A stretch of DNA of 64,000 bases from Streptomyces sp. GSL17-111 (GTDB lineage Bacteria > Actinomycetota > Actinomycetes > Streptomycetales > Streptomycetaceae): NCBI RefSeq assembly GCF_037911585.1, contig NZ_JBAJNS010000001.1, positions 1,363,001 to 1,427,000 of the forward strand, written 5' to 3'. The notes below the pieces were generated by a model. That model was given only the letters and a program-made list of their open reading frames with translations, did not search any database and had not been told where the DNA came from. Numbering within the stretch: position 1 is the first letter of the stretch; each line of letters begins with the position of its first letter. Of the stretch, positions 1-64,000 are shown piece by piece. Both the position numbers and the translations under genes were made by a program.

Positions 1-1723
1 TGAGGATGTCCGGGTCGTGCGGGTGCAGTGCGCCGTAGGCGGCCACGTTGGCGAGCGCCTCGGCGTGGACGGGCGAGGGCGGGAGCCCACGCACCAGCTC
101 CTGGGCCTTGGCCAGTTCGTCCCAGCCGTCGCCCTGCCGGTTCAGGCCGCGCAGCTTGCTCTTCTGCGTCCAGAACCACGCGGCGCGCAGCGGGTCGCCG
201 GTGTGCTCGCCCTCGCCGTCCTCCAGCAGCCGCAGCGCCTTCTTGATGGCGGTCAGTGCACGCTTGCGCTCCCCGGCGAGCAGCGCGGTGGAGACGGTCT
301 CGGCGAGGAGGTCGAGGTAGCGCACGGCGTCGTCGTCGCAGCCGCAGGCGGGATAGGCGTCGGCGTGGTCGAAGGCCCGCAGACGGCGCCGCGTCTCGAC
401 CGACGCGCTCTCCCACAGCTCCAGCGCCCGGTCCAGCAGGCGCAGCTGCTCGGAGTACGCGTAGCGGCGACGCGCCTGGACGGCCGCGTCGAGGACGGCG
501 GGCAGGGCCTTGGCGACGTCGTGGGCGTGGTACCAGTAGCTCGCCAGCCGGGCGGCGTGGTGCTCCGCCCGGACCAGTGACGGGTCGGCCTCGACGGCCT
601 CGGCGTAGCGGCGGTTCAGGGCCGTGCGCTCACCGGGCAGCAGGTCGTCGCTGACGGCCTCCCGGACGAGGGCGTGCCGGAAGCGGTAGCCGTCGCCGTC
701 CTCCGTCGGGGCCAGCACGTGTGCGCCCACGGCGGCGCGGAGGGCGGCGAGGAGCTCGTCCTGCGGGCCGCCGACCACGGCGGCGAGCAACCCGAACTCG
801 ACGGTCGTCCCGCCTCCGGCGGCGATCTGCACCACGCGCTGCGCGGCGTCCGGCAGCGCCTCGACCCTCACGAGCAGCACGTCGCGCAGGGAGTCGCTGA
901 GGTCGCACGTCGCGCAGTGCGTCGTCAGCTCCTCGACGAAGAAGGGATTGCCCTCGGAGCGCTCGAAGACCTCGTCCACCAGTTCGCGGGCCGGTTCCCG
1001 GACGCCCTGGATGCCGGCGATCTGGTCCCGTACCTCGACGCGCCCGAGCCGGGGCAGCTCGACGCGCTGGACGGTGCGCAGCCGGTCCAGCTCGGCGAGA
1101 AAGGGCCGCAGCGGGTGCCGCCGGTGGATGTCGTCGGAGCGGTAGCTGGCCATCAGCACCACGCGGGCGTGGTGCAGGGAACGGATGAGGTAGGCCAGCA
1201 GCTCGCGGGTGGAGCGGTCGGCCCAGTGCAGGTCCTCCACGGCCAGGACGAGGGTGCGCTCCTGGGAGAGGGACTCCAGCAGGCGGGCCGTGAGCTCGAA
1301 CAGTCGGGCCCGGCCGACCTCGTCGTCGAACTGCTGGGTGGGCTCCCCCAGCTCGGGCAGCAGCCGGGCCAGCTCGCCCTCCTGACCGGCCACGGCGGCG
1401 GACATCTCGCCCTCCAGCTGCCGGTACAGGGAACGCAGCACTGTGGAGACGGGGGCGAAGGGCAGACCGTCGGCGCCGATCTCTATGCACCCGCCGACGG
1501 ACGTCACCACGTCCATGTGCCGGGCGGCGCCCAGGAACTCCTCCAGCAGGCGCGTCTTGCCCACCCCCGCTTCGCCGCCCACCACCACGACCTGCGGCTC
1601 GCCCGCCGAGGCGCGGGCGAGCGCGTCGGCCAGCTGGGACAGCTCGGCTCCACGGCCGACGAACACGGGACTGATGCTGGACGCTTGCACGCCGTCGAGC
1701 ATCGCACAGGGGACCGACTTCAC
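1..1723 (-). CDS. Large AAA-ATPase transcriptional regulator (LuxR/LAL-like), 3' end cut by the window
   Basis: The reading frame enters from the left edge, so only the N-terminal part is here. From GTG 1723 (alternative ATG 1702) it reads a Walker A loop VGGEAGVGKTR about 40 residues in, then a Walker B-like LVLAVEDLHWADRS near 1215-1260, EVFERSEGNPFFVEEL, and a helical region resembling tetratricopeptide-type LAL regulators. Family knowledge: such proteins bind ATP and an inducer and carry a C-terminal LuxR helix-turn-helix, which would lie outside the window, so the class is inferred. No ligand can be named. Confidence 0.8.
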   Translation of the reverse strand, partial: MKSVPCAMLDGVQASSISPVFVGRGAELSQLADALARASAGEPQVVVVGGEAGVGKTRLLEEFLGAARHMDVVTSVGGCIEIGADGLPFAPVSTVLRSLYRQLEGEMSAAVAGQEGELARLLPELGEPTQQFDDEVGRARLFELTARLLESLSQERTLVLAVEDLHWADRSTRELLAYLIRSLHHARVVLMASYRSDDIHRRHPLRPFLAELDRLRTVQRVELPRLGRVEVRDQIAGIQGVREPARELVDEVFERSEGNPFFVEELTTHCATCDLSDSLRDVLLVRVEALPDAAQRVVQIAAGGGTTVEFGLLAAVVGGPQDELLAALRAAVGAHVLAPTEDGDGYRFRHALVREAVSDDLLPGERTALNRRYAEAVEADPSLVRAEHHAARLASYWYHAHDVAKALPAVLDAAVQARRRYAYSEQLRLLDRALELWESASVETRRRLRAFDHADAYPACGCDDDAVRYLDLLAETVSTALLAGERKRALTAIKKALRLLEDGEGEHTGDPLRAAWFWTQKSKLRGLNRQGDGWDELAKAQELVRGLPPSPVHAEALANVAAYGALHPHDPDIL

Positions 1724-1746
1724 GGCAGGAGATTTTCCGCCCGGCC

Positions 1747-1902
1747 TCAGGCGGCCTTCACCCAGCGTGAGATCCGCCGGGTCGCCGGACCGCGCCGGGT
1801 GGTGGAGCGGTGCCGCTTGACGGCGGCCACCAGCCGTTCGTGCTCGGCCTCGGCACGCAGCCCGGCGATGCGTGCCTCGTGGGCCAGGAAGTCCTGGTAC
1901 AT
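1747..1902 (-). CDS. Small basic protein, 51 residues, function unknown
   Basis: ATG 1902 to TGA 1747. The protein begins MYQDFLAHEARIAG, is helical and Glu/Ala/Arg-rich in the first half, and has a basic C-terminus (KRHRSTTRRGPATRR). A GAGGAG-type ribosome site lies just upstream of the ATG. The start of the following regulator gene (1723) is only about 25 bases away on the same strand, so the two may be cotranscribed. I do not recognise a family. The length, RBS and GC-rich third positions make it a credible gene. Confidence 0.5.
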   Translation of the reverse strand: MYQDFLAHEARIAGLRAEAEHERLVAAVKRHRSTTRRGPATRRISRWVKAA

Positions 1903-1924
1903 GTCGGGTTCTCCTCGATGCGGA

Positions 1925-1954
1925 AAGGAGCCCCACCGCCTGGTGGAGCTCCTT
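1925..1954. terminator. Strong hairpin between gatB and the 51-residue gene
   Basis: Arms 1925-1937 and 1942-1954 pair at 12 of 13 positions around a 4-base loop. It lies about 140 bases past the gatB stop and just upstream of the 51-residue gene, so it may terminate gatB transcripts or act as a leader attenuator. There is no U-tract, as usual in Streptomyces. Confidence 0.55.
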
Positions 1955-2095
1955 CAGCCTCCGCTCTGAGGAGGCGCCGCCGCATCGGACGACTGCCGCA
2001 TCCGCGCGGACCGCACGCCTTAGGGCGCGGGGCCCGCGGCCTTAGGCCGGCCCACAGAGGGCCTTGCGGTGGCGCGGCGCACGTCCCGGCCCGGC

Positions 2096-3604
2096 TCAGC
2101 CCTGGACGCCGAGCCGCTCCAGGATCAGCTCGCGCACGCGGGCGGCGTCGGCCTGGCCACGGGTGGCCTTCATGACGGCGCCGACCAGCGCGCCGGCCGC
2201 CGCGACCTTGCCGCCGCGGATCTTGTCGGCGATCGCGGCGTTGCCGGCGATGGCCTCGTCCACGGCCGTGCCGAGCGCGCCCTCGTCCGAGACGACCTTC
2301 AGGCCGCGCTTCTCGACGACCTCGTCCGGTCCGCCCTCACCCGCGAGGACGCCCTCGATGGTCTGGCGGGCCAGCTTGTCGTTGAGCGAGCCCTCGGCGA
2401 CCAGGGCGCAGACCCGGGCGACCTGCTCGGGGGTGATCGTCAGCTCGGTCAGCTCGGTACCGGTCTCGTTCGCCCGCCGGGCCAGCTCGCCCATCCACCA
2501 CTTGCGGGCCTGGTCCGCCGGGGCGCCGGCGTCGATCGTGGCGATGATGAGGTCGAGCGCCCCGGCGTTGAGCACGGACTGCATCTCGTGCTCCGAGATG
2601 CCCCACTCCTCGCGGAGCCGGTTGCGACGCAGCCGGGGCAGCTCCGGAAGCGTGGCCCGCAGCTCCTCGACCCACTCGCGCGCCGGGGCGACGGGGACGA
2701 GGTCCGGCTCGGGGAAGTAGCGGTAGTCCTCCGCCTCCTCCTTGACCCGTCCGGAGGTGGTGCTGCCGTCGTCCTCGTGGAAGTGGCGCGTCTCCTGGAC
2801 GATGACGCCGCCGCCGTCGAGGACCGCGGCGTGCCGCTGGACCTCGAAGCGCACGGCACGCTCCACGCTGCGCAGCGAGTTGACGTTCTTCGTCTCGCTG
2901 CGGGTGCCGAACGTCCGCGAGCCCGTCGGCATCAGCGACAGGTTGACGTCGCAGCGCATCTGGCCCATCTCCATCCGCGCCTCGGAGACACCGAGGGCGC
3001 GGATCAGCTCGCGCAGCTCGGCGACGTAGGCGCGGGCGATCTCCGGGGCGCGGTCCCCGGCGCCGGTGATCGGCTTGGTGACGATCTCGATGAGCGGGAT
3101 GCCGGCCCGGTTGTAGTCCAGGAGCGAGTGCGAGGCGCCGTGGATGCGGCCGGTGGCACCGCCGATGTGCGTCGACTTGCCGGTGTCCTCCTCCATGTGC
3201 GCCCGCTCGATGCCGACGCGGAAGACCTCGCCGTCCTCCAGCTGGACGTCCAGGTAGCCGTCGAAGGCGATCGGCTCGTCGTACTGGGAGGTCTGGAAGT
3301 TCTTCGGCATGTCCGGATAGAAGTAGTTCTTCCGGGCGAAGCGGCACCACTCGGCGATGGAGCAGTTCAGCGCGAGGCCGATCTTCACGGCGGACTCGAC
3401 GGCCGTCGCGTTGACGACGGGCAGCGAGCCGGGCAGGCCGAGGCAGGTCGGGCAGGTCTGCGCGTTGGCCGGGGCACCGGGCACGGTGGCGCAGCCGCAG
3501 AACATCTTGGTCTTGGTGCCGAGCTCGACATGGACCTCCAGGCCCATGACGGGGTCGTAGGACGCGAGGGCGTCCTCGTACGACACCAGGTCAATCACGG
3601 TCAC
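2096..3604 (-). CDS. gatB: Aspartyl/glutamyl-tRNA amidotransferase subunit B
   Basis: Subunit B of GatCAB, which amidates Glu-tRNA(Gln) (and Asp-tRNA(Asn)) in the cytoplasm to give correctly charged tRNA. The 502 residues match the usual family length. Near the N-terminus [18 protein letters not shown] and CPTCLGLPG carry the zinc-binding cysteines, [15 protein letters not shown] is the typical kinase-fold motif, and the C-terminus is the YqeY-like tRNA-contacting tail. It is the last of gatC, gatA, a small membrane-protein gene and gatB on one strand. The family assignment is certain. Confidence 0.97.
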
Positions 3605-3622
3605 GGAAGTACAGCCTCTCGA

Positions 3623-3865
3623 TCAGTCACCGGCGAGGACGTCGTCGCTGCTCATGCTGCGCAGCTCCCGCACCAGGATGAGGACGCCGGTGGTGAGGGC
3701 GGCGGCCGAGATCAGCGCGTCGACGAGCTGCAGGCGGTCGTGGTCCTCGCGGGCCTGCCGGGCCTGCTTGACGACGCTGACGGCACCGAACAGGGAGGTG
3801 CCGATGGACAGGTAGGTGCCGGCCTTGGACTTCTTGAAGCGCTTGGCCTTCTTGATGTTGCTCAC
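3623..3865 (-). CDS. Conserved small protein between gatA and gatB
   Basis: An 80-residue protein starting at GTG 3865, which overlaps the gatA stop by four bases (GTGA), so translation is probably coupled. The N-terminus is basic ([15 protein letters not shown]). A short hydrophobic stretch ([16 protein letters not shown]) follows, then a second ([23 protein letters not shown]), so it is likely a small membrane or membrane-associated protein. Function is unknown. A longer start at 3901 is possible, but it would overlap gatA substantially. Its place inside the gat operon suggests co-expression with, not membership of, the amidotransferase. Confidence 0.75.
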
Positions 3866-5355
3866 AGTACGGGTGCCTCCTCGAGCAGCGGATGCCCCCA
3901 CCGGGTGTGGAAGGCGGCTTCGACGGCAGCGCCTACCCGGTAGAGCCGGTCGTCAGCCATGGCGGGGGCGATGATCTGCAGCCCCACCGGGAGCCCGTCC
4001 TCCGGCGCCAGGCCGCAGGGCAGCGACATGGCGGCGTTGCCGGCCAGGTTGGACGGGATGGTGCACAGGTCGGCGAGGTACATCGCCATGGGGTCGTCGG
4101 CGCGCTCCCCGATGGGGAAGGCCGTCGTCGGCGTCGTCGGCGAGACGAGGACGTCCACCGACTCGAAGGCGCGCTGGAAGTCCCGGGTGATGAGGGTGCG
4201 GACCTTCTGCGCCGAGCCGTAGTAGGCGTCGTAGTAACCCGAGCTGAGGGCGTAGGTGCCGAGCATGATGCGGCGCTTGACCTCGGGCCCGAAGCCCGCC
4301 TCGCGGGTGAGGGCGGTGACGTCCTCGGCCGAGCGGGTGCCGTCGTCGCCCACGCGCAGGCCGTAGCGCATGGCGTCGAAGCGGGCGAGGTTGGACGAGC
4401 ACTCGCTGGGCGCGATCAGGTAGTAGGCGGCGAGCGCCTTGGTGAAGGACGGGCAGGAGATCTCGACGATCTCGGCGCCCAGCTCGCGCAGCAGCTCCAC
4501 CGACTCGGTGAACCGCTGCATGACGCCGTCCTGGTAGCCCTCCCCGGAGAACTCCGTGACGACGCCGACGCGCATCCCGCGCACGTCACCGGTCCGGGCG
4601 GCCTCGACGACGGCGGGCACGGGGGCGTCGACGGAGGTGGAGTCCATCGGGTCGTGGCCCGCGATGGCCTCGTGCAGCAGGGCCGCGTCCAGCACGGTGC
4701 GGGCGCAGGGGCCGCCCTGGTCCAGCGAGGAGGAGAAGGCCACCATGCCGTAGCGGGAGACCCCGCCGTAGGTCGGCTTGACGCCGACGGTGCCGGTGAC
4801 GGCGGCGGGCTGGCGGATGGAGCCGCCGGTGTCCGTGCCGATGGCCAGCGGCGCCTGGAAGGAGGCGAGGGCGGCGGAGGAGCCGCCGCCGGAGCCTCCG
4901 GGGATGCGGGTGAGGTCCCACGGGTTGCCGGTGGGACCGTAGGCGCTGTTCTCGGTGGAGGACCCCATGGCGAACTCGTCCATGTTGGTCTTGCCGAGGA
5001 TGACGACGTCCGCGTCCTTCAGTCGACGCGTCACGGTGGCGTCGTAGGGCGGGACCCAGCCTTCGAGGATCTTGGAGCCGACGGTCGTCGGCACGCCCTC
5101 GGTGGTGAAGATGTCCTTGAGCGCGAGCGGTACGCCCGCGAGCGGGCCGAGCGTCTCGCCCGCCGCCCGCTTGGCGTCCACCCGGCGGGCGGTCTCCAGG
5201 GCTCCGTCGCGGTCGACGTGCAGGAAGGCGTGCACCTTCTCGTCGACGGCCTCGATGCGGGCCAGGTGGGCCTCGGCCACCTCGACGGCGGACGTCTCGC
5301 CGCTCGCGATCCGCTCCGCCGTCCGTGCGGCGGTGAGCTTCGTCAGGTCGGTCAT
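3862..5355 (-). CDS. gatA: Aspartyl/glutamyl-tRNA amidotransferase subunit A
   Basis: Glutaminase and amidase subunit of GatCAB: it releases ammonia from glutamine for transamidation of misacylated tRNA. The amidase-signature triad is visible as ALKDIF (Lys), then [12 protein letters not shown] and [12 protein letters not shown] (the two Ser). ATG 5355 is chosen because GAGGAG sits eight bases upstream (497 residues). A GTG at 5364 would overlap gatC by four bases but would leave the RBS too close. The 3' end overlaps the following small gene by four bases. Confidence 0.96.
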
Positions 5356-5360
5356 ACCGG

Positions 5361-5657
5361 TCACTCCTCACCCAGGATCTGCGGCACCTTGAAACGCTGC
5401 TGCTCCTGGGCGGGCGCGCCGGAGAGCGCCTGCTCGGGCGTCAGGCTCGGACGGACCTCGTCCGGGCGCATGACGTTCGTCAGGGGCAGCGGGTGGGAGG
5501 TCGGCGGCACGTCCTCGGTGGCGACGTCGGAGACGGCGGCGACCGCTCCGATGATGTCGTCGAGCTGTCCGGCGAAGTGATCGAGCTCTTCGTCCTTCAG
5601 CTCCAGGCGTGCCAGCTTCGCGAGGTGAGCGACCTCCTCGCGCGTGATGCCAGGCAT
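5361..5657 (-). CDS. gatC: Aspartyl/glutamyl-tRNA amidotransferase subunit C
   Basis: A 98-residue protein beginning [20 protein letters not shown], the standard GatC opening. GatC is the small belt subunit that stabilises the A-B interface. ATG 5657 was chosen over an in-frame start 19 codons upstream, because family members begin at this motif. It is first in the gat operon, and its stop lies just ahead of the gatA start. The 141-base gap to the upstream rmdB-like gene probably carries the operon promoter. Confidence 0.95.
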
Positions 5658-5798
5658 GCGGCGGTCCTTAAGGGGTTTCGGGCAGGGCTTACCGGTTTCC
5701 GGTGTGCGGCCCAATCCTATGCGCTCCGCCCGCGCCGCCCGACAGCCGACGACGCGTCGGCCCCGTCCCGCGTCCGCGCCGCCCCGCGCCGCGCGGGG

Positions 5799-7964
5799 TC
5801 AGTCCGCCGACGGCAGCGACGGGTGGGCCATGCCCGGCCGGACGGCCGGGGTGGCGGTGGGGATCGGCGCGGGCAGGGCGGGCCCGACACCGCGCGCCCG
5901 GAGCCACGCCGTCGTCTCGGCGGGCGGCATCGCCGCCGAGACGAGCCAGCCCTGCACCGCGTCGCAGCCCAGGTCGCGCAGGCGCTCCCAGGTCTCGTCG
6001 TCCTCCACGCCCTCGGCGACCACGAGCAGGCCCAGGGAGTGGGCCAGGTCCACGGTGCAGCGCACGATCGCGGCGTCCTGGTCGTCGACGGCGAGCCGCG
6101 CCACGAACGAGCGGTCGATCTTCAGCTCGCTGACGGGCAGTTTGCGCAGGTGGACGAGGGAGGAGTAGCCGGTGCCGAAGTCGTCCAGCGACATCTTCAC
6201 GCCGTGGCCGGTGAGCCCGGCCAGGGTGTCGGCCGCCTGCTGCGGGTCCTCCAGCAGGACGTGCTCGGTGATCTCCAGCTGGAGGGCACCGGCCGGGACG
6301 CCGTGCCGGGCGAGCCGGGCCGCGACGGCGCCCGCGAAGCCGGGCGTGTGGACGTCGCGCGGCGAGACGTTGACGGCGACGGGGACGCGGAGCCCGGCCG
6401 CGCGCCACCGGGCGACCTGGCTGAGCGCCGTCTCCAGCACGTACTCGGTGAGCCGGGGCATGAGCCCGGACGTCTCGGCGATGGCGATGAAGACGTCGGG
6501 CGGGACCCGGCCGCGCTCGGGGTGGACCCAGCGGACCAGCGCCTCCAGGCCGGTGACCTGCCCGTCGAAGCGCACCTTGGGCTGGTAGTGCAGTTGCACC
6601 TCGCCGGCGTCCAGGGCGCGGCGCAGGTCACCGAGGAGGCCGAGGCGGTCGGGGGTGTTGCCGTCCCGGGCCGCGTCGTAGACCTCGACGCCGCTGCGGT
6701 CGCGCTTGGCCTCGTACATCGCCACGTCCGCCCGGCGCAGCAGCCCTTCGGCCTCCAGCGCGTGGTCGGGGAAGACGGCGACACCGGCGCTGGCCTCCAG
6801 CACCAGGCTGAGGCCGTCGAGGTGCAGGGGGCAGCTGAGGGCGGAGACGAGGGTGCGGGCGACGCGCTGGGCGCTGGTGGCGGAGGCGGCGAGCGGCAGG
6901 AGGACGGCGAACTCGTCGCCGCCGAGGCGGGCGGCCTCCGCCCCGCGCGGGAGGGCGATGCGCAGTCGGTCGGCGATCTGGAGGAGGAGCCGGTCGCCGG
7001 CGAGGTGGCCGAGGGTGTCGTTGACGGAGCGGAAGCGGTCGAGGTCGATGAGGACGAGGGCGGAGCGGGCCTGCTGCCGGTCGGCGTCGTCCAGCGCCGT
7101 CCAGGTGCGCTCCATGAGCCACATGCGGTTGGGGAGGCCGGTGAGCGGATCGCGCAGCTGTTCCTCGGCCCGCACCCTGGCGATCCACAGGGTGGAGTCG
7201 AGGGCGATTAACGGGACCGCGAAGAGCGGCAGCACCAGCGGCCGGGCCTCGGCGACGACCACGATCAGGGGGGATATGCCGACCAGGGCGACGCACATCA
7301 GCCCCTGGCGTATCAGTGCGGTACGGGCCGCCGTGGGTACCCCCGCGGCGGGCAGCGAGCTGCGGCGGGTGCGGCAGTACCACTCCAGGACGCGGGTGAC
7401 GAAGAGGTAGACGCAGGCGACGACGAGCATCTCGGGCACGGCGGCCCAGCTCCAGCCGACCGGCCCCCACGGCTGTTCGACGGAGGGGCGGGTGCCGAAC
7501 GCCATCAGGGTGAGCGCGGCGCTGCCGATGCCGAGGAGGTCGACCGCGCCGTGCACGACGGACTGGCGCCAGCTGCGGTGCCGGGCGGCGCCGACGAACA
7601 CGACGACGGCGATGCTGACGAGGCTGGCCGGGGCGCTGCCGTAGAGGAAGAGGATCGCGAGGGTGAGGGCGGAGCCCGAACCGGTGCCGCCCCACCAGCG
7701 GTCCCGCCCGAGCGCGACGAGGTGGATGACGACGACGCCGGTGAGCGCGGCGAAGGCCCAGCCCGCCGTGCCGCCGGGGAAGAGGGCCCGGCCGTTGCTG
7801 ATGTTGACGTACATCCCGGCGAGGAGGGTGACGGCAGCGGTCCCCACGACCAGTGGACGCAGCCACGGCGCGGAGGCGAGCGCGGCGCGGCGCAGGACAC
7901 CGGCGGGCGGACGGGCGGGCTCGCCCGCAGAGCCGGTGTCGCGCTCCTCGGGTGTCAGCTGCAT
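5799..7964 (-). CDS. rmdB: Membrane GGDEF/EAL cyclic-di-GMP protein (RmdB-like)
   Basis: A 721-residue protein from ATG 7964 (GAGAGGG upstream). The N-terminal half has several hydrophobic helices (for example LVVGTAAVTLLAGMYV). A GGDEF domain follows, with an intact RLGGDEFAVL near residue 348, and then an EAL domain with GLEALVRW near 473. Such proteins make or degrade cyclic di-GMP, which controls development through BldD in Streptomyces. From memory the S. coelicolor protein next to ligA is RmdB, a phosphodiesterase. The symbol rests on that synteny, and the activity balance cannot be read from sequence. Confidence 0.85.
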   Translation of the reverse strand: MQLTPEERDTGSAGEPARPPAGVLRRAALASAPWLRPLVVGTAAVTLLAGMYVNISNGRALFPGGTAGWAFAALTGVVVIHLVALGRDRWWGGTGSGSALTLAILFLYGSAPASLVSIAVVVFVGAARHRSWRQSVVHGAVDLLGIGSAALTLMAFGTRPSVEQPWGPVGWSWAAVPEMLVVACVYLFVTRVLEWYCRTRRSSLPAAGVPTAARTALIRQGLMCVALVGISPLIVVVAEARPLVLPLFAVPLIALDSTLWIARVRAEEQLRDPLTGLPNRMWLMERTWTALDDADRQQARSALVLIDLDRFRSVNDTLGHLAGDRLLLQIADRLRIALPRGAEAARLGGDEFAVLLPLAASATSAQRVARTLVSALSCPLHLDGLSLVLEASAGVAVFPDHALEAEGLLRRADVAMYEAKRDRSGVEVYDAARDGNTPDRLGLLGDLRRALDAGEVQLHYQPKVRFDGQVTGLEALVRWVHPERGRVPPDVFIAIAETSGLMPRLTEYVLETALSQVARWRAAGLRVPVAVNVSPRDVHTPGFAGAVAARLARHGVPAGALQLEITEHVLLEDPQQAADTLAGLTGHGVKMSLDDFGTGYSSLVHLRKLPVSELKIDRSFVARLAVDDQDAAIVRCTVDLAHSLGLLVVAEGVEDDETWERLRDLGCDAVQGWLVSAAMPPAETTAWLRARGVGPALPAPIPTATPAVRPGMAHPSLPSAD

Positions 7965-8159
7965 GCGCGTCCCTCTCACGGCCGTCGGTGCACCGCGCCA
8001 CGGCAGGCGCACGATTCCCACAGTAGGTGCCGGACGAGTGGCAGGGGCACCGATCGAGCCGTGGTCATCCGCGCGGGTCGGCTAATTGTCCGTCATCTCG
8101 TACGGAAATCAAGGGCGTTGCCTGCGGGACGGCAGTGACGCGAGAGGCTTGACGGCAGG

Positions 8160-10376
<2,217 letters not shown>

Positions 10377-10388
10377 TTACTCAGGCCG

Positions 10389-11477
10389 TCACTCTGGGTT
10401 GTTGGCCAGTGATCGCGCTGCCCGGACGCAGTGCTCCAGAGCGGCGCGGGCGTAGCCCGGCGCGGCACCGGCGAGACCGCAGGTGGGAGTGATCACCACG
10501 GACTCCGCGAGGAGCCCGGGCGACAGCCCCAGCCTGCGCCACAGCGACCTGACACCCATGACGCTACCGGCCGGGTCCGACAATGCCCCGGCCGTCGTCC
10601 CCGTGCCCGGCACGACACCCGCGAAGAGCGCCGTGCCCGCCTCGGCCGCCTCCCCGATCGCCTCGTCGTCACGTTCGGTGAGCAGCGCGGCGTCGAAGGA
10701 GACGCCGGTCGCGCCCGCGCGCCGCAGCAGGGCGAAGGGCACGTCCGGGGCGCACGAGTGGACGACGACGGGGACGCCGTCCGCCGCCCGCACCAGGTCG
10801 GCCAGCGCGTCCCGCACGACGGCGCGGTCCACGGCCCGGTGGGTGCGGTAGCCGCTGGCCGTGGGGACCCGGCCGGTGAGCACGGAGGTCAGGGCGGGCT
10901 CGTCGAGCTGGAGGACGGGAGCCGCCCCGGGCACCCGGCGGCGGAGGTCCGCCAGGTGGGCGCGCACGCCCTCGGCGAGGGAGGCCGTCAGGTCGCGGCA
11001 GGCTCCCGCGTCGCCGAGCATCGCCTCGCCGGAACGGCGTTCCAGGGACGCGGCCAGCGTCCAGGGGCCGGTCACCGCGAGCTTGAGCCCGCCGGTGTAG
11101 CCCTGGGTGAACTCCTCCAGGGCGTCGAGGTCCTCGCCGAGCCACGCGCGGGCCCGCCGGGTGTCGCGCCCCGGCCGGTCGCTGATCCGCCAGCCGCTCG
11201 GCTCGACGTGCGCGTACAACTCGACCAGCAGGCCGATCGTGCGCCCCGCCATGTCCGCCCCGGGCCCCCGGGCGGGCAGCTCCGGCAGGTGCGGCAGGTG
11301 GGTGGGCCCCTCCAGGGCGCCGACGACGGTCCGCGCGGCCTCCCGCGCGTCCTCCCCCGGCATCGACCCGATCCCGCTCGCCGCGCCCGGCCCCCAACGA
11401 AGCGGCCGGGCACCGGCGGTCCCTGCCGACGCTGACGGTGCCGCCGCCCTTGACGTATCGCTCTCGCTCTCGCTCAC
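10389..11477 (-). CDS. Short cobalamin-independent methionine synthase-like protein
   Basis: The 362 residues resemble the C-terminal catalytic barrel of MetE, which moves the methyl group of methyl-tetrahydrofolate to homocysteine. The zinc ligands are recognisable in VVHSCAPDVP (His, Cys) and in ITPTCGLAGA (Cys). The N-terminal half of full MetE (about 750 residues in all) is absent, as in archaeal-type short methionine synthases. The methyl donor and the acceptor are therefore uncertain. It lies 28 bases upstream of ligA on the same strand and may share a transcript. Confidence 0.8.
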   Translation of the reverse strand: MSESESDTSRAAAPSASAGTAGARPLRWGPGAASGIGSMPGEDAREAARTVVGALEGPTHLPHLPELPARGPGADMAGRTIGLLVELYAHVEPSGWRISDRPGRDTRRARAWLGEDLDALEEFTQGYTGGLKLAVTGPWTLAASLERRSGEAMLGDAGACRDLTASLAEGVRAHLADLRRRVPGAAPVLQLDEPALTSVLTGRVPTASGYRTHRAVDRAVVRDALADLVRAADGVPVVVHSCAPDVPFALLRRAGATGVSFDAALLTERDDEAIGEAAEAGTALFAGVVPGTGTTAGALSDPAGSVMGVRSLWRRLGLSPGLLAESVVITPTCGLAGAAPGYARAALEHCVRAARSLANNPE

Positions 11478-11529
11478 AGCGGCAGCCTACGAGCGTCCCG
11501 GCCGGGGACCGGCATCCGGCCGGGTGATC

Positions 11530-12231
11530 TCAGCCGGTGGGACGGACGCTGAGGTCGGTGACCTCCGTGCCGGGCGGCAGGTCCAGGGCGGTCAGGACGG
11601 TGCGGGCGACGGACTCCGGAGCCATCCAGTCCTCGGCCCGGTACGCCTTCCCCTCCTGCCGGTGCACCTTCTCCTGCATGGGCGTCGCCGTCCGGCCCGG
11701 GTAGACGCTGCTCACCCGGACGCCGTGGCCGGCCTCCTCGCCGCGCAGCGCGTCGGCCAGCGCCTTCAGTCCGTGTTTGCTGGCCGCGTACGCGCTCCAC
11801 TGCGGGTTGGCCCGCAGTCCCGCACCGGAGTTGACGAACACGACGTGGCCGTGTGCCAGGCGGAGCTGCGGCAGCAGCAGACGCGTCAGCTCGGCGGGCG
11901 CGACGAGGTTGGCGGCGAGCGTCGCCTGCCACACCTTGGGCGTCAGCTCGCCGACCTCGCCCAGGTCGCAGACGCCGGCGCTGTGGACCAGCGAGTCCAG
12001 CTCCCCGGGCAGCTCCTGGTGGCCGAAGGCCCAGGACAGCCGTTCCGGTTCGGCCAGGTCCCCGACGAGGGTGCGGACGGTGCCGCCGCCGTCGCCGAAC
12101 CGCTCGGCCAGTTGGCGCGCCCGGCCGGCGTCCCGCGCCAGGAGCCACAGCTCGTCGCCGCGTGCGAGCAGTTCCCGTGCGACCGCGGCGCCGATGCCCG
12201 AACCGGCCCCGGTGATCAGATGCGTAGCCAT
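11530..12231 (-). CDS. Short-chain dehydrogenase/reductase
   Basis: A 233-residue SDR. It starts MATHLITGAGSGIGAAVAREL, the NAD(P)-binding TGxxxGxG motif, and has the catalytic YAASKHG (Tyr-x3-Lys) and NSGAG near the active-site Ser. The PG motif (SVYPGRTATPM) follows the lysine as usual. The substrate is unknown. The next gene downstream, the MetE-like gene, is on the same strand after 52 bases. The divergent mreB-like gene starts 143 bases upstream. Confidence 0.88.
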   Translation of the reverse strand: MATHLITGAGSGIGAAVARELLARGDELWLLARDAGRARQLAERFGDGGGTVRTLVGDLAEPERLSWAFGHQELPGELDSLVHSAGVCDLGEVGELTPKVWQATLAANLVAPAELTRLLLPQLRLAHGHVVFVNSGAGLRANPQWSAYAASKHGLKALADALRGEEAGHGVRVSSVYPGRTATPMQEKVHRQEGKAYRAEDWMAPESVARTVLTALDLPPGTEVTDLSVRPTG

Positions 12232-12374
12232 GGGGCCAGCCTATGGGCGCCGGCGTGCGGGGCGGCGGGTGCCCCGATTGCCGTAGCCCGCCCGGTGCCC
12301 GGTGGCAGTCGCCCCAAAAAACACGACAATCACATACAAGGCTCCTGTACCACCACGAAAGCAGAGACACGTCC

Positions 12375-13394
12375 ATGGCCAACACGACGTCGTTCAGCAC
12401 CCGTGACCTCGGCATAGACCTCGGCACCGCCAACACCCTCGTGTACGCCCGCGGGCGCGGCGTCGTACTCAACGAACCCTCCGTCGTGGCCGTCGACTCC
12501 CGGACCGGCCAGGTGCTCGCCGTCGGGCACGAGGCGCGGCAGGCCGTCGGCCGGACGCCGGGCACCATCGTCGCGACCCGTCCGCTCAAGGGCGGCGTGG
12601 TCTCGGACTACGAGGCCGCGGAGGGCATGCTGCGGCAGTTCATCGCCAAGGCGCGCCGCAGCCGCAGCCGCGCCCCCCGGATCGTGGTGTGCACGCCGAG
12701 CGGGGTGACGGGCGTCGAGCGCCGCGCCGTCCTGGAGGCGACCTCCCGTGCCGGCGCGCGCTCGGTACACCTCATCGAGGAGCCGATGGCCGCGGCGATC
12801 GGGGCCGGGCTGCCCGTCTACGAGCCCTGCGGGTCCATGATCGTCGACATCGGCGCCGGCTCCACCGAGGTCGCGGTCATCTCCCTGGGCGGCATGGTGG
12901 TCGCCCGCCACTCCCGCGTCGCGGGCGACGCCCTCGACACGGCCATCGCGGCGTACGTCGAGAAGCAGCACACCATCGCGGTCGGCGAGCGCACGGCCGA
13001 GCAGATCAAGATGACGCTGGGCCGCGAGGAGCAGATCATGGTCCGCGGCCGCGACAAGGTCACCGGCATGCCGAAGACCGTGCAGCTCGGCTGCGAGGCG
13101 GTGCTGGAGGCCCTGGACGCCCCGACGCAGTCCATCGTGGACGTCGTGTGCGGCACGTTCGACGCCTGCCCCGCCGAGCTGTACGGCGACATCATGGAGC
13201 GCGGCATCGTCCTGACCGGCGGCGGCGCCCTCCTGCACGGGCTGGACGAACGGCTCTCCCGCGAGACCGGCATGCCCGTCACCGTCGCCGACGACCCCAT
13301 GGGCTGCGTCGCCGTGGGGACCGGCCGCTGCCTGGAGGACTTCACCCGGCTGGAGACCGCGTTCGCCGCTCCGGCCACCGTCGCGGTGGCGTAG
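12375..13394 (+). CDS. MreB/Mbl-family actin-like protein (orphan)
   Basis: A 339-residue actin-fold ATPase. ATG 12375 gives RDLGIDLGTANTLVYARGRGVVLNEPSVVAVD, the phosphate-1 motif of MreB. IVDIGAGSTEVAVISLGG is phosphate 2 and GIVLTGGGALLHGLDERL is the adenosine motif. No mreC, mreD or rodA is nearby. In Streptomyces such orphan Mbl-type proteins act in aerial-hypha and spore-wall assembly rather than rod growth, so that role is inferred here. The upstream bases 12310-12360 are unusually A-rich for the genome and may be the promoter. Confidence 0.9.
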   Translation: MANTTSFSTRDLGIDLGTANTLVYARGRGVVLNEPSVVAVDSRTGQVLAVGHEARQAVGRTPGTIVATRPLKGGVVSDYEAAEGMLRQFIAKARRSRSRAPRIVVCTPSGVTGVERRAVLEATSRAGARSVHLIEEPMAAAIGAGLPVYEPCGSMIVDIGAGSTEVAVISLGGMVVARHSRVAGDALDTAIAAYVEKQHTIAVGERTAEQIKMTLGREEQIMVRGRDKVTGMPKTVQLGCEAVLEALDAPTQSIVDVVCGTFDACPAELYGDIMERGIVLTGGGALLHGLDERLSRETGMPVTVADDPMGCVAVGTGRCLEDFTRLETAFAAPATVAVA

Positions 13395-13468
13395 GTCCGC
13401 CGCTCGCGGGTACCCGCACGCAACGGGAACACAGAACCCACACAACCGGTAAGGAGCGAGGTCAAGGG

Positions 13469-13942
13469 ATGTACGCCGTCAAAAGCACGCTGCCCGATCA
13501 GGAGCTCAAGGTCGTCGGTGACGCCTTGCAGGGCGCCCTCGTCGACCTCGTCGACCTGTCACTGGTGGCCAAGCAGATCCACTGGACCGTCGTGGGTCCG
13601 CGCTTCCGCACCATCCACCTCCAGCTCGACGACGTCGTCGACACCGCCCGCCAGTACTCCGACACCGTCGCCGAGCGTGCCTCCGCCCTCGGCGTACCGC
13701 CGGACGGCCGGGTGGGGACCGTCTCCTCGCACAGCGGCATCGGCCACGTCGTGGACGGCTGGCAGCAGGACATCGACGCCGTCGCGACGATGACCGCCGC
13801 CCTCGGCAAGGTCGTCGAGCGGATGCGGGAGCGCATGTCGGCCGCGGGCAAGGTCGACCCGGTGACCGAGGACATCTTCATCAGCGTCACGGGCGAGCTG
13901 GAGAAGCACCACTGGATGTTCCAGGCCGAGCACAAGCAGTGA
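13469..13942 (+). CDS. Dps-family DNA-protecting ferritin-like protein
   Basis: 157 residues beginning MYAVKSTLPDQELKVVGDAL, with AAGGAG 10 bases upstream of ATG 13469. Dps signature residues are seen in LSLVAKQIHWTVVGPRF (His of the ferroxidase site) and LDDVVDTARQYSDTVAERASALG (Asp and Glu). Dps dodecamers oxidise and store iron and shield DNA in stationary phase or under oxidative stress. It follows the MreB-like gene by 74 bases and may be cotranscribed. Confidence 0.93.
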   Translation: MYAVKSTLPDQELKVVGDALQGALVDLVDLSLVAKQIHWTVVGPRFRTIHLQLDDVVDTARQYSDTVAERASALGVPPDGRVGTVSSHSGIGHVVDGWQQDIDAVATMTAALGKVVERMRERMSAAGKVDPVTEDIFISVTGELEKHHWMFQAEHKQ

Positions 13943-13979
13943 CACGCGGGGGCGGCGAGGTGCCCGCCCCGCACGGACG

Positions 13980-14013
13980 ACGAGACCCCCGGCGCGCGTG
14001 CCGGGGGTCTCGT
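13980..14013 (+). terminator. Terminator hairpin after dps
   Basis: A perfect 14-bp inverted repeat (13980-13993 with 14000-14013) around a 6-base loop, 38 bases past the dps stop. It has no T-tract, as is common for Streptomyces terminators. Confidence 0.85.
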
Positions 14014-14080
14014 GCTCGCGGTGGGACGCGGCCGGGCACGGCGCTGCCGTCCCCCGGCGGGGTGTGGTGGACTGGCGGGC

Positions 14081-14629
14081 ATGTCGACCCGTGTGCTGTA
14101 CCTGCTCGGCTGCGCGGCGCCGCCCGTGCGGTACATCGACCGGCCGGTCCGCGCCGCCCGGGCCGAGGGGTGGGAGGTGTGCCTCGGGCTCACGCCGACG
14201 GCGGCGGAGTGGCTGGAGGAGCGCCTCCCCGAACTGGAGGAGCTGACCGGGCACCCGGTGCGGCACCGGCAGCGACGGCTGGGCACGCGGTCGCCCTGGC
14301 CACCCGCGACCGTCTCCGTCATCGCCCCCGCCACGCTCAACACCGTCAACACCGTCGCGCTCGGGCTCACCCCGACGTGGCTGGCCGGGCACGCCGTCGA
14401 GGCCGTGGGGATGCGGTGGCCCCTCGTCGTCCTGCCGTGCGTCAACAGCGCGTACGGGACGCACCCGCAGTTCGCCCGATCGGTGGAGACGTTGCGCGGG
14501 GCGGGGGTGCGGGTGCTGCTGGGCGGGCCTGACGGCTTCGTGCCCCACCCGCCCGGTCAGGGCGACGCCGAGGGGTACCCGTGGCACCTGGTGACGGCCG
14601 CCGTGCGGGAGGCGGAGGCCGCTCGGTGA
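14081..14629 (+). CDS. Flavoprotein-family protein (HFCD fold)
   Basis: 182 residues from ATG 14081. It begins STRVLYLLGCAAPPVR and contains SVIAPATLNTVNTVALG and VVLPCVNSAYGTHPQF, the layout of the flavin-dependent cysteine decarboxylase family (Dfp, EpiD). Family members bind FMN and may decarboxylate thiol peptides or act as plain flavoproteins. The usual active-site His is not obvious, so activity is unassigned. It stands alone, between the dps terminator and a convergent transporter operon. Confidence 0.7.
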   Translation: MSTRVLYLLGCAAPPVRYIDRPVRAARAEGWEVCLGLTPTAAEWLEERLPELEELTGHPVRHRQRRLGTRSPWPPATVSVIAPATLNTVNTVALGLTPTWLAGHAVEAVGMRWPLVVLPCVNSAYGTHPQFARSVETLRGAGVRVLLGGPDGFVPHPPGQGDAEGYPWHLVTAAVREAEAAR

Positions 14630-14656
14630 CGACCGGCCGGGCGGCGCACCACGGCC

Positions 14657-15499
14657 TCAGCCCTTGACGGCGGAGCTGGCCACCCCCTCGACGAACCAGC
14701 GCTGGAAGAACGCGAAGACGAGCAGCACGGGCAGCACCAGTAGCACGCCGAAGGCGAGGATCTGGCCCCAGTCCGGTGGCTGCTGCCCCTGGAAGACGCT
14801 CATCTCCAGGGGGAGCGGACGCACCGACGGGTCGGACACCATCAGCACCGGCCAGAGGAAGGAGCCCCACTGGATGAGGAAGGTGAGGATCGCCACGGAG
14901 GCGAACACGGGGCGGGACATCGGCACGATGATCGCGAAGAAGGTGCGCCAGGGCCCGGCGCCGTCCAGCCGGGCCGCCTCCTCGATGCTCGGCGGGATCT
15001 TCCGGAAGAAGGTGTGGAACTGGTAGACGGCGAAGGCGTTGGCGACGAACGGCAGCGCCTGGATGTAGATGGTGTTGCGCTGGCCGTTGAACAGGTAGAA
15101 CAGCGGCACCGCCACCGACTCGAACGGGATCAGCATCAGCAGCAGGACCAGGGTGAACACCGCGTTGCGCCCCCGCCACCGCAGCCGGGTCAGTCCGTAC
15201 GCCGCCATCGAGTTGACGATCAGTCCGCCCGTGACCACCACGAACGCGAGCAGCACCGACACGCCCATGAACTGCCAGAAGTACCCGGTGCTGTCGGAGT
15301 TGAGGCTGTCGAGGACGGCCGTGTAGTTGTCGAAGGAGAGGTGGGTGGGCAGGAAGCCGGACAGGCCGTTCAGCACCTCGTCGGACGGCTTGAGGCTGCC
15401 GAGGAAGAGGTAGAGCGCGGGGAGGGCGAAGACGAACGCCAGGACGCTCAGGACGGTGTAGTCGAGGACGCGGCGCACGGGCGTGCGGGTCATGGCCAT
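14657..15499 (-). CDS. Carbohydrate ABC transporter permease (MalG type)
   Basis: 280 residues with six predicted membrane helices. The EAA loop is EAARLDGAGPWRTFFAIIVPMSRP, which contacts the ATPase. It is last in a binding protein, permease, permease operon, and a 7-base gap separates it from the upstream permease. No ATPase gene is here. Streptomyces sugar importers commonly share the ATPase MsiK encoded elsewhere, so dependence on MsiK is inferred. Confidence 0.93.
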   Translation of the reverse strand: MAMTRTPVRRVLDYTVLSVLAFVFALPALYLFLGSLKPSDEVLNGLSGFLPTHLSFDNYTAVLDSLNSDSTGYFWQFMGVSVLLAFVVVTGGLIVNSMAAYGLTRLRWRGRNAVFTLVLLLMLIPFESVAVPLFYLFNGQRNTIYIQALPFVANAFAVYQFHTFFRKIPPSIEEAARLDGAGPWRTFFAIIVPMSRPVFASVAILTFLIQWGSFLWPVLMVSDPSVRPLPLEMSVFQGQQPPDWGQILAFGVLLVLPVLLVFAFFQRWFVEGVASSAVKG

Positions 15500-15506
15500 G
15501 GGGAAG

Positions 15507-16535
15507 TCAGTCCTCGTTGTCGGGCCGGACGACGCGGCGCTGGACGATCGTCAGGGCGACGACGATCAGGAAGAACACCACCGTGACGGCCGAGGCCTGG
15601 CCGATGTTGTTCTGGTCGAAGGCCGTGGTGACGGCCTGGTACATCACCGTGCGGGTGGCGTCCTCGTCGAGGCCGCCGCCGCGGACGAGGATGTACACCT
15701 GGTCGAAGACCCGCAGGGACAGCACCGAGGTCAGCATCGCGACGAACACCAGGGTGCCGCGGACGCCGGGCAGGGTGACGTGCAGGAACTGCTGCCAGCG
15801 CGAGGCTCGGTCCAACTGCGAGGCCTCGTAGAGCTCGCCCGGGATCTGTTGGAGGCCGGCCAGCAGGATGACCATCTGGAAGCCGACGCCCTGCCACACC
15901 GACAGCACGATGATCGAGCCCATCGCGGTGAGGCCGTCGCCGAGCCAGTCGAAGGCACCCCAGTTGCCGAAACTCAACGCGTTCAGCAGGGAGTTGAGCA
16001 TGCCCTCCTCGCTGCGGGCGAGGATCAGCCGCCAGATCACGGCGACCAGCGCCATCGGGAAGACCACCGGCATGAAGAAGAAGGACCGGAACAGGCCGAT
16101 CGCCTTCAGCCTGCGGTTGAGCAGGAGCGCCAGAGCCAGCGCCAGACCCGTCTGGAGCGGGACGACGACCACGGCGAAGGTCAGGTTGTTCAGCAGGGCC
16201 CGCAGGAAGGGGCCGGACATGTCAGGGTCGGTGAACAGCCGCCGGTAGTGCTCCACGCCGAAGAAGGTGGGCTCCAGCGGCGAGCCGAGGCGGACGTTGT
16301 AGAAGGAGAGCACCACGGCGTAGCAGAACGGGATGCCGACGAAGGCGATCAGCCCGCCGACGGCCGGAGCGGACATCAGCAGCCCGTGCAGCCGGTCGCG
16401 GTTGCCGCGCGACGGACGCGGGGGCTTCGCGGAGGGAGCGGGCGGGGCGGCCGACGTCCGGCCGGGGGCTGCGGCGTGCTCGGGGTGCGCGGCGTACTCG
16501 AGGGGCGCGGAGTGCTCGGAATGCGCGGGTTTCAC
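15507..16535 (-). CDS. Carbohydrate ABC transporter permease (MalF type)
   Basis: 342 residues from GTG 16535. A long Pro/Ala-rich cytoplasmic N-terminus precedes six membrane segments, starting at GLLMSAPAVGGLIAFVGIPFCYAVVL. The EAA loop is EASQLDRASRWQQFLHVTLPGVR. It pairs with the downstream MalG-type permease to form the membrane channel of the importer. Confidence 0.93.
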   Translation of the reverse strand: MKPAHSEHSAPLEYAAHPEHAAAPGRTSAAPPAPSAKPPRPSRGNRDRLHGLLMSAPAVGGLIAFVGIPFCYAVVLSFYNVRLGSPLEPTFFGVEHYRRLFTDPDMSGPFLRALLNNLTFAVVVVPLQTGLALALALLLNRRLKAIGLFRSFFFMPVVFPMALVAVIWRLILARSEEGMLNSLLNALSFGNWGAFDWLGDGLTAMGSIIVLSVWQGVGFQMVILLAGLQQIPGELYEASQLDRASRWQQFLHVTLPGVRGTLVFVAMLTSVLSLRVFDQVYILVRGGGLDEDATRTVMYQAVTTAFDQNNIGQASAVTVVFFLIVVALTIVQRRVVRPDNED

Positions 16536-16560
16536 GGGGTCCTCTTCCCGACGGGGCGGG

Positions 16561-16581
16561 CCCGGCCGGTGCCCGGCCGGG
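16561..16581 (-). terminator. Intercistronic hairpin between binding-protein and permease genes
   Basis: A perfect 9-bp GC stem with a 3-base loop lies in the 100-base gap between the binding-protein stop and the permease start. Such hairpins often stop part of transcription or protect the upstream mRNA, so that binding protein exceeds permease. Confidence 0.5.
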
Positions 16582-16635
16582 TCGTCGCGTTGACCAGGTC
16601 ACCGGCGGCCCGCCCGGGCCGATGCGTGCTGCGGG

Positions 16636-17976
16636 TTACGGGATCGCGTAGCCGGCGTTGTCGGTGAAGTCCCGGTCGATGGCGCGCCCGGCCTTCCGCA
16701 GGGCCTCCTCGGGGTCGGCGCCGCCGTAGATCGAGTTCAGCGCCGCGCTGAACTCGGCGGTGACCGTGGGGTATCCGGCGGTCACCGGACGGGTGACGGC
16801 GACGCAGGAGGCGCTGATGTCGCTGTCGCCGCACGGCGCGGCCAGCTGGTCGGCGAAGAGCTGGAGCGGGCCGCCCTCCTTGTACAGCTCGCTCTCGGCG
16901 AGGGCGGACTTGGTGGCGGGGACCGCGCCGTTGGCCTCCGTCATCGCGCCGACGTTGGCGTCGTTCAGCAGGTAGTCCAGGAAGGCGCCGGCGGCCTTGC
17001 CGTTCTCGCTGTCGGCGCCGATGCCCCAGGCCCACGAACCCTGTCCGGTCTTGGGTCCGTTGCCGAAGTCCGGCAGCGGCAGCACGGCGAGGTCGTCCCC
17101 GAGTGCCTCGCTGTAGGCGGGGTAGTTCCAGTGGCCGACCCAGCTCAGCGCGACCTTGCCCTTGGCGAAGGCGTTGCCGTCGGTGTTGGGGTCGACGTAC
17201 GTCTTCCAGGACTGGAGGGTCTTCATCGCGGAGACGACCTCCGGGCTGTCGAGGGTGCCCTCCGCCTTGCCGTCCTTCAGCAGTCCGCCGCCGGCCGACC
17301 AGACGACCGGGGAGAAGCCGAAGGTGCCCCACTCGGAGGCCAGGCCGTACTGCTCCGACAGGTCGAGGACCTTGCCGTCGGGGTCCTTGCCCTTCAGCGC
17401 CTCGAGCGCCTTGCCGAACTCCTCGGCCGTCCAGGCGTCGTCCACGCTCGTCGGGTACGTCACGCCGGCCTCGTCCAGCAGCTTCGTGTTGGCGTACACA
17501 CCGAGCCCGGCGTCGAACATGCCCAGCCCGTAGTGCTTGCCGTCGATCTCGCCCTGCGCCTTGATCGCCTCGGTGGCGTTGTCGAGGGTCTCGGCGGAGA
17601 CGTGGCCGTCGACCGGGGCGAGCTTGCCGTTGTAGACGAAGTTCGCCATCGTCGGGCCGTCGAACTCCAGCACGTCCGGCAGCTGGGAGACGTCGGTGGT
17701 GGTGATGGTCTTCGTGTAGTCCTTCTCGGGTATCAGCTTCAGCTCGGCCGTGACGTCGCTCTGCGCGGAGTTGAAGGACTTCACCGCCTCCTGCAGCGCG
17801 GTCGTCTCGCTCGCCTGGCCCTGGTGGGCCCAGACGCTGATGGTGCCCGTGCCGCTGCCCGCTTCGGCGGAGGTGTCGCTGCCGCCGCCCCCACCACAGG
17901 CGGCCAGCGCGACCAGGGGCAGCAGGGCGAGGGCCGTCAGGCCCGTACGACGGTGGTTTCTGTGACCGGTGATCAT
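16636..17976 (-). CDS. Extracellular sugar-binding lipoprotein
   Basis: 446 residues. The signal peptide ends in the lipobox LAAC (LPLVALAACGGGG), so the mature protein is lipid-anchored outside the membrane. The mature part (ISVWAHQGQASETTALQEAV, then LPDVLEFDGPTMANFVYNGKL) matches family 1 solute-binding proteins for oligosaccharides. GGAGG lies upstream of ATG 17976. It lies 106 bases downstream of the LacI regulator on the same strand. With the GH32-like gene nearby, a fructose-containing sugar is a reasonable guess for the ligand. Confidence 0.93.
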   Translation of the reverse strand: MITGHRNHRRTGLTALALLPLVALAACGGGGGSDTSAEAGSGTGTISVWAHQGQASETTALQEAVKSFNSAQSDVTAELKLIPEKDYTKTITTTDVSQLPDVLEFDGPTMANFVYNGKLAPVDGHVSAETLDNATEAIKAQGEIDGKHYGLGMFDAGLGVYANTKLLDEAGVTYPTSVDDAWTAEEFGKALEALKGKDPDGKVLDLSEQYGLASEWGTFGFSPVVWSAGGGLLKDGKAEGTLDSPEVVSAMKTLQSWKTYVDPNTDGNAFAKGKVALSWVGHWNYPAYSEALGDDLAVLPLPDFGNGPKTGQGSWAWGIGADSENGKAAGAFLDYLLNDANVGAMTEANGAVPATKSALAESELYKEGGPLQLFADQLAAPCGDSDISASCVAVTRPVTAGYPTVTAEFSAALNSIYGGADPEEALRKAGRAIDRDFTDNAGYAIP

Positions 17977-18082
17977 GGAGGTGCCTCCGTGCGGGGTGTG
18001 CGAGTGGGTGCGCGGACGGTGGAAAGGGGCCGGGGGGGCTGGAACAACGTCCCCGGCGGCGGACGGTGGGGGGAGGGGGTGG

Positions 18083-19102
18083 CTACCGCCGCCGGCCGGT
18101 GTGCGGCGGGGCGGTGGTCTCGCGGAGGACGAAGCGGATGGGCATCTCGACGGAGCGCGACGACCCGGCGTCGGGCTCCTCCAGCCGCGCCAGCAGCAGC
18201 CGGGCCGCCTCCCGGCCCTGGGCCGCGACCGGCTGGGCCACGGTGGTCAGCCCGACCACCTCGGACAGCTCGTGATCATCGAAACCGACGACGGACACGT
18301 CCTCCGGAACCCGCAGCCGGTGCCGGCGCAGGGCGCGCAGCGCGCCCATCGCCATCTCGTCGGACTGGGCGAACACGGCGGTCGGCGGATGGCGCAGCGC
18401 CAGCAGTTCCGTCATGGCCCGCTCCCCGCCCTCGACGGTGTAGCCGCCGTCCGCCTCCAGGGTGGGGTCCGGCTCGATCCCGGCATCGGCCAGCACGTCC
18501 AGGTAGCCCTGCCGGCGGTCCAGGGGCGTGGTCCAGTGCAGCGGTTCGCTGGCCCCGGAGATCATGCCGATCCGCCGGTGGCCGAGGTTCACCAGATGCC
18601 GTACGGCGCTCTCCGCCCCGCTCCGGTCGTCGATGCCGACCACCGTGAAGCCGGGCCGGGCGCCGCCGACCGTGGTCGCCAGCGGCACGTCGAGGGACCG
18701 CAGGGCGGCGGTCTCCTCCTGGTCGGGGATCAGCAGGGACAGCACGGCGTCGACCCGCTTGCGGATCGGTAGCTTGGTGAAGAAGCGCTTGCGGGCCTCC
18801 GGTGAACCGAGGTTGTACAGCAGGACGTCGTAGCCGGCGGCGCTGAAGACCTTCTCCGCGGAGTCCAGCACGGTGCCGAAGAACCAGCGGCCCACGTACG
18901 GGACCACGACGCCGATGGTGAGGGTGCGCCCGCTGGCCAGGCTGGACGCCGATCGCGACGCGGTGTAGCCCAGTTCGGCGGCGACCTCGCCGATCCTGGC
19001 CCGCATCTCCTCCGACACACCGGGACGGCCGCGCAGGGCGCGGGACACGGTGGACGCCGAGACCCCGGCTGCCCGGGCGACATCGGTGATGCTGACCGTC
19101 AC
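18083..19102 (-). CDS. LacI-family transcriptional regulator of the sugar locus
   Basis: 339 residues. GTG 19102 is preferred because AAGGAG ends six bases upstream, and this puts the LacI helix-turn-helix at the N-terminus (VSITDVARAAGVSASTVSRALRGRPGVSEEMR). The periplasmic-binding-like sensor follows (IGVVVPYVGRWFFG ... VVGFDDHELSEVVGLTTVAQP). It probably represses the transporter genes and the divergent glycosidase by binding the palindrome at 19199-19218, with release by a sugar. Confidence 0.93.
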   Translation of the reverse strand: MTVSITDVARAAGVSASTVSRALRGRPGVSEEMRARIGEVAAELGYTASRSASSLASGRTLTIGVVVPYVGRWFFGTVLDSAEKVFSAAGYDVLLYNLGSPEARKRFFTKLPIRKRVDAVLSLLIPDQEETAALRSLDVPLATTVGGARPGFTVVGIDDRSGAESAVRHLVNLGHRRIGMISGASEPLHWTTPLDRRQGYLDVLADAGIEPDPTLEADGGYTVEGGERAMTELLALRHPPTAVFAQSDEMAMGALRALRRHRLRVPEDVSVVGFDDHELSEVVGLTTVAQPVAAQGREAARLLLARLEEPDAGSSRSVEMPIRFVLRETTAPPHTGRRR

Positions 19103-19198
19103 GGGACGCTCCTTGATCGGGTGCACGCCGCGTGCCCGGTGGTGTCCGGAGCCCCTCGGCGTGCGGGGAGTGACGAGACCGTAAACCCGCCCACACGG

Positions 19199-19218
19199 TT
19201 GCGCAAGCGTTTGCGTTC
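19199..19218. promoter_or_regulatory. LacI-type operator
   Basis: The near-palindrome TTGCGCAAGCGTTTGCG has the central CG and the half-sites typical of LacI/GalR operators. It lies between the regulator gene and the GH32-like gene and is followed by an A/T-rich stretch that may hold a promoter, so one site could control both directions. Confidence 0.75.
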
Positions 19219-19310
19219 ATATTTACTGCGGCTGACTCGCAACAGAAACGCCCACCAGCCCCGTTACAGCGCACGCGCTTGAGTGACGCTGTCGGCAGAC
19301 AGGACTGTCC

Positions 19311-20660
19311 ATGCGATACGCGCCGCCCGGCCTCTGCGTGAACGACTTCGACCTCCTGCGCCACGCGGACGGCACCTACACCGTGCTGCACCTACAGGGC
19401 CCGTGGACGGCCGAGTTCGACCACCTGCGGATGGAGACCTCCTACGGCCGGGCCACCTCCACCGACCTGGTCCACTGGGAGCCGCAGGGCACGGCCTTCG
19501 GCAACGGCCTGCCGGGCCGCTTCGACCAGCAGGCGGTGTGGACGATGCACGCCTTCCCGCACGGCACCGGCATGGCGATGCTCTACACCGCCGTCTCCGG
19601 ACTGACCCCGGACGGCTGGCCCCTGCAGTCGGTCGGTCTGGCGCGCTCCGACCGTGCCGACGGCACCGGCTGGCGGCGCCACGGCACGGGACCGGTCGCC
19701 GACGCCGACCCGCGCTGGTACCGCACGGGCGACCGCATGGGCTGGCGCGACCCCTTCGTCGTACGCGACGACGAGTCCGACGGCTGGGTCATGGTGGTCT
19801 GCGCCGCCGACGCCTCCCTGCCGGTCGAGGTCGGCGGCTGCGTCGCCTGGGCCACCTCGGAGGACCTGGAGCGCTGGACCGTCCACCCGCCACTCATCTC
19901 CCCCGGCGATGTCGACGAACTGGAGTGCCCGGTCCTGGAACGCCTCGACGACGGCGGCTGGCTGCTGCTCGGCTCCGTCGGCGCCACCCGGGGCTTCGAG
20001 GCGTGGACCGCCCCGCGCCTGCGCGGCCCGTGGACCCGCCGCGGGCCGCTGGGCCCGACGGGCGCGTACGCCCCGCGCGTCGTCGCCGCCCCCGACGGCT
20101 CCCGCGTCGTGCTGCACACCACCCCGCGCCGCGTCGGTCTCACCGACACCGGCGACCGCTGCCGCGGCATGCTGGCCCAGCCCAAGTCCCTCGTGGTACC
20201 GGATGACTCGGCGCCCCGCCTGGAATGGTGGCCGGGTCTGGAGCCCTGGCTCGGTGAGGAGACGCATCACGCCTCCCTGCACGCGGTCGGTGACGTCGCC
20301 CTCTCCGGCCGCACCGAGATCACCCTGCGCACGCAGGCCCCCGACGGAGGCCGACCCGCCCTCGCGGTCGGCTGCGACGGCAGGAACCTCCGGGTCACCG
20401 GCCCGGACGGCGACCCGCTCGGCGAGGTCCTCCTGCCGGAACCCGCCGCCGCACTGCGCGTCCTCACCGTCGGCGAGTACGTCGAGGTCTACGCCGACGG
20501 CGTCTTCGTCCTCACCACCCTGTGCTACTCCGGCCACCCCGCCCCCTGGACGGCCGCCACCGAGGGCCTCGTCCGCCCCGTCCCCGTCCGCCCGATCCGG
20601 CTGCCGGCCCCGCACCGCGACGACGCCTCGGCCGTCTGGCCCGGCCCGGCGCCGCACTGA
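19311..20660 (+). CDS. Glycoside hydrolase family 32-like beta-fructosidase
   Basis: 449 residues with no signal peptide, so probably cytoplasmic. The five-bladed propeller motifs are recognisable but divergent: CVNDFD (Asp12) where GH32 has WMNDPN, WRDPFV (Asp147) for the stabilising Asp, and ECPVLE (Glu205) for the acid/base. A C-terminal beta-sandwich follows (ALAVGCDGRNLRVTGPDG). It would hydrolyse a fructoside imported by the adjacent ABC system. GH43 or GH130-type activity cannot be excluded because the first motif is altered. Confidence 0.72.
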   Translation: MRYAPPGLCVNDFDLLRHADGTYTVLHLQGPWTAEFDHLRMETSYGRATSTDLVHWEPQGTAFGNGLPGRFDQQAVWTMHAFPHGTGMAMLYTAVSGLTPDGWPLQSVGLARSDRADGTGWRRHGTGPVADADPRWYRTGDRMGWRDPFVVRDDESDGWVMVVCAADASLPVEVGGCVAWATSEDLERWTVHPPLISPGDVDELECPVLERLDDGGWLLLGSVGATRGFEAWTAPRLRGPWTRRGPLGPTGAYAPRVVAAPDGSRVVLHTTPRRVGLTDTGDRCRGMLAQPKSLVVPDDSAPRLEWWPGLEPWLGEETHHASLHAVGDVALSGRTEITLRTQAPDGGRPALAVGCDGRNLRVTGPDGDPLGEVLLPEPAAALRVLTVGEYVEVYADGVFVLTTLCYSGHPAPWTAATEGLVRPVPVRPIRLPAPHRDDASAVWPGPAPH

Positions 20661-20693
20661 CCGGTGCGCCGCCGGGCCAAGACCGCAGAGCCG

Positions 20694-20728
20694 GCCCCGT
20701 GGCGCGCCGAGCGCGCCCACCGGGGTCA
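20694..20728 (+). terminator. Imperfect hairpin after the GH32-like gene
   Basis: CCCCGTGGCGCGC and GCGCGCCCACCGGGG pair with two small bulges around a 3-base loop, 30 bases past the stop codon. It is a likely terminator ahead of the next gene. Confidence 0.5.
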
Positions 20729-20754
20729 CCCGCCCCGGGTCCTACGCTGGTGAC

Positions 20755-21378
20755 GTGATCACGTTGATGACGTACGGCGGTACGGCGGCGTCGGACGCGC
20801 CCGGTACCCGCACCGGTGGAGTCCCCCTGGCACCCGCCGGGTTCGCCTGGCCGCACTGCGAGACCTGCGGGGGCGCGATGCAGTTCCTCGCCCAGATCCG
20901 GCTGGCGGACCTCGCGGGGGCGGGCCATGGCCTCTTCGCCGTCTTCCTGTGCGACAACGAGCCGGGACGATGCGCCTCGTGGGCGCCGCGCGCGGGCGGC
21001 AACCGGGCGCTGGTGCTGCCCCCGCGAGCGCTGACGGCCGCCGCTCCCCCGGCGTCGGGACGCACCGGTCTGGGTGAGGTCTCCGCCGTGACGTACGTGG
21101 ACGTCGACGCCGCGACGTACTTCGACGCCGCGACGGGCTGGGCCAAGGCCGAGGACCGGTCGCCGCGCGACGTGCTGGGCCGGCTGGGCGGGGAGCCCGA
21201 GTGGTTGCAGGGGGATGAGACGCCGCGCTGCACGGAGTGCGAGGGCGTGATGATGCTGGTGGCGCAACTGGAGGAGGGCCACGACCACCGGACGGCGGCC
21301 AACTTCGGCGGCGGCGGCTGCGGATACGGGTTCCTCTGCGAGCCGTGCGGCGAGGCCGTCTTCCTCTGGCAGGCGTAG
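20755..21378 (+). CDS. DUF1963/YwqG-like protein with paired cysteines
   Basis: 207 residues from GTG 20755 (ATG 20767 is an alternative). It has three Cys clusters, CETCGGAMQFLAQI, CTECEGVMMLVAQLE and CGYGFLCEPCGEAVF, like rubredoxin-type knuckles. The 'MQFLAQI' and 'MMLVAQL' repeats are characteristic of YwqG-family proteins. The family has no established biochemical role. The cysteine pairs suggest structural zinc. It is a single-gene unit convergent with ku. Confidence 0.6.
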   Translation: MITLMTYGGTAASDAPGTRTGGVPLAPAGFAWPHCETCGGAMQFLAQIRLADLAGAGHGLFAVFLCDNEPGRCASWAPRAGGNRALVLPPRALTAAAPPASGRTGLGEVSAVTYVDVDAATYFDAATGWAKAEDRSPRDVLGRLGGEPEWLQGDETPRCTECEGVMMLVAQLEEGHDHRTAANFGGGGCGYGFLCEPCGEAVFLWQA

Positions 21379-21429
21379 GCCGGGCTCCGGCCGGGCGCAG
21401 GCCCGGGTGACCGACGGTCGTGGCCTGCG

Positions 21430-22428
21430 TCAGGAGGCGCGTTTGCGGGTCGCCTTCTTGGCGGGCTGCTTCTTGGCCGACTTCTTCGCGGGCTGCTTGG
21501 CGGCCGCCTTCTTCTCGCCCGGGGCCTTCGTGGCCGCCGACTTCTTGGCCGGTGCCTTCTTGCCGGGCTGCTTGCCGGGTTGCTGCTTCGCACCGCCGTC
21601 CCCGGCCTCCCCGCGCTTGAGCGGGGTGACGGTGCCCGCCGCGCCGCCCCGGGCCTCGCGGGCCGCCGCGACGCTGCTCTCCAGGGCGGCCATCAGGTCG
21701 ATGACGCGGCCGCCGCGCGGTTCGGCGGGTGCCTCGGCCGGTTCGCGGCCCTCCTGCTTGGCCTCGACGAGTTCCTCCACCGCTTCCCGGTACTCGTCGT
21801 GCAGGTCCTCCCGATCCAGGTCGCCGAGGGACTCCATCAGCGTCTCGGCCATGTCGAGCTCGGCGTCGCGCACGGTGACGTCGGAGGAGGGGGCGAGGCC
21901 GTCGGCGGAGCGGACCTCGTCGGGCCAGAGCATGGAGTGCAGGACGAGGGTGTCGTCCAGGGCACGCAGCAGCCCGAGGGATTCGCGGCCGCGCAGCGCG
22001 AACTTCGCGACGGCCACCTTCCCGCTGCGGCTCAGCGCCTCCCGCAGCAGCACGTAGGGCTTGGCGGCGGACGTGGTCTCGGCGCTCATGTAGTAGGCGC
22101 GGTCGAGCTGGATGGGGTCGATCTCCTCGACGGGGATGAAGGAGAGGATCTCGATGGTCCTGGCCGTGGGCAGCGGGAGGGAGGCGAGGTCCTCGTCGGT
22201 GAGGAGGACGGTCTCGCCGCTGTCGGCCTTGAAGCCCTTGCCGATCTCCTCCGGCGGGACCTCGATCTCCTCCAGCTCGCAGAACTTGCGGTAGCGGATG
22301 CGTCCGCCGCAGTCGTGCGCGGTGTGCACCTGGTGGAAGCTGACGGAGTGGTTCTCCGTCGCCCCGTAGAGCTGGATGGGGATGCTGACGAGGCCGAACG
22401 AGATCGAGCCCTTCCAGATGGACCGCAC
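21430..22428 (-). CDS. ku: Ku protein for non-homologous end joining
   Basis: 332 residues from GTG 22428, with GAGGAG seven bases upstream, giving RSIWKGSISFGLVSIPIQLYGATE, the conserved bacterial Ku opening. Ku homodimers ring broken DNA ends and recruit LigD. After the core (to about residue 260) the tail is a Lys/Ala/Pro-rich, histone-H1-like extension (KKSAATKAPGEKKAAAKQ and similar), an N- and C-basic form common in Streptomyces. The divergent LigD-polymerase gene starts 88 bases away. Confidence 0.96.
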   Translation of the reverse strand: MRSIWKGSISFGLVSIPIQLYGATENHSVSFHQVHTAHDCGGRIRYRKFCELEEIEVPPEEIGKGFKADSGETVLLTDEDLASLPLPTARTIEILSFIPVEEIDPIQLDRAYYMSAETTSAAKPYVLLREALSRSGKVAVAKFALRGRESLGLLRALDDTLVLHSMLWPDEVRSADGLAPSSDVTVRDAELDMAETLMESLGDLDREDLHDEYREAVEELVEAKQEGREPAEAPAEPRGGRVIDLMAALESSVAAAREARGGAAGTVTPLKRGEAGDGGAKQQPGKQPGKKAPAKKSAATKAPGEKKAAAKQPAKKSAKKQPAKKATRKRAS

Positions 22429-22515
22429 GTCACCACTCCTCGCCGGTCGCCGTCCGCTCTGACGTCCCACGTACCTTTTATGTGCTTCATGAGATTTCCA
22501 TGGGATTATCAGGTT

Positions 22516-23403
22516 ATGCCGCCGATGACGAACGTGGCGGGCCGACGGCTGGCCCTCAGCAACCTGGACAAGGTCCTCTACCCCGACGGCACCACCAAGG
22601 GCGAGCTGCTCCACCACTACGCCACCTGCGCCGACGTCCTCCTCCCCCACCTCGCCGGACGTCCGGTCAGCTTCCTGCGCTACCCCGACGGCGTCACCGC
22701 CGAGACCTTCTTCGCCAAGAACGTGCCGCCCGGCACACCCGAGTGGGTGACGGTGGCCGAGGTGCCGCGCTCCAGCCGCTCGACGGGCCGGCAGATCGTC
22801 ATCGACGACCTGCCCTCCCTCATGTGGGCGGCCAACCTCGTCACCGAACTGCACGTGCCGCAGTGGCGCGCGGGCGCGCCCGCGCAGGCCGACCGGCTCG
22901 TGCTCGACCTGGACCCGGGCGCCCCGGCCACCGTCGCCGAGTGCTGCGCGGTGGCCGCGTGGCTGCGCGAGCGGCTCGCCGCCGACGGCCTGGAGGCCTG
23001 GCCCAAGACGTCCGGCGGCAAGGGGCTGCACCTCATGACGGCGCTGCGCCCCACGCCGTCCGACGCGGTGAGCGCCTACGCCAAACGCCTCGCCGCCGAG
23101 GCGGAGCGCGAGCTCACCGGTCTCGCGGTGCACCGCATGGACCGCAGCCTGCGCCCGGGGAAGGTCTTCATCGACCACAGCCAGAACAACGCGGCCAAGA
23201 CCACCGCCGCTCCCTACACCGCGCGCGCCGCCCGCACACCGACCGTCTCCACGCCGCTGACCTGGGAGGAGGTCGCCGCCGGACGCGAGGGCGAACCGCT
23301 CGTGCTGCGGATCGGCGACCTGCCGGGCCGTATCGAGACGCACGGTGACCTCTTCGCACCGCTGCTGGACGCGGCGCGGGCGCACCCGCTGCCGACGCGC
23401 TGA
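22516..23403 (+). CDS. LigD-type polymerase (primase-like) domain protein
   Basis: 295 residues. It begins VAGRRLALSNLDKVLYPDGTTKGELLHHY and carries the catalytic acidic pair LVLDLDPG (Asp131, Asp133), then TSGGKGLHL and FIDHSQNNAAKTTAAPYT, all hallmarks of the archaeo-eukaryotic-primase polymerase domain of LigD. No ligase or nuclease domain is fused, so ligation must come from another protein. It is divergent from ku, consistent with a two-gene end-joining unit that fills gaps at breaks. Confidence 0.93.
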   Translation: MPPMTNVAGRRLALSNLDKVLYPDGTTKGELLHHYATCADVLLPHLAGRPVSFLRYPDGVTAETFFAKNVPPGTPEWVTVAEVPRSSRSTGRQIVIDDLPSLMWAANLVTELHVPQWRAGAPAQADRLVLDLDPGAPATVAECCAVAAWLRERLAADGLEAWPKTSGGKGLHLMTALRPTPSDAVSAYAKRLAAEAERELTGLAVHRMDRSLRPGKVFIDHSQNNAAKTTAAPYTARAARTPTVSTPLTWEEVAAGREGEPLVLRIGDLPGRIETHGDLFAPLLDAARAHPLPTR

Positions 23404-23408
23404 CGCCT

Positions 23409-23467
23409 CACCCGCCCGGGGGCATACCGCCCCGCCAGGCAGCGGGGTGGCATGCCCCGGACGGGTG
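23409..23467 (+). terminator. Long imperfect terminator hairpin after the LigD-polymerase gene
   Basis: Arms of about 26 bases (23409-23435 and 23442-23467) pair with three mismatches or bulges around a 6-base loop. It ends 28 bases before the cysteine desulfurase start, so it should insulate that gene. Confidence 0.7.
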
Positions 23468-23494
23468 ACGGGGCCACCGTAGACTTGCCGCACC

Positions 23495-24664
23495 ATGGCC
23501 TACCTCGATCACGCCGCCACGACGCCCATGCTGCCGGAGGCGGTACGGGAGCTGACTGAGCAGCTCACCGTCACCGGAAACGCCTCCTCCCTCCACGCCG
23601 CGGGGCGCCGGGCCCGCCGCACCGTCGAGGAGTCCAGAGAGCGGGTGGCCGCCGCGCTCGGAGCCCGACCCAGCGAGATCGTCTTCACCTCGGGCGGCAC
23701 GGAGGCCGACAACCTGGCCGTCAAGGGCCTGTTCTGGGCCCGCCGCGCCGCCGACCCGCGCCGGACCCGCGTGCTGGCCAGCCCCGTCGAGCACCACGCG
23801 GTGCTCGACGCCGTGCACTGGCTGGCCGACCACGAGGGCGCCCGCGTGGAGTGGCTGCCCGTCGACGCCGTCGGCCGCGTCCACGCCGAGGCCCTGCGCG
23901 AGGCCCTCGCCCGCGACCCGCACGACGTGGCCCTCGCCACCGTCATGTGGGCCAACAACGAGATCGGCACCCTCCAGCCCGTCCCGGAGCTGGCGGCCGT
24001 GGCCGCCGAGGCGGGCGTGCCCCTGCACGCGGACGCCGTGCAGGCGCTCGGCCAGACCGCCGTCGACTTCGGCGCGACGGGTCTGGCCGCCATGGCCGTC
24101 AGCGGCCACAAGACCGGTGGCCCCTACGGCATCGGCGCCCTCGTGCTGGGCCGCGACCAGAGCCCGGAGCCGCTGCTGCACGGCGGCGGGCAGGAGCGCG
24201 ACGTCCGCTCCGGGACGCTGGACGTGCCCGCCGTCGCCGCCTTCGCGGTCGCCGCCGAACACGCGGCGGCCCGGCACGCGGAGTTCGCCCGCGAGGTGGG
24301 CGCCCTGCGGGACACGCTGATCGAGGCCGTGCGGGCCGCCGTGCCCGACGCCGTCCTGGGCGGCGACCCGGACCCGGCGGGCCGACTGCCCGCCAACGCG
24401 CACTTCGCCTTCCCCGGCTGCGAGGGCGACTCCCTGCTGCTCCTGCTCGACGCCCAGGGCATCGAGTGCTCGACCGGTTCCGCCTGCACGGCCGGGATCG
24501 CCCAGCCCAGCCATGTCGTGCTCGCCACCGGGGCCGACCCGGAGCTGGCCCGGGGCACGCTGCGCTTCTCCCTCGGGCACACCTCCACCGCGGCGGACGT
24601 CGCCGCGCTGGCGGAGGCCATCGGGCCCGCCGTGGCCCGCGCCCGCTCCGCCGGGCTGAGCTGA
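23495..24664 (+). CDS. Cysteine desulfurase (NifS/IscS family)
   Basis: 389 residues. A PLP enzyme that takes sulfur from cysteine for tRNA thiolation and Fe-S assembly. It begins [16 protein letters not shown]. The PLP lysine is Lys206 in [10 protein letters not shown] and the persulfide cysteine is Cys331 in STGSACTAG. The short loop around that Cys suggests the NifS/IscS class. mnmA lies 1.6 kb downstream on the same strand, so the two probably cooperate in making 2-thiouridine at tRNA position 34. Confidence 0.95.
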
Positions 24665-24766
24665 CGCCGCGCGGTGGGCCGGGGCTGCCACCGGGTGCGT
24701 TACGGGGGTGATCTCCTGGGGTAGGCGGGTCGAGGCAGGCTCGCTGTCCAGTCCGAAGGGAAGCGC

Positions 24767-25375
24767 ATGACGTCCAACACCCCTGAGCCCCAGGACCCCC
24801 GCCCGGAGGGCCCGATGGGCCGACAGGGCCCCTACGACAAGCCGAACGACCCCTACGGTCCGCCCGGTGGCTCCGGTGCGCCGGGCTCGCCCGGCGCACC
24901 TGGCACCCCGCCCGGCTACGGCGGCCCGGGCGGCACCGGCGGCGGCCCACCGGGGTACGGCGGCCCGGGCGGTTACGGCGGGCCCGGTGGCTACGGCGGC
25001 CCGGAGGGGTACGGCGGTCCGCCGCGCAGCCCGCGCAACGGCTTCGGCATCGCCGCGCTCGTGCTGGGCATCATCGGCGTCCTGCTCTTCTGGACCGTCA
25101 TCGGCGGTCTGCTGCTCGGACTGCTGGCGGTGATCTTCGGCATTCTCCACATGCGCCGCAAGAAGAGCGGCGAGGCGGCGGGCCCGATGGGGCTCATCGG
25201 CCTCATCCTCGGTGCCCTGGGTCTGGTCGGCTCGGTGGTCGTCCTCATCGCGGGCGTCTCGATCTATAACTCCGAGGAGTTCGGCAGCTACCGGGAGTGC
25301 CTGAACGACGCGGGCAACGACCAGGCGAAGATCGAGGAGTGCGCCCGCGAGTTCGACGAGGACCTCAACCGCTAA
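24767..25375 (+). CDS. Gly/Pro-rich membrane protein with DUF4190-like domain
   Basis: 202 residues. The first 85 are a disordered Gly/Pro/Tyr-rich tail with repeats of the type GYGGPGG. Two hydrophobic segments follow (FGIAALVLGIIGVLLFW to LLAVIFGILHM, and GLIGLILGALGLVGSVVVLI), and then an acidic Cys-containing C-terminus. The AxxxGxxG-rich helices match DUF4190-type proteins of actinobacteria. Function is unknown. It lies between the cysteine desulfurase and the convergent amidase and ends only four bases into the amidase stop region. Confidence 0.75.
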   Translation: MTSNTPEPQDPRPEGPMGRQGPYDKPNDPYGPPGGSGAPGSPGAPGTPPGYGGPGGTGGGPPGYGGPGGYGGPGGYGGPEGYGGPPRSPRNGFGIAALVLGIIGVLLFWTVIGGLLLGLLAVIFGILHMRRKKSGEAAGPMGLIGLILGALGLVGSVVVLIAGVSIYNSEEFGSYRECLNDAGNDQAKIEECAREFDEDLNR

Positions 25376-26076
25376 CCGGCATCCGCTTCTTCGTCGGACG
25401 GCCGCGGTACGGGCCGGGCGTCCCGCACCATGCGCAGGTAGCGCTCCCAGTCCCAGTGCGGACCGGGATCGGTGTGGTCGGCGCCCGGCACCTCGTTGTG
25501 CCCGACGATGTGCGTGCGGTCCTTGGGGAGGGAGTACCGGTCGCAGATGTCGGCCGTCAACCGCGCCGAGGCCCGGTACATGGCGTCCGTGAAGTCCTCG
25601 GGCCGGTCGACGAACCCCTCGTGCTCGATGCCGATGCTGCGCTCGTTGTAGGCGCGGTTGCCCGCGTGGTAGGCGACGTCCAGCTCGCGGACCATCTGGG
25701 TCACCCGGCCGTCCGACGTCCGGACGACGTAGTGCGTGGCCGCCTGGTGGCCCGGGTCCTGGAAGACCTTCAGCGCGGTGGCGTAGCTGCCCTGGATGAC
25801 GTGGACGACGACGCGGTCGATCGTGAAGTCGTGCGGGCGGCTGGCGAGCCGCCAGTTGGACCCGGAGGCGGCGAGCCAGTCGGCCTCCGGGAAGTCCACC
25901 TCACCCTCGGTGCGCGGCACGACGTTGCCCGGCACCCGGTACCACAGACCGCGCAGGTCCTCCCGGAACCCGTAGCCGATACCGCCGAGCGCGACGGCCG
26001 TCCCGCCGGTCAGCAGCGCCCTGCGGCTGACCTTCCGCCGACGCTCGACCTGCTGCCCTCCGGGCTGTGCGGCCAT
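25372..26076 (-). CDS. Tat-exported N-acetylmuramoyl-L-alanine amidase (Amidase_2/PGRP fold)
   Basis: 234 residues from ATG 26076. A twin-arginine signal ([25 protein letters not shown]) directs a folded protein across the membrane. The amidase domain has VVVHVIQG and [14 protein letters not shown] (zinc His residues) and SIGIEHEGF. It cleaves the bond between muramic acid and the stem peptide in cell-wall recycling or remodelling. Longer in-frame starts upstream lie in repetitive sequence and are rejected. It is convergent with the DUF4190-like gene, with the stops overlapping. Confidence 0.9.
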
Positions 26077-26143
26077 CGGCCCCCCTACTGCACTCGTCCT
26101 GCGTGACGTTCCGGTTCCGGTGTGCGGGCCGACGCGCGTCCGG

Positions 26144-26179
26144 GCGCGTGTCCTGGCGCATGTCCCGGCGCGTGTCCTG
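26144..26179. repeat. Three tandem 12-base repeats upstream of mnmA
   Basis: Units GCGCGTGTCCTG, GCGCATGTCCCG and GCGCGTGTCCTG lie end to end in the intergenic space between the amidase and mnmA starts, with a partial fourth unit before them. No function is evident. Confidence 0.6.
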
Positions 26180-26281
26180 GCGTCGGCCTCCCCGTACCGA
26201 CAACGCCGCGGCCCTGCGCGCGGTTCCACACGGGAGCACGGCCGGAGGGTGTCGGCGGCGGCACGTACCCTGGGAGGCGCT

Positions 26282-27433
26282 ATGACTGACTCCACCGCTG
26301 CCCTCCCCACCGGCCCGCGCCCCGACCGTCGGCTGCGGGTGCTCGCCGCCATGTCCGGCGGGGTCGACTCCGCCGTGGCGGCCGCCCGCGCGGCCGAGGC
26401 GGGGCACGACGTCACGGGCGTCCACCTGGCCCTGTCGGCGAACCCGCAGTCGTTCCGCACCGGCGCCCGGGGCTGCTGCACGCTGGAGGACTCCCGCGAC
26501 GCCCGCCGCGCGGCCGACGTCATCGGCATCCCGTTCTACGTCTGGGACCTGGCGGAGCGCTTCAAGGCCGACGTGGTGGAGGACTTCGTCGCCGAGTACG
26601 AGGCCGGGCGCACGCCGAACCCGTGCCTGCGCTGCAACGAGAAGATCAAGTTCGCCGCGCTGCTGGACAAGGCGCTCGCCCTCGGCTTCGACGCCGTCTG
26701 CACCGGCCACTACGCGACGGTCGTGGTGGGCGCCGACGGGCACCGCGAGCTGCACCGCGCGAGCGACGCCGCCAAGGACCAGTCCTACGTCCTCGGGGTG
26801 CTGGACGAGCGGCAGCTCGCGCACGCCATGTTCCCCCTCGGCGACACCCGGGCGACCAAGGAGGAGATCCGGGCCGAGGCCGAGCGCCGGGGGCTGGCGG
26901 TGGCGAAGAAGCCGGACAGCCACGACATCTGCTTCATCGCCGACGGCGACACGCAGGGCTTCCTGGCGCGGCACCTGGGCACCGCCGAGGGCGACATCGT
27001 CGACGAGGACGGGCAGCGGGTCGGCTCCCACACCGGGGCGTACGGCTACACCGTCGGGCAGCGCAAGGGGCTGCGGCTCGGCCACCCGGCGCCGGACGGC
27101 AAGCCCCGCTACGTGCTGGACATCTCGCCGGTGGACAACACGGTGACCGTCGGCCCCGCCGAGGCGCTCGACGTCACGGAGCTGACCGCGATCCGGCCCC
27201 GCTGGTGCGGGACGCCCCCGGCCGGTCCGGGCGCCTACACCGCGCAGTTGCGGGCGCACGGGGCTGAGACGCCGGTGACGGCGGAGACGGCCGACGGCGA
27301 GCTGCGCGTCACCTTCGCGACACCGGTGCGCGGCGTGGCGCCGGGGCAGGCCGTCGTGCTCTACGACGGCACCCGCGTCGTCGGTTCCGCGACGATCGCG
27401 ACGACGACGCGGGCCGCCCGCGCCGGGGGCTGA
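26282..27433 (+). CDS. mnmA: tRNA-specific 2-thiouridylase MnmA
   Basis: 383 residues. It activates U34 of Lys, Glu and Gln tRNAs with ATP and inserts sulfur relayed from a cysteine desulfurase. The PP-loop [11 protein letters not shown] (residues 23-33) binds ATP. Catalytic cysteines are Cys115 in [12 protein letters not shown] and Cys217 in [16 protein letters not shown] precedes ATG 26282. It sits close to the cysteine desulfurase gene, its likely sulfur source. Confidence 0.96.
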
Positions 27434-27448
27434 GCGCGGCTCACCGGG

Positions 27449-28333
27449 TCACCGCTTCAGGACCCGCGCCAGCTGCCGGGACTGGGCGACGAGCCGGTCC
27501 GCGCTGTCCCACACCTCGGCGTCCTCCTCCAGGAAGCCGCCCGCGAGGTTGCGGGTGGTGATCGCCACGCGGACGGGTCCGGGCGCCGGCCGGCAGCGGA
27601 TGTGCGCGGTGAGCTCCACCGTCGGCACCCACCCCGTGATGCCCAGCTCGAACGCGGTCGGCGGCAGCGCGTCGACGGCGAGGAGGAGCGCCAGCGGGTC
27701 GAGGTCGCGGCCGTCGGCCAGGGCGAACCAGGCGCGCATCTCGCCGCGTCCGCTCGGGGCGCCGACGGCCCAGCCCACGGTCGCGGGGTCGACGCGCAGG
27801 TCGAGCCGGGCGGCGATGGGGGGCGCCGTGGCGGGGTCGTGGTGGGGGTCGTCCCGCGCGCTGAGGCACTGGGCGGCGGGCGGCATCGGCGGCGGCTCCG
27901 CGCTGGTGCGGACCTCGTCGGTGAGGCGGTCCAGGTCCCCGTAGGTGGCCAGGACGCGGATGCGCTCGGTCTCGGTGCCGTCGTCGGCGCGCTGGAGGAG
28001 CGTGGCGGACCCGGCGGCGAGGGTACGGCCCGGCGGCGCCGGGTCGGTGCGGATGACGGCGGGGCCGGGGCGGCTGGCGGTCAGGTAGTGCGCGGTGACG
28101 GTGAACGGGTCCGGCTGCGCGAGGGCGTCCCCGAGGGCGCGGGCGGTGAGGGCCAGCAGGTAGCCGCCGTTGACGGCCTCCCCGATCGCCCAGCCCGCCG
28201 AGAGGTCGGCGTCGTAGAGCCCGCGGTGGTCGCCGGCGCGACGGCGCACCTGCGTGTCGCGGTCGAACTCGCTGTTCCCGAGCGTGGCGGGCGGCGATGC
28301 GGCGGCCCGCCCGTCGTGCAGTGCCTGTGTCAT
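27449..28333 (-). CDS. Acyl-CoA thioesterase-like (hot-dog fold) protein
   Basis: 294 residues from ATG 28333. The layout is a double hot-dog: GEAVNGGYLLALTARAL then DPFTVTAHYLTASRPGPAVI in the first half, and LALLLAVDALPPTAFELG then TVELTAHIRCRPAPGPV in the second. This fits the TesB-like thioesterase family of actinobacteria. The acyl substrate is unknown. It ends 15 bases from the convergent mnmA stop, and its start is 61 bases from the divergent TRIC-like gene. Confidence 0.78.
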   Translation of the reverse strand: MTQALHDGRAAASPPATLGNSEFDRDTQVRRRAGDHRGLYDADLSAGWAIGEAVNGGYLLALTARALGDALAQPDPFTVTAHYLTASRPGPAVIRTDPAPPGRTLAAGSATLLQRADDGTETERIRVLATYGDLDRLTDEVRTSAEPPPMPPAAQCLSARDDPHHDPATAPPIAARLDLRVDPATVGWAVGAPSGRGEMRAWFALADGRDLDPLALLLAVDALPPTAFELGITGWVPTVELTAHIRCRPAPGPVRVAITTRNLAGGFLEEDAEVWDSADRLVAQSRQLARVLKR

Positions 28334-28394
28334 ACCGGGACCGTACAAGCTTTTATTACCACCAGGTAGGTTCAGGGGTGGGATCATCGTCCCC

Positions 28395-29018
28395 ATGCTC
28401 CACGTGCTCTACCTGGTGGGTGTCGCCGCCTTCGCGGCCAGCGGGGTCCTCGCGGCCCACCGCGCGAACATGGACCCCTTCGGCGGGCTGGTCCTCGCCT
28501 TCGCCGCCGGTGTCTCCGGCGGCACCCTGCGCGACCTCATCCTCGGCCGCGATCCGCTGTACTGGACGCAGGACTGGGTACTGCTCACCGTCATCGCGTC
28601 CGTCGGCGTGGTCACCATGGTCTACCTGCGCTTCCGCAGCCTGCCGCACCGCACCCTGCTGCTCGTGGACGCCGTCGGGCTCGCCGTCGTCACGGTCATC
28701 GGCGCGCGGGCCGCCCTGGAGTCCGAGGTGACGCCGCTGGCCGTGCTGATCCTGGCGGTCCTGACCGGCGTCACCGGCGAGGTGGTCCGGGACGTCCTGT
28801 GCGGGGAACTGCCGCCGCTGCTCCTGCGCGAGGAGGTCTACGCCACGGCCGCTTTCGCCGGGGCGCTGTGCTACCTGCTGCTGGACTGGGCGTCGGTGGG
28901 CCAGGGCCCCGCGACGGTCGTCTCGGCCGCCGTCGTCCTGGCCCTGCGCATCGCCGCCATGTACTTCGGTCTCAGCCTCCCGAGGTCCCACTCCCATCTG
29001 GAGCAGGAGCAGGGCTGA
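28395..29018 (+). CDS. TRIC-type cation channel (UPF0126) membrane protein
   Basis: 207 residues of about seven hydrophobic helices, with an internal repeat in which each half has a GG/GExxRD motif (GVSGGTLRDLILGRDP and GVTGEVVRDVLCGELP). This is the signature of the UPF0126/TRIC family, which form trimeric K+-permeable channels. The physiological role in Streptomyces is not established. A longer start at 28254 is rejected because it would overlap the divergent gene. Confidence 0.88.
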   Translation: MLHVLYLVGVAAFAASGVLAAHRANMDPFGGLVLAFAAGVSGGTLRDLILGRDPLYWTQDWVLLTVIASVGVVTMVYLRFRSLPHRTLLLVDAVGLAVVTVIGARAALESEVTPLAVLILAVLTGVTGEVVRDVLCGELPPLLLREEVYATAAFAGALCYLLLDWASVGQGPATVVSAAVVLALRIAAMYFGLSLPRSHSHLEQEQG

Positions 29019-29075
29019 CCGGCGGGCCGGGTCCGGCGACGGCCGTCACGCCACCGCCGCCGGAGCCCGGCCGCG

Positions 29076-30121
<1,046 letters not shown>

Positions 30122-30125
<4 letters not shown>

Positions 30126-31162
30126 GAGCCGGCCTCCGTCTTCTCCAGGTCGACTGTGTTCCCGGGGGTCCCGCGATCCCCGTGGTCGTCGTGCGTCACC
30201 GGGTTCACGCACCGGGCCTGGTGCCCCGGGGTGTGCGGCTCCGTCAACTGCGGGGTGCCGGTGAGGCACTCCATCGTGTAGGAGTCGCAGCGCGGGGCGA
30301 AGGCGCAGCCGTCCGCCCAGTCGATGCGGTCGTTGATGGAGCCGCGGATGGGCCGCAGCGGTTCGCCGCGCGGGGCGTCCAGCCGGGGGATCGAGCCGAG
30401 CAGCCCGTGCGCGTAGGGGTGGGTCGGTGCGGCGAACAGCGGGCGCCGCGCCGCCGACTCGACGACCTTGCCCGCGTACAGCACGTTGACCTGGTCGCAC
30501 AGACCGGCGACGACGCCCAGGTCGTGGGTGATCATCAGCAGGGCGGTGCCCTCCTCGTCCACCAGCTCCTTGAGCAGCTCCAGGATCTGCGCCTGGATGG
30601 TGACGTCGAGGGCGGTCGTCGGCTCGTCGGCGATGAGCAGCCGGGGCGCACAGGCCACGGCCATCGCGATGAGCGCGCGCTGCCGCATACCGCCGGACAG
30701 CTGGTGCGGGTACTCCTTCAGCCGCCGGGTGGGGTCGGGGATGCCGACGCGGTCGAGCAGGTGGGCGGCCTCCTTGCGGGCGGCCTCCCCCTTCATCCCC
30801 CGGTGCCGCTTGAGGATCTCCGTCACCTGGACGCCGATGGGGACGACCGGGTTCAGGGAGGACAGCGGGTCCTGGAAGATCATCGCCAGCTGCGAGCCGC
30901 GCAGGTCCCGCATCCGGGCGGTGGACAGGCTCAGCAGGTCGGTGCCGTCGTAGTCGGCGCGGCCGCCGATCGTCACGCCTCGGCTCGGCAGCAGGCCCAT
31001 GAGCGCCAGCGACGTCACGGACTTGCCGCAGCCGGACTCCCCGACGAGGCCCACGACCTGGCCCTGGTCGACGTCGAAGGAGACACCGGCCACGGCCTGC
31101 ACGTCGCGGCTGCCGCGCCCGCTGAAGGTGATGGTCAGTTCGTCCACGGAAAGCAACGGCAT
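30122..31162 (-). CDS. Peptide ABC transporter ATPase (DppD/OppD type)
   Basis: 346 residues from ATG 31162. Walker A is GESGCGKSVTSLAL, the signature is LSGGMRQRALIAMAV and Walker B is LLIADEPTTALD, followed by the C-terminal peptide-transporter motif GCAFAPRCDSYTMEC. It is translationally coupled to the following ATPase and starts five bases from the permease stop. Confidence 0.95.
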
Positions 31163-31166
31163 GTCA

Positions 31167-32123
31167 TCAGCTCCGCAGTTTCGGGTCGAGGGCCTCGCGC
31201 ATCGCCTCGCCCAGCAGGGTGAAGCCGAGGGCGGTGATGATGATGCCCAGCGCCGGGTACACGGCCAGCATCGGAGCGCTGTCGAAGTAGCCCTGGGCCT
31301 GGGCGAGCATGACGCCCCACTCCGGTTCGGAGGCGTCCGGGTTGCCGAGGCCGAGGTAGGACAGGGCGGCCGCCTCGATGATGGCGGTGGCGAGGCTGAG
31401 CGTCGACTGCACGATGACCGGGCTGAGCGAGTTGGGCAGCACGTGGCCGAGGGCGATGCGCCGCTTGCGCACGCCGAGGGACTGGGCCGCCAGGACGTAG
31501 TCCGAGCCGCCCTGCGCCAGCATCGCACCCCGCAGCAGCCGCGCGAAGATGGGCACCTGCACGACACCCACCGCGATCATGACGGTGGTGAGCGACTGCC
31601 CCAGCACGGCCGCGATGGAGACGGCCAGCAGCAGCGAGGGCAGCGCGAGCATCATGTCGATGAAGCGCATGACGACGGTGTCGAACCGCTTGCCGGCGGC
31701 GCCGCCGAGCGTGAGGGCCGCACCCGAGGCGCCGCCGATCAGGGCGCCGACGGTGAAGCCCAGCAGGGTGGCGACGATGCCGACCAGCAGGGTCTGCCGG
31801 GCGCCGATGAGCATCCGGGAGAACTCGTCGCGTGCGAGGTGGTCCAGACCCAGCCAGTTCTCGGCGCGCGGGCCGACGAAGATGTTCTGGTTGGTCAGCA
31901 CCTCGCCGCGCCAGGTGTGCGTGTCGGTGGGGTCGTAGGGGGCGATCCACGGCCCGAGCACGGCGAGGAGGACGAACCCGCCGATGATGACGCCGCCGAT
32001 GAGCGCCATCTTGCTGCGCCGCAGCCGGCGCATGGCCTCGACCCACAGGCTGTTGCCGGTGGTCGTCTCCCTGCTCGCGGTGAGTTCGGCGAGCCGGTCG
32101 ATCTTGTCGGTCTTGGTGCTCAT
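31167..32123 (-). CDS. Peptide ABC transporter permease (DppC/OppC type)
   Basis: 318 residues. The N-terminal OppC segment (LWVEAMRRLRRSKMALIGGVIIGGFVLLAVLGPWIAPYDP, in outline) precedes five further helices. GALIGGASGAALTLGG and the EAA loop LAAQSLGVRKRRIALGHVLPN are visible. The ATG overlaps the dppB-type stop by one base. It pairs with the next permease to form the pore. Confidence 0.94.
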   Translation of the reverse strand: MSTKTDKIDRLAELTASRETTTGNSLWVEAMRRLRRSKMALIGGVIIGGFVLLAVLGPWIAPYDPTDTHTWRGEVLTNQNIFVGPRAENWLGLDHLARDEFSRMLIGARQTLLVGIVATLLGFTVGALIGGASGAALTLGGAAGKRFDTVVMRFIDMMLALPSLLLAVSIAAVLGQSLTTVMIAVGVVQVPIFARLLRGAMLAQGGSDYVLAAQSLGVRKRRIALGHVLPNSLSPVIVQSTLSLATAIIEAAALSYLGLGNPDASEPEWGVMLAQAQGYFDSAPMLAVYPALGIIITALGFTLLGEAMREALDPKLRS

Positions 32124-33127
32124 CAGTGCACCCGCACTCTCGGATCGATGAGGCTGTACGCCAGGTCGACCAGCAGGTTGATGATGACGTAGGCCAGCGC
32201 GATGAACATGATGAAGCCGACGAGCACGGGGTAGTCGCGCTGGTCGATGGCGGTCTTGATGAACGAGCCGATGCCGCCGAACGCGAACACCGACTCGGTC
32301 AGGACGGCGCCGGAGAGCAGCCCGCCGGTCAGCAGGCCGATGGCGGTGACGACGGGCAGCAGGGCGTTGCGCAGCACGTGCCGGCCGCGCACCACGTTCT
32401 GCTTGAGGCCCTTGGACTCGGCGGTGCGCACGTAGTCCTCGCCGAGGACCTCCAGGACACTGGCGCGCGTCATGCGCACGATGATGGCCAGCGGGATGGA
32501 GGCGAGCGCCATCGCGGGCAGCACCAGGTGCTGCACGGCGTCCCAGGAGGCGTCGAACTCACCGGTGAGGATGCCGTCGAGGACGTAGAAGCCGGTGACC
32601 TCGGTGGCGTCGAGGCCGGTCGTCTGGCGGCCGAAGGCCGGGAACCAGCCCAGCTGCACGGCGAAGAGCGCCTTGAGCAGGTAGGCGAGGAAGAAGACGG
32701 GGATGCAGATGCCGAGCAGCGAGCCCGACACGGCCGACACGTCGAGCCAGCTGCCGCGCCGGCGGGCGGCGAAGTAGCCGAGCGGGATACCGACGGCGAT
32801 GGCCATGATGATGGCCGTGACGCCGAGTTCGACGGTGGCGGGGAAGGCCCGGGTGAACTCGTCCCACACCGGCTGGCCGGTCTGCGTCGAGGTGCCGAGG
32901 TCGAGCTGGCCGAGCCGCTCCAGGAAGCGCCCGTACTGGACCCACAGGGGCTGGTCGAGGCCGAGTGCCTTCTCGATCTGGGCCTTGTCGGCCGCGGTGG
33001 CTCTTTCGCCCAGGAGGGCCGCGGCGGGCCCACCGGGCAGCAGGCGCACCCAGACGAAGAGCAGGACCGACAGACCGAGCAGGGTGGGTATGAGCTGCAG
33101 AAGTCTTCTGACGACGAGACGCAACAC
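32123..33127 (-). CDS. Peptide ABC transporter permease (DppB/OppB type)
   Basis: 334 residues from GTG 33127, starting LRLVVRRLLQLIPTLLGLSVLLF, the standard DppB opening. The EAA loop is RTAESKGLKQNVVRGRHVLRNA. Six membrane helices are predicted. A strong hairpin lies between it and the binding-protein gene. Confidence 0.94.
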   Translation of the reverse strand: MLRLVVRRLLQLIPTLLGLSVLLFVWVRLLPGGPAAALLGERATAADKAQIEKALGLDQPLWVQYGRFLERLGQLDLGTSTQTGQPVWDEFTRAFPATVELGVTAIIMAIAVGIPLGYFAARRRGSWLDVSAVSGSLLGICIPVFFLAYLLKALFAVQLGWFPAFGRQTTGLDATEVTGFYVLDGILTGEFDASWDAVQHLVLPAMALASIPLAIIVRMTRASVLEVLGEDYVRTAESKGLKQNVVRGRHVLRNALLPVVTAIGLLTGGLLSGAVLTESVFAFGGIGSFIKTAIDQRDYPVLVGFIMFIALAYVIINLLVDLAYSLIDPRVRVH

Positions 33128-33174
33128 CCCGCGCTACCCCCTTTCTTGGGGTTCGAACTAGGGCATCGGACGCG

Positions 33175-33213
33175 GGTCCGCCCGGCCACCTGGATGTCGT
33201 GGCCGGGCGGACC
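33175..33213 (-). terminator. Intercistronic hairpin between peptide-binding and permease genes
   Basis: A perfect 15-bp inverted repeat (33175-33189 with 33199-33213) with a 9-base loop, just after the binding-protein stop. It is likely to attenuate read-through into the permease genes or protect the upstream message. Confidence 0.7.
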
Positions 33214-33230
33214 TCACGCGATGGTGGGGA

Positions 33231-34901
33231 CTACTTGAAGGAGACCTCGGCGAAGTTCTCCTGCGTCAGCGGGGAGACCTCCGGCGGGTTCACCTCGTCG
33301 GAGAACGCGATGGAGGGCGGCGAGGAGGAGATCGGCACGCCGGGGACGTACTCCATGATCGTCTCGTTGGCCTTCTTGTACAGCTCCACGCGCTGGGCGA
33401 CGTCCGGCTCGGACTCGGCGGCCTTCACCGCGTCGAAGACGGCGTCCTCACGGAAGCCCCACTGGGCGTCGAAGCCGCTGAACCAGGTGCCGATGAAGTT
33501 GTAGCCGTCGTTGAAGTCACCGGTCCAGCCCAGCATGTGCAGGGCGCAGGAGCCGTTCTCGGTGGCGTCCAGGTAGTCCGGGGCCCACTTCATGGGCTTC
33601 GGGTTGACCGTGATGCCGGCCTTCTCCAGGTCGGCCTTCATCAGCTCGAACATGTCGGCCGGGGCCGGCATGTAGGGGCGGGTGACCTCGGTCGGGTAGC
33701 AGAAGTCGATGCTCAGCTTCGACTCGCCCGCGTCGGCCAGCAGGTCCTTGGCCTTGTCGGTGCTGAACTCGTAGGTCGCCACGTCCTTGGAGAAGCCGTC
33801 GACGGTGTCCGGCATGAACTGCGTGGCGACGACACCGCCCTCGGGGAGCTGGGTGTTGACGAGGTTGTCCCGGTCGATGGCGTGGGTGATCGCCTGCCGG
33901 ACCTCCTTCTTCTCCAGCGCCTCGTTCGCCCCCTGGGACATGCCCAGGTAGAAGATGTTGAAGACGCCTCGGACGGGGACCTGGAAGCCCTTGTCCTTCA
34001 GCCCCTCGACGTCGGACGGCGCGACCAGGTCGTAGCCGTCGATGTTGCCGGCCTCCAGCGCCTGGCGGCGGGCGTTCTCCTCGGAGATGGTGCGGAAGAC
34101 GAGCTTCTCGACGCCCGCCTTCTCCTCGCCCCAGTAGTCGTCGAAGCGCTCCAGGGTGACTTCCTGGTTGCCCTTGTCCCACTCGGCGATCTTGAACGGC
34201 CCGGTACCGGCGACCGTCCCGGCCTCCTGGCTGTACTTGGGGTACGTGAGGGCGTCGCCCTCGCCCGTGGCCGACTCCTTCTTGTACTCCTCGATGGCCT
34301 TCGGGGAGTGGATGGCCAGGGCCTGGAGGGAGAAGCCACCGGGCAGGTTCGCCGAGGCCTCGTTCACCGAGATGACGGCCGTCAGCTCGTCCTGCGCGGA
34401 GCAGCCCTTGTAGTTGGGCTCGGCGGTGTCCTCGCTCTCGTTCTTCGCGAAACCGCCGAAGATGGTCTGCCAGTAGTAGGAGATCGCCTTGTTCTGGTAC
34501 GTACCGGTCCAGTTGAACCAGTAGTCGTAGTTCGCGCAGACGGCCTCGGCGGTCAGCTTCTCGCCGTCGTGGAAGGTGACCCCCTCACGGAGGTTGAACG
34601 TCCACTCGGTGCCGGCCTCGTTGCTCTCCCACGACTCCGCCAGGCCGCCGACGAGCTCGCTGCCGCCCGGCTCGTGCTCGATCAGCGCCTCGAAGGCCTG
34701 CCGGGTGACGCGGAACGTCTCGCCGTCGCTGGCCAGGGCCGGGTCCAGGGAGCCGGGGTCGCCGGGGGCGCCGAAGACGAAGGTGTCTCCGCCTTCTCCG
34801 CCACCGTCGTCGTCCCGCTCACTGGCGCATCCGCTGGTTATCAGTCCGACCGCAAGGGTGGCCGCGATCGCCGTGACGACCCTGGATCTGGTTCTACGCA
34901 T
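33231..34901 (-). CDS. Peptide-binding lipoprotein (DppA/OppA type)
   Basis: 556 residues from ATG 34901. The signal MRRTRSRVVTAIAATLAVGLITSGC ends in a lipobox Cys. The mature protein opens FVFGAPGDPGSLDPAL and carries WTFNLREGVTFHDGEKLTAEAV, the SBP family 5 signature. It captures peptides outside the membrane for the four downstream subunits. Upstream at 34946-34959 a GCACA-TTAC-TGTGC palindrome could be a regulatory site. Confidence 0.95.
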   Translation of the reverse strand: MRRTRSRVVTAIAATLAVGLITSGCASERDDDGGGEGGDTFVFGAPGDPGSLDPALASDGETFRVTRQAFEALIEHEPGGSELVGGLAESWESNEAGTEWTFNLREGVTFHDGEKLTAEAVCANYDYWFNWTGTYQNKAISYYWQTIFGGFAKNESEDTAEPNYKGCSAQDELTAVISVNEASANLPGGFSLQALAIHSPKAIEEYKKESATGEGDALTYPKYSQEAGTVAGTGPFKIAEWDKGNQEVTLERFDDYWGEEKAGVEKLVFRTISEENARRQALEAGNIDGYDLVAPSDVEGLKDKGFQVPVRGVFNIFYLGMSQGANEALEKKEVRQAITHAIDRDNLVNTQLPEGGVVATQFMPDTVDGFSKDVATYEFSTDKAKDLLADAGESKLSIDFCYPTEVTRPYMPAPADMFELMKADLEKAGITVNPKPMKWAPDYLDATENGSCALHMLGWTGDFNDGYNFIGTWFSGFDAQWGFREDAVFDAVKAAESEPDVAQRVELYKKANETIMEYVPGVPISSSPPSIAFSDEVNPPEVSPLTQENFAEVSFK

Positions 34902-35108
34902 CGTCCACCTCAGGGGTCTGGTGGTGCAACAGATTCTGGTCGCCCGCACATTACTGTGCATCCATAGAGGTGTGAACCGTCCGCATGCCGGTGATACCGA
35001 GCTGAGACCAGCGGCGGAAGCACCGATAAAAACGTCCCTGGGCGGCGTACCGGACGATATCCCCCGGGCTGTGACGGGGGCCCGCACCGGGCGGCGCGCG
35101 CTCGGGCG

Positions 35109-35894
35109 TCAGCGGGCGTGGGGGTGGCCGTAGCCGGGGGTCGGCGCGGGGTGGTGGGCGGTCGCCGCCGCGTCCCGGTCGAAGAAGGGACGGGCGTGGG
35201 CGTGCAGCCACATGGCGACCGGATCGTGCGCGTCGGACATCGTGACGGCGGAGACGGGCAGCCCCGGGGGCAGCGCTCCGGCGGCCTGCCGCACGGTGCT
35301 GAGCGCGGTGTGCGCGGCCTGCCCGGCGTGCGGCCCGCCCTCGTAGACGTCGACGCCGATGGCGAGGAACGCCGAGCCGTACGCGGGGCGGACCCAGGCC
35401 CGGCGCAGGCTGCGGACGGCGGGGGTGCGCTGAGCGTGGTGGGTCAACTGGGCGTAGAACTGCGGTGCCTGCACCGTGGGTTCCCCGATTCCGAGCGGCC
35501 CGGCCGGGAGCCGGTCGAGCCCCACGGCGAGGCGGCGAAGGTCGGGCCACGGGATGCCGAGGCCGCCGCCGGGCCCGTGCGGGTCCAGCCACAGCCCGAG
35601 GTGGCGGGGGTAGAGCAGGCCGGCGGCGTCCCGCCCGGTGGACGTCCCGTGACCACGGTTCCAGCCGCTCGCCTCCAGCGCGCGCGGGGAGGTCGCGCAC
35701 GGGACGTAGCCGTGCCCCGCGACGTCCATGCGCGCGTACCGGGCGTCCGGCGCGTCCGGGGCGCCGTGCCACAGGAAGGGCAGCAGGCGGGTACCGGCGA
35801 GAGCGTGCAGCAGCGCCTCGTACCGGTCGTACCTGTCGTCCCGGACGGGCGACACCTGGCGCAGCAGCACCTCGACGCTCTCACCCGCGCTCAC
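35109..35894 (-). CDS. SseB-type enhanced serine sensitivity protein
   Basis: 261 residues from GTG 35894 (an in-frame ATG at 35915 is possible). It contains ESVEVLLRQV, an N-terminal alpha/beta domain and a C-terminal region VRSLRRAWVRPAYGSAFLAIGVDVYEG that matches SseB C-terminal domains. SseB was named for serine hypersensitivity on overexpression in E. coli, and no enzymatic role is known. It sits beside a second SseB-type gene and near the glycine/serine operon, an association of interest but of unknown meaning. Confidence 0.7.
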   Translation of the reverse strand: MSAGESVEVLLRQVSPVRDDRYDRYEALLHALAGTRLLPFLWHGAPDAPDARYARMDVAGHGYVPCATSPRALEASGWNRGHGTSTGRDAAGLLYPRHLGLWLDPHGPGGGLGIPWPDLRRLAVGLDRLPAGPLGIGEPTVQAPQFYAQLTHHAQRTPAVRSLRRAWVRPAYGSAFLAIGVDVYEGGPHAGQAAHTALSTVRQAAGALPPGLPVSAVTMSDAHDPVAMWLHAHARPFFDRDAAATAHHPAPTPGYGHPHAR

Positions 35895-36072
35895 GTCCGC
35901 CGCCCTTCTCCGCATTCGACCTGCTCGGGCACCAGCCGTGCGCCCCCCGACATGAAATCAGCTTACGAGCCCCGGACGGCACGGCCGGGACCGCTCAGTC
36001 GCGGTGCGCCGTTCACTCACCCGCCCACGCCCCGGCCCGCGTCGTCGTACTCGGGCCAACCCGGCAGTCTAC

Positions 36073-36873
36073 TCAGAGGGGGCGTGAGTAGAAGGGCCGG
36101 ACGCACTCGCGCAGCCAGCCGACGACCGGATCGTGCGGCGCGGCGTCGAGGAGGACGAGCTGCACGGGCCAGCGCACCGTGTGCGTGCTCAGCACGCGGG
36201 CCAGCGCGTCGTGCGTGGCCTGCCGGGCCTCCGGCTCCAGGAGGTCCAGCTCGACGCCGACGAACAGCGCGGGCGGGTCGCCCTCGGCGCTGGCCAGACC
36301 GCGCCGGGCCGTCCGTATCTGCGGCAGCCGCCCGAACTCGGTGGCGGCGGCGGACAGGAAGTCCACCGGATCGTCCTGCCAGTCGGGCTCGAACAGCCGC
36401 ACCCGCGCGCCCGTCGGCGCCCCCGGCACGCCCTCCGCGCCGCCCTCCTGGCACAGCAGCGCCACCGCCTGCGGCGGGACCGGCGCCCCGACGGCACCCT
36501 CCGGGTTGACCACGATGCCGACGTGCGGCGGCAGCCCCCGGGCGAACTCCCTGGCCGGGACGACGGCGTAGCTCATCGGTACCCGCACGCAGTGCACGAA
36601 CTGCTCCTCGGAGCTGTAGACGGGCACGTACGGCACGCCGTCCCGCTCCACGGTGGGCAGGTCGACGTCCCGGCTGTCCGGGCCGCCGCCCTCGGGGAGC
36701 GGGACCCACAGGCTGCTGCGACCCAGCACCTCCATCAGCCGGGCACCGGCGTGCGGCTGCCCGACGGAGGCGGCCAGCGTCTCCTCCAGCTCGTTGCCCG
36801 GCCGACCGCCGGCGTGTCCCGGCCCGGGGTGCGGAGGCTGCGGTGACGGATGCGGCTGCTGGGGAGCTGTCAT
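36073..36873 (-). CDS. sseB: SseB-family protein
   Basis: 266 residues. A Pro-rich N-terminal tail leads into ELEETLAASVGQPHAGARLMEVLGRSSLWVPLPEG and VYSSEEQFVHCVRVPMSYAVVPAREFARGLPPHVGIVVNP (split here by the motif), the canonical SseB layout. The C-terminal SseB domain is TARRGLASAEGDPPALFVGVELD. It is paralogous to the adjacent gene in domain plan. Function remains uncharacterised in actinobacteria. Confidence 0.8.
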   Translation of the reverse strand: MTAPQQPHPSPQPPHPGPGHAGGRPGNELEETLAASVGQPHAGARLMEVLGRSSLWVPLPEGGGPDSRDVDLPTVERDGVPYVPVYSSEEQFVHCVRVPMSYAVVPAREFARGLPPHVGIVVNPEGAVGAPVPPQAVALLCQEGGAEGVPGAPTGARVRLFEPDWQDDPVDFLSAAATEFGRLPQIRTARRGLASAEGDPPALFVGVELDLLEPEARQATHDALARVLSTHTVRWPVQLVLLDAAPHDPVVGWLRECVRPFYSRPL

Positions 36874-37052
36874 GGGCGAAACCCTAGCGGGGGACGTCGC
36901 CCGGTAGGCAGGGCGCCGGGGATTGACCCGGACGGTGGCCTGACGTGACCGTCCGGTTGCACGTCGTGACGTCCGCTTCCACGGTGGAAGGGCCCCCGCA
37001 GTACCGAAGAGGTGCCCGCCGGTGCCTCTGGCACACAGGAAGTCACCTTCTG

Positions 37053-37826
37053 ATGCTCTCCTCCCGTACGACCGCCTCCCTCACCGTGGCGGCAGCCCTC
37101 GCCGGAACCCTCACCCTGACGCTCGTCGGCACCGCCGGAGCCGGTCCGTCACACCCGGCGGCCGCCCCCGCACCGGCCGCCGCACCGGCCGCCGAGCGCG
37201 GTGCCGCGCGGCTCGCCGAGGAGGCCCACCGACTCGACCTGATGGGCGAGGGCGTCTCCTCCGTCATGGCGCTCGTCCAGGACGTCCTCGAGGCCGACCC
37301 GATCGCCGGGTACGACATGCGGGAGCACCGGGAGGAGGTCCTGGCGGACCTGCGGGAGCTGGAGCTGTCCTTCGCCGCGTCCGAGGCGGCGTCCGAGCCG
37401 GCGTCGCGGCGGCAGCCGACCGCCGTGCCCTCGGACCTGCCCTCCGGCCTGCCGACCTGCCTGCCCGTGAGCCCGCCCCCCGAGGCCCCGGACGTGCCGC
37501 TGCCCCTGCCGACGTGCGACGCGCCGTCCGCGCCGGCGGCATCGGAGGTGTCGGAGGTGTCGGAGGTGTCGGAGGTGTCGGAGGTGTCGGAGGTGTCGGA
37601 GGTGTCGGAGGTGTCGGAGGTGTCGGACGAGGCTGCGGCCGGGCCCGCCGCACAGGCCCGGGTGGACGCGTTGGGCGACCTGCGCGCCGCGCTGGACCGG
37701 CTCTTCGACGCCCTGCCCGAGCAGGACCCGGACCGCCTCACCGAGCCGCTGGCGAAGGTGGTCGCGGCGGCGGCGCGGCTGGTCACCGAGCTGCTTCCCC
37801 CGGACCTCGGCGCGGCGCGGAGCTGA
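37053..37826 (+). CDS. Secreted helical protein with Ser-Glu-Val repeats
   Basis: 257 residues from ATG 37053. A Sec signal peptide (TASLTVAAALAGTLTLTLVGTAGAG) is followed by a helical domain, a Pro-rich segment with three cysteines, nine SEV tripeptides (residues 164-190) encoded by perfect 9-base repeats, and a second helical domain (LGDLRAALDRLFDALPEQDPD). The repeat would act as a flexible acidic linker. Function is unknown, and the copy number is likely to vary between strains. Confidence 0.65.
   Translation: MLSSRTTASLTVAAALAGTLTLTLVGTAGAGPSHPAAAPAPAAAPAAERGAARLAEEAHRLDLMGEGVSSVMALVQDVLEADPIAGYDMREHREEVLADLRELELSFAASEAASEPASRRQPTAVPSDLPSGLPTCLPVSPPPEAPDVPLPLPTCDAPSAPAASEVSEVSEVSEVSEVSEVSEVSEVSEVSDEAAAGPAAQARVDALGDLRAALDRLFDALPEQDPDRLTEPLAKVVAAAARLVTELLPPDLGAARS
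37542..37622 (+). repeat. Nine perfect tandem copies of TCGGAGGTG
   Basis: In-frame minisatellite inside the secreted protein gene. Each unit encodes Ser-Glu-Val. A tenth unit (TCGGACGAG) is degenerate. The exact identity of all nine copies points to recent slippage. Confidence 0.97.
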
Positions 37827-37834
37827 CCGCGGCG

Positions 37835-37891
37835 CGGACGCCGCGCCCCGTCCGCGACCGGCGGCCGGTCGCGGACGGGGCGCGGCGTCCG
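37835..37891. terminator. Bidirectional terminator, 26-bp perfect stem
   Basis: Arms 37835-37860 and 37866-37891 are perfect inverted repeats around a 5-base loop, sitting between two convergent genes and ending at the stop codon of the minus-strand one. It should terminate both. Confidence 0.9.
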
Positions 37892-38575
37892 TCAGCGGCC
37901 CGACGCCGCCGGGGCGGTGCCGCGCAGGGCGCGGGTGTACGCCCGGTCCACCAGGAGCGCCGCGTCGCAGGCGGCGGGGAGGCGACCCGTCGCCAGGCCG
38001 GCCAGCAGGCGCGCGGTCGCCCGCCGGTGCCGCGCGAACGCGAACGACGAGACGGTCCGGCCCCGCTCGGCCTGCCCGGCCAGGGCGACGTCCGCCGGGA
38101 CGTCGAGGACGACGAGGTGGAGCCGCACCCCGCGCCGCCGGGCGTCCCGGGCCAGCCAGCGCCGCACCCACGGCAGGTTCCCGCAGTCGTGGACGATGAC
38201 GCCCGCCCCGCCCGCCAGCGCACGGCGCAGCCGCCGGTAGTGGTCGAGGCGCACGGCGGGCCGGTAGAGGGCGTAGGGCAGCCACGGCGGCATCCGCCGG
38301 TCCCACCGCTCGCGCACGTCCTGGGAGTCCACCGAGAGCGCCGTGCCGCCCAGGTGGTGGGTGAGGGCGCGGATGAGGGTGGACTTGCCGCTGCCCGGCA
38401 GGCCGGAGACCACCACCCGGTCCCCGGCCGGGAACGTGGGTGGCGGGAGCACGCGGCGCCCCCGCAGGTCGCGGACGGCGGGGGGCAGCGTCTCGACGTC
38501 CGGGACGGCGCTCTGGTGGGGCACGGCGGGCAGCGCGGCCGGGCAGGGATGGGCCTGGGGTTCGTTCCGGATCAT
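37892..38575 (-). CDS. P-loop AAA-type ATP-binding protein (possible kinase)
   Basis: 227 residues from ATG 38575. Walker A is VVSGLPGSGKSTLIRAL. A DSQDVRERW segment and VIVHDCGNLPWVRRWLARD resemble the layout of small zeta-toxin/Cmk-like kinases. The C-terminus is HRRATARLLAGL and DAALLVDRAYTRAL. The phosphate acceptor is unknown. A longer frame reaching 38857 would run into the riboswitch region and is rejected. Confidence 0.65.
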   Translation of the reverse strand: MIRNEPQAHPCPAALPAVPHQSAVPDVETLPPAVRDLRGRRVLPPPTFPAGDRVVVSGLPGSGKSTLIRALTHHLGGTALSVDSQDVRERWDRRMPPWLPYALYRPAVRLDHYRRLRRALAGGAGVIVHDCGNLPWVRRWLARDARRRGVRLHLVVLDVPADVALAGQAERGRTVSSFAFARHRRATARLLAGLATGRLPAACDAALLVDRAYTRALRGTAPAASGR

Positions 38576-38813
38576 GCCGTTTCTCCTCCCGGGGCGGCTC
38601 GCGGGCGCGCGGCCACTCCTATGATGACCGTTCGCCACGCTGCGGTTCCCCCTCGCTACCCTGCGGACCCGCTCCGGGCCCCGCCGGTGGCCCGCCACGC
38701 GCTCCGTGACGGCGTGCCGGTCCGGGCTCCCCCGCGGTTCCGCTCCGGGGTGCCGCTGCGGCGGGTCGCGTGCAATGATGAGCCCGCGAACTTCATACCG
38801 GCCGTTCGAACCC

Positions 38814-39036
38814 GCGCGGGAGAGTCTCCACATGCTGGTCACCGGTTCACCGGTCACCGGACACGGAGCGCCGAAGGAGCAAGTCCTCCCTTGAATCTCT
38901 CAGGCCCCTGATACCGCGCGAGTGAGGCATATCTGAAAAGCGGGCGGGCCCCGAGCCGGGGCCGGTCCCACCCAAGGTGCAAGCCGTGGCCCGTTCGGGC
39001 CTGCGGCGAACCTCTCAGGTTCCGATGACAGATGGG
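38814..39036 (+). ncRNA. Tandem glycine riboswitch
   Basis: Two consecutive aptamers can be read: the first with CGCGGGAGAG, GCCGAAGGAGCAA and CTCTCAGG up to about 38935, the second with AAGGTGCAAGCC and CCTCTCAGGTTC up to about 39036. The CTCTCAG(G) and GAAGG(A/T)GCAA segments are the conserved glycine-contacting parts. It lies 35 bases upstream of gcvT, so excess glycine should switch on the glycine-cleavage genes. Confidence 0.92.
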
Positions 39037-39070
39037 GAGGACATGTCCGCCCTGCCTGGGAGCCCCTTGA

Positions 39071-40225
39071 ATGTCTGACGCCCTGCCCGAGAACGCCCCG
39101 CCCCGACGCACCGCCCTCGACGCCGTCCACCGCGCCCTCGGCGCGACGATGACGGACTTCGCCGGCTGGGACATGCCGCTGCGCTACGGCAGCGAGCGCG
39201 ACGAGCACCACGCCGTCCGCACCCGCGCCGGCCTCTTCGACCTCTCGCACATGGGCGAGATCACCGTCACGGGTCCGCAGGCCGGCGAACTGTTGGACTA
39301 CGCGCTCGTCGGCAACCTCTCCGCCGTCAAGGCGGGCCGCGCCCGCTACACCATGATCTGCGACGAGAACGGCGGCATCCTGGACGACCTGATCGTCTAC
39401 CGGCTCGCCGACGGCCGTGAGAGCACGTACATGGTCGTCGCCAACGCCTCCAACGCCCAGGTCGTGCTGGACGCGCTCATCGCCCGGCAGGCCGGGTTCG
39501 ACGCCGCCGTGCGGGACGACCGCGACGCCTACGCGCTCCTCGCCGTCCAGGGCCCGAAGGCGCACGGCGTCCTCGCGGGCCTCACCGACGCGGACCTGGA
39601 GGGCCTGAAGTACTACGCGGGGCTGCCCGGCACCGTCGCGGGCGTGCCCGCCCTGATCGCCCGCACCGGCTACACCGGTGAGGACGGCTTCGAGCTCTTC
39701 GCCGCGCCGCAGGACGCGGAGAAGCTGTGGCAGGCGCTGCTGAGTGCCGGGGAGGGCGAGGGCCTGGTGCCCTGCGGCCTGTCCTGCCGCGACACCCTCC
39801 GCCTGGAGGCCGGCATGCCCCTGTACGGGCACGAACTGACCCGCGCGACGACACCGTTCGACGCCGGTCAGGGCCGGGTGGTGAAGTTCGAGAAGACGAC
39901 CAACGACGGGCGCTTCGTCGGCCGGGACGCCCTGGCCGCAGCCGCCGAGCGGGCCGCCGCCACCCCGCCGCGCGTCCTGGTGGGCCTGGTCGCCGAGGGC
40001 CGACGCGTGCCGCGTGCCGGATTCCCGGTGGTCGCCGCCGACGGGACGCGGATCGGTGAGGTCACCTCCGGCGCCCCCTCCCCCACCCTGGGCAAGCCGA
40101 TCGCCATGGCCTACGTGGACGCCGCGCACGCCGCGCCGGGCACCGAGGGCGTCGCCGTCGACATCCGCGGGAGCCACGAGCCGTACGCCGTCGTGGCCCT
40201 GCCGTTCTACAAGCGGGAGCGCTGA
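39071..40225 (+). CDS. gcvT: Aminomethyltransferase (glycine cleavage T protein)
   Basis: 384 residues. It transfers the methylene group from aminomethyl-lipoyl-GcvH to tetrahydrofolate, releasing ammonia. Seen: FAGWDMPLRYGSERDEHHAVRTRAGLFDLSHMGE (in outline), GRARYTMICDENGGILDDL, IARTGYTGEDGFELF and CRDTLRLEAGMPLYGHEL. The ATG lies directly downstream of the glycine riboswitch and is first in the gcvT-gcvH-glyA-sdaA run. No gcvP is in the window. Confidence 0.97.
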   Translation: MSDALPENAPPRRTALDAVHRALGATMTDFAGWDMPLRYGSERDEHHAVRTRAGLFDLSHMGEITVTGPQAGELLDYALVGNLSAVKAGRARYTMICDENGGILDDLIVYRLADGRESTYMVVANASNAQVVLDALIARQAGFDAAVRDDRDAYALLAVQGPKAHGVLAGLTDADLEGLKYYAGLPGTVAGVPALIARTGYTGEDGFELFAAPQDAEKLWQALLSAGEGEGLVPCGLSCRDTLRLEAGMPLYGHELTRATTPFDAGQGRVVKFEKTTNDGRFVGRDALAAAAERAAATPPRVLVGLVAEGRRVPRAGFPVVAADGTRIGEVTSGAPSPTLGKPIAMAYVDAAHAAPGTEGVAVDIRGSHEPYAVVALPFYKRER

Positions 40226-40327
40226 GCCGGCACCCCGCCCGGGGCGCCACCGCCCCATGACGGGCCCAGCCGCGCCTGACGCACCCCTTCCCCACACCAC
40301 CACCCCTCATCCGGGAGAATTCACCTC

Positions 40328-40705
40328 ATGAGCAACCCTGAGCAGCTGCGTTACAGCAAGGAGCACGAGTGGCTGTCGACCGCCGAGGACGGCGTCGCGA
40401 CGGTCGGCATCACCGCGCACGCCGCGGGCGCGCTCGGTGACGTCGTCTACGTCCAGCTTCCCGACGTGGGCGACACGGTCACCGCGGGCGAGACCTGTGG
40501 CGAGCTGGAGTCGACCAAGTCGGTCAGCGACCTGTACGCCCCCGTCACCGGCGAGATCGTCGAGGCCAACCAGGACGTCGTGGACGACCCGGGTCTGGTG
40601 AACTCGGCTCCCTTCGAGGGCGGCTGGCTCTTCAAGGTGCGCGTCACCGACGAGCCGGACGACCTGCTCTCGGCCGACGAGTACACCGCCTTCACCGCCG
40701 GCTGA
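40328..40705 (+). CDS. gcvH: Glycine cleavage H protein (lipoyl carrier)
   Basis: 125 residues. The lipoylated lysine is in [15 protein letters not shown], and [15 protein letters not shown] is typical of the fold. It shuttles the aminomethyl group between GcvP and GcvT. It follows gcvT by 102 bases, with glyA 31 bases downstream. Confidence 0.97.
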
Positions 40706-40736
40706 GCCCCCCTTCGAACCCGGACGGACACCTCTC

Positions 40737-42011
40737 ATGTCGCTTCTCAACCGTTCCCTCCACGAGGTGGACCCGGACGTCGCCGCCGCCGTCGACGCCG
40801 AGCTCCACCGTCAGCAGTCCACCCTCGAGATGATCGCCTCGGAGAACTTCGCGCCCGTCGCGGCGCTGGAGGCCCAGGGCTCGGTCCTCACCAACAAGTA
40901 CGCCGAGGGCTACCCGGGCCGCCGCTACTACGGCGGCTGCGAGCACGTCGACGTCATCGAGGACATCGCCCGCGAGCGGATCAAGGCGCTGTTCGGCGCC
41001 GAGGCCGCCAACGTGCAGCCCCACTCGGGCGCCTCCGCCAACGCGGCGGCCATGTTCGCCCTGCTCAAGCCGGGTGACACGATCATGGGCCTGGACCTGG
41101 CCCACGGCGGTCACCTCACGCACGGCATGCGGATCAACTTCTCCGGCAAGCTCTACAACGTCGTCGCCTACCACGTCGACCCCGAGACGGGCCTCGTCGA
41201 CATGGACGAGGTCGAGCGGCTGGCGCAGGAGCACCGGCCGCAGCTGATCATCGCGGGCTGGTCCGCCTACCCGCGCCAGCTCGACTTCGCCGCGTTCCGC
41301 CGCGTCGCCGACGCCACCGGGGCGCTGCTCATGGTGGACATGGCGCACTTCGCGGGCCTCGTCGCCGCCGGGCTGCACCCCAACCCGGTGCCGTTCGCCG
41401 ACGTCGTCACCACGACCACGCACAAGACCCTCGGCGGGCCGCGCGGCGGTGTGATCCTCTCCAAGAAGGAGCACGCCAAGAAGATCAACTCGGCCGTCTT
41501 CCCCGGCCAGCAGGGCGGGCCGCTGGAGCACGTCATCGCGGCCAAGGCGGTCTCGTTCAAGATCGCCGCCACCGACGAGTTCCGGGAGCGCCAGCAGCGC
41601 ACCCTGGCCGGCGCGAAGCTGCTCGCCGAGCGGCTGACCCGGCCGGACGCGGTCGAGGCGGGCGTCTCCGTCCTCTCCGGCGGCACCGACGTCCACCTCG
41701 TCCTCGTCGACCTGCGCAACAGCGAGCTGGACGGCCAGCAGGCCGAGGACCGGCTCCACGAGATCGGCATCACGGTCAACCGCAACGCCGTCCCGAACGA
41801 CCCGCGTCCGCCGATGGTCACCTCCGGGCTGCGCATCGGCACCCCGGCGCTGGCCACCCGCGGCTTCGGCGAGGACGACTTCCGCGAGGTCGCCGACATC
41901 ATCGCCGAGGCGCTGCTGCCGGACTTCGACGAGGCCAAGGCCAAGTCGCTCGCCGTCCGCGTGACCGCGCTCGCCGAGAAGCACCCGCTCTACCCGGGCC
42001 TGACGAAGTAG
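40737..42011 (+). CDS. glyA: Serine hydroxymethyltransferase
   Basis: 424 residues. A PLP enzyme that uses the methylene-tetrahydrofolate from GcvT plus glycine to make serine. Conserved: [33 protein letters not shown], and the PLP-lysine motif [14 protein letters not shown]. It feeds the downstream sdaA. A 12-bp hairpin after it may modulate read-through. Confidence 0.97.
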
Positions 42012-42029
42012 TTCCGGGTAGCCCCCGCC

Positions 42030-42070
42030 GGGCCGGACGCCCCGCACCACCCCCGCGCGGCGTCCGGCCC
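42030..42070 (+). terminator. Hairpin between glyA and sdaA
   Basis: A perfect 12-bp GC stem (42030-42041 with 42059-42070) with a 17-base loop in the 108-base gap. It may terminate or attenuate transcription into sdaA. Confidence 0.55.
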
Positions 42071-42119
42071 CGCCCCAGACCGCACGCTCCACCCACGAGC
42101 TGACGAGGGAGTCCGCACC

Positions 42120-43502
42120 GTGGCCATTTCCGTCTTCGACCTCTTCTCCATCGGCATCGGCCCGTCCTCCTCGCACACGGTCGGCCCGATGCGCGCCGCG
42201 CGCATGTTCGCGGCCCGGCTGAAGAACGACGGGGTGCTCGCGCAGACCACCTCCGTCCGCGCCGAACTCTTCGGCTCACTCGGCGCCACCGGGCACGGCC
42301 ACGGCACGCCCAAGGCCGTCCTGCTGGGCCTGGAGGGCCACTCACCCCGCTCCGTCGACGTCACCCGGGCCGACGCCTGGGTGGACCGCATCCGCCGCGA
42401 GGGCCGGCTGCGGCTGCTCTCCACCGAGATAGGCGACGCCCACGAGGTCGCCTTCGACGCCGACACCGACCTCATCCTGCACCGCCGCCGCTCGCTGCCG
42501 TACCACGCCAACGGCATGACGCTGTTCGCCTACGACGCCGACGGCCGGCCGCTGCTGGAGAAGACGTACTACTCGGTCGGCGGCGGCTTCGTCGTCGACG
42601 AGGACGCCGTCGGCGAGGACCGCATCAAGCTCGACGACACCGTGCTGCGCCACCCGTTCCGCAGCGGCGACGAGCTGCTGCGGCTGACGCGCGAGACCGG
42701 CCTGTCGATCTCGGCGCTGATGCTGGAGAACGAGAAGGCCTGGCGCACCGAGGAGGAGATCCGGGCCGGGCTGCTGGAGATCTGGCGCGTCATGCAGGAC
42801 TGCGTGGCGCGCGGCAGCAGCCAGGAGGGCATCCTCCCCGGCGGGCTCAAGGTGCGCCGCCGCGCGGCGACGACGGCGCGGCAGCTGCGCGCCGAGGGCA
42901 ACGCCGAGGCCCACGCGATGGAGTGGGTGACGCTCTACGCGATGGCGGTCAACGAGGAGAACGCGGCGGGCGGGCGCGTCGTCACCGCCCCCACCAACGG
43001 CGCCGCCGGCATCATCCCGGCCGTCCTGCACTACTACGTCAACTTCGTCCCCGGCGCCGACGACGACGGCGTCGTCCGCTTCCTCCTCGCGGCGGGCGCG
43101 ATCGGCATGCTGTTCAAGGAGAACGCCTCGATCTCCGGCGCCGAGGTCGGCTGCCAGGGCGAGGTCGGCTCGGCCTGCTCCATGGCGGCGGGGGGCCTCG
43201 CGGAGGTCCTGGGCGCGTCGCCCGAGCAGATGGAGAACGCCGCCGAGATCGGCATCGAGCACAACCTCGGCCTGACCTGCGACCCGGTCGGCGGACTCGT
43301 GCAGATCCCGTGCATCGAGCGCAACGGCATGGCGGCCGTCAAGGCCGTCACCGCCGCGAAGATGTCCCTGCGCGGCGACGGCCGCCACCACGTCTCGCTC
43401 GACAAGGCGATCAAGACGATGAAGGAGACCGGCGCCGACATGAGCGTCAAGTACAAGGAGACCGCCCGCGGCGGGCTCGCGGTGAACATCATCGAGTGCT
43501 GA
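42120..43502 (+). CDS. sdaA: L-serine ammonia-lyase (iron-sulfur type)
   Basis: 460 residues from GTG 42120, beginning [26 protein letters not shown], the single-chain type. It deaminates serine to pyruvate and ammonia. Fe-S cysteines are in [18 protein letters not shown] and [18 protein letters not shown]. After gcvT, gcvH and glyA it completes a route from glycine to pyruvate, consistent with riboswitch induction by glycine. Confidence 0.97.
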
Positions 43503-43555
43503 GGAAGGGGGCCCTGCCAGCGTGTTTGCTTCTTTCGGCGCTGTCAGGGCCTTCC
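43503..43555 (+). terminator. Terminator hairpin after sdaA
   Basis: GGAAGG...CCCTGCCAGCG pairs with CGCTGTCAGGGCCTTCC with one mismatch and a 3-base bulge, and a T-rich loop. It begins right after the stop codon and marks the end of the core operon. Confidence 0.65.
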
Positions 43556-43651
43556 CCGCCTGTACGGCCGAAGTCCCTGGAGTCTCCCTGGGACAGACGT
43601 GGGAGTCCCTGGCGGATCCGACACATCCGCTCAGAGAATCACCCCGTCCAA

Positions 43652-43668
43652 TAACAAGAGTTTTGTTA
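43652..43668. promoter_or_regulatory. Palindrome upstream of the antitoxin gene
   Basis: TAACAA-GAGTT-TTGTTA, a perfect 6-bp inverted repeat in an AT-rich patch 11 bases before the antitoxin ATG. Ribbon-helix-helix antitoxins usually bind such a site to autoregulate. Confidence 0.6.
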
Positions 43669-43679
43669 AACTCGGCCCC

Positions 43680-43952
43680 ATGGTTACCTCCCAGGCGCCC
43701 GGCGAAGGACCCGTCCGGCCCGTATCGGTCTCCCTCCACGAGGGAACCATCGCTGCCCTCAAGGCGCGTACGGGCAAACGAGGCATGTCCGCCTACGTCG
43801 AGACCCTCATCCAGCGCCAACTGGAACGGGACCGACTGCGCGAGCTCATCGAAGACGCGGAAGCCGAACACGGTCCGGTCGACCAGGCGGCGGTCGACGC
43901 CAAACGCGCCATTCTCCGCGGCGACGCCGCAGGCTCGGCGGACGCCGCGTGA
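43680..43952 (+). CDS. Ribbon-helix-helix antitoxin (VapB-like)
   Basis: 90 residues from ATG 43680. RPVSVSLHEGTIAALKARTGKRGMSAYVETLIQRQ (in outline) gives a beta strand followed by two helices, the CopG/RHH fold, and an acidic C-terminus (LIEDAEAEHGP) would wrap the toxin. Its stop overlaps the toxin's GTG by four bases. The AT-rich promoter and position after the core operon terminator mark the start of accessory DNA. Confidence 0.8.
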   Translation: MVTSQAPGEGPVRPVSVSLHEGTIAALKARTGKRGMSAYVETLIQRQLERDRLRELIEDAEAEHGPVDQAAVDAKRAILRGDAAGSADAA

Positions 43953-44341
43953 GCGGCACGCTCGTCCTGGACTGCGAAGGCCTGTCCAAACTGGTACGAC
44001 GCACGCCCGCGATCACCGAGTGGCTGGCTGCGGCCGAATCCGAAGACATCCGCGTCGTCACCAGCTCCGTCACCCTCGTCGAAGCACGCGACCCCAGGGT
44101 CAACCAGGCCCGCTTCGACTACGCAGTCTCCCGCGTGAACATCATCCCGCCCACCGAAGCCATCGCCCGCCATGCGAGCAAGCTCCTGGCCGCGGCCGGA
44201 CTACACGGCCACAAGTACGCCGTCGACGCCATCGTGGCAGCCACCGCACTCACCTCGCCAGCCCCAGCGACCGTCCTGACATCGGATCCCGAAGACCTCC
44301 TGAAGCTCTGCGGCCCCAGCATCCGCGTCATCGAGGTCTGA
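43949..44341 (+). CDS. PIN-domain toxin (VapC-like ribonuclease)
   Basis: 130 residues from GTG 43949. PIN acidic residues are seen in TLVLDCEGLSKL (Asp8), TLVEARDP (Glu), YAVDAIVAATAL (Asp) and VLTSDPEDLLKL (Asp). VapC toxins cut specific RNAs when the antitoxin is degraded. Coupled to the upstream antitoxin gene. Confidence 0.85.
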   Translation: MSGTLVLDCEGLSKLVRRTPAITEWLAAAESEDIRVVTSSVTLVEARDPRVNQARFDYAVSRVNIIPPTEAIARHASKLLAAAGLHGHKYAVDAIVAATALTSPAPATVLTSDPEDLLKLCGPSIRVIEV

Positions 44342-44436
44342 CCGCGAGGCCGCGACTCGACCCGCCTCTTGTGCTCAGTGTGGTGGTCCGACACTCCGAC
44401 GGCCATAACCGGTTCGGCCGCATGCAGGCCACGGCG

Positions 44437-45795
44437 TCAGCAGGAGGTGCCCCGGGAGGCGGGGCCGTCGGCCTGTGAGGTGGGCGGGGCGGCGCAGCAG
44501 CCGCCTCCGTCCGCCTCGGTGACCTCGGGGGCGTCGTAGAGGCCGGCGCCGCCGCACACGCCCGACTCGGGGAGGGTGAGCTCGACGCGCTCGGCGGATT
44601 CCCGGTCGCCCGCGAGAGCGGCGGCGATCGAGCGGACCTGCTCGTAGCCGGTGAGCGCGAGGAACGTGGGGGCGCGGCCGTAGGACTTCATCCCGACGAG
44701 GTGCACGTCCTGTTCGGGGTGGGACAGCTCGCGCACACCGTGCGGGTAGACGGTGCCGCAGGAGTGCACGTTCGGGTCGATGAGGGGCGCGAGCGCGACG
44801 GGCGCCTGGAGCCGGTCGTCCAGGCCGAGGCGGAGTTCGGTGAGGAAGGAGAGGTCGGGGCGGAAGCCGGTGAGGACGATGACCTCGTCCACGGGTTCCG
44901 TGCGGCGGCCGTCCTCGGCCACGAGCACCAGCCGCTCACCGTCCCGCTCGATCGCCTCGGTGCGGAAGCCGGTGACGGCGTCGGCGTGCCCGGCCTCGAC
45001 GGCGGCCTTGGCCCGCAGGCCGAGGGCGCCACGGGCGGGGAGCTGGTCGGCCTCGCCGCCGCCGAAGGTGTCGGTGCCGATGCCACGGCGCAGCACCCAC
45101 ACGGCATGGGTGCCCGGCTCGGCGGCCGCGAGGTCGGCGAGCTGGGCGAGGGCCGTGAAGGCGGACGCGCCGGTGCCGACGACGGCGACCCGCTTTCCGG
45201 CGTACCGGACGCGCACGGCCGGGTCGTTCAGGTCGGGCACCCGGTAGGCGAGGCGGGCGGACGCCGCGCGCTCCCCCAGGGCCGGAAGGCCGTTGCCGCC
45301 CAACGGGTTCGGCGTGGTCCACGTGCCGGAGGCGTCGAGGACCGCACGGGCGAGGAGCCGCTCCTCCCGGCCGTCGTGGGTGGTGAGCTGGACGGTGAAC
45401 GGCTGCCCGGCCCGGTCGGCGTCCACGACGCGGTCCCGCCCGGCCCGGGCGACGCCCGTGACGGTGGCGCCGTAGCGCACGCGGGCACCGAGGACGTCGG
45501 CTAGGGGCTGGAGGTACTGCTCGGCCCAGTCGGCCCCCGAGGGGTACGCGGCGCCGTCCGGCCGGACCCAGCCGGTGGGCGCCAGCAGCTTCTCGGCAGC
45601 CGGGTCGACGACCTCCGACCAGGGGGAGAACAGGCGTACGTGACCCCACTCCCGCACCGCCGCGCCGGCCTGCGGGCCGGCCTCCAGCACCAGCGGCTCG
45701 ATGCCGCGCTCCAGCAGGCGCGCGGCCCCGGCCAGGCCGACGGGACCGGCCCCGATCACGACGACGGGCAGTTCGGAGGGGGTGGACACGTTCAC
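44437..45795 (-). CDS. FAD-dependent monooxygenase-like protein with Cys-rich tail (arsenic-associated)
   Basis: 452 residues from GTG 45795 (GGAG five bases upstream; the longer TTG start would lie inside an operator). It has an FAD-binding GAGPVGLAGAARLLERGIEPLVLE, a second dinucleotide site VAVVGTGASAFTALA and LTGFRPDLSFL. The last 45 residues carry CGGAGLYDAP, GGGCCAAP and a terminal Cys. This is the same architecture as the protein at 48585, to which it is closely similar. Family members near ars genes (ArsO-like) are proposed to oxidise arsenicals. Substrate is inferred only. Confidence 0.8.
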   Translation of the reverse strand: MNVSTPSELPVVVIGAGPVGLAGAARLLERGIEPLVLEAGPQAGAAVREWGHVRLFSPWSEVVDPAAEKLLAPTGWVRPDGAAYPSGADWAEQYLQPLADVLGARVRYGATVTGVARAGRDRVVDADRAGQPFTVQLTTHDGREERLLARAVLDASGTWTTPNPLGGNGLPALGERAASARLAYRVPDLNDPAVRVRYAGKRVAVVGTGASAFTALAQLADLAAAEPGTHAVWVLRRGIGTDTFGGGEADQLPARGALGLRAKAAVEAGHADAVTGFRTEAIERDGERLVLVAEDGRRTEPVDEVIVLTGFRPDLSFLTELRLGLDDRLQAPVALAPLIDPNVHSCGTVYPHGVRELSHPEQDVHLVGMKSYGRAPTFLALTGYEQVRSIAAALAGDRESAERVELTLPESGVCGGAGLYDAPEVTEADGGGCCAAPPTSQADGPASRGTSC

Positions 45796-45811
45796 GACGA
45801 CTCCCGTTGTT

Positions 45812-45825
45812 TTGACGTTGGTCAA
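45812..45825. promoter_or_regulatory. TTGAC-N4-GTCAA operator candidate
   Basis: A perfect 5-bp inverted repeat with a 4-base spacer just upstream of the minus-strand flavoprotein start. The same motif and spacing recur before the paralogous gene (48486-48499), which suggests one regulator controls both. Confidence 0.6.
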
Positions 45826-45850
45826 TGTCTTGCGCCACCAGCATCACACC

Positions 45851-45888
45851 TGATTCGATGAACGTCAACATTGACAAGCATCGAATCA
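45851..45888. promoter_or_regulatory. Nested co-centred palindromes before the second flavoprotein
   Basis: An outer repeat TGATTCGATG/CATCGAATCA (10 bp, 18 apart) and an inner GTCAA-CA-TTGAC share one centre at 45869.5. They lie in the divergent promoter region and end 10 bases before the ATG at 45898. This looks like an ArsR-type operator. Confidence 0.6.
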
Positions 45889-45897
45889 GAGGTATCC

Positions 45898-46971
45898 ATG
45901 AAGCAGGTGGACGTCGCGGTGATCGGCGGCGGGCAGTCCGGGCTCGCCGCAGCGCGGGCCGTACTCCGGCACGGGCTGACGCCCGTCGTGCTGGAAGCAT
46001 CCGACCGCCCCGGAGGCTCGTGGCCGCGCTACTACGACAGCCTCACGCTGTTCTCCCCCGCCCGGTACAGCGCCTTGCCCGGTCTGCCGTTCGGCGGCGA
46101 CGGTGATCGCTACCCGCACCGGGACGAGGTGGTCGACTACCTCGTGCGCTACGCCGACCAGCTCTCGGTGGACCTCCGCACCCGCACGCGGGTCGTGGAC
46201 GTCCGCAGCGCCGCGGGCGGCTTCGCTCTGCACACCGCCACCGGTGACGTGATCCGTGCGGCCGGACTCGTCGCGGCCACCGGCGCCTTCGGGAACCCGG
46301 CGACGCCCTCGCCTCCCGGACGGAACGGCTTCACCGGCGAAGTGCTGCACGTGGCCGACTACCGCAGCCCCACGAGGTTCAGCGGCAAGCGGGTGGTGGT
46401 GGTCGGCGGCGGCAACTCCGCGGTTCAGGTGGGCACTGAACTCGCGGAGGTGGCGACCGTCTCGCTGGCCACCCGTGCCCCGCTCCGCTTCGTGGACCAG
46501 CGGCCCGGCGGCAGGGACCTCCACCACTGGCTGACCACCACGGGCTTCGACCAGCTGCCACCGCAGTGGCTGATCCACTACGTCAGCGGCACCCTCGTCC
46601 TGGACAGCGGGATCCACCGACAGGCCGTCGCGTCCGGCCGCCCGGACCGGCGTCCGATGTTCACCGCGCTCGACGGGGACGCGGTGGTATGGGCGGACGG
46701 CACGCGCGAGCGGGTCGACGTCGTGCTCCTGGCCACGGGATACCGACCCGACGTCGGCTACCTCGAAGGGCTCGGCGCCCTGGACGCCGACGGGGCACCC
46801 CTGCACAGCGGCGGGCTGTCCCTGACGCACCCCGGACTCGTCCATCTCGGGCTGGAGTTCCAGCGTTCGTTCGCGTCCAACACCCTGCGCGGTGTCGCCG
46901 GGGACGCGGACCACGTCATTCCACCGCTGGTCGCCCACGTCCGCGGAGCCCCGGCGGCCGCCGGGCTGTGA
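45898..46971 (+). CDS. Flavin-containing monooxygenase-like protein (ArsO-like)
   Basis: 357 residues. FAD site AVIGGGQSGLAAARAVLRHGLTPVVLE, NADP site VVVVGGGNSAVQVGTEL, and the LATGYRP motif, as in class B flavin monooxygenases. FSPARYSALPGLPF is shared with the minus-strand protein at 47010. In actinobacterial ars operons such proteins are named ArsO. It is divergent from the 44437 gene with shared operators between. Substrate unknown. Confidence 0.82.
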   Translation: MKQVDVAVIGGGQSGLAAARAVLRHGLTPVVLEASDRPGGSWPRYYDSLTLFSPARYSALPGLPFGGDGDRYPHRDEVVDYLVRYADQLSVDLRTRTRVVDVRSAAGGFALHTATGDVIRAAGLVAATGAFGNPATPSPPGRNGFTGEVLHVADYRSPTRFSGKRVVVVGGGNSAVQVGTELAEVATVSLATRAPLRFVDQRPGGRDLHHWLTTTGFDQLPPQWLIHYVSGTLVLDSGIHRQAVASGRPDRRPMFTALDGDAVVWADGTRERVDVVLLATGYRPDVGYLEGLGALDADGAPLHSGGLSLTHPGLVHLGLEFQRSFASNTLRGVAGDADHVIPPLVAHVRGAPAAAGL

Positions 46972-47009
46972 CAGTCGCGCCGGCCGCCCCTCGCGGACCG
47001 TCGGCCTCG

Positions 47010-48071
47010 TCAGGCGAGCAGTTGCGCGACCTCGCGGGCCACGTCGCGGGCGGGGCGGCCGACGCCGATGAGGGTGGCGGAGGCGGGCCCCGTCCAGTCC
47101 CCGTAGCCGAGCAGGTGCAGGCGCAGCTCGCCGACGGCGCGTGTGCCATGGGTGGCCGGTCGCCCCCCGGGGCCGCGCAGACCGAGGGGAGCGAGGTGGG
47201 AGAGGGCGGGGCGGAAGCCGGTGCACCAGATCACCGCATCGACTCGGGCGGTCGTACCGTCGGGCCACCGGACGCCTTCGGCCTCCATGCGCTGGAACAT
47301 CGGTTGGGCCTTCAGGCGACCGCTGTCCCGGGCCGCACGGACGGGGGGAACGGCGACGATGTCGCCCAAGGACGCGACACCACCGGTATCGCCGCGCCCC
47401 TCGTCCAACGCGCGGCGGCGCGCGGTCGCGGCGTCGAAGAGGGCACGGCCGTCGATGTCGTCGGCGAGGAGTCGGGGCGGGCGCTGGGTCACCCAGGTCA
47501 GGTCCACCGCAGGGTCCAGGGCGAGATCTGCGGCGATCTGTGCTCCGGAGTTGCCTCCGCCGACGACGAGCACGCGCTGTCCGGCGAAATCGCTCGGACA
47601 GCGGTAGCCGACGGTGTGCGACTGGCGCCCCTGGAAGACGCCGCTGCCAGGGGCCGCGGGTATGAAGGGGCGCCACCAGGTCCCGGTCGCGGAGATGACG
47701 GTGCGGGCCGACCAGTCTCCCTGGTCCGTCTCCACGCGCAGCCGGGGGCCGTCCCGGTCCACCGCTCGCACCCGAACCGGGCGGTGGACCGGGAGAGAGT
47801 AGTGGCGCTCGTAGTCCGTCAGGTACGTCACCACGTGCTCGGCGTCCGGGTACTCCTCGCCCGGTTGGGCCGGCATCAGGCGTCCGGGCAACGAGGAGAA
47901 GGCCGCCGGCGAGAACAGCCGCAGGGAGTCCCAGCCGAACTGCCACGCCCCGCCCGGGGCGTTCTGCGCATCGAGGATGACGAAGTCGAGTTCCGCACGG
48001 CGGAGGTGGTATCCGGCGGCCAGTCCTGCCTGGCCGCCGCCGATCACCAGCACGTCGGTCGCGTTGATCAC
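47010..48071 (-). CDS. Flavin-containing monooxygenase-like protein (ArsO-like)
   Basis: 353 residues from ATG 48071. FAD site VLVIGGGQAGLAAGYHLRRAELDFVIL, WDSLRLFSPAAFSSLPGRLMP, NADP site VLVVGGGNSGAQIAADLAL and WCTGFRPALSHL. The ATG overlaps the stop of the upstream arsR remnant by four bases (ATGA), so the pair was once an arsR-monooxygenase operon. It is a paralogue of the 45898 protein and convergent with it. Confidence 0.82.
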   Translation of the reverse strand: MINATDVLVIGGGQAGLAAGYHLRRAELDFVILDAQNAPGGAWQFGWDSLRLFSPAAFSSLPGRLMPAQPGEEYPDAEHVVTYLTDYERHYSLPVHRPVRVRAVDRDGPRLRVETDQGDWSARTVISATGTWWRPFIPAAPGSGVFQGRQSHTVGYRCPSDFAGQRVLVVGGGNSGAQIAADLALDPAVDLTWVTQRPPRLLADDIDGRALFDAATARRRALDEGRGDTGGVASLGDIVAVPPVRAARDSGRLKAQPMFQRMEAEGVRWPDGTTARVDAVIWCTGFRPALSHLAPLGLRGPGGRPATHGTRAVGELRLHLLGYGDWTGPASATLIGVGRPARDVAREVAQLLA

Positions 48072-48319
48072 GCGGCGACCTCCCCGTGGGCGAGCGTCGG
48101 GTCCGTGGGGCTGGGGGACCCCGCCTCCGTACGGGCCCGGACCCGGGCCCGCGGAACGAGGCTGCCGGTGCCCGTACTGATCACGGTCCGGGACTCCGGG
48201 CTGCGGTACACCGAGTGCCTTTGACCTGCACAGAGTTTCCCATGAGGCAGGAGGGACACGATCCGGAACCCGATCGGGTCCGCGGCCACCCGAATTAAAT
48301 CAGTACAGACTGATGTCAT
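48068..48319 (-). pseudogene. ArsR-family regulator remnant
   Basis: The frame from ATG 48319 opens TSVCTDLIRVAADPIGFRIVSLLPHGKLC, which resembles the first 30 residues of ArsR/SmtB regulators. The following sequence (AGQRHSVYRSPESRTV...) has no helix-turn-helix, and the protein is only 83 residues. The DNA-binding core therefore appears deleted or frameshifted. The stop still overlaps the following monooxygenase ATG. The ATCAGT-ACAG-ACTGAT repeat at 48299-48314 overlaps its start. Confidence 0.6.
48299..48314. promoter_or_regulatory. Inverted repeat over the arsR-remnant start
   Basis: ATCAGT-ACAG-ACTGAT, a perfect 6-bp repeat with a 4-base spacer. It lies in the first codons of the remnant and may be a relic autoregulatory site. 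Confidence 0.4.
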
Positions 48320-48485
48320 CACAGGCCGACAATCTCACATCAGACCACGCCGGCGCCAACCCCACCTCGACGCGACAAGAGGACTCGTCGAGGAGCCGTC
48401 CAGTCGCAACGGTCCGGGGCCGGCCGGGCGCGCACGAGGTTTCCGACGAGAGAGACCACACTTCCTAATTCGATTATCATCTATC

Positions 48486-48499
48486 TTGACGCCCGTCAA
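48486..48499. promoter_or_regulatory. TTGAC-N4-GTCAA operator candidate
   Basis: Same half-sites and spacing as 45812-45825, here about 85 bases upstream of the second Cys-tailed flavoprotein, in an AT-rich patch. A wider ATCTTGA/TCAAGAT repeat overlaps it. Confidence 0.6.
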
Positions 48500-48584
48500 A
48501 TCAAGATGCAGGATTCCTCATGCGGCCGCCGCCGAGATCGTCGGCCACCCCGTCCGCCACCGCACGCACGAAGAGAGGCACGCC

Positions 48585-49988
48585 ATGAGTCCTCATCAGC
48601 TCCCTGTCGTCATCGTGGGAGCTGGGCCCGTCGGCCTGGCCGCAGCCGCTCACCTGATCGAACGGGGCATCGAACCCCTGGTCCTCGAGTCCGGGCCGAC
48701 GGCGGGCACCGCCGTCCGCGAGTGGGGTCATGTCCGGCTCTTCTCCACCTGGGCCGAAGTCGTCGACCCGGTCGCCGAGAAGTTGCTGGCCCCCGCCGGC
48801 TGGTCCGTTCCGGCTCCGCAGACCTACCCCAGCGGATCGGACTGGGCCGAGCAGTACCTTCAGCCCTTGGCGGATGTCCTGGGTGAGAAGGTGCGCTACG
48901 GCCACACCGTCACGGGTGTCTCCCGGCGAGGACGCGACCGGGTGGTCGATGCCGAGCGTGAGGAACAGCCCTTCGTCGTCCACGTGCAGCGTGGCGACGG
49001 CGACCGTGAGCGATTCCTGGCCCGCGCCGTCATCGACGCGTCGGGAACCTGGTCCACTCCCGGTCCGGCCGGCGGCAGCGGGCTGCCCGCCCTGGGCGAG
49101 GACGTCGCATCCGAACGGATCAGCTACCGCGTTCCCGACCTCGCACGGCCTGAGGTCCGCGCCCGGTACGCGGGCAGGCGCACGGCCGTCATCGGCTCCG
49201 GCGCCTCGGCCTTCACCGCTCTGGCCATGCTCGCCGACCTCGCGCAGAGCCCGGAAGGGCACGGCACGCACGCCGTATGGGTCCTCCGCCGAGGCATGTC
49301 GGACTCCACCTTCGGCGGCGGCACGGCCGACCAACTGCCCGCCCGTGGGGCGTTGGGCCTGGCCGCCAAGTCGGCCGTCGACAGCGGCCACGCGGAACCG
49401 GTCACCGGGTTCCGCGTCGAGGCGGTGGAGCGGGGTTCCGGCGGACACCTCGTCCTCGTCGGCGAGGACGGGCGGCGCGTGGGGCCGGTGGACGAGGCGG
49501 TCGTGCTCACCGGCTTCCGTCCCGACGTGTCCTTCCTGGAGGAGGTCCGTCTCCGCCTCGACGAACGGTTGCAGGCCCCGACGGAACTGGCACCGCTGAT
49601 CGACCCCAACCAGCACTCCTGCGGCACCGTCTACCCCCACGGACACCGCGAGCTGTCGCACCCGGAACAGGGCCTCTTCCTGGCCGGGATGAAGTCCTAC
49701 GGCCGGGCACCGACCTTCCTCGCGCTCACCGGCTACGAACAGGTCCGCTCGATCGCCGCGGCCCTGGCCGGAGACCTCGCCTCGGCCGACCGCGTCGAAC
49801 TCGTCCTCCCGGAGACCGGTGTGTGCGGAGGCGCCGGCCTCTTCGACACCGTCGAGACCGACCACGGTGCCGGCGAGTGCTGCACCGGACCGGAGTCCGG
49901 GGCCTCCGGTGCCACCGCCCGCGAAGCCGGCGTGGCTCCGGACTCCGCGCCGGGCGCGGAACAGTCGGGTGGCTGCTGCGGCTCATGA
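48585..49988 (+). CDS. FAD-dependent monooxygenase-like protein with Cys-Cys tail (arsenic-associated)
   Basis: 467 residues from ATG 48585 (GAGAGG upstream). It is a close paralogue of the 44437 protein: VVIVGAGPVGLAAAAHLIERG, REWGHVRLFSTWAEVVDP, TAVIGSGASAFTAL, LTGFRPDVSFLEE and GMKSYGRAPTFLALTGYEQVRS. The C-terminal tail has CGGAGLF, GECCTG and ends GGCCGS. Vicinal cysteines can bind As(III), so the tail may load substrate or sense arsenite. It is translationally coupled to the downstream MFS exporter. Confidence 0.82.
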   Translation: MSPHQLPVVIVGAGPVGLAAAAHLIERGIEPLVLESGPTAGTAVREWGHVRLFSTWAEVVDPVAEKLLAPAGWSVPAPQTYPSGSDWAEQYLQPLADVLGEKVRYGHTVTGVSRRGRDRVVDAEREEQPFVVHVQRGDGDRERFLARAVIDASGTWSTPGPAGGSGLPALGEDVASERISYRVPDLARPEVRARYAGRRTAVIGSGASAFTALAMLADLAQSPEGHGTHAVWVLRRGMSDSTFGGGTADQLPARGALGLAAKSAVDSGHAEPVTGFRVEAVERGSGGHLVLVGEDGRRVGPVDEAVVLTGFRPDVSFLEEVRLRLDERLQAPTELAPLIDPNQHSCGTVYPHGHRELSHPEQGLFLAGMKSYGRAPTFLALTGYEQVRSIAAALAGDLASADRVELVLPETGVCGGAGLFDTVETDHGAGECCTGPESGASGATAREAGVAPDSAPGAEQSGGCCGS

Positions 49989-51196
49989 CGGCCTCGACCA
50001 GCGAGGGGGCCGTGAGCGGTCAGGACCGCTCACGGCCCCGCGCCGTGCTCCCCGCGCTCTGCCTGACCCAGGTGATCAGTTGGGGGGCCGTCTACTACGC
50101 CTTCCCGGTCCTCAACCCCACGATCGTCGCCGACACCGGTTGGAGCGCCGGCGCGACGAGCGCCGGGTTCTCCCTCGGGCTCCTGGTCTCGGCCTTGGTC
50201 GGCATCCGTGTCGGGCGCGTGATCGACCACCACGGACCTCGCACGATCATGACCGGCGGATCCGCCGTCGGAGCTGTCAGCCTCGCGGTGGTGTCCCGCG
50301 CCCCCAACCTGGTCGTCTTCACCCTCGGCTGGCTGCTGGCCGGGGTCGCGATGGCGGCGACCTTCTACCAGCCCGCCTTCGCCGCCATCACCCGCTGGTG
50401 GGCACCTGGCCACATCCGCCCGCTGACCGTGCTGACGCTCGCGGGCGGGCTCGCCTCCACGATCTTCGCGCCACTCACCGCGGCGCTCGCCGAGCACGTG
50501 TCCTGGCGGGCGACCTACCTCATTCTCGCCGGAATCGTCGCAGCCGTGACCGTGCCCACTCATTTCACAGCCCTGCGCGCACCCTGGCCGCCGCCGCTCC
50601 CCCGGGAGCCGCACCATGCGGTCGGAGCGACGAGGGCGGCGCTCAGCCGCCCGTTCCGCATGCTGGCACTGTCCTTGACCTTGTCAGCCCTGGCCACCTC
50701 CGCCGTCGTCATCGCCCTGGTCCCGCTCTTCCTTGAGCGCGGCTACACCACCGCGCAAGCGGCTTGGGCCCTGGGACTGGGTGGCGCCGGCCAGACGATC
50801 GGCCGGACGTTGTACGCCACGCTGGCCAGACGCCTTGGAGCCGTGGCCCGGATGACCGTGCTGATCTCCCTCAGCGGCGCCGCGACCCTCGCGTTGTCGG
50901 TGACCCCGGGGCCGTACCCCGTGCTGATCGCCCTGGCCGTGACCGCGGGGATGATCCGCGGCAACCTGACCCTGCTGCAAGCCACGGCGGTCACGGACCG
51001 CTGGGGCACTCGGGACTACGGTCGGCTCTCGGGCCTCCTGGCCGCCCCCACCACGACGGCGGCCGCCCTGGCCCCCTTCGTCGGAGCGGTACTGGTCGCC
51101 CCCCTGGGCGGGTACGCCCCGATGTTCGCCCTCCTCGCCGGGTGTTCCTTCCTCGCTGCCGCCAGTTCCTTGGGTACCCGGTCCGGGAGTGGGTGA
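49985..51196 (+). CDS. MFS transporter coupled to the arsenic-associated flavoprotein
   Basis: 403 residues with about 12 hydrophobic segments. ATG 49985 overlaps the flavoprotein stop by four bases. A loop of the type GIRVGRVIDHHGPRTIMTGG is the MFS motif A. Context suggests it exports the flavoprotein's product or an arsenical, in the way ArsJ-type MFS proteins export organoarsenicals, but no sequence feature fixes the substrate. A longer frame reaching back to 49277 is a shadow of the flavoprotein gene. Confidence 0.82.
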   Translation: MTASTSEGAVSGQDRSRPRAVLPALCLTQVISWGAVYYAFPVLNPTIVADTGWSAGATSAGFSLGLLVSALVGIRVGRVIDHHGPRTIMTGGSAVGAVSLAVVSRAPNLVVFTLGWLLAGVAMAATFYQPAFAAITRWWAPGHIRPLTVLTLAGGLASTIFAPLTAALAEHVSWRATYLILAGIVAAVTVPTHFTALRAPWPPPLPREPHHAVGATRAALSRPFRMLALSLTLSALATSAVVIALVPLFLERGYTTAQAAWALGLGGAGQTIGRTLYATLARRLGAVARMTVLISLSGAATLALSVTPGPYPVLIALAVTAGMIRGNLTLLQATAVTDRWGTRDYGRLSGLLAAPTTTAAALAPFVGAVLVAPLGGYAPMFALLAGCSFLAAASSLGTRSGSG

Positions 51197-51345
51197 CGAA
51201 GGGCTCTCCGCCAGCAGCGGGAGCGGGTGCGCACGACGGACGACCGTGCGGGTCGGCACGCTTCCGCGCAGGGGAGCCGCGGCGTAGGCCCGCCCCACCG
51301 TGGACCACAGGCCCGTCCCGACCTCCCCACCAACACTTTCTCTTA

Positions 51346-51365
51346 TCAACAACTCTCACTGTTGA
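51346..51365. promoter_or_regulatory. TCAACA-N8-TGTTGA operator candidate
   Basis: A 6-bp perfect inverted repeat with an 8-base spacer, 31 bases upstream of an arsR gene. The same arms and spacer length, extended to 8 bp, stand before the arsR at 60089, so the two regulators probably share binding sites. Confidence 0.65.
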
Positions 51366-51396
51366 CAGCTGACCTCGTGCATGTTTTGCTGGTCAT

Positions 51397-51816
51397 ATGC
51401 GACCAAGCGCAATGGGCAAGGCCTCCACCATTCGGCCGCTCCCCCAACGCGATCAGGCGCGGGAACTCGCCCCCATGCTTCGAGCCATGGCCGACGAAAC
51501 CCGCCTGACGCTGCTGTTGCTGCTCGCAATCGACTCCCGCACCGTCAAGGAGCTGCATCAGTTGACCGGGCTCAGCAGGACGCTGATCAGCCACCACCTC
51601 GCTCCACTGCGGGAGCAGAGACTCGTGACGGTACTTCCGCGAGGCCGCAGCAACGTCTACGCGCTCTGCTGCTCGAGCCTCAGGGAACCGGCGCGCCTCT
51701 TGGCCGCACTGACCTCGACCCCGTCGGACCCCGCGGCATTCGCCATGGAGTCCGACGACCCCGACCCCGGCACCGAGAGCACAAGGCCGTCGCTGCGGAC
51801 CGGTGCACACCCCTAG
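51397..51816 (+). CDS. ArsR/SmtB-family regulator with Cys-Cys motif
   Basis: 139 residues. RELAPMLRAMADETRLTLLLLL and TVKELHQLTGLSRTLISHHLAPLREQRLVTVL give the winged helix. Vicinal Cys91-Cys92 (YALCCSSL) sit at the wing end. The canonical ELCVCDL site is missing. It is a close paralogue of the 60089 regulator, which has the same Cys pair. Likely represses its own gene and neighbours until arsenite or an organoarsenical binds. Confidence 0.88.
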   Translation: MRPSAMGKASTIRPLPQRDQARELAPMLRAMADETRLTLLLLLAIDSRTVKELHQLTGLSRTLISHHLAPLREQRLVTVLPRGRSNVYALCCSSLREPARLLAALTSTPSDPAAFAMESDDPDPGTESTRPSLRTGAHP

Positions 51817-51880
51817 CGGACCAACCACCCGCGGTCAACGGGCGCACGGCCCGGACCGGTTCACAAGAAGGGAAGCCACC

Positions 51881-52087
51881 ATGAGCAACTCCGGCAAGAA
51901 GGGCGGCGTGCTGAGCCGCCTCCTCGGATCGGACAAGTCCGACAGCGACTGCTGCAGCGTGCAGATCGTCGAAGAGAAGGACGAGCCGCAGGAGACGGCC
52001 GCCGCGTCCCCGGACAGCGGGGCCAACAGCCCGTGCTGCGGCACCGAAGGCCAGCGCGACACCTCCGCGGAGGACGCTCGACGCTGA
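51881..52087 (+). CDS. Small double Cys-Cys protein
   Basis: 68 residues, GAAGGGAAG upstream of ATG 51881. A basic N-terminus (GKKGGVLSRLLGSDK) precedes SDCCSVQIVEEKDE (Cys24-Cys25), and PCCGTE (Cys52-Cys53) is near the end. No fold is recognised. Vicinal cysteines and its place after arsR suggest a metalloid-binding chaperone or buffer; this is inferred. The pair pattern recalls the tails of the flavoproteins in the island. A strong terminator follows. Confidence 0.75.
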   Translation: MSNSGKKGGVLSRLLGSDKSDSDCCSVQIVEEKDEPQETAAASPDSGANSPCCGTEGQRDTSAEDARR

Positions 52088-52141
52088 TGAGCGAGGGGGC
52101 TTGTCCTGCGTGGCTCCCCCACCTCAGCCCCCTCGCCGAGA

Positions 52142-52175
52142 ACGCCTCTCCCCGCTCCGCAGCGGGGAGAGGCGT
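52142..52175. terminator. Bidirectional terminator, 15-bp perfect stem
   Basis: Arms 52142-52156 and 52161-52175 are a perfect inverted repeat around CCGC. It separates the small Cys protein from the convergent SDR gene. Confidence 0.88.
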
Positions 52176-52183
52176 CGAGGCGG

Positions 52184-52948
52184 CTACGTCTCCTTCGTGG
52201 ACGTGCGGTGCACCTTGTGCTGGGCGGCTTGGGCAACGGGGCGAACGACCAAGAGGTCGACGTTGACGTGCCGGGGCCGAGTCACCGCCCACCGCACGGT
52301 GTCCGCGACGTCCTCCGCTCTGAGCGGTTCCTCCACCCCCTCGTAGACCCCTGCCGCCTGTTCCCGGTTCCCCCGGTAGCGGTTGAGCGAGAACTCCTCC
52401 GTGTACACCATTCCCGGTGCGATCTCGATGACGCGGAGGTCCTGACCACATACTTCCAGCCGTAGCGTCTCGGTGAGTGCGTGCTGGGCGTGCTTGGCCG
52501 CGCTGTAGCCGCCCCCGCCCTCGTAGTTGGTGAAGCTCGCGGTAGAGGTGAGCACCACCACGGTCCCGTCACGGTTGGCCCTGAGGAGAGGGAGCAGCGC
52601 CTGCGTCATGTGCAAGGTGCCCAGGACGTTCACCTCGAACATGCGCCGCCAGTCCCCGGGCACCGCCTGTGCCACCTCTTCCGTTCCGAAGGCTCCGCCG
52701 GCGACGTTCACCAAGACGTCGCACCGCTCGAGGGAAGCGGCGAACCGGGCGGTCGCCTCTCGGTCGGTGACGTCCAGAGTCCTGGCCTCCGCCTGGCCTC
52801 CCGACGCGGTGATGCCCTCGGCCACCTCCTGAACGCGTGCCGAGCGCCGGGCGGCGAGGATCACCCGGTACCCGGCCGACGCAAGGGCCCGGGCGGTGGC
52901 CGCGCCTATTCCGCTACTCGCTCCGGTGACAACCGCAGTGCGCTGCAC
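52184..52948 (-). CDS. Short-chain dehydrogenase/reductase in the arsenic island
   Basis: 254 residues: [19 protein letters not shown] (cofactor), NVAGGAF, catalytic Ser in VLTSTASF, and [11 protein letters not shown] (Tyr-x3-Lys). The C-terminal region [21 protein letters not shown] is typical of YdfG-like serine/3-hydroxy acid dehydrogenases. It might reduce a carbonyl intermediate of the cluster, for example an arsono-aldehyde; that is inference. It is divergent from the trxB fragment. Confidence 0.85.
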
Positions 52949-53204
52949 TCGTTTCCCCTCTCAGGCGTACGGAGATATTCGCCCTTGGATCTCGATCGAG
53001 CTCGTTTCCGAACATCGGACCACCGGCCCATCGACATATCACGGACGCTTGCACAAAATACTGCTACAACGAGCAGATCAAGAGTCTGCCTCAGTCGCCC
53101 AGGAAAAGCGAGCAGCAGCGAGTGTTCGTCTACTTCCGCCCGAAATGAAACCGCTCGGTGACCGAACATCGAGGGCTCACCAACCATACAGAGGAGATTT
53201 CACG

Positions 53205-53406
53205 TTGAGTGACACACGCAACGTCATCATTATCGGGTCCGGCCCGGCCGGCTACACGGCGGCGCTGTACGCCGCGCGCGCCTCTTTACACCCGCTGGTC
53301 TTCGAGGGCTCGGTATCGGCTGGCGGGGCATTGATGACCACGACGGAGGTGGAGAATTTTCCCGGATTTCCTCGGGGTATCACGGGCCCGTCCTTGATGG
53401 ATGAGT
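53205..53406 (+). pseudogene. trxB: Truncated thioredoxin reductase (5' fragment)
   Basis: TTG 53205 has GAGGAG eight bases upstream. The frame opens [20 protein letters not shown] (FAD site), then [20 protein letters not shown] and [10 protein letters not shown], all typical of the first 67 residues of TrxB (about 320 expected). After 'MDE' the frame continues into antisense of the next arsR gene with no homology. The reading frame stays open to 53573, giving a chimeric 122-residue product if translated. Thioredoxin reductases are common in Streptomyces ars operons (arsT). Confidence 0.85.
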
Positions 53407-53414
53407 GCGTCCTG

Positions 53415-53792
53415 CTAGTCCTGGCCGCGAAGCAGGAGGGCGAGCACCGCGAGGGCGCCGGGCGCGCTGCGGTAGTAGACCCAGGTGCCCCTTCTCTCCG
53501 AGGTGAGCAGCCCTGCTTCTCTCAGCTTCTTCAAATGGTGACTGACCGTAGGCTGGGAAACTCCGACATCTGATATGTCGCACACGCACACCTCACCGTG
53601 AGGATGAGAAGCCACACGAGAGAAAAGCCGAAGGCGAATCGGGTCGGACAACGCTTTGAACATCGCCGCTGCTCTTTCCGCGCCCGCTTCCGAGATGGGT
53701 TGCGACGCGAGTGGGGCGCAGCAGGACACCACCGCATCCGACCAAGCCTTCGACGGCTTTTCGCTCGGCTCTTCGAGCCCGGCATTCAGCAT
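53415..53792 (-). CDS. arsR: ArsR arsenite-responsive repressor with canonical CxC site
   Basis: 125 residues from ATG 53792. [23 protein letters not shown] leads into [42 protein letters not shown], in which Cys69 and Cys71 form the alpha-3 metalloid site known from ArsR. A second pair, Cys24-Cys25 (VVSCCAPL), lies in the N-terminal arm as in many actinobacterial ArsR. It is the most credible direct As(III) sensor here. It lies downstream of the acyl-CoA synthetase on the same strand and ends at the trxB break point. Confidence 0.92.
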
Positions 53793-53880
53793 GAATACAT
53801 GTTTGCACCGATGAGTGGTCCTGCCAAGTAGCACCCAGGGGCCCGACGCCACGTGGCAAGTCCGAGGCACACACTCCCGG

Positions 53881-55755
53881 TTACCTCGGCCGCAGAATCC
53901 CCCGCAGGTTCTCCAGCACGTCTGCGTCCTCGATGGTGGGGGGAATCGGCTCCTCGCGCCCGTCGGCGATTCCTCTCATGGTTCTGCGCAGGATCTTCCC
54001 GGACCGGGTCTTCGGCAGCCTGTCGACGACATCCACGGTTTTCAGGGACGCGACCGGCCCCACCTCTTCGCGTACACGGGTGACGAGGTCGGCACACAGG
54101 TCACCGAGGTCCGACGCGGACCCCGCTTTCAGCACGACCAACGCGCGCGGCACCTGGCCCTTCAGCTCGTCCCGCACGCCGATCACCGCGCATTCGGCGA
54201 CATCCGGATGGGCTCCGACCACGGCTTCCATCGCCCCGGTGGACAGCCGATGTCCCGCGACGTTGATCACGTCGTCCGTCCGGCCCATGACGTACACGTA
54301 CCCCTCGTCGTCGACGTAGCCGCTGTCGCCGGTGAGGTAGTGGCCCGCGTACGGGTGCGGGGAGGACCGGATGTAGCCGCGTTCGTCTCCCCACACACCC
54401 GTCAGGGTCCCGGGCGGCAGCGGCGGCCGCAGGCAGATCGCTCCCTCCGTGCCCGGGTTCGCCGGGCGCCCCTGCTCGTCCAGGACCCGCACGTCGAAGC
54501 CCGGGACAGGAAGGCCGGGCGAACCCTGTCTGAGGGGGCGGCCCCCGGCGCCTCGCAGACTCGCACAGATCGGCCAACCGGTCTCCGTCTGCCACCAGTG
54601 GTCGACGACCGGCACCTCCAGCAGGTCACTCGCCCAGCGGTGGGTCGCCGGATCCAATCGCTCACCCGCCACGAACAGGTTCCTCAGCGACGACAGGTCC
54701 CGCGACCGGGCGAGCCGACCGAGCGGATCGGCTTGCCGGATGGCGCGCAGCGCCGTCGGAGCGGCGAACATCCCCGCTACGCGGTGCTCGGCGACGACTC
54801 GCCAGAAGGCGCCGGCGTCCGGTGTGCCGACCGGCTTCCCTTCGTAGATCACGGTGGTGGCACCGACCAGCAGTGGCGCGTAGACGGCGTAGGAGTGCCC
54901 GACGACCCAACCGATGTCGGACGCCGCCCACCACACCTCCCCGGCGCCGACGTCGTAGATGTGCCGCATCGACCACGTCAGCGCGACCGCGTGGCCTCCG
55001 TTGTCCCGTACGACGCCTTTCGGCCCTCCCGTGGTGCCGGAGGTGTAGAGGACGTACAGCGGGTCCGTCGCGGCCACCGGTACGCAGTCCGCGGGCCGGG
55101 CGGCGGCCACGGCTGCCTCCCAGTCGAGGTCTCCCGGGCGCACCTCGGCACGACACTCCTCTCTTTGCAGCACAACGACGCGCGGTCGAAGGCTGACGGA
55201 GCGTAGAGCCTCGTCGAGAACGGGCTGGTACCGCACGATCCGCTGGGGCTCGACACCACAGGAGCCGTAGACCACGACCTTGGGGCGAGCATCCTCGATC
55301 CGGCTGGCCAGTTCGCGTGCTGCGAAGCCCCCGAACACGACGGAGTGCACCGCACCGATGCGGGCGCAGGCCAACATCGTGATCACTGCCTGCGGAACCA
55401 TGGGCATGTAGAGGACCACTCGGTCGCCCCTGTGCACCCCCAACCCGCGCAGTGCCCCTGCGAAACGAGCAACCTGATCTCTCAGTTCTGCATACGTGTA
55501 ACTCTGCTCGGCGCCGGTGACAGGAGAGTCGTACAGCAGCGCGACACGGTCGCCGCAGCCCGCTTCGACATGGCGGTCGACGGCGTTGTAGCAGGTGTTG
55601 AGCAGGCCGTCGGGGAACCAGCGGTGGTACGGAGCACCTGTGCCGTCCAACACCTGGCGGGGAGGCCGGTGCCACGCGACGGCACGCGCGGCCTCCGCCC
55701 AGAAGCCCTCTCGGGCGTCGAGACTTCGGCGGTACATGGCGGAGTAGTCGTCCAC
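53881..55755 (-). CDS. Acyl-CoA synthetase (acetyl/propionyl-CoA synthetase type)
   Basis: 624 residues from GTG 55755 (AGGAG five bases upstream). Adenylation motifs: LYTSGTTGGPKGVV (P-loop), DHWWQTETGWPI, YLTGDSGYVDDEGYVYVMGRTDDVINVAGHRLST (in outline) and the catalytic Lys in LPKTRSGKILRR. The family makes acyl-CoA from a short acid, ATP and CoA. WWQTETG suggests a small acyl pocket, as in acetyl/propionyl enzymes. Position downstream of the AroA-iPGM pair suggests it may activate an arsonate acid for the PKS (inference). Confidence 0.93.
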   Translation of the reverse strand: MDDYSAMYRRSLDAREGFWAEAARAVAWHRPPRQVLDGTGAPYHRWFPDGLLNTCYNAVDRHVEAGCGDRVALLYDSPVTGAEQSYTYAELRDQVARFAGALRGLGVHRGDRVVLYMPMVPQAVITMLACARIGAVHSVVFGGFAARELASRIEDARPKVVVYGSCGVEPQRIVRYQPVLDEALRSVSLRPRVVVLQREECRAEVRPGDLDWEAAVAAARPADCVPVAATDPLYVLYTSGTTGGPKGVVRDNGGHAVALTWSMRHIYDVGAGEVWWAASDIGWVVGHSYAVYAPLLVGATTVIYEGKPVGTPDAGAFWRVVAEHRVAGMFAAPTALRAIRQADPLGRLARSRDLSSLRNLFVAGERLDPATHRWASDLLEVPVVDHWWQTETGWPICASLRGAGGRPLRQGSPGLPVPGFDVRVLDEQGRPANPGTEGAICLRPPLPPGTLTGVWGDERGYIRSSPHPYAGHYLTGDSGYVDDEGYVYVMGRTDDVINVAGHRLSTGAMEAVVGAHPDVAECAVIGVRDELKGQVPRALVVLKAGSASDLGDLCADLVTRVREEVGPVASLKTVDVVDRLPKTRSGKILRRTMRGIADGREEPIPPTIEDADVLENLRGILRPR

Positions 55756-55959
55756 GGGGTCTCCTGTTCTCGCGCACGGACGTCGGCCGACCAACGGCTG
55801 CCCCTGGTCGGCCCGCCGCCGTCTGCCACGAGCCGCGCAGGCACTCGACGGACTGCGGGAGTCGACCAGGACCCGTTGTTCCGTGTCGGCTTCGGGCACC
55901 GGGGCGGGGAGCCGCAGCTCGGGGGCCGGCCCTCCGGTCCCCCTACGGCACCTCCGTCT

Positions 55960-56436
55960 TCAGCACAGAGGTGATGTGGCCTCGATCCGGGACGTGTCGT
56001 TGTCGCAGGATGCCAACCAGACGAAGCCATGCGGCTCCAACTCGCAGACGGGTTCACCCCGCGAGTTGTGCAGCGTCCGCGTCTCCCCGCACAGGAACCG
56101 CAGCCCGAGCCCCGGCCGACGCAACCCGGCCGGCAGCGTGAAGCGGCTCTTGCAGGCGGCCACGTTGTGCACCGCCAGAACTCGGCAGCCACCGTCCGTG
56201 CCGGACCTCACCGCCGCCCACAGGCCGTCGCCCAGAGCGATCGCGCGGAACTCGGCGTCAGCGGCGAAGACCGGTGCGACGGCCGGGTGGCAGAGCACGT
56301 TGCCCGTATCCGTGGCGGGGGCGCCGGAGGCGAACGAGCACAGCACGTCGAGGAGCCGTTGAGGCACGTGTTGGGACTGCCGGGTGACCGGGGCTACGTG
56401 GAACGAGCGCGATGCCGAGGTCGTTGTCGCGTTCAC
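55960..56436 (-). CDS. Orphan beta-sandwich domain resembling a GH13 C-terminal domain
   Basis: 158 residues from GTG 56436, which overlaps the iPGM-like stop by four bases (GTGA). The segment FRAIALGDGLWAAVRS, CRVLAVHNV, RFTLPAGLRRPG, LCGETRT and LEPHGFVWLAS resembles the last domain of sucrose-phosphorylase-type GH13 enzymes. The catalytic barrel is absent. It is either a relic of a fused gene or a recruited small domain; the tight coupling argues for continued expression. The call is tentative. Confidence 0.5.
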   Translation of the reverse strand: MNATTTSASRSFHVAPVTRQSQHVPQRLLDVLCSFASGAPATDTGNVLCHPAVAPVFAADAEFRAIALGDGLWAAVRSGTDGGCRVLAVHNVAACKSRFTLPAGLRRPGLGLRFLCGETRTLHNSRGEPVCELEPHGFVWLASCDNDTSRIEATSPLC

Positions 56437-57974
56437 AGCAGAGGGCTTCCTTTCATGGCTGCGCCGGGCTCACGGCCCAGCAACTTCAGTACGGTGGGCG
56501 CCACATCCGCCAGGGAACCGCCCTCGGCCAGGCCCACGCCCGCGAGCTGTTCCGCTCCCCCCTTGAGAACAACGGGTACCGGGTTGGTGGTGTGTCCCCC
56601 GTACGGCAGGAGTTCGCCGTCCGGGCCGCGTTGGAACATCTGCTCCGCGTTGCCGTGATCACCCACCGCCAGCATCCAGCGCCCCTGCTCCGCTACCGCG
56701 GCGGCGATACGGGCGACCGCCGCGTCGGTGTGCTCGGCGGCGCGCACCGTCGCCTCCAGATCACCGGTGTGACCGACGACATCGATGTTGGCGAGGTTGG
56801 CCACCACCAGGGCGACGTCGCTCCGGGCCGCAGCGGCGCACACCGCGTCAACGACGTCGGAGACGCCCATCTGAGGCCGACTCCGGTAGTCGGGAGCTTG
56901 GCCCGTGTCGACCCGGACGTGCTCCTCCGTGACTCGCGAGCGGGCGTCACGGCCGTTCAGGTAGTACGTGACGTGCTCGAACTTCTCCCTCTCCGCGATG
57001 CGTACCGAGAGCAGGCGCGCGCGCTCCAGTTCATCGGCGAGGCCCCCGGAGGCGTCGGCCCTGCGGGTCAGGGACTCGATCTCGGTGCGGGTGTCGTACT
57101 GGGCGAGGCTCGCCAGCGAGACCTTCCTGCCGCTCCGCTCCAGATGGTCGGCCAAGCCGTCCGCCAACTGCTGCACGCGATCGCTACGGAAGTTGAAGAA
57201 GAGGACCGCGTCCTGATCCGCCATCGTCACGGCCGGTCGGCCTCCGGTCCCCGCCAGAACGCTGGGCGGTACCCACTCGTCACCTCCGTCGGAGTGCACC
57301 GCGGCCTCCTGGAGGTGGTCCCTCAGGCGCCCGTGCCCGTCGGCCATGGCCAGGACCGCGGCCTCGGTGAGGTCGTTCCTGCCGGACTTGTCCATGGCGT
57401 AGCCACGGCCGATCACGGTCGCCAGACGCCCGGTTCCCGCATCCGCCATCAGCCGCTCGGCTCGCGCGAGGTAGCGCGTCGCGGTTCCGTCCGCCACGTC
57501 CCGTCCGTCGGTGATGGCATGAACCCAGACCTGCGGCACGTCGTGTTCGGCCGCGACGGCGAGAAGGACCCCCAGGTGGTCGAGATCGGAGTGGATCTGC
57601 CCGTCGGAGCAGAGGCCGATGAGGTGGAGTGCCCGCCCCTCCGACGCCGCCGCGGCACACATCGCGTTCAAGCGCGGATGCGCGCGCATGGCCCCGGAAT
57701 CGATCTGTTGCCGGACCAGCAGGCTGTCATAGGGCAGTGCTCGGCCGGCGCCGATGACCAAGTGACCCGTCTCGGAGTTTCCGACGGTGCCGGGGAGCAG
57801 GCCGACCGCTTCCCCGGACGCCTGGAGCAGCCCGGCGGGGCAGGTCGCCCGTATCCCGTCCAGAAAGGGAGTGCGCGCGAGAGCGAGGGCGTTCCCCGGC
57901 CCGGGCGCGGCGTGCCCCCATCCGTCCAGGACGAGAAGCACACCCGGGGAACCCGAGGCGCCGAGGCCCGTCAT
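56433..57974 (-). CDS. Phosphoglycerate-mutase (iPGM) paralogue, candidate arsenoenolpyruvate/arsonopyruvate mutase
   Basis: 513 residues, the length of cofactor-independent phosphoglycerate mutase. Metal ligands appear kept: Asp17, Ser67 (VGNSETGH), Asp398 and His402 (NIDVVGHTG), Asp439-His440 (GDHGNAEQM), His461. ITDGRDV and NFRSDR are also present. Changes are seen: [11 protein letters not shown] where iPGM has GRYYAMDR (Arg to Lys), and [12 protein letters not shown] for SDGGVHSH. ATGA overlap with the AroA-like gene means coupled translation. In arseno-organic clusters this enzyme is proposed to move arsenic from oxygen to carbon. Ordinary glycolytic iPGM is less likely given context. 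Confidence 0.85.
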
Positions 57975-59293
57975 GCCGTACTCGCCTTCTCAGGGTGGAG
58001 CCGGTCGAGGACCCGCCAGAAGCCGGGGAACGACTTGGCGACGCAGCCCGGGTCCTTGATGGTGACCCCCTCGGTGCGCAGCCCCGCGACCGCGAAGCTC
58101 ATGGCGATGCGATGGTCGTCGTAGGTGTCGATGGCCGCACCGTGCGGAACGCCGCCGACGATGTGCATGGCGTCAGCGGACTCGTGAACCGTGATGCCCA
58201 TGCGGCGCAGTTCGTTCGTGACCGCGGCGATGCGGTCGCACTCCTTGACACGCAGGGAGCCGATGTTGGTGATGCGCGTATCTCCTTCGGCGAAGGCCGC
58301 GACGACCGCCAGGGTGGGGACGACGTCCGGCATGGCCTCCATGTCGATGTCGATGCCGCGCAGCGGCCCCCCTTTCAGGGTGACGGAACCGCCGTTCACC
58401 TGGGTACGGCATCCCATCCGCGCCAGTACCTCGACCAGGCCGACGTCTCCCTGCCGGGAGTCGGCCCCGATCCCGGGAACCGACACCTCTCCCTCGGTGA
58501 CGGCGGCGGCGGCGAGCAGATAGGACATTCCGGAAGCGTCCGGTTCCACGTCCACACGGCCGCCGCGTGGCTGCTGTCCGCTCGGGACGGAGAAGCTCCG
58601 GTAGCCGTCACGTTCGACCCGCACGCCCATCTCGGCCAGCGCCGCGATGGTCATCTCGACGTAGGGCTGGGAGATCAGGTCGTCCACGATCTCGATCTCG
58701 GTGTCGCTCGCGGCGCGGACCGAGTTGATCAGCAGGCTCGAAGTGAACTGGCTGGATACGGAGCCGCTGATCCGCGTCCGGCCGCCGTGGAACGTGCCGC
58801 CGGTGACGCGTACGGGCGGCGACCCGTTCGCACGCACCGCGACAGCCTCCACGCCCAGCATCGGCAGGGCGGACAGCAGGTCGCCCATGGGCCGCTCCTG
58901 CATGCGGGCGTTACCCGTGATGGTGGTCGTACCTTCGGCGTGGCCCGCCATGGCGATCAGGAAACGGAGAGGCGTGCCGGCGCCTCCCATGTACACGTCC
59001 TCCGCCGGCGCGCGCATCGCTTCACCGGTCGGTTCCACCAGGATGCTGGAGCGCTCCTCGTCGATGGTGGTGCGCACGTGTCCGAACGCGGCGACGGCGT
59101 GCGCGAAGTACCGGGTGTCGTCCGAGAGCAGGGCTCCCTCGATCAGGGTCTCCCGACCGCTGAGGGCGGCGATGGCCAGGTAGCGGTTCGTGTAGCTCTT
59201 CGAGCCCGGTGGCGTGGCCTCGGCGCTGATGCTTCCGGAGGGCACGACCGTCACCGCGTCCTGCTCAAGACGCGGGTCCGATGTTGCGCTCAT
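57971..59293 (-). CDS. EPSP-synthase (AroA) paralogue, candidate arsenoenolpyruvate synthase
   Basis: 440 residues from ATG 59293 (GGGAG upstream). EPSP-synthase catalytic residues are present: PGSKSYTNR (Lys32, Arg37), [25 protein letters not shown] (Asp323), VKECDR (Lys350, Glu351, Arg354), DDHRIAM and CVAKSFP (Lys420). The PEP-pocket loop reads GGAGTPLR, with Gly where AroA usually has GNAGT. No other shikimate gene is nearby. It overlaps the iPGM-like gene, as expected for consecutive steps in the proposed arsenate + PEP pathway. Function is inferred from this context. Confidence 0.88.
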
Positions 59294-59340
59294 CGTTTCT
59301 CCCAACTCTCTTCGACCTGCCGGGGCCGCCCGTACGTCAG

Positions 59341-59508
59341 TCACCGCTCGGTGCAGGAACCGTCCGACAGGATCACCTGTCGAGAGCCGAGGAGACCGGC
59401 CTTGCGGGCCACGACCGGCCCGCAGGGAACGGACACCGTGAATCCTGTTCCGTGCGCCCACAGTTGGCGCTCTTCTTGCTCTGCCACGTTGCGCGGTCTG
59501 GACGTTGT
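59341..59508 (-). CDS. Possible 55-residue protein before the AroA-like gene
   Basis: ATG 59508 to TGA 59341, 47 bases ahead of the AroA-like start on the same strand. The sequence includes [19 protein letters not shown] and ends SDGSCTER. About three quarters of third positions are G or C, compatible with coding but not decisive. No clear RBS is seen. No family recognised. Confidence 0.25.
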
Positions 59509-60033
59509 CATCACCGGAACCCACCTGGGGAGCACGAGTGGTCGACCGCTTACCGACTGAGCCCTTCCCGACCCATCAGCAATCATTAATGGGTTTGCGG
59601 ACGGCCGAGTAGTCGAGAGTTGGCCATTTGACGGAAGCCCGTGGGTGACGCGATCAGTGACAACCCAAGGTGACGGGCGCGCCGGTGACGCCGGGTCGAC
59701 CAGGGCGTCACCCGCACCCAGGATCGCGTGCCGGCCAACGGTCGAGCCCCCTGAGCGCAGCGGGAGAACCCGACCCGGCCAGCCGCACCCCATACGCTGC
59801 CGCCTGGCCGATATGCTCTCGACAGCCCGCCGTACCCTCTCGCGGGCGCCGACGGACCCAGCCCCGGCCGGGGCCCCGCCCGCCACCCCTCGCACCACCC
59901 CGCAACGGGTCGTCACGGAACGTGACGCCGGAGCGCGCGGGGAACGCGCCTCCCTTCCAGCAGCCGCTACCTCGTGGCTGAATTGGCACCCAACCCTGCC
60001 GTTCCACCACCGCGAACATCCACTATTGACTAG
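59509..60033. other. Non-coding gap between the AroA-like gene and arsR
   Basis: No convincing gene. It holds ACCCAT-N12-ATGGGT (59571-59594) in an AT-rich patch that may be the promoter of the AroA-like operon, and a 9-bp perfect hairpin at 59684-59712. Frames that cross it have no recognisable motif, and one runs through the operator at 60034. Confidence 0.5.
59684..59712. terminator. Hairpin in the AroA-arsR gap
   Basis: GGTGACGCC pairs with GGCGTCACC (9 bp) around an 11-base loop. It could terminate an upstream transcript or act in a leader. Confidence 0.4.
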
Positions 60034-60057
60034 TATCAACAGCGCAAACTGTTGATA
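60034..60057. promoter_or_regulatory. TATCAACA-N8-TGTTGATA ArsR operator candidate
   Basis: A perfect 8-bp inverted repeat with 8-base spacer, 31 bases before the arsR start. It extends the motif before the arsR at 51397. An overlapping TTGA-N6-TCAA (60026-60039) adds further half-sites. Confidence 0.7.
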
Positions 60058-60088
60058 AGGCTGCGACGCCGCTCCTGAGGAGACCTCC

Positions 60089-60475
60089 ATGCCGCCACGA
60101 CCGAGGAGCCGCGCGAGCGCCGACGCGTCGGCCCGTCACCCGCGGGAACGTGACCAGGCGCTGGGCCTGGCCCCCATCCTCCGGGCCATAGCGGACGAGA
60201 ACCGACTTCTGCTGATCATGCTTCTGGGGCAGAGGGCCCGAACGGTGAAGGAGCTCCAGGAGGCGACAGGCCTGAGCCAGCCGCTGGTCAGTCACCACCT
60301 GACGAGCCTGCGCAAACAAAGCCTGGTCACCGTGACCCAGTGCGGCCGGAGCCACGAGTACTCGCTCTGCTGCGACACGCTCGCCGAGTCGGTGCGCCTC
60401 CTGCTCGACCTGACCGCCGGCAACGTCACCCGCACCTCGGCGGGAGCACCAGAGGAAACGCGCGATAGCGGATGA
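60089..60475 (+). CDS. ArsR/SmtB-family regulator with Cys-Cys motif
   Basis: 128 residues. GLAPILRAIADENRLLLIMLL and TVKELQEATGLSQPLVSHHLTSLRKQSLVTVTQCGRSHEYSLCC (in outline) form the winged helix. Cys94-Cys95 match Cys91-Cys92 of the 51397 paralogue, and Cys85 is an extra candidate ligand. It lies between the divergent AroA-like operon and the PKS, so it may control both. Confidence 0.88.
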   Translation: MPPRPRSRASADASARHPRERDQALGLAPILRAIADENRLLLIMLLGQRARTVKELQEATGLSQPLVSHHLTSLRKQSLVTVTQCGRSHEYSLCCDTLAESVRLLLDLTAGNVTRTSAGAPEETRDSG

Positions 60476-60889
60476 TGAGCCACTTCTCAACCACCGGGGA
60501 CACCACGACTCCAGGTGACGTTGCTCACAGGGCACCTTGTTGTCACCCACTTCGACGGATGTCACTCTAGACACGTATCTATGTAGGCACGCCGTCCCTC
60601 TTCACCGGGACGCCCCTTTCCGTACGACTTCCGTACCGGCTGCGCCCTTCCCCTCCCGCGCCTACGGAAGTGTGCACCTCCCAGTCGACCGGACGCGTCC
60701 CGCATCCGGTCAAGCGACTGGACCGCGCTTCCGTCCGTGTCACGACAGACGGAGCCACAGCCAACGGCCTCTCGTGTAGCAGCGAGTCCTCTCGCACCAA
60801 CGGCTCCGTCTCGTCAGCAGGCAGGCACCCACCGCGCCCCCGCAAGGGCCGGAGGGACCGCTGTGGCCCTCGACGGAGAGGAATCATCA
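60476..60889 (+). other. Non-coding leader upstream of the PKS
   Basis: 414 bases without a convincing gene. It holds TAGA-CACGTA-TCTA (60568-60581) and TGTCAC twice, at 60541 and 60560, close to two helical turns apart, a layout that could suit an activator. It probably contains the PKS promoter, but no consensus can be assigned. Confidence 0.5.
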
Positions 60890-63800
60890 GTGCGAGCCAG
60901 CGCAGCACCCCACGAGACCGCCGATCGCAGGGGCGGTGCCCCGCAACCCATCGCCGTCGTCGGGATGGCCGGCCGGTTCCCCGGTGCGGCCGATGTCGAC
61001 GCGCTGTGGGAGTCGTTGTGCCGGGGCGAGGACGCGATCCGTGAGGTCCCCGCCGAACGACACCACCTCGCGGACCTGTCCTCCCGAACCTCCGGCAGGT
61101 GGGGTGGGTTCCTTGAGCGGGTCGACGCCTTCGACGCGGAGCACTTCGGCATATCACCCCGTGAGGCCGAACGGATGGACCCGCAACAACGACTGCTCCT
61201 GGAGACCGTGCAGGAGGCGATGGACGACGCGGGGTTCTCCGCCGACCGCCTCGCCGGGTCGTGCACCGGCACGTTCATCGGGCAGCTGGGGAACGACTAC
61301 TGGAGTCTGCTGCGCCGCGGTGCCGCGCCCGCCGACATCCACCAGATGACCGGATCGGCCTCACGCGCCGTCACTTCGGGTCGACTGGCCCATGTCTGGG
61401 ACCTGCGCGGTCCCAGCCTCACCGTCGACACGGCCGCGTCGTCCTCGCTGGTGGCCGTGCACCTCGCGCTGCAGAGCCTGTGGTCCGGCGAGTGCACGAC
61501 CGCCGTCGCGGGAGGTGTCAATCTCGTACTCATTCCCGATGACACGGTCATATTCTCCGAGGCCGGAATGCTGGCCGCCGATGGGCGCTGCAAGTTCGGT
61601 GACTCCTCCGCTGACGGGTTCGTGCGGAGCGACGGGGTGGGCGCCGTCATCCTCAAACCGCTGCAGCAGGCGCTGACCGACGGGGACCGGGTTCGTGCCG
61701 TGGTGCTGGGCAGCGCCGCGGGCAACGACGGACAGTCGAGCGGGTACCTCGTCACCCCCGGGGTCGACGGGCAGGAGCAGGTGCTGCGGCGGGCCTACCG
61801 GCACGCCGGCGTCGCACCCCGGGACATCGACTACGTGGAGGCGCACGGTACCGGCACCGGCGTGGGTGACCCGGTGGAGCTGGAAGCGCTGGCCTCGGTA
61901 CTGGGTGTCGACCGGCCGGTCGACACCCCATGTCTGGTGGGCTCCGTCAAGAGCAATATCGGACACACGGAGGCAGCAGCGGGGATCGCGGGATTCATCA
62001 AGGCGGTGCTGTGCCTGGAGCACGGAGAGGTACCCGCCAGTCTGCACGTCGACGAACCGAGCCCGGCCGTCGCGGGGGACCGCTCGCCGGTCCGCGTCCC
62101 GCGGGAGAGAACTCCTCTGCACCCCCAAGGCCGCCCCGCGCACGCCGCGGTCAGCAGCTTCGGCTTCTCCGGTACCAACGCCCATGTCGTGCTGCGGGCC
62201 GTCGACGAGGAGGAGGCACCCCCTCCCACTCCGGAGTCGGACACCGGCCCCAGGATGCTCCTGCTCTCCGCTGCCAACCGTGAGCGGCTGCACGACCTGG
62301 CCGTCTCCTGGACCCGCTATCTGGCTCCCGGCGGGAAGGGACGCGGGCACGTGTGGGGGGCCGTGGCCCGCAGTGCCGCGGTCCGCAGAGAGCTCGGACC
62401 CTGTCGGCTGGCCCTGCCCGCCGCCTCGCACGAGGACGCGCTGGTGCAGCTGCGAAGCTTCGTCGGTGGTGAGCATCCGGTCGGTGGTTCCTTCACCGAG
62501 GGCGCGTCGCCACACGCTCCGCGCATCGCCTTCGTCTACCCGGGGCAGGGCAGCCAGTGGAGGGGCATGGGCCGACAGTTACTGTCCACCGAGCCGGTGT
62601 TCGCCGAAGCGATCGCCGCCTGCGACGCAGCCATCCGTGAAGAGGCGGGCTGGTCCCTGACGGACCTGCTGCGGACCGGTTCCGAGGACCGCCTCGCCGA
62701 GCCGGCCGTCGTCCAGCCCGCGTTGTGGGCGATGGAAGTGGGCCTGACGGCACTGTGGCGCCACTGGGGCGTGGAGCCGGATGTGGTGATCGGGCACAGC
62801 ATGGGCGAAGCCGCCGCGGCCCATGCGGCGGGCGCCCTGAGCCTGGCCGACTCCGCGGCCGTCATCTGCCGCCGCAGCGAACTCGCCGGGCGGCTGAGCG
62901 GGCAGGGCAGCATGGCGTGGGTGCGCCTGGGCGCCGAGGACGCGGCCAAGGCGCTGGTGGGCCACGAAGAACGGGTGTGGATCGCTGCCCGCAACAGTCC
63001 CGCCTCCACGCTGCTTTCCGGGGAACGAGAAGCTCTGGCCGAGATTCTGCGGAGTCTCGACCGGGACGGGACACCCAACCGGTGGGTGAACGTCGACTTC
63101 GCCTCCCACTGTCCGCAGATGGACACGGTTCGCGACGAACTGACCGAAGCCCTGCGGGAGGTCCGACCACGGACGGCTTCGGTACCGCTCCATTCCACCG
63201 CCCTGGGCGAAGTCGTCGACGGTTCCGGTATGGACGCCGGCTACTGGGCCCGCAACATCCGCGAGCCCGTCGACTTCCTCGGCGCCGTGACCGGCCAGAT
63301 CACGGACACCGACACCGTCTTCATCGAGATCAGCCCCCACCCCGTGCTGGTCCACAGCATCAGGGAGACCGCGCAGTCGCTGGGAAGGGAGGTCGCAGCG
63401 GTCCCCTCACTGCGCCGGGAGGAGGACGAGCTTCGGGCCCTGCTCACCTCACTGGCCGAGGTGAACACGCACGGCGTTTCCGTGCACTGGCCACACCTGT
63501 TCGACGACCATCGCTTCGTCCCCCTTCCGCCCACACCGTGGCGGCGTGTCTCCCATTGGCTACCCGCGCCGGAGGCCGGACGTCCGGCACAGCGGCCGGA
63601 CCACCGGCACATCGCCGGTCCGGGCGGGGACACGGCGGCGGGTACGTGGCTCGTTCTCGCCGACAGCGGCCCGCACGGGCGCACCCTGGTCAAGGAGCTG
63701 CGCGAACGGGGCCAGCGGGTGGTCGTGGCCACCGTCGCGACGACTCTCAAGCAGACCGGCCCGGACCGGTACCGGATGCACCCCGACCGTCCCGACCACA

Positions 63801-64000
63801 TGCGCACCGTGCTCCGCGACGTCGCGCAGCGGGGACCGTGCTCGGGCATCGTCCACCTGTGGGGACTGGACGCCGGCCTGCCGCAGGACGCCACGGTCAA
63901 GGAGCGCGAGCGCGCCCAGGGGCTGGGCCTGCGCAGTGTCTCCCACCTCCTCAGCACCCTGCACCACGTGCCCTTCCCGGCACCGCCACGCATCTGGCTG
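60890..64000 (+). CDS. Type I polyketide synthase, loading KS(Ala)-AT module, cut by the window
   Basis: GTG 60890 (GGAGAGG eight bases upstream); 1037 codons are seen and the frame is open at the edge. The ketosynthase spans about residues 18-440: Ala183 replaces the catalytic Cys (VDTAASSSLVAVH at 61424-61462), while His319 (EAHGTGT) and His359 (KSNIGHTEA) are kept. The acyltransferase follows with Ser637 (GHSMGE) and a FASH motif (residues 737-740), nearer to methylmalonyl-type YASH than malonyl HAFH. Residues 880-1037 look like the structural half of a ketoreductase. Loading-module status is inferred from the missing Cys. Confidence 0.93.
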   Translation, partial: MRASAAPHETADRRGGAPQPIAVVGMAGRFPGAADVDALWESLCRGEDAIREVPAERHHLADLSSRTSGRWGGFLERVDAFDAEHFGISPREAERMDPQQRLLLETVQEAMDDAGFSADRLAGSCTGTFIGQLGNDYWSLLRRGAAPADIHQMTGSASRAVTSGRLAHVWDLRGPSLTVDTAASSSLVAVHLALQSLWSGECTTAVAGGVNLVLIPDDTVIFSEAGMLAADGRCKFGDSSADGFVRSDGVGAVILKPLQQALTDGDRVRAVVLGSAAGNDGQSSGYLVTPGVDGQEQVLRRAYRHAGVAPRDIDYVEAHGTGTGVGDPVELEALASVLGVDRPVDTPCLVGSVKSNIGHTEAAAGIAGFIKAVLCLEHGEVPASLHVDEPSPAVAGDRSPVRVPRERTPLHPQGRPAHAAVSSFGFSGTNAHVVLRAVDEEEAPPPTPESDTGPRMLLLSAANRERLHDLAVSWTRYLAPGGKGRGHVWGAVARSAAVRRELGPCRLALPAASHEDALVQLRSFVGGEHPVGGSFTEGASPHAPRIAFVYPGQGSQWRGMGRQLLSTEPVFAEAIAACDAAIREEAGWSLTDLLRTGSEDRLAEPAVVQPALWAMEVGLTALWRHWGVEPDVVIGHSMGEAAAAHAAGALSLADSAAVICRRSELAGRLSGQGSMAWVRLGAEDAAKALVGHEERVWIAARNSPASTLLSGEREALAEILRSLDRDGTPNRWVNVDFASHCPQMDTVRDELTEALREVRPRTASVPLHSTALGEVVDGSGMDAGYWARNIREPVDFLGAVTGQITDTDTVFIEISPHPVLVHSIRETAQSLGREVAAVPSLRREEDELRALLTSLAEVNTHGVSVHWPHLFDDHRFVPLPPTPWRRVSHWLPAPEAGRPAQRPDHRHIAGPGGDTAAGTWLVLADSGPHGRTLVKELRERGQRVVVATVATTLKQTGPDRYRMHPDRPDHMRTVLRDVAQRGPCSGIVHLWGLDAGLPQDATVKERERAQGLGLRSVSHLLSTLHHVPFPAPPRIWL

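What the first reader, a model, noticed from the sequence alone, without database searches (positions are those of the whole stretch)
44437..64000. Putative arseno-organic biosynthetic island (AroA-like + iPGM-like + PKS + ars genes)
An EPSP-synthase paralogue overlaps a phosphoglycerate-mutase paralogue, next to an acyl-CoA synthetase, a type I PKS, three ArsR regulators, four flavin monooxygenases, an MFS exporter and Cys-Cys proteins. This set matches the arseno-organic (bisenarsan-type) clusters reported in S. lividans and S. coelicolor, where such paralogues are proposed to make a carbon-arsenic bond. The gene content here (Ala-type loading KS, GH13-like domain, tandem Cys-tailed flavoproteins) may define a distinct variant.
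Basis: partly seen in the sequence, partly recalled or inferred. Interest (0 to 1): 0.95.

Follow-up and report, generated by a model that had tools for sequence, protein, structure and literature searches.

The report
Stripped-down arsenic natural-product gene cluster
A Streptomyces-type bacterium carries a gene cluster that is predicted to bond arsenic to carbon, and because its chain-building enzyme lacks the catalytic cysteine and every reducing domain, it would likely cap the arsenic compound with a short acid instead of the long fatty chain made by known clusters of this kind.

Summary
Window 44437-64000 carries the AroA-like and iPGM-like pair, ArsR, ArsO, PKS and CoA-ligase genes; the contig past 64000 adds a KASIII-like acyltransferase, a phosphonopyruvate decarboxylase (BsnJ-like), SsuD-like, PhnS/V/U/T, ArsP, PstS/PstCA, ACR3 and ArsC genes. 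In trees the AroA-like and iPGM-like proteins group with cluster paralogues, not with housekeeping or canonical enzymes. So it is a bsnMN-type arsenic cluster, a published kind (bisenarsan). It is not a bisenarsan factory: the PKS is KS(Cys to Ala)-AT-psiKR-ACP without DH, ER or KR, in the window and two near genomes; 13 of 13 PKSs read from other bsn clusters keep Cys and span 1881-2485 aa. KS and AT are under purifying selection, and the neighbouring KASIII-like protein keeps the Cys-His-Asp triad of ChlB3. I infer a short-chain (most likely propionyl) ester of 2-hydroxyethylarsonic acid (2-HEA). Side finding: the small ORF after BsnN is a free-standing GH13-type C-terminal beta-sandwich, found in 39 of 52 bsnMN loci and fused to BsnN in Herbidospora and Kutzneria. 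Product, acyl donor and arsenic use are untested here.

The parts
44437..45825 (-). FAD-dependent oxidoreductase with Cys-rich tail
   Evidence: Pfam Pyr_redox_3; weak ArsO similarity, 55 bits against a cut-off of 425; tail read
45871..46971 (+). ArsO-like flavin monooxygenase
   Evidence: NF040505 238 bits, under its cut-off of 425
47010..48071 (-). ArsO flavin monooxygenase
   Evidence: NF040505 539 bits, over its cut-off of 425
48486..49988 (+). second Cys-tailed FAD oxidoreductase (likely start ~48585)
49985..51196 (+). MFS transporter, ArsK-like
   Evidence: MFS_1; NF033733 161 bits, under its cut-off of 400
51397..51816 (+). ArsR-family regulator
   Evidence: PF01022
52184..52948 (-). 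SDR, candidate arsonoacetaldehyde reductase
   Evidence: nearest NCBIfam YdfG, 161 bits, under its cut-off; relatives include sulfoacetaldehyde reductase 6ixj; relatives in 8 of 52 bsnMN loci, 7 of these with PPD
53415..53870 (-). ArsR-family regulator
   Evidence: PF01022
53881..55899 (-). short-chain acyl-CoA ligase, nearest to propionate--CoA ligase models
   Evidence: PRK10524 720 bits, under its cut-off of 955; best solved relative 5gxd, 800 bits; in 2 of 52 loci
55960..56436 (-). free-standing GH13 domain-C-like protein, candidate BsnN partner
56433..57974 (-). BsnN-like protein (iPGM family)
   Evidence: TIGR01307 397 bits over 331; tree
57971..59524 (-). BsnM-like protein (EPSP synthase family; likely start ~59293)
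   Evidence: TIGR01356 424 bits over 287; tree; motifs
60089..60475 (+). ArsR-family regulator, divergent from bsnMN
   Evidence: PF01022 and NF033788 over cut-off
60737..64000 (+). short type I PKS: KS(C to A)-AT-psiKR-ACP; cut by the window end, the gene runs on to 64423 on the contig (psiKR end and ACP lie past 64000); the rest of the island also lies past 64000, see the Full report section

Best explanation
The island is a bsnMN-type (bisenarsan-like) gene cluster that is predicted to turn arsenate into 2-hydroxyethylarsonic acid and would then likely esterify it with a short acyl group, since its PKS carries Ala in place of the ketosynthase cysteine and has no DH, ER or KR domain. Steps, all inferred from homology and from the S. 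lividans gene disruptions told in PMC12159101: BsnM moves enolpyruvate from EPSP to arsenate; BsnN, perhaps helped by the GH13-type beta-sandwich protein, rearranges arsenoenolpyruvate to arsonopyruvate (the C-As bond); the PPD gives arsonoacetaldehyde; the SDR reduces it to 2-HEA. The PKS AT loads (methyl)malonyl on its ACP, the KS-Ala domain should no longer condense and probably decarboxylates it, as KSQ and KSS loading modules do, and the KASIII-like Cys-His-Asp protein moves the propionyl (or acetyl) group to the 2-HEA hydroxyl. Shown here: gene content, phylogeny, motifs, missing domains, selection and synteny. Not shown: any activity or product.
For: Core trio BsnM, BsnN and PPD over NCBIfam cut-offs. 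BsnM and BsnN separate from housekeeping or canonical relatives; the own housekeeping AroA is elsewhere in the genome, 35% identical. bsnM-bsnN adjacent, match-to-match gaps of -3 to 39 nt, in 52 of 52 loci, two of them duplicates. No PEP-mutase match in the genome. PKS: Ala and no reducing domains in the window and two near genomes; Cys in 13 of 13 longer bsn PKSs. In a protein search the six hits with Ala are exactly the six of 1149-1197 aa among the 120 listed (capped, and the tool takes no candidate over 1.75 times the query). dN/dS 0.15-0.18 for KS and AT, 0.07-0.08 for KASIII. KASIII: nearest solved relatives include ChlB3, DpsC, CerJ; triad as in ChlB3. KASIII gene next to a PKS gene in 16 of 16 cases read, the window included, and PPD present in 18 of 18 KASIII loci. 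Ligase nearest to propionate--CoA ligase models and to 5gxd. SDR related to sulfoacetaldehyde reductase.
Against: No metabolite or expression data. KS-Ala is not the established decarboxylase residue (Gln, Ser), so decarboxylation is a guess. The ChlB3 paper says that relatives other than CerJ do Claisen condensation, so the triad alone does not prove ester formation. AT motif FASH is shared with the longer bsn PKSs but does not by itself fix methylmalonyl. The ligase motif WWQTETG does not tell acetate from C3 acids. The psiKR linker evolves faster (dN/dS 0.39-0.46). SsuD and PhnSTUV have no place in the proposed route; the SsuD is 71-78% identical to ordinary Streptomyces proteins. No S. lividans sequence was compared. 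Tree support is moderate: 94/74 for BsnM, 91 in a quick tree for BsnN, with long branches flagged in both.
Confidence: 0.55

Rival explanations
1. The KS-Ala module does not decarboxylate; AT and ACP present malonyl or methylmalonyl, and the KASIII-like enzyme transfers that diacid to 2-HEA, as CerJ does with malonyl and a sugar.
For: CerJ is among the nearest solved relatives and transfers malonyl to a sugar hydroxyl (PMC9573744 passages); KS histidines kept but Cys absent.
Against: KS under purifying selection suggests it still does something; the longer bsn PKSs pair a close KASIII with reducing domains.
Confidence: 0.2
2. The PKS is a relic; the cluster makes free 2-HEA or another arsonate and the PKS-KASIII pair no longer matters.
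For: Cys, DH, ER and KR absent; fast linker.
Against: Low dN/dS in KS, AT and KASIII; the Ala form is kept at 57-58% identity in Streptomyces capparidis and in an unnamed contig with AT and ACP motifs intact. Whether those two lie in bsn clusters was not seen.
Confidence: 0.15
3. The pathway makes phosphonates, not arsonates: phosphonopyruvate decarboxylase, AEP transporter and Pst genes work on phosphorus.
For: PPD and PhnSTUV families are named for phosphonates.
Against: No PEP-mutase match in the genome; ArsR, ArsO, ArsP, ACR3 and arsenate-reductase genes around it; S. lividans bsnM, bsnN and bsnJ are reported to be needed for an arsenical.
Confidence: 0.05
4. PhnSTUV and SsuD form an uptake-and-cleavage branch that imports organoarsonates and splits the C-As bond oxidatively, for self-protection or scavenging.
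For: They sit together beside PPD in the window genome and both near genomes; no second close SsuD in the genome; SsuD cleaves C-S bonds of sulfonates, which resemble arsonates (established knowledge).
Against: SsuD is close to ordinary Streptomyces alkanesulfonate monooxygenases; within 10-kb flanks SsuD is seen in 2 of 52 bsnMN loci, the two near genomes, and PhnS in 0 of 52 (in the near genomes PhnS lies just outside the flank; a 45% relative lies on another contig of the L052 genome).
Confidence: 0.1

Closest known systems
bsn cluster of Streptomyces lividans / S. coelicolor (bisenarsan), told in PMC12159101 (passages)
   Same: EPSP-synthase and phosphoglycerate-mutase paralogues, phosphonopyruvate decarboxylase, a PKS, arsenic resistance and regulation genes, no SAM-dependent enzyme found among the genes scanned
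   Different: PKS lacks the KS cysteine and DH, ER, KR, so 2,4,6-trimethyl-2-nonenoic acid cannot be expected; whether the CoA ligase, SsuD, PhnSTUV, ArsP and SDR are extra relative to S. lividans was not checked
bsn clusters with longer PKS (e.g. L015/L092 S. thermovulgaris, L048 Saccharomonospora saliphila)
   Same: bsnMN, PKS-KASIII pair, PPD
   Different: PKS 1881-2485 aa stop to stop with Cys KS; many of them also carry a molybdopterin oxidoreductase near bsnM
Nocardiopsis / Spongiactinospora bsnMN loci (L050, L051, L053, L054)
   Same: SDR, bsnMN, PPD, ArsP, ArsR
   Different: no close KASIII in the flanks; ABC-transporter genes judged PhnCDE-like by eye only; an amino-acid-kinase family gene in L050
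KSQ/KSS-AT-ACP loading modules of modular PKSs (PMC12843615 passages)
   Same: KS with the active Cys replaced, followed by AT and ACP
   Different: Ala instead of Gln or Ser; stands alone with no extender module beside it; similar over KS-AT (56-59% identity) to longer reducing PKSs of bsn clusters
KASIII-like enzymes ChlB3, CerJ, DpsC
   Same: sequence family; Cys-His-Asp triad as in ChlB3
   Different: acceptor would be 2-HEA, untested

Membership tests
bsnMN-type arseno-organic cluster | EPSP-synthase paralogue distinct from housekeeping AroA | tested here: met
bsnMN-type arseno-organic cluster | iPGM paralogue next to it, distinct from canonical iPGM | tested here: met
bsnMN-type arseno-organic cluster | phosphonopyruvate decarboxylase (BsnJ) | tested here: met
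   present in only 24 of 52 bsnMN loci within 10-kb flanks, so not universal in the wider group
bsnMN-type arseno-organic cluster | arsenic regulation and resistance genes | tested here: met
bsnMN-type arseno-organic cluster | no SAM-dependent enzymes | tested here: met
   no such family among the gene calls scanned between 43522 and 88124; small unlisted ORFs were not scanned
bsnMN-type arseno-organic cluster | arsenic-containing product | not testable with these tools
   needs LC-ICP-MS and HRMS
Bisenarsan (2,4,6-TMNA ester) cluster | chain-building reducing PKS | tested here: not met
   KS Cys to Ala; no DH, ER or KR
Bisenarsan (2,4,6-TMNA ester) cluster | synteny with the S. lividans sequence | not tested
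   no S. lividans or S. coelicolor locus among those returned
KSQ loading module | Gln at the KS active site | tested here: not met
   Ala
KASIII-like acyltransferase (ChlB3/CerJ type) | Cys-His-Asp triad instead of the FabH Cys-His-Asn set | tested here: met
   Cys113, His294, Asp299; a FabH-like protein of the genome (L137) has HQAN and GNTGAAS; ChlB3 residues from PMC9573744 passages
KASIII-like acyltransferase (ChlB3/CerJ type) | acyl transfer to a hydroxyl | not testable with these tools
   needs purified protein
PepM phosphonate cluster | PEP mutase | tested here: not met
   0 matches at E<=10 in the genome; 8 of 14 control genomes rang, none over the cut-off
GH13 C-terminal domain | domain-C beta-sandwich fold | tested here: met
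GH13 enzyme | catalytic barrel | tested here: not met
   158-aa protein; model has short helices and eight strands, no barrel-sized region

The most novel reading that the evidence does not exclude
An arsenic assembly line has been pared down from an iterative reducing PKS to a starter-only KS-Ala module that feeds a KASIII ester synthase, giving a propionyl ester of 2-hydroxyethylarsonic acid, a pro-drug-like 'mini-bisenarsan'; and the C-As-bond-forming mutase BsnN works with a captured glycoside-hydrolase C-terminal domain that is fused to it in some genera.
Probability: 0.35. Interest if true: 0.82.

Novelty: new variant of a known kind. Interest (0 to 1): 0.62.

Why it matters
How bsn clusters form the C-As bond without SAM, and how the acyl chain reaches 2-HEA, are open steps in the published route: the review passages that I read name no release enzyme and leave the reductase open. 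This island offers candidates for each: the KASIII-like protein for ester formation, the SDR for reduction, the beta-sandwich protein as a BsnN partner. Its short PKS is a natural experiment: if the KASIII is the ester synthase, it should still act where chain building is gone. It also predicts small, easily sought masses.

Tried and rejected
Rejected: housekeeping origin of the AroA-like and iPGM-like genes (trees); phosphonate pathway as the main reading (no PEP-mutase match); FabH-type condensation by the KASIII as the first choice (FabH His and Asn positions not kept); SsuD as a bsn-specific enzyme.

Led nowhere: P0124 search over 295 genus genomes used a threshold (1e-205) that even the own copy missed, so its empty answer says nothing. 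Relative placing of the beta-sandwich on BsnN in the fusion model: linker residues 511-532 under pLDDT 50, so not used. Alignment A3 misplaced the small-domain rows and was replaced by A4. A six-term paper search on KS active-site changes gave none.

Rows dropped: AroA tree, L012 as a duplicate of L106; L126 has a very long branch. BsnN tree, L059 left out, L080-L083 dropped as short matches, and 41 of the 71 rows collected were used. One search counts a gene as present at 45% identity and 20% of its length or more. Flanks of 10 kb or less cut genes at locus ends, so true presence may be higher than counted. 3 of 18 KASIII loci (L020, L028, L041) were not extended to read their PKS. L009/L055 and L010/L060 overlap as the same sequence, so 52 loci are 50 distinct.
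Full report
Setting. The window is bases 1363001-1427000 of contig 1 of a 6.0-Mb, 5-contig genome. I read on to window position 100000. The nearest listed relatives of its BsnN are in Streptomyces chumphonensis, two unnamed contigs and Streptomycetaceae bacterium MP113-05 (loci). Left of the island lie gcvT, glyA and serine dehydratase genes.

Gene content. Pfam and NCBIfam scans name the island in order: four flavoproteins including one over the ArsO cut-off, an ArsK-like MFS, ArsR, SDR, ArsR, CoA ligase, a small ORF, iPGM, AroA, ArsR, PKS (60737-64423, +). Past the window, in the same numbering: KASIII-like 64451-65488 (+); phosphonopyruvate decarboxylase 65430-66668 (+; TIGR03297 367 bits over 312.5); SsuD-like ~67339-68487 (+); PhnS, PhnV, PhnU, PhnT 68503-72665 (-; PhnS and PhnU over cut-offs, PhnV and PhnT under); ArsR 72991-73467 (+); ArsP_1 permease 73427-74344 (+); CTP-synthase C-terminal paralogue 74480-75196 (+); PstS 75911-76891 and PstC-PstA fusion 76895-78706 (+); ACR3 79597-80931 (-; 438 bits over 283); arsenate-reductase-type LMWP 81101-81514 (+; arsenate-reductase models under their cut-offs). 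The decarboxylase is the only one over the family cut-off in the genome. No PEP mutase was matched at E<=10; 8 of 14 control genomes rang at that threshold, none over the cut-off.

What is known. PMC12159101 (a review; passages read) tells that bsnM (EPSP synthase), bsnN (phosphoglycerate mutase) and bsnJ (phosphonopyruvate decarboxylase) are needed for bisenarsan in S. lividans, that 2-HEA feeding restores it in all three disruptants, that PKS genes (bsnPKS and bsnFB) give 2,4,6-trimethyl-2-nonenoic acid, and that bsnMN are widespread with varied neighbours. The 2016 paper and the 2020 PKS paper were not held. In the held library the word bisenarsan occurs in two papers, this review and an inorganic-chemistry paper.

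Core enzymes. In a careful tree, 31 cluster AroA-like rows and 16 housekeeping rows, including the window genome's own second AroA, each lie on one side of a branch (support 94/74; 90% of 200 bootstrap trees; long branches flagged). BsnM keeps the motifs around the residues that I recall as catalytic in EPSP synthase; the PEP loop reads GGAGTPLRF here and in most cluster rows shown, GNAGTPIR in a few, and mostly GNAGTVMRF or GLAGTVMRF in the housekeeping rows shown. A quick tree separates 22 BsnN rows from 19 canonical iPGMs (support 91). BsnN keeps GNSE-GH and the other metal-site motifs (site assignment recalled) but has Asp-Lys, invariant in 24 aligned BsnN rows, where canonical rows shown have Asp-Arg. 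bsnM and bsnN are adjacent in 52 of 52 loci (50 distinct). Over the family, 3 of 297 genomes, the own one included, hold a BsnN match at E<=1e-100.

The PKS. In the window, S. chumphonensis and MP113-05 the PKS is 1278 aa stop to stop, with DTAASSS where KS domains have DTACSSS, and no KR motif; in the window copy Pfam finds KS, AT and ACP only. The KS histidines, AT serine and ACP serine remain. I read the PKS next to the KASIII gene in 13 further bsn clusters (with the two near genomes, 15 of the 18 KASIII loci): all 13 have Cys and are 1881-2485 aa stop to stop. Of three of these that I scanned, all have KS, AT, DH, KR and ACP in Pfam; a clear ER is seen in L092 only. The short form keeps KS-AT, the structural KR-like subdomain and ACP. 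In a protein search, of 120 listed hits 76 have Cys, 31 Gln, 7 no match to my pattern and 6 Ala; those 6 are exactly the proteins of 1149-1197 aa, two of them only 57-58% identical to the window's (the tool's length rule leaves out PKSs over about 2150 aa). Pairwise dN/dS is 0.15-0.16 for KS, 0.18 for AT, 0.39-0.46 for the linker and 0.22-0.40 for ACP. So the Ala form looks old and kept. KSS-AT-ACP and KSQ-AT-ACP loading modules that decarboxylate are described in PMC12843615 (passages); by analogy the Ala form may decarboxylate, which is a guess.

The KASIII-like protein. Its best solved relatives are ChlB3, two entries called 3-oxoacyl-ACP synthase, DpsC and CerJ. PMC9573744 (passages) gives the ChlB3 triad Cys113-His296-Asp301, also found in CerJ; it says too that the relatives other than CerJ do Claisen condensation. 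Here Cys113-His294-Asp299 are kept, and a FabH-like protein of the same genome shows the different FabH set. The gene lies next to a PKS in 16 of 16 cases read, the window included (about 0.6 kb apart in L101), and PPD is present in 18 of 18 KASIII loci. In S. canus (L103) the match stops at residue 269 of 345, a frameshift or an error. I infer that it forms the ester. Whether it equals BsnFB could not be checked.

Other steps. The SDR is related to YdfG and to sulfoacetaldehyde reductase; relatives occur in 8 of 52 bsnMN loci, 7 of these with PPD, the eighth being a 5.2-kb contig. The CoA ligase is closest to 5gxd (800 bits; recalled to be an acryloyl-CoA ligase) and far from acetyl-CoA synthetases (448 bits), which fits a C3 acid. 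SsuD and PhnSTUV are conserved in the window genome and the two near genomes but unexplained; SsuD is ordinary by sequence.

Verdict. A well-supported member of the bsnMN arsenic clusters and a new variant of it: the chain-building PKS is reduced to a module that should not condense. The product proposal is a testable inference.

Noticed in passing
L016:6092-8611 and 26 other bsnMN loci: A molybdopterin oxidoreductase (840 aa in L016, with a Tat-like start by eye) is matched at E<=1e-50 in 27 of 52 loci, often just upstream of bsnM (Pfam); the window stretch has no match. Its role is unknown.
   Followed up: partly
L013:10001-11494: Herbidospora cretacea BsnN (P0018) keeps part of the linker of the fused form, but no beta-sandwich domain was found in L013.
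   Followed up: partly
52896-53573: A short thioredoxin-reductase-like N-terminus (about 62 residues match), probably a remnant; similar stretches lie in both near genomes.
   Followed up: partly
L135 (G000:C1:5264190-5265203): A second KASIII-like protein with the Cys-His-Asp motifs, 48% identical, elsewhere in the genome.
   Followed up: no
L050:17248-18120: Nocardiopsis bsnMN locus carries an amino-acid-kinase family gene beside ABC-transporter genes, perhaps a kinase for an arsonate or phosphonate product.
   Followed up: no
L090:7177-8243: PhnS of MP113-05 is split in two pieces; a frameshift or a sequencing error.
   Followed up: no
L006:2866-6771 (window numbering 82866-86774, beyond the window): A second Pst-type set (PstS, permease, ATPase) follows the arsenate-reductase-type gene; arsenate or phosphate uptake is open.
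   Followed up: no
L035:12025-13083: A PHO4-family phosphate transporter lies after bsnN and the small ORF, where many other bsnMN loci have PstS-PstCA.
   Followed up: no
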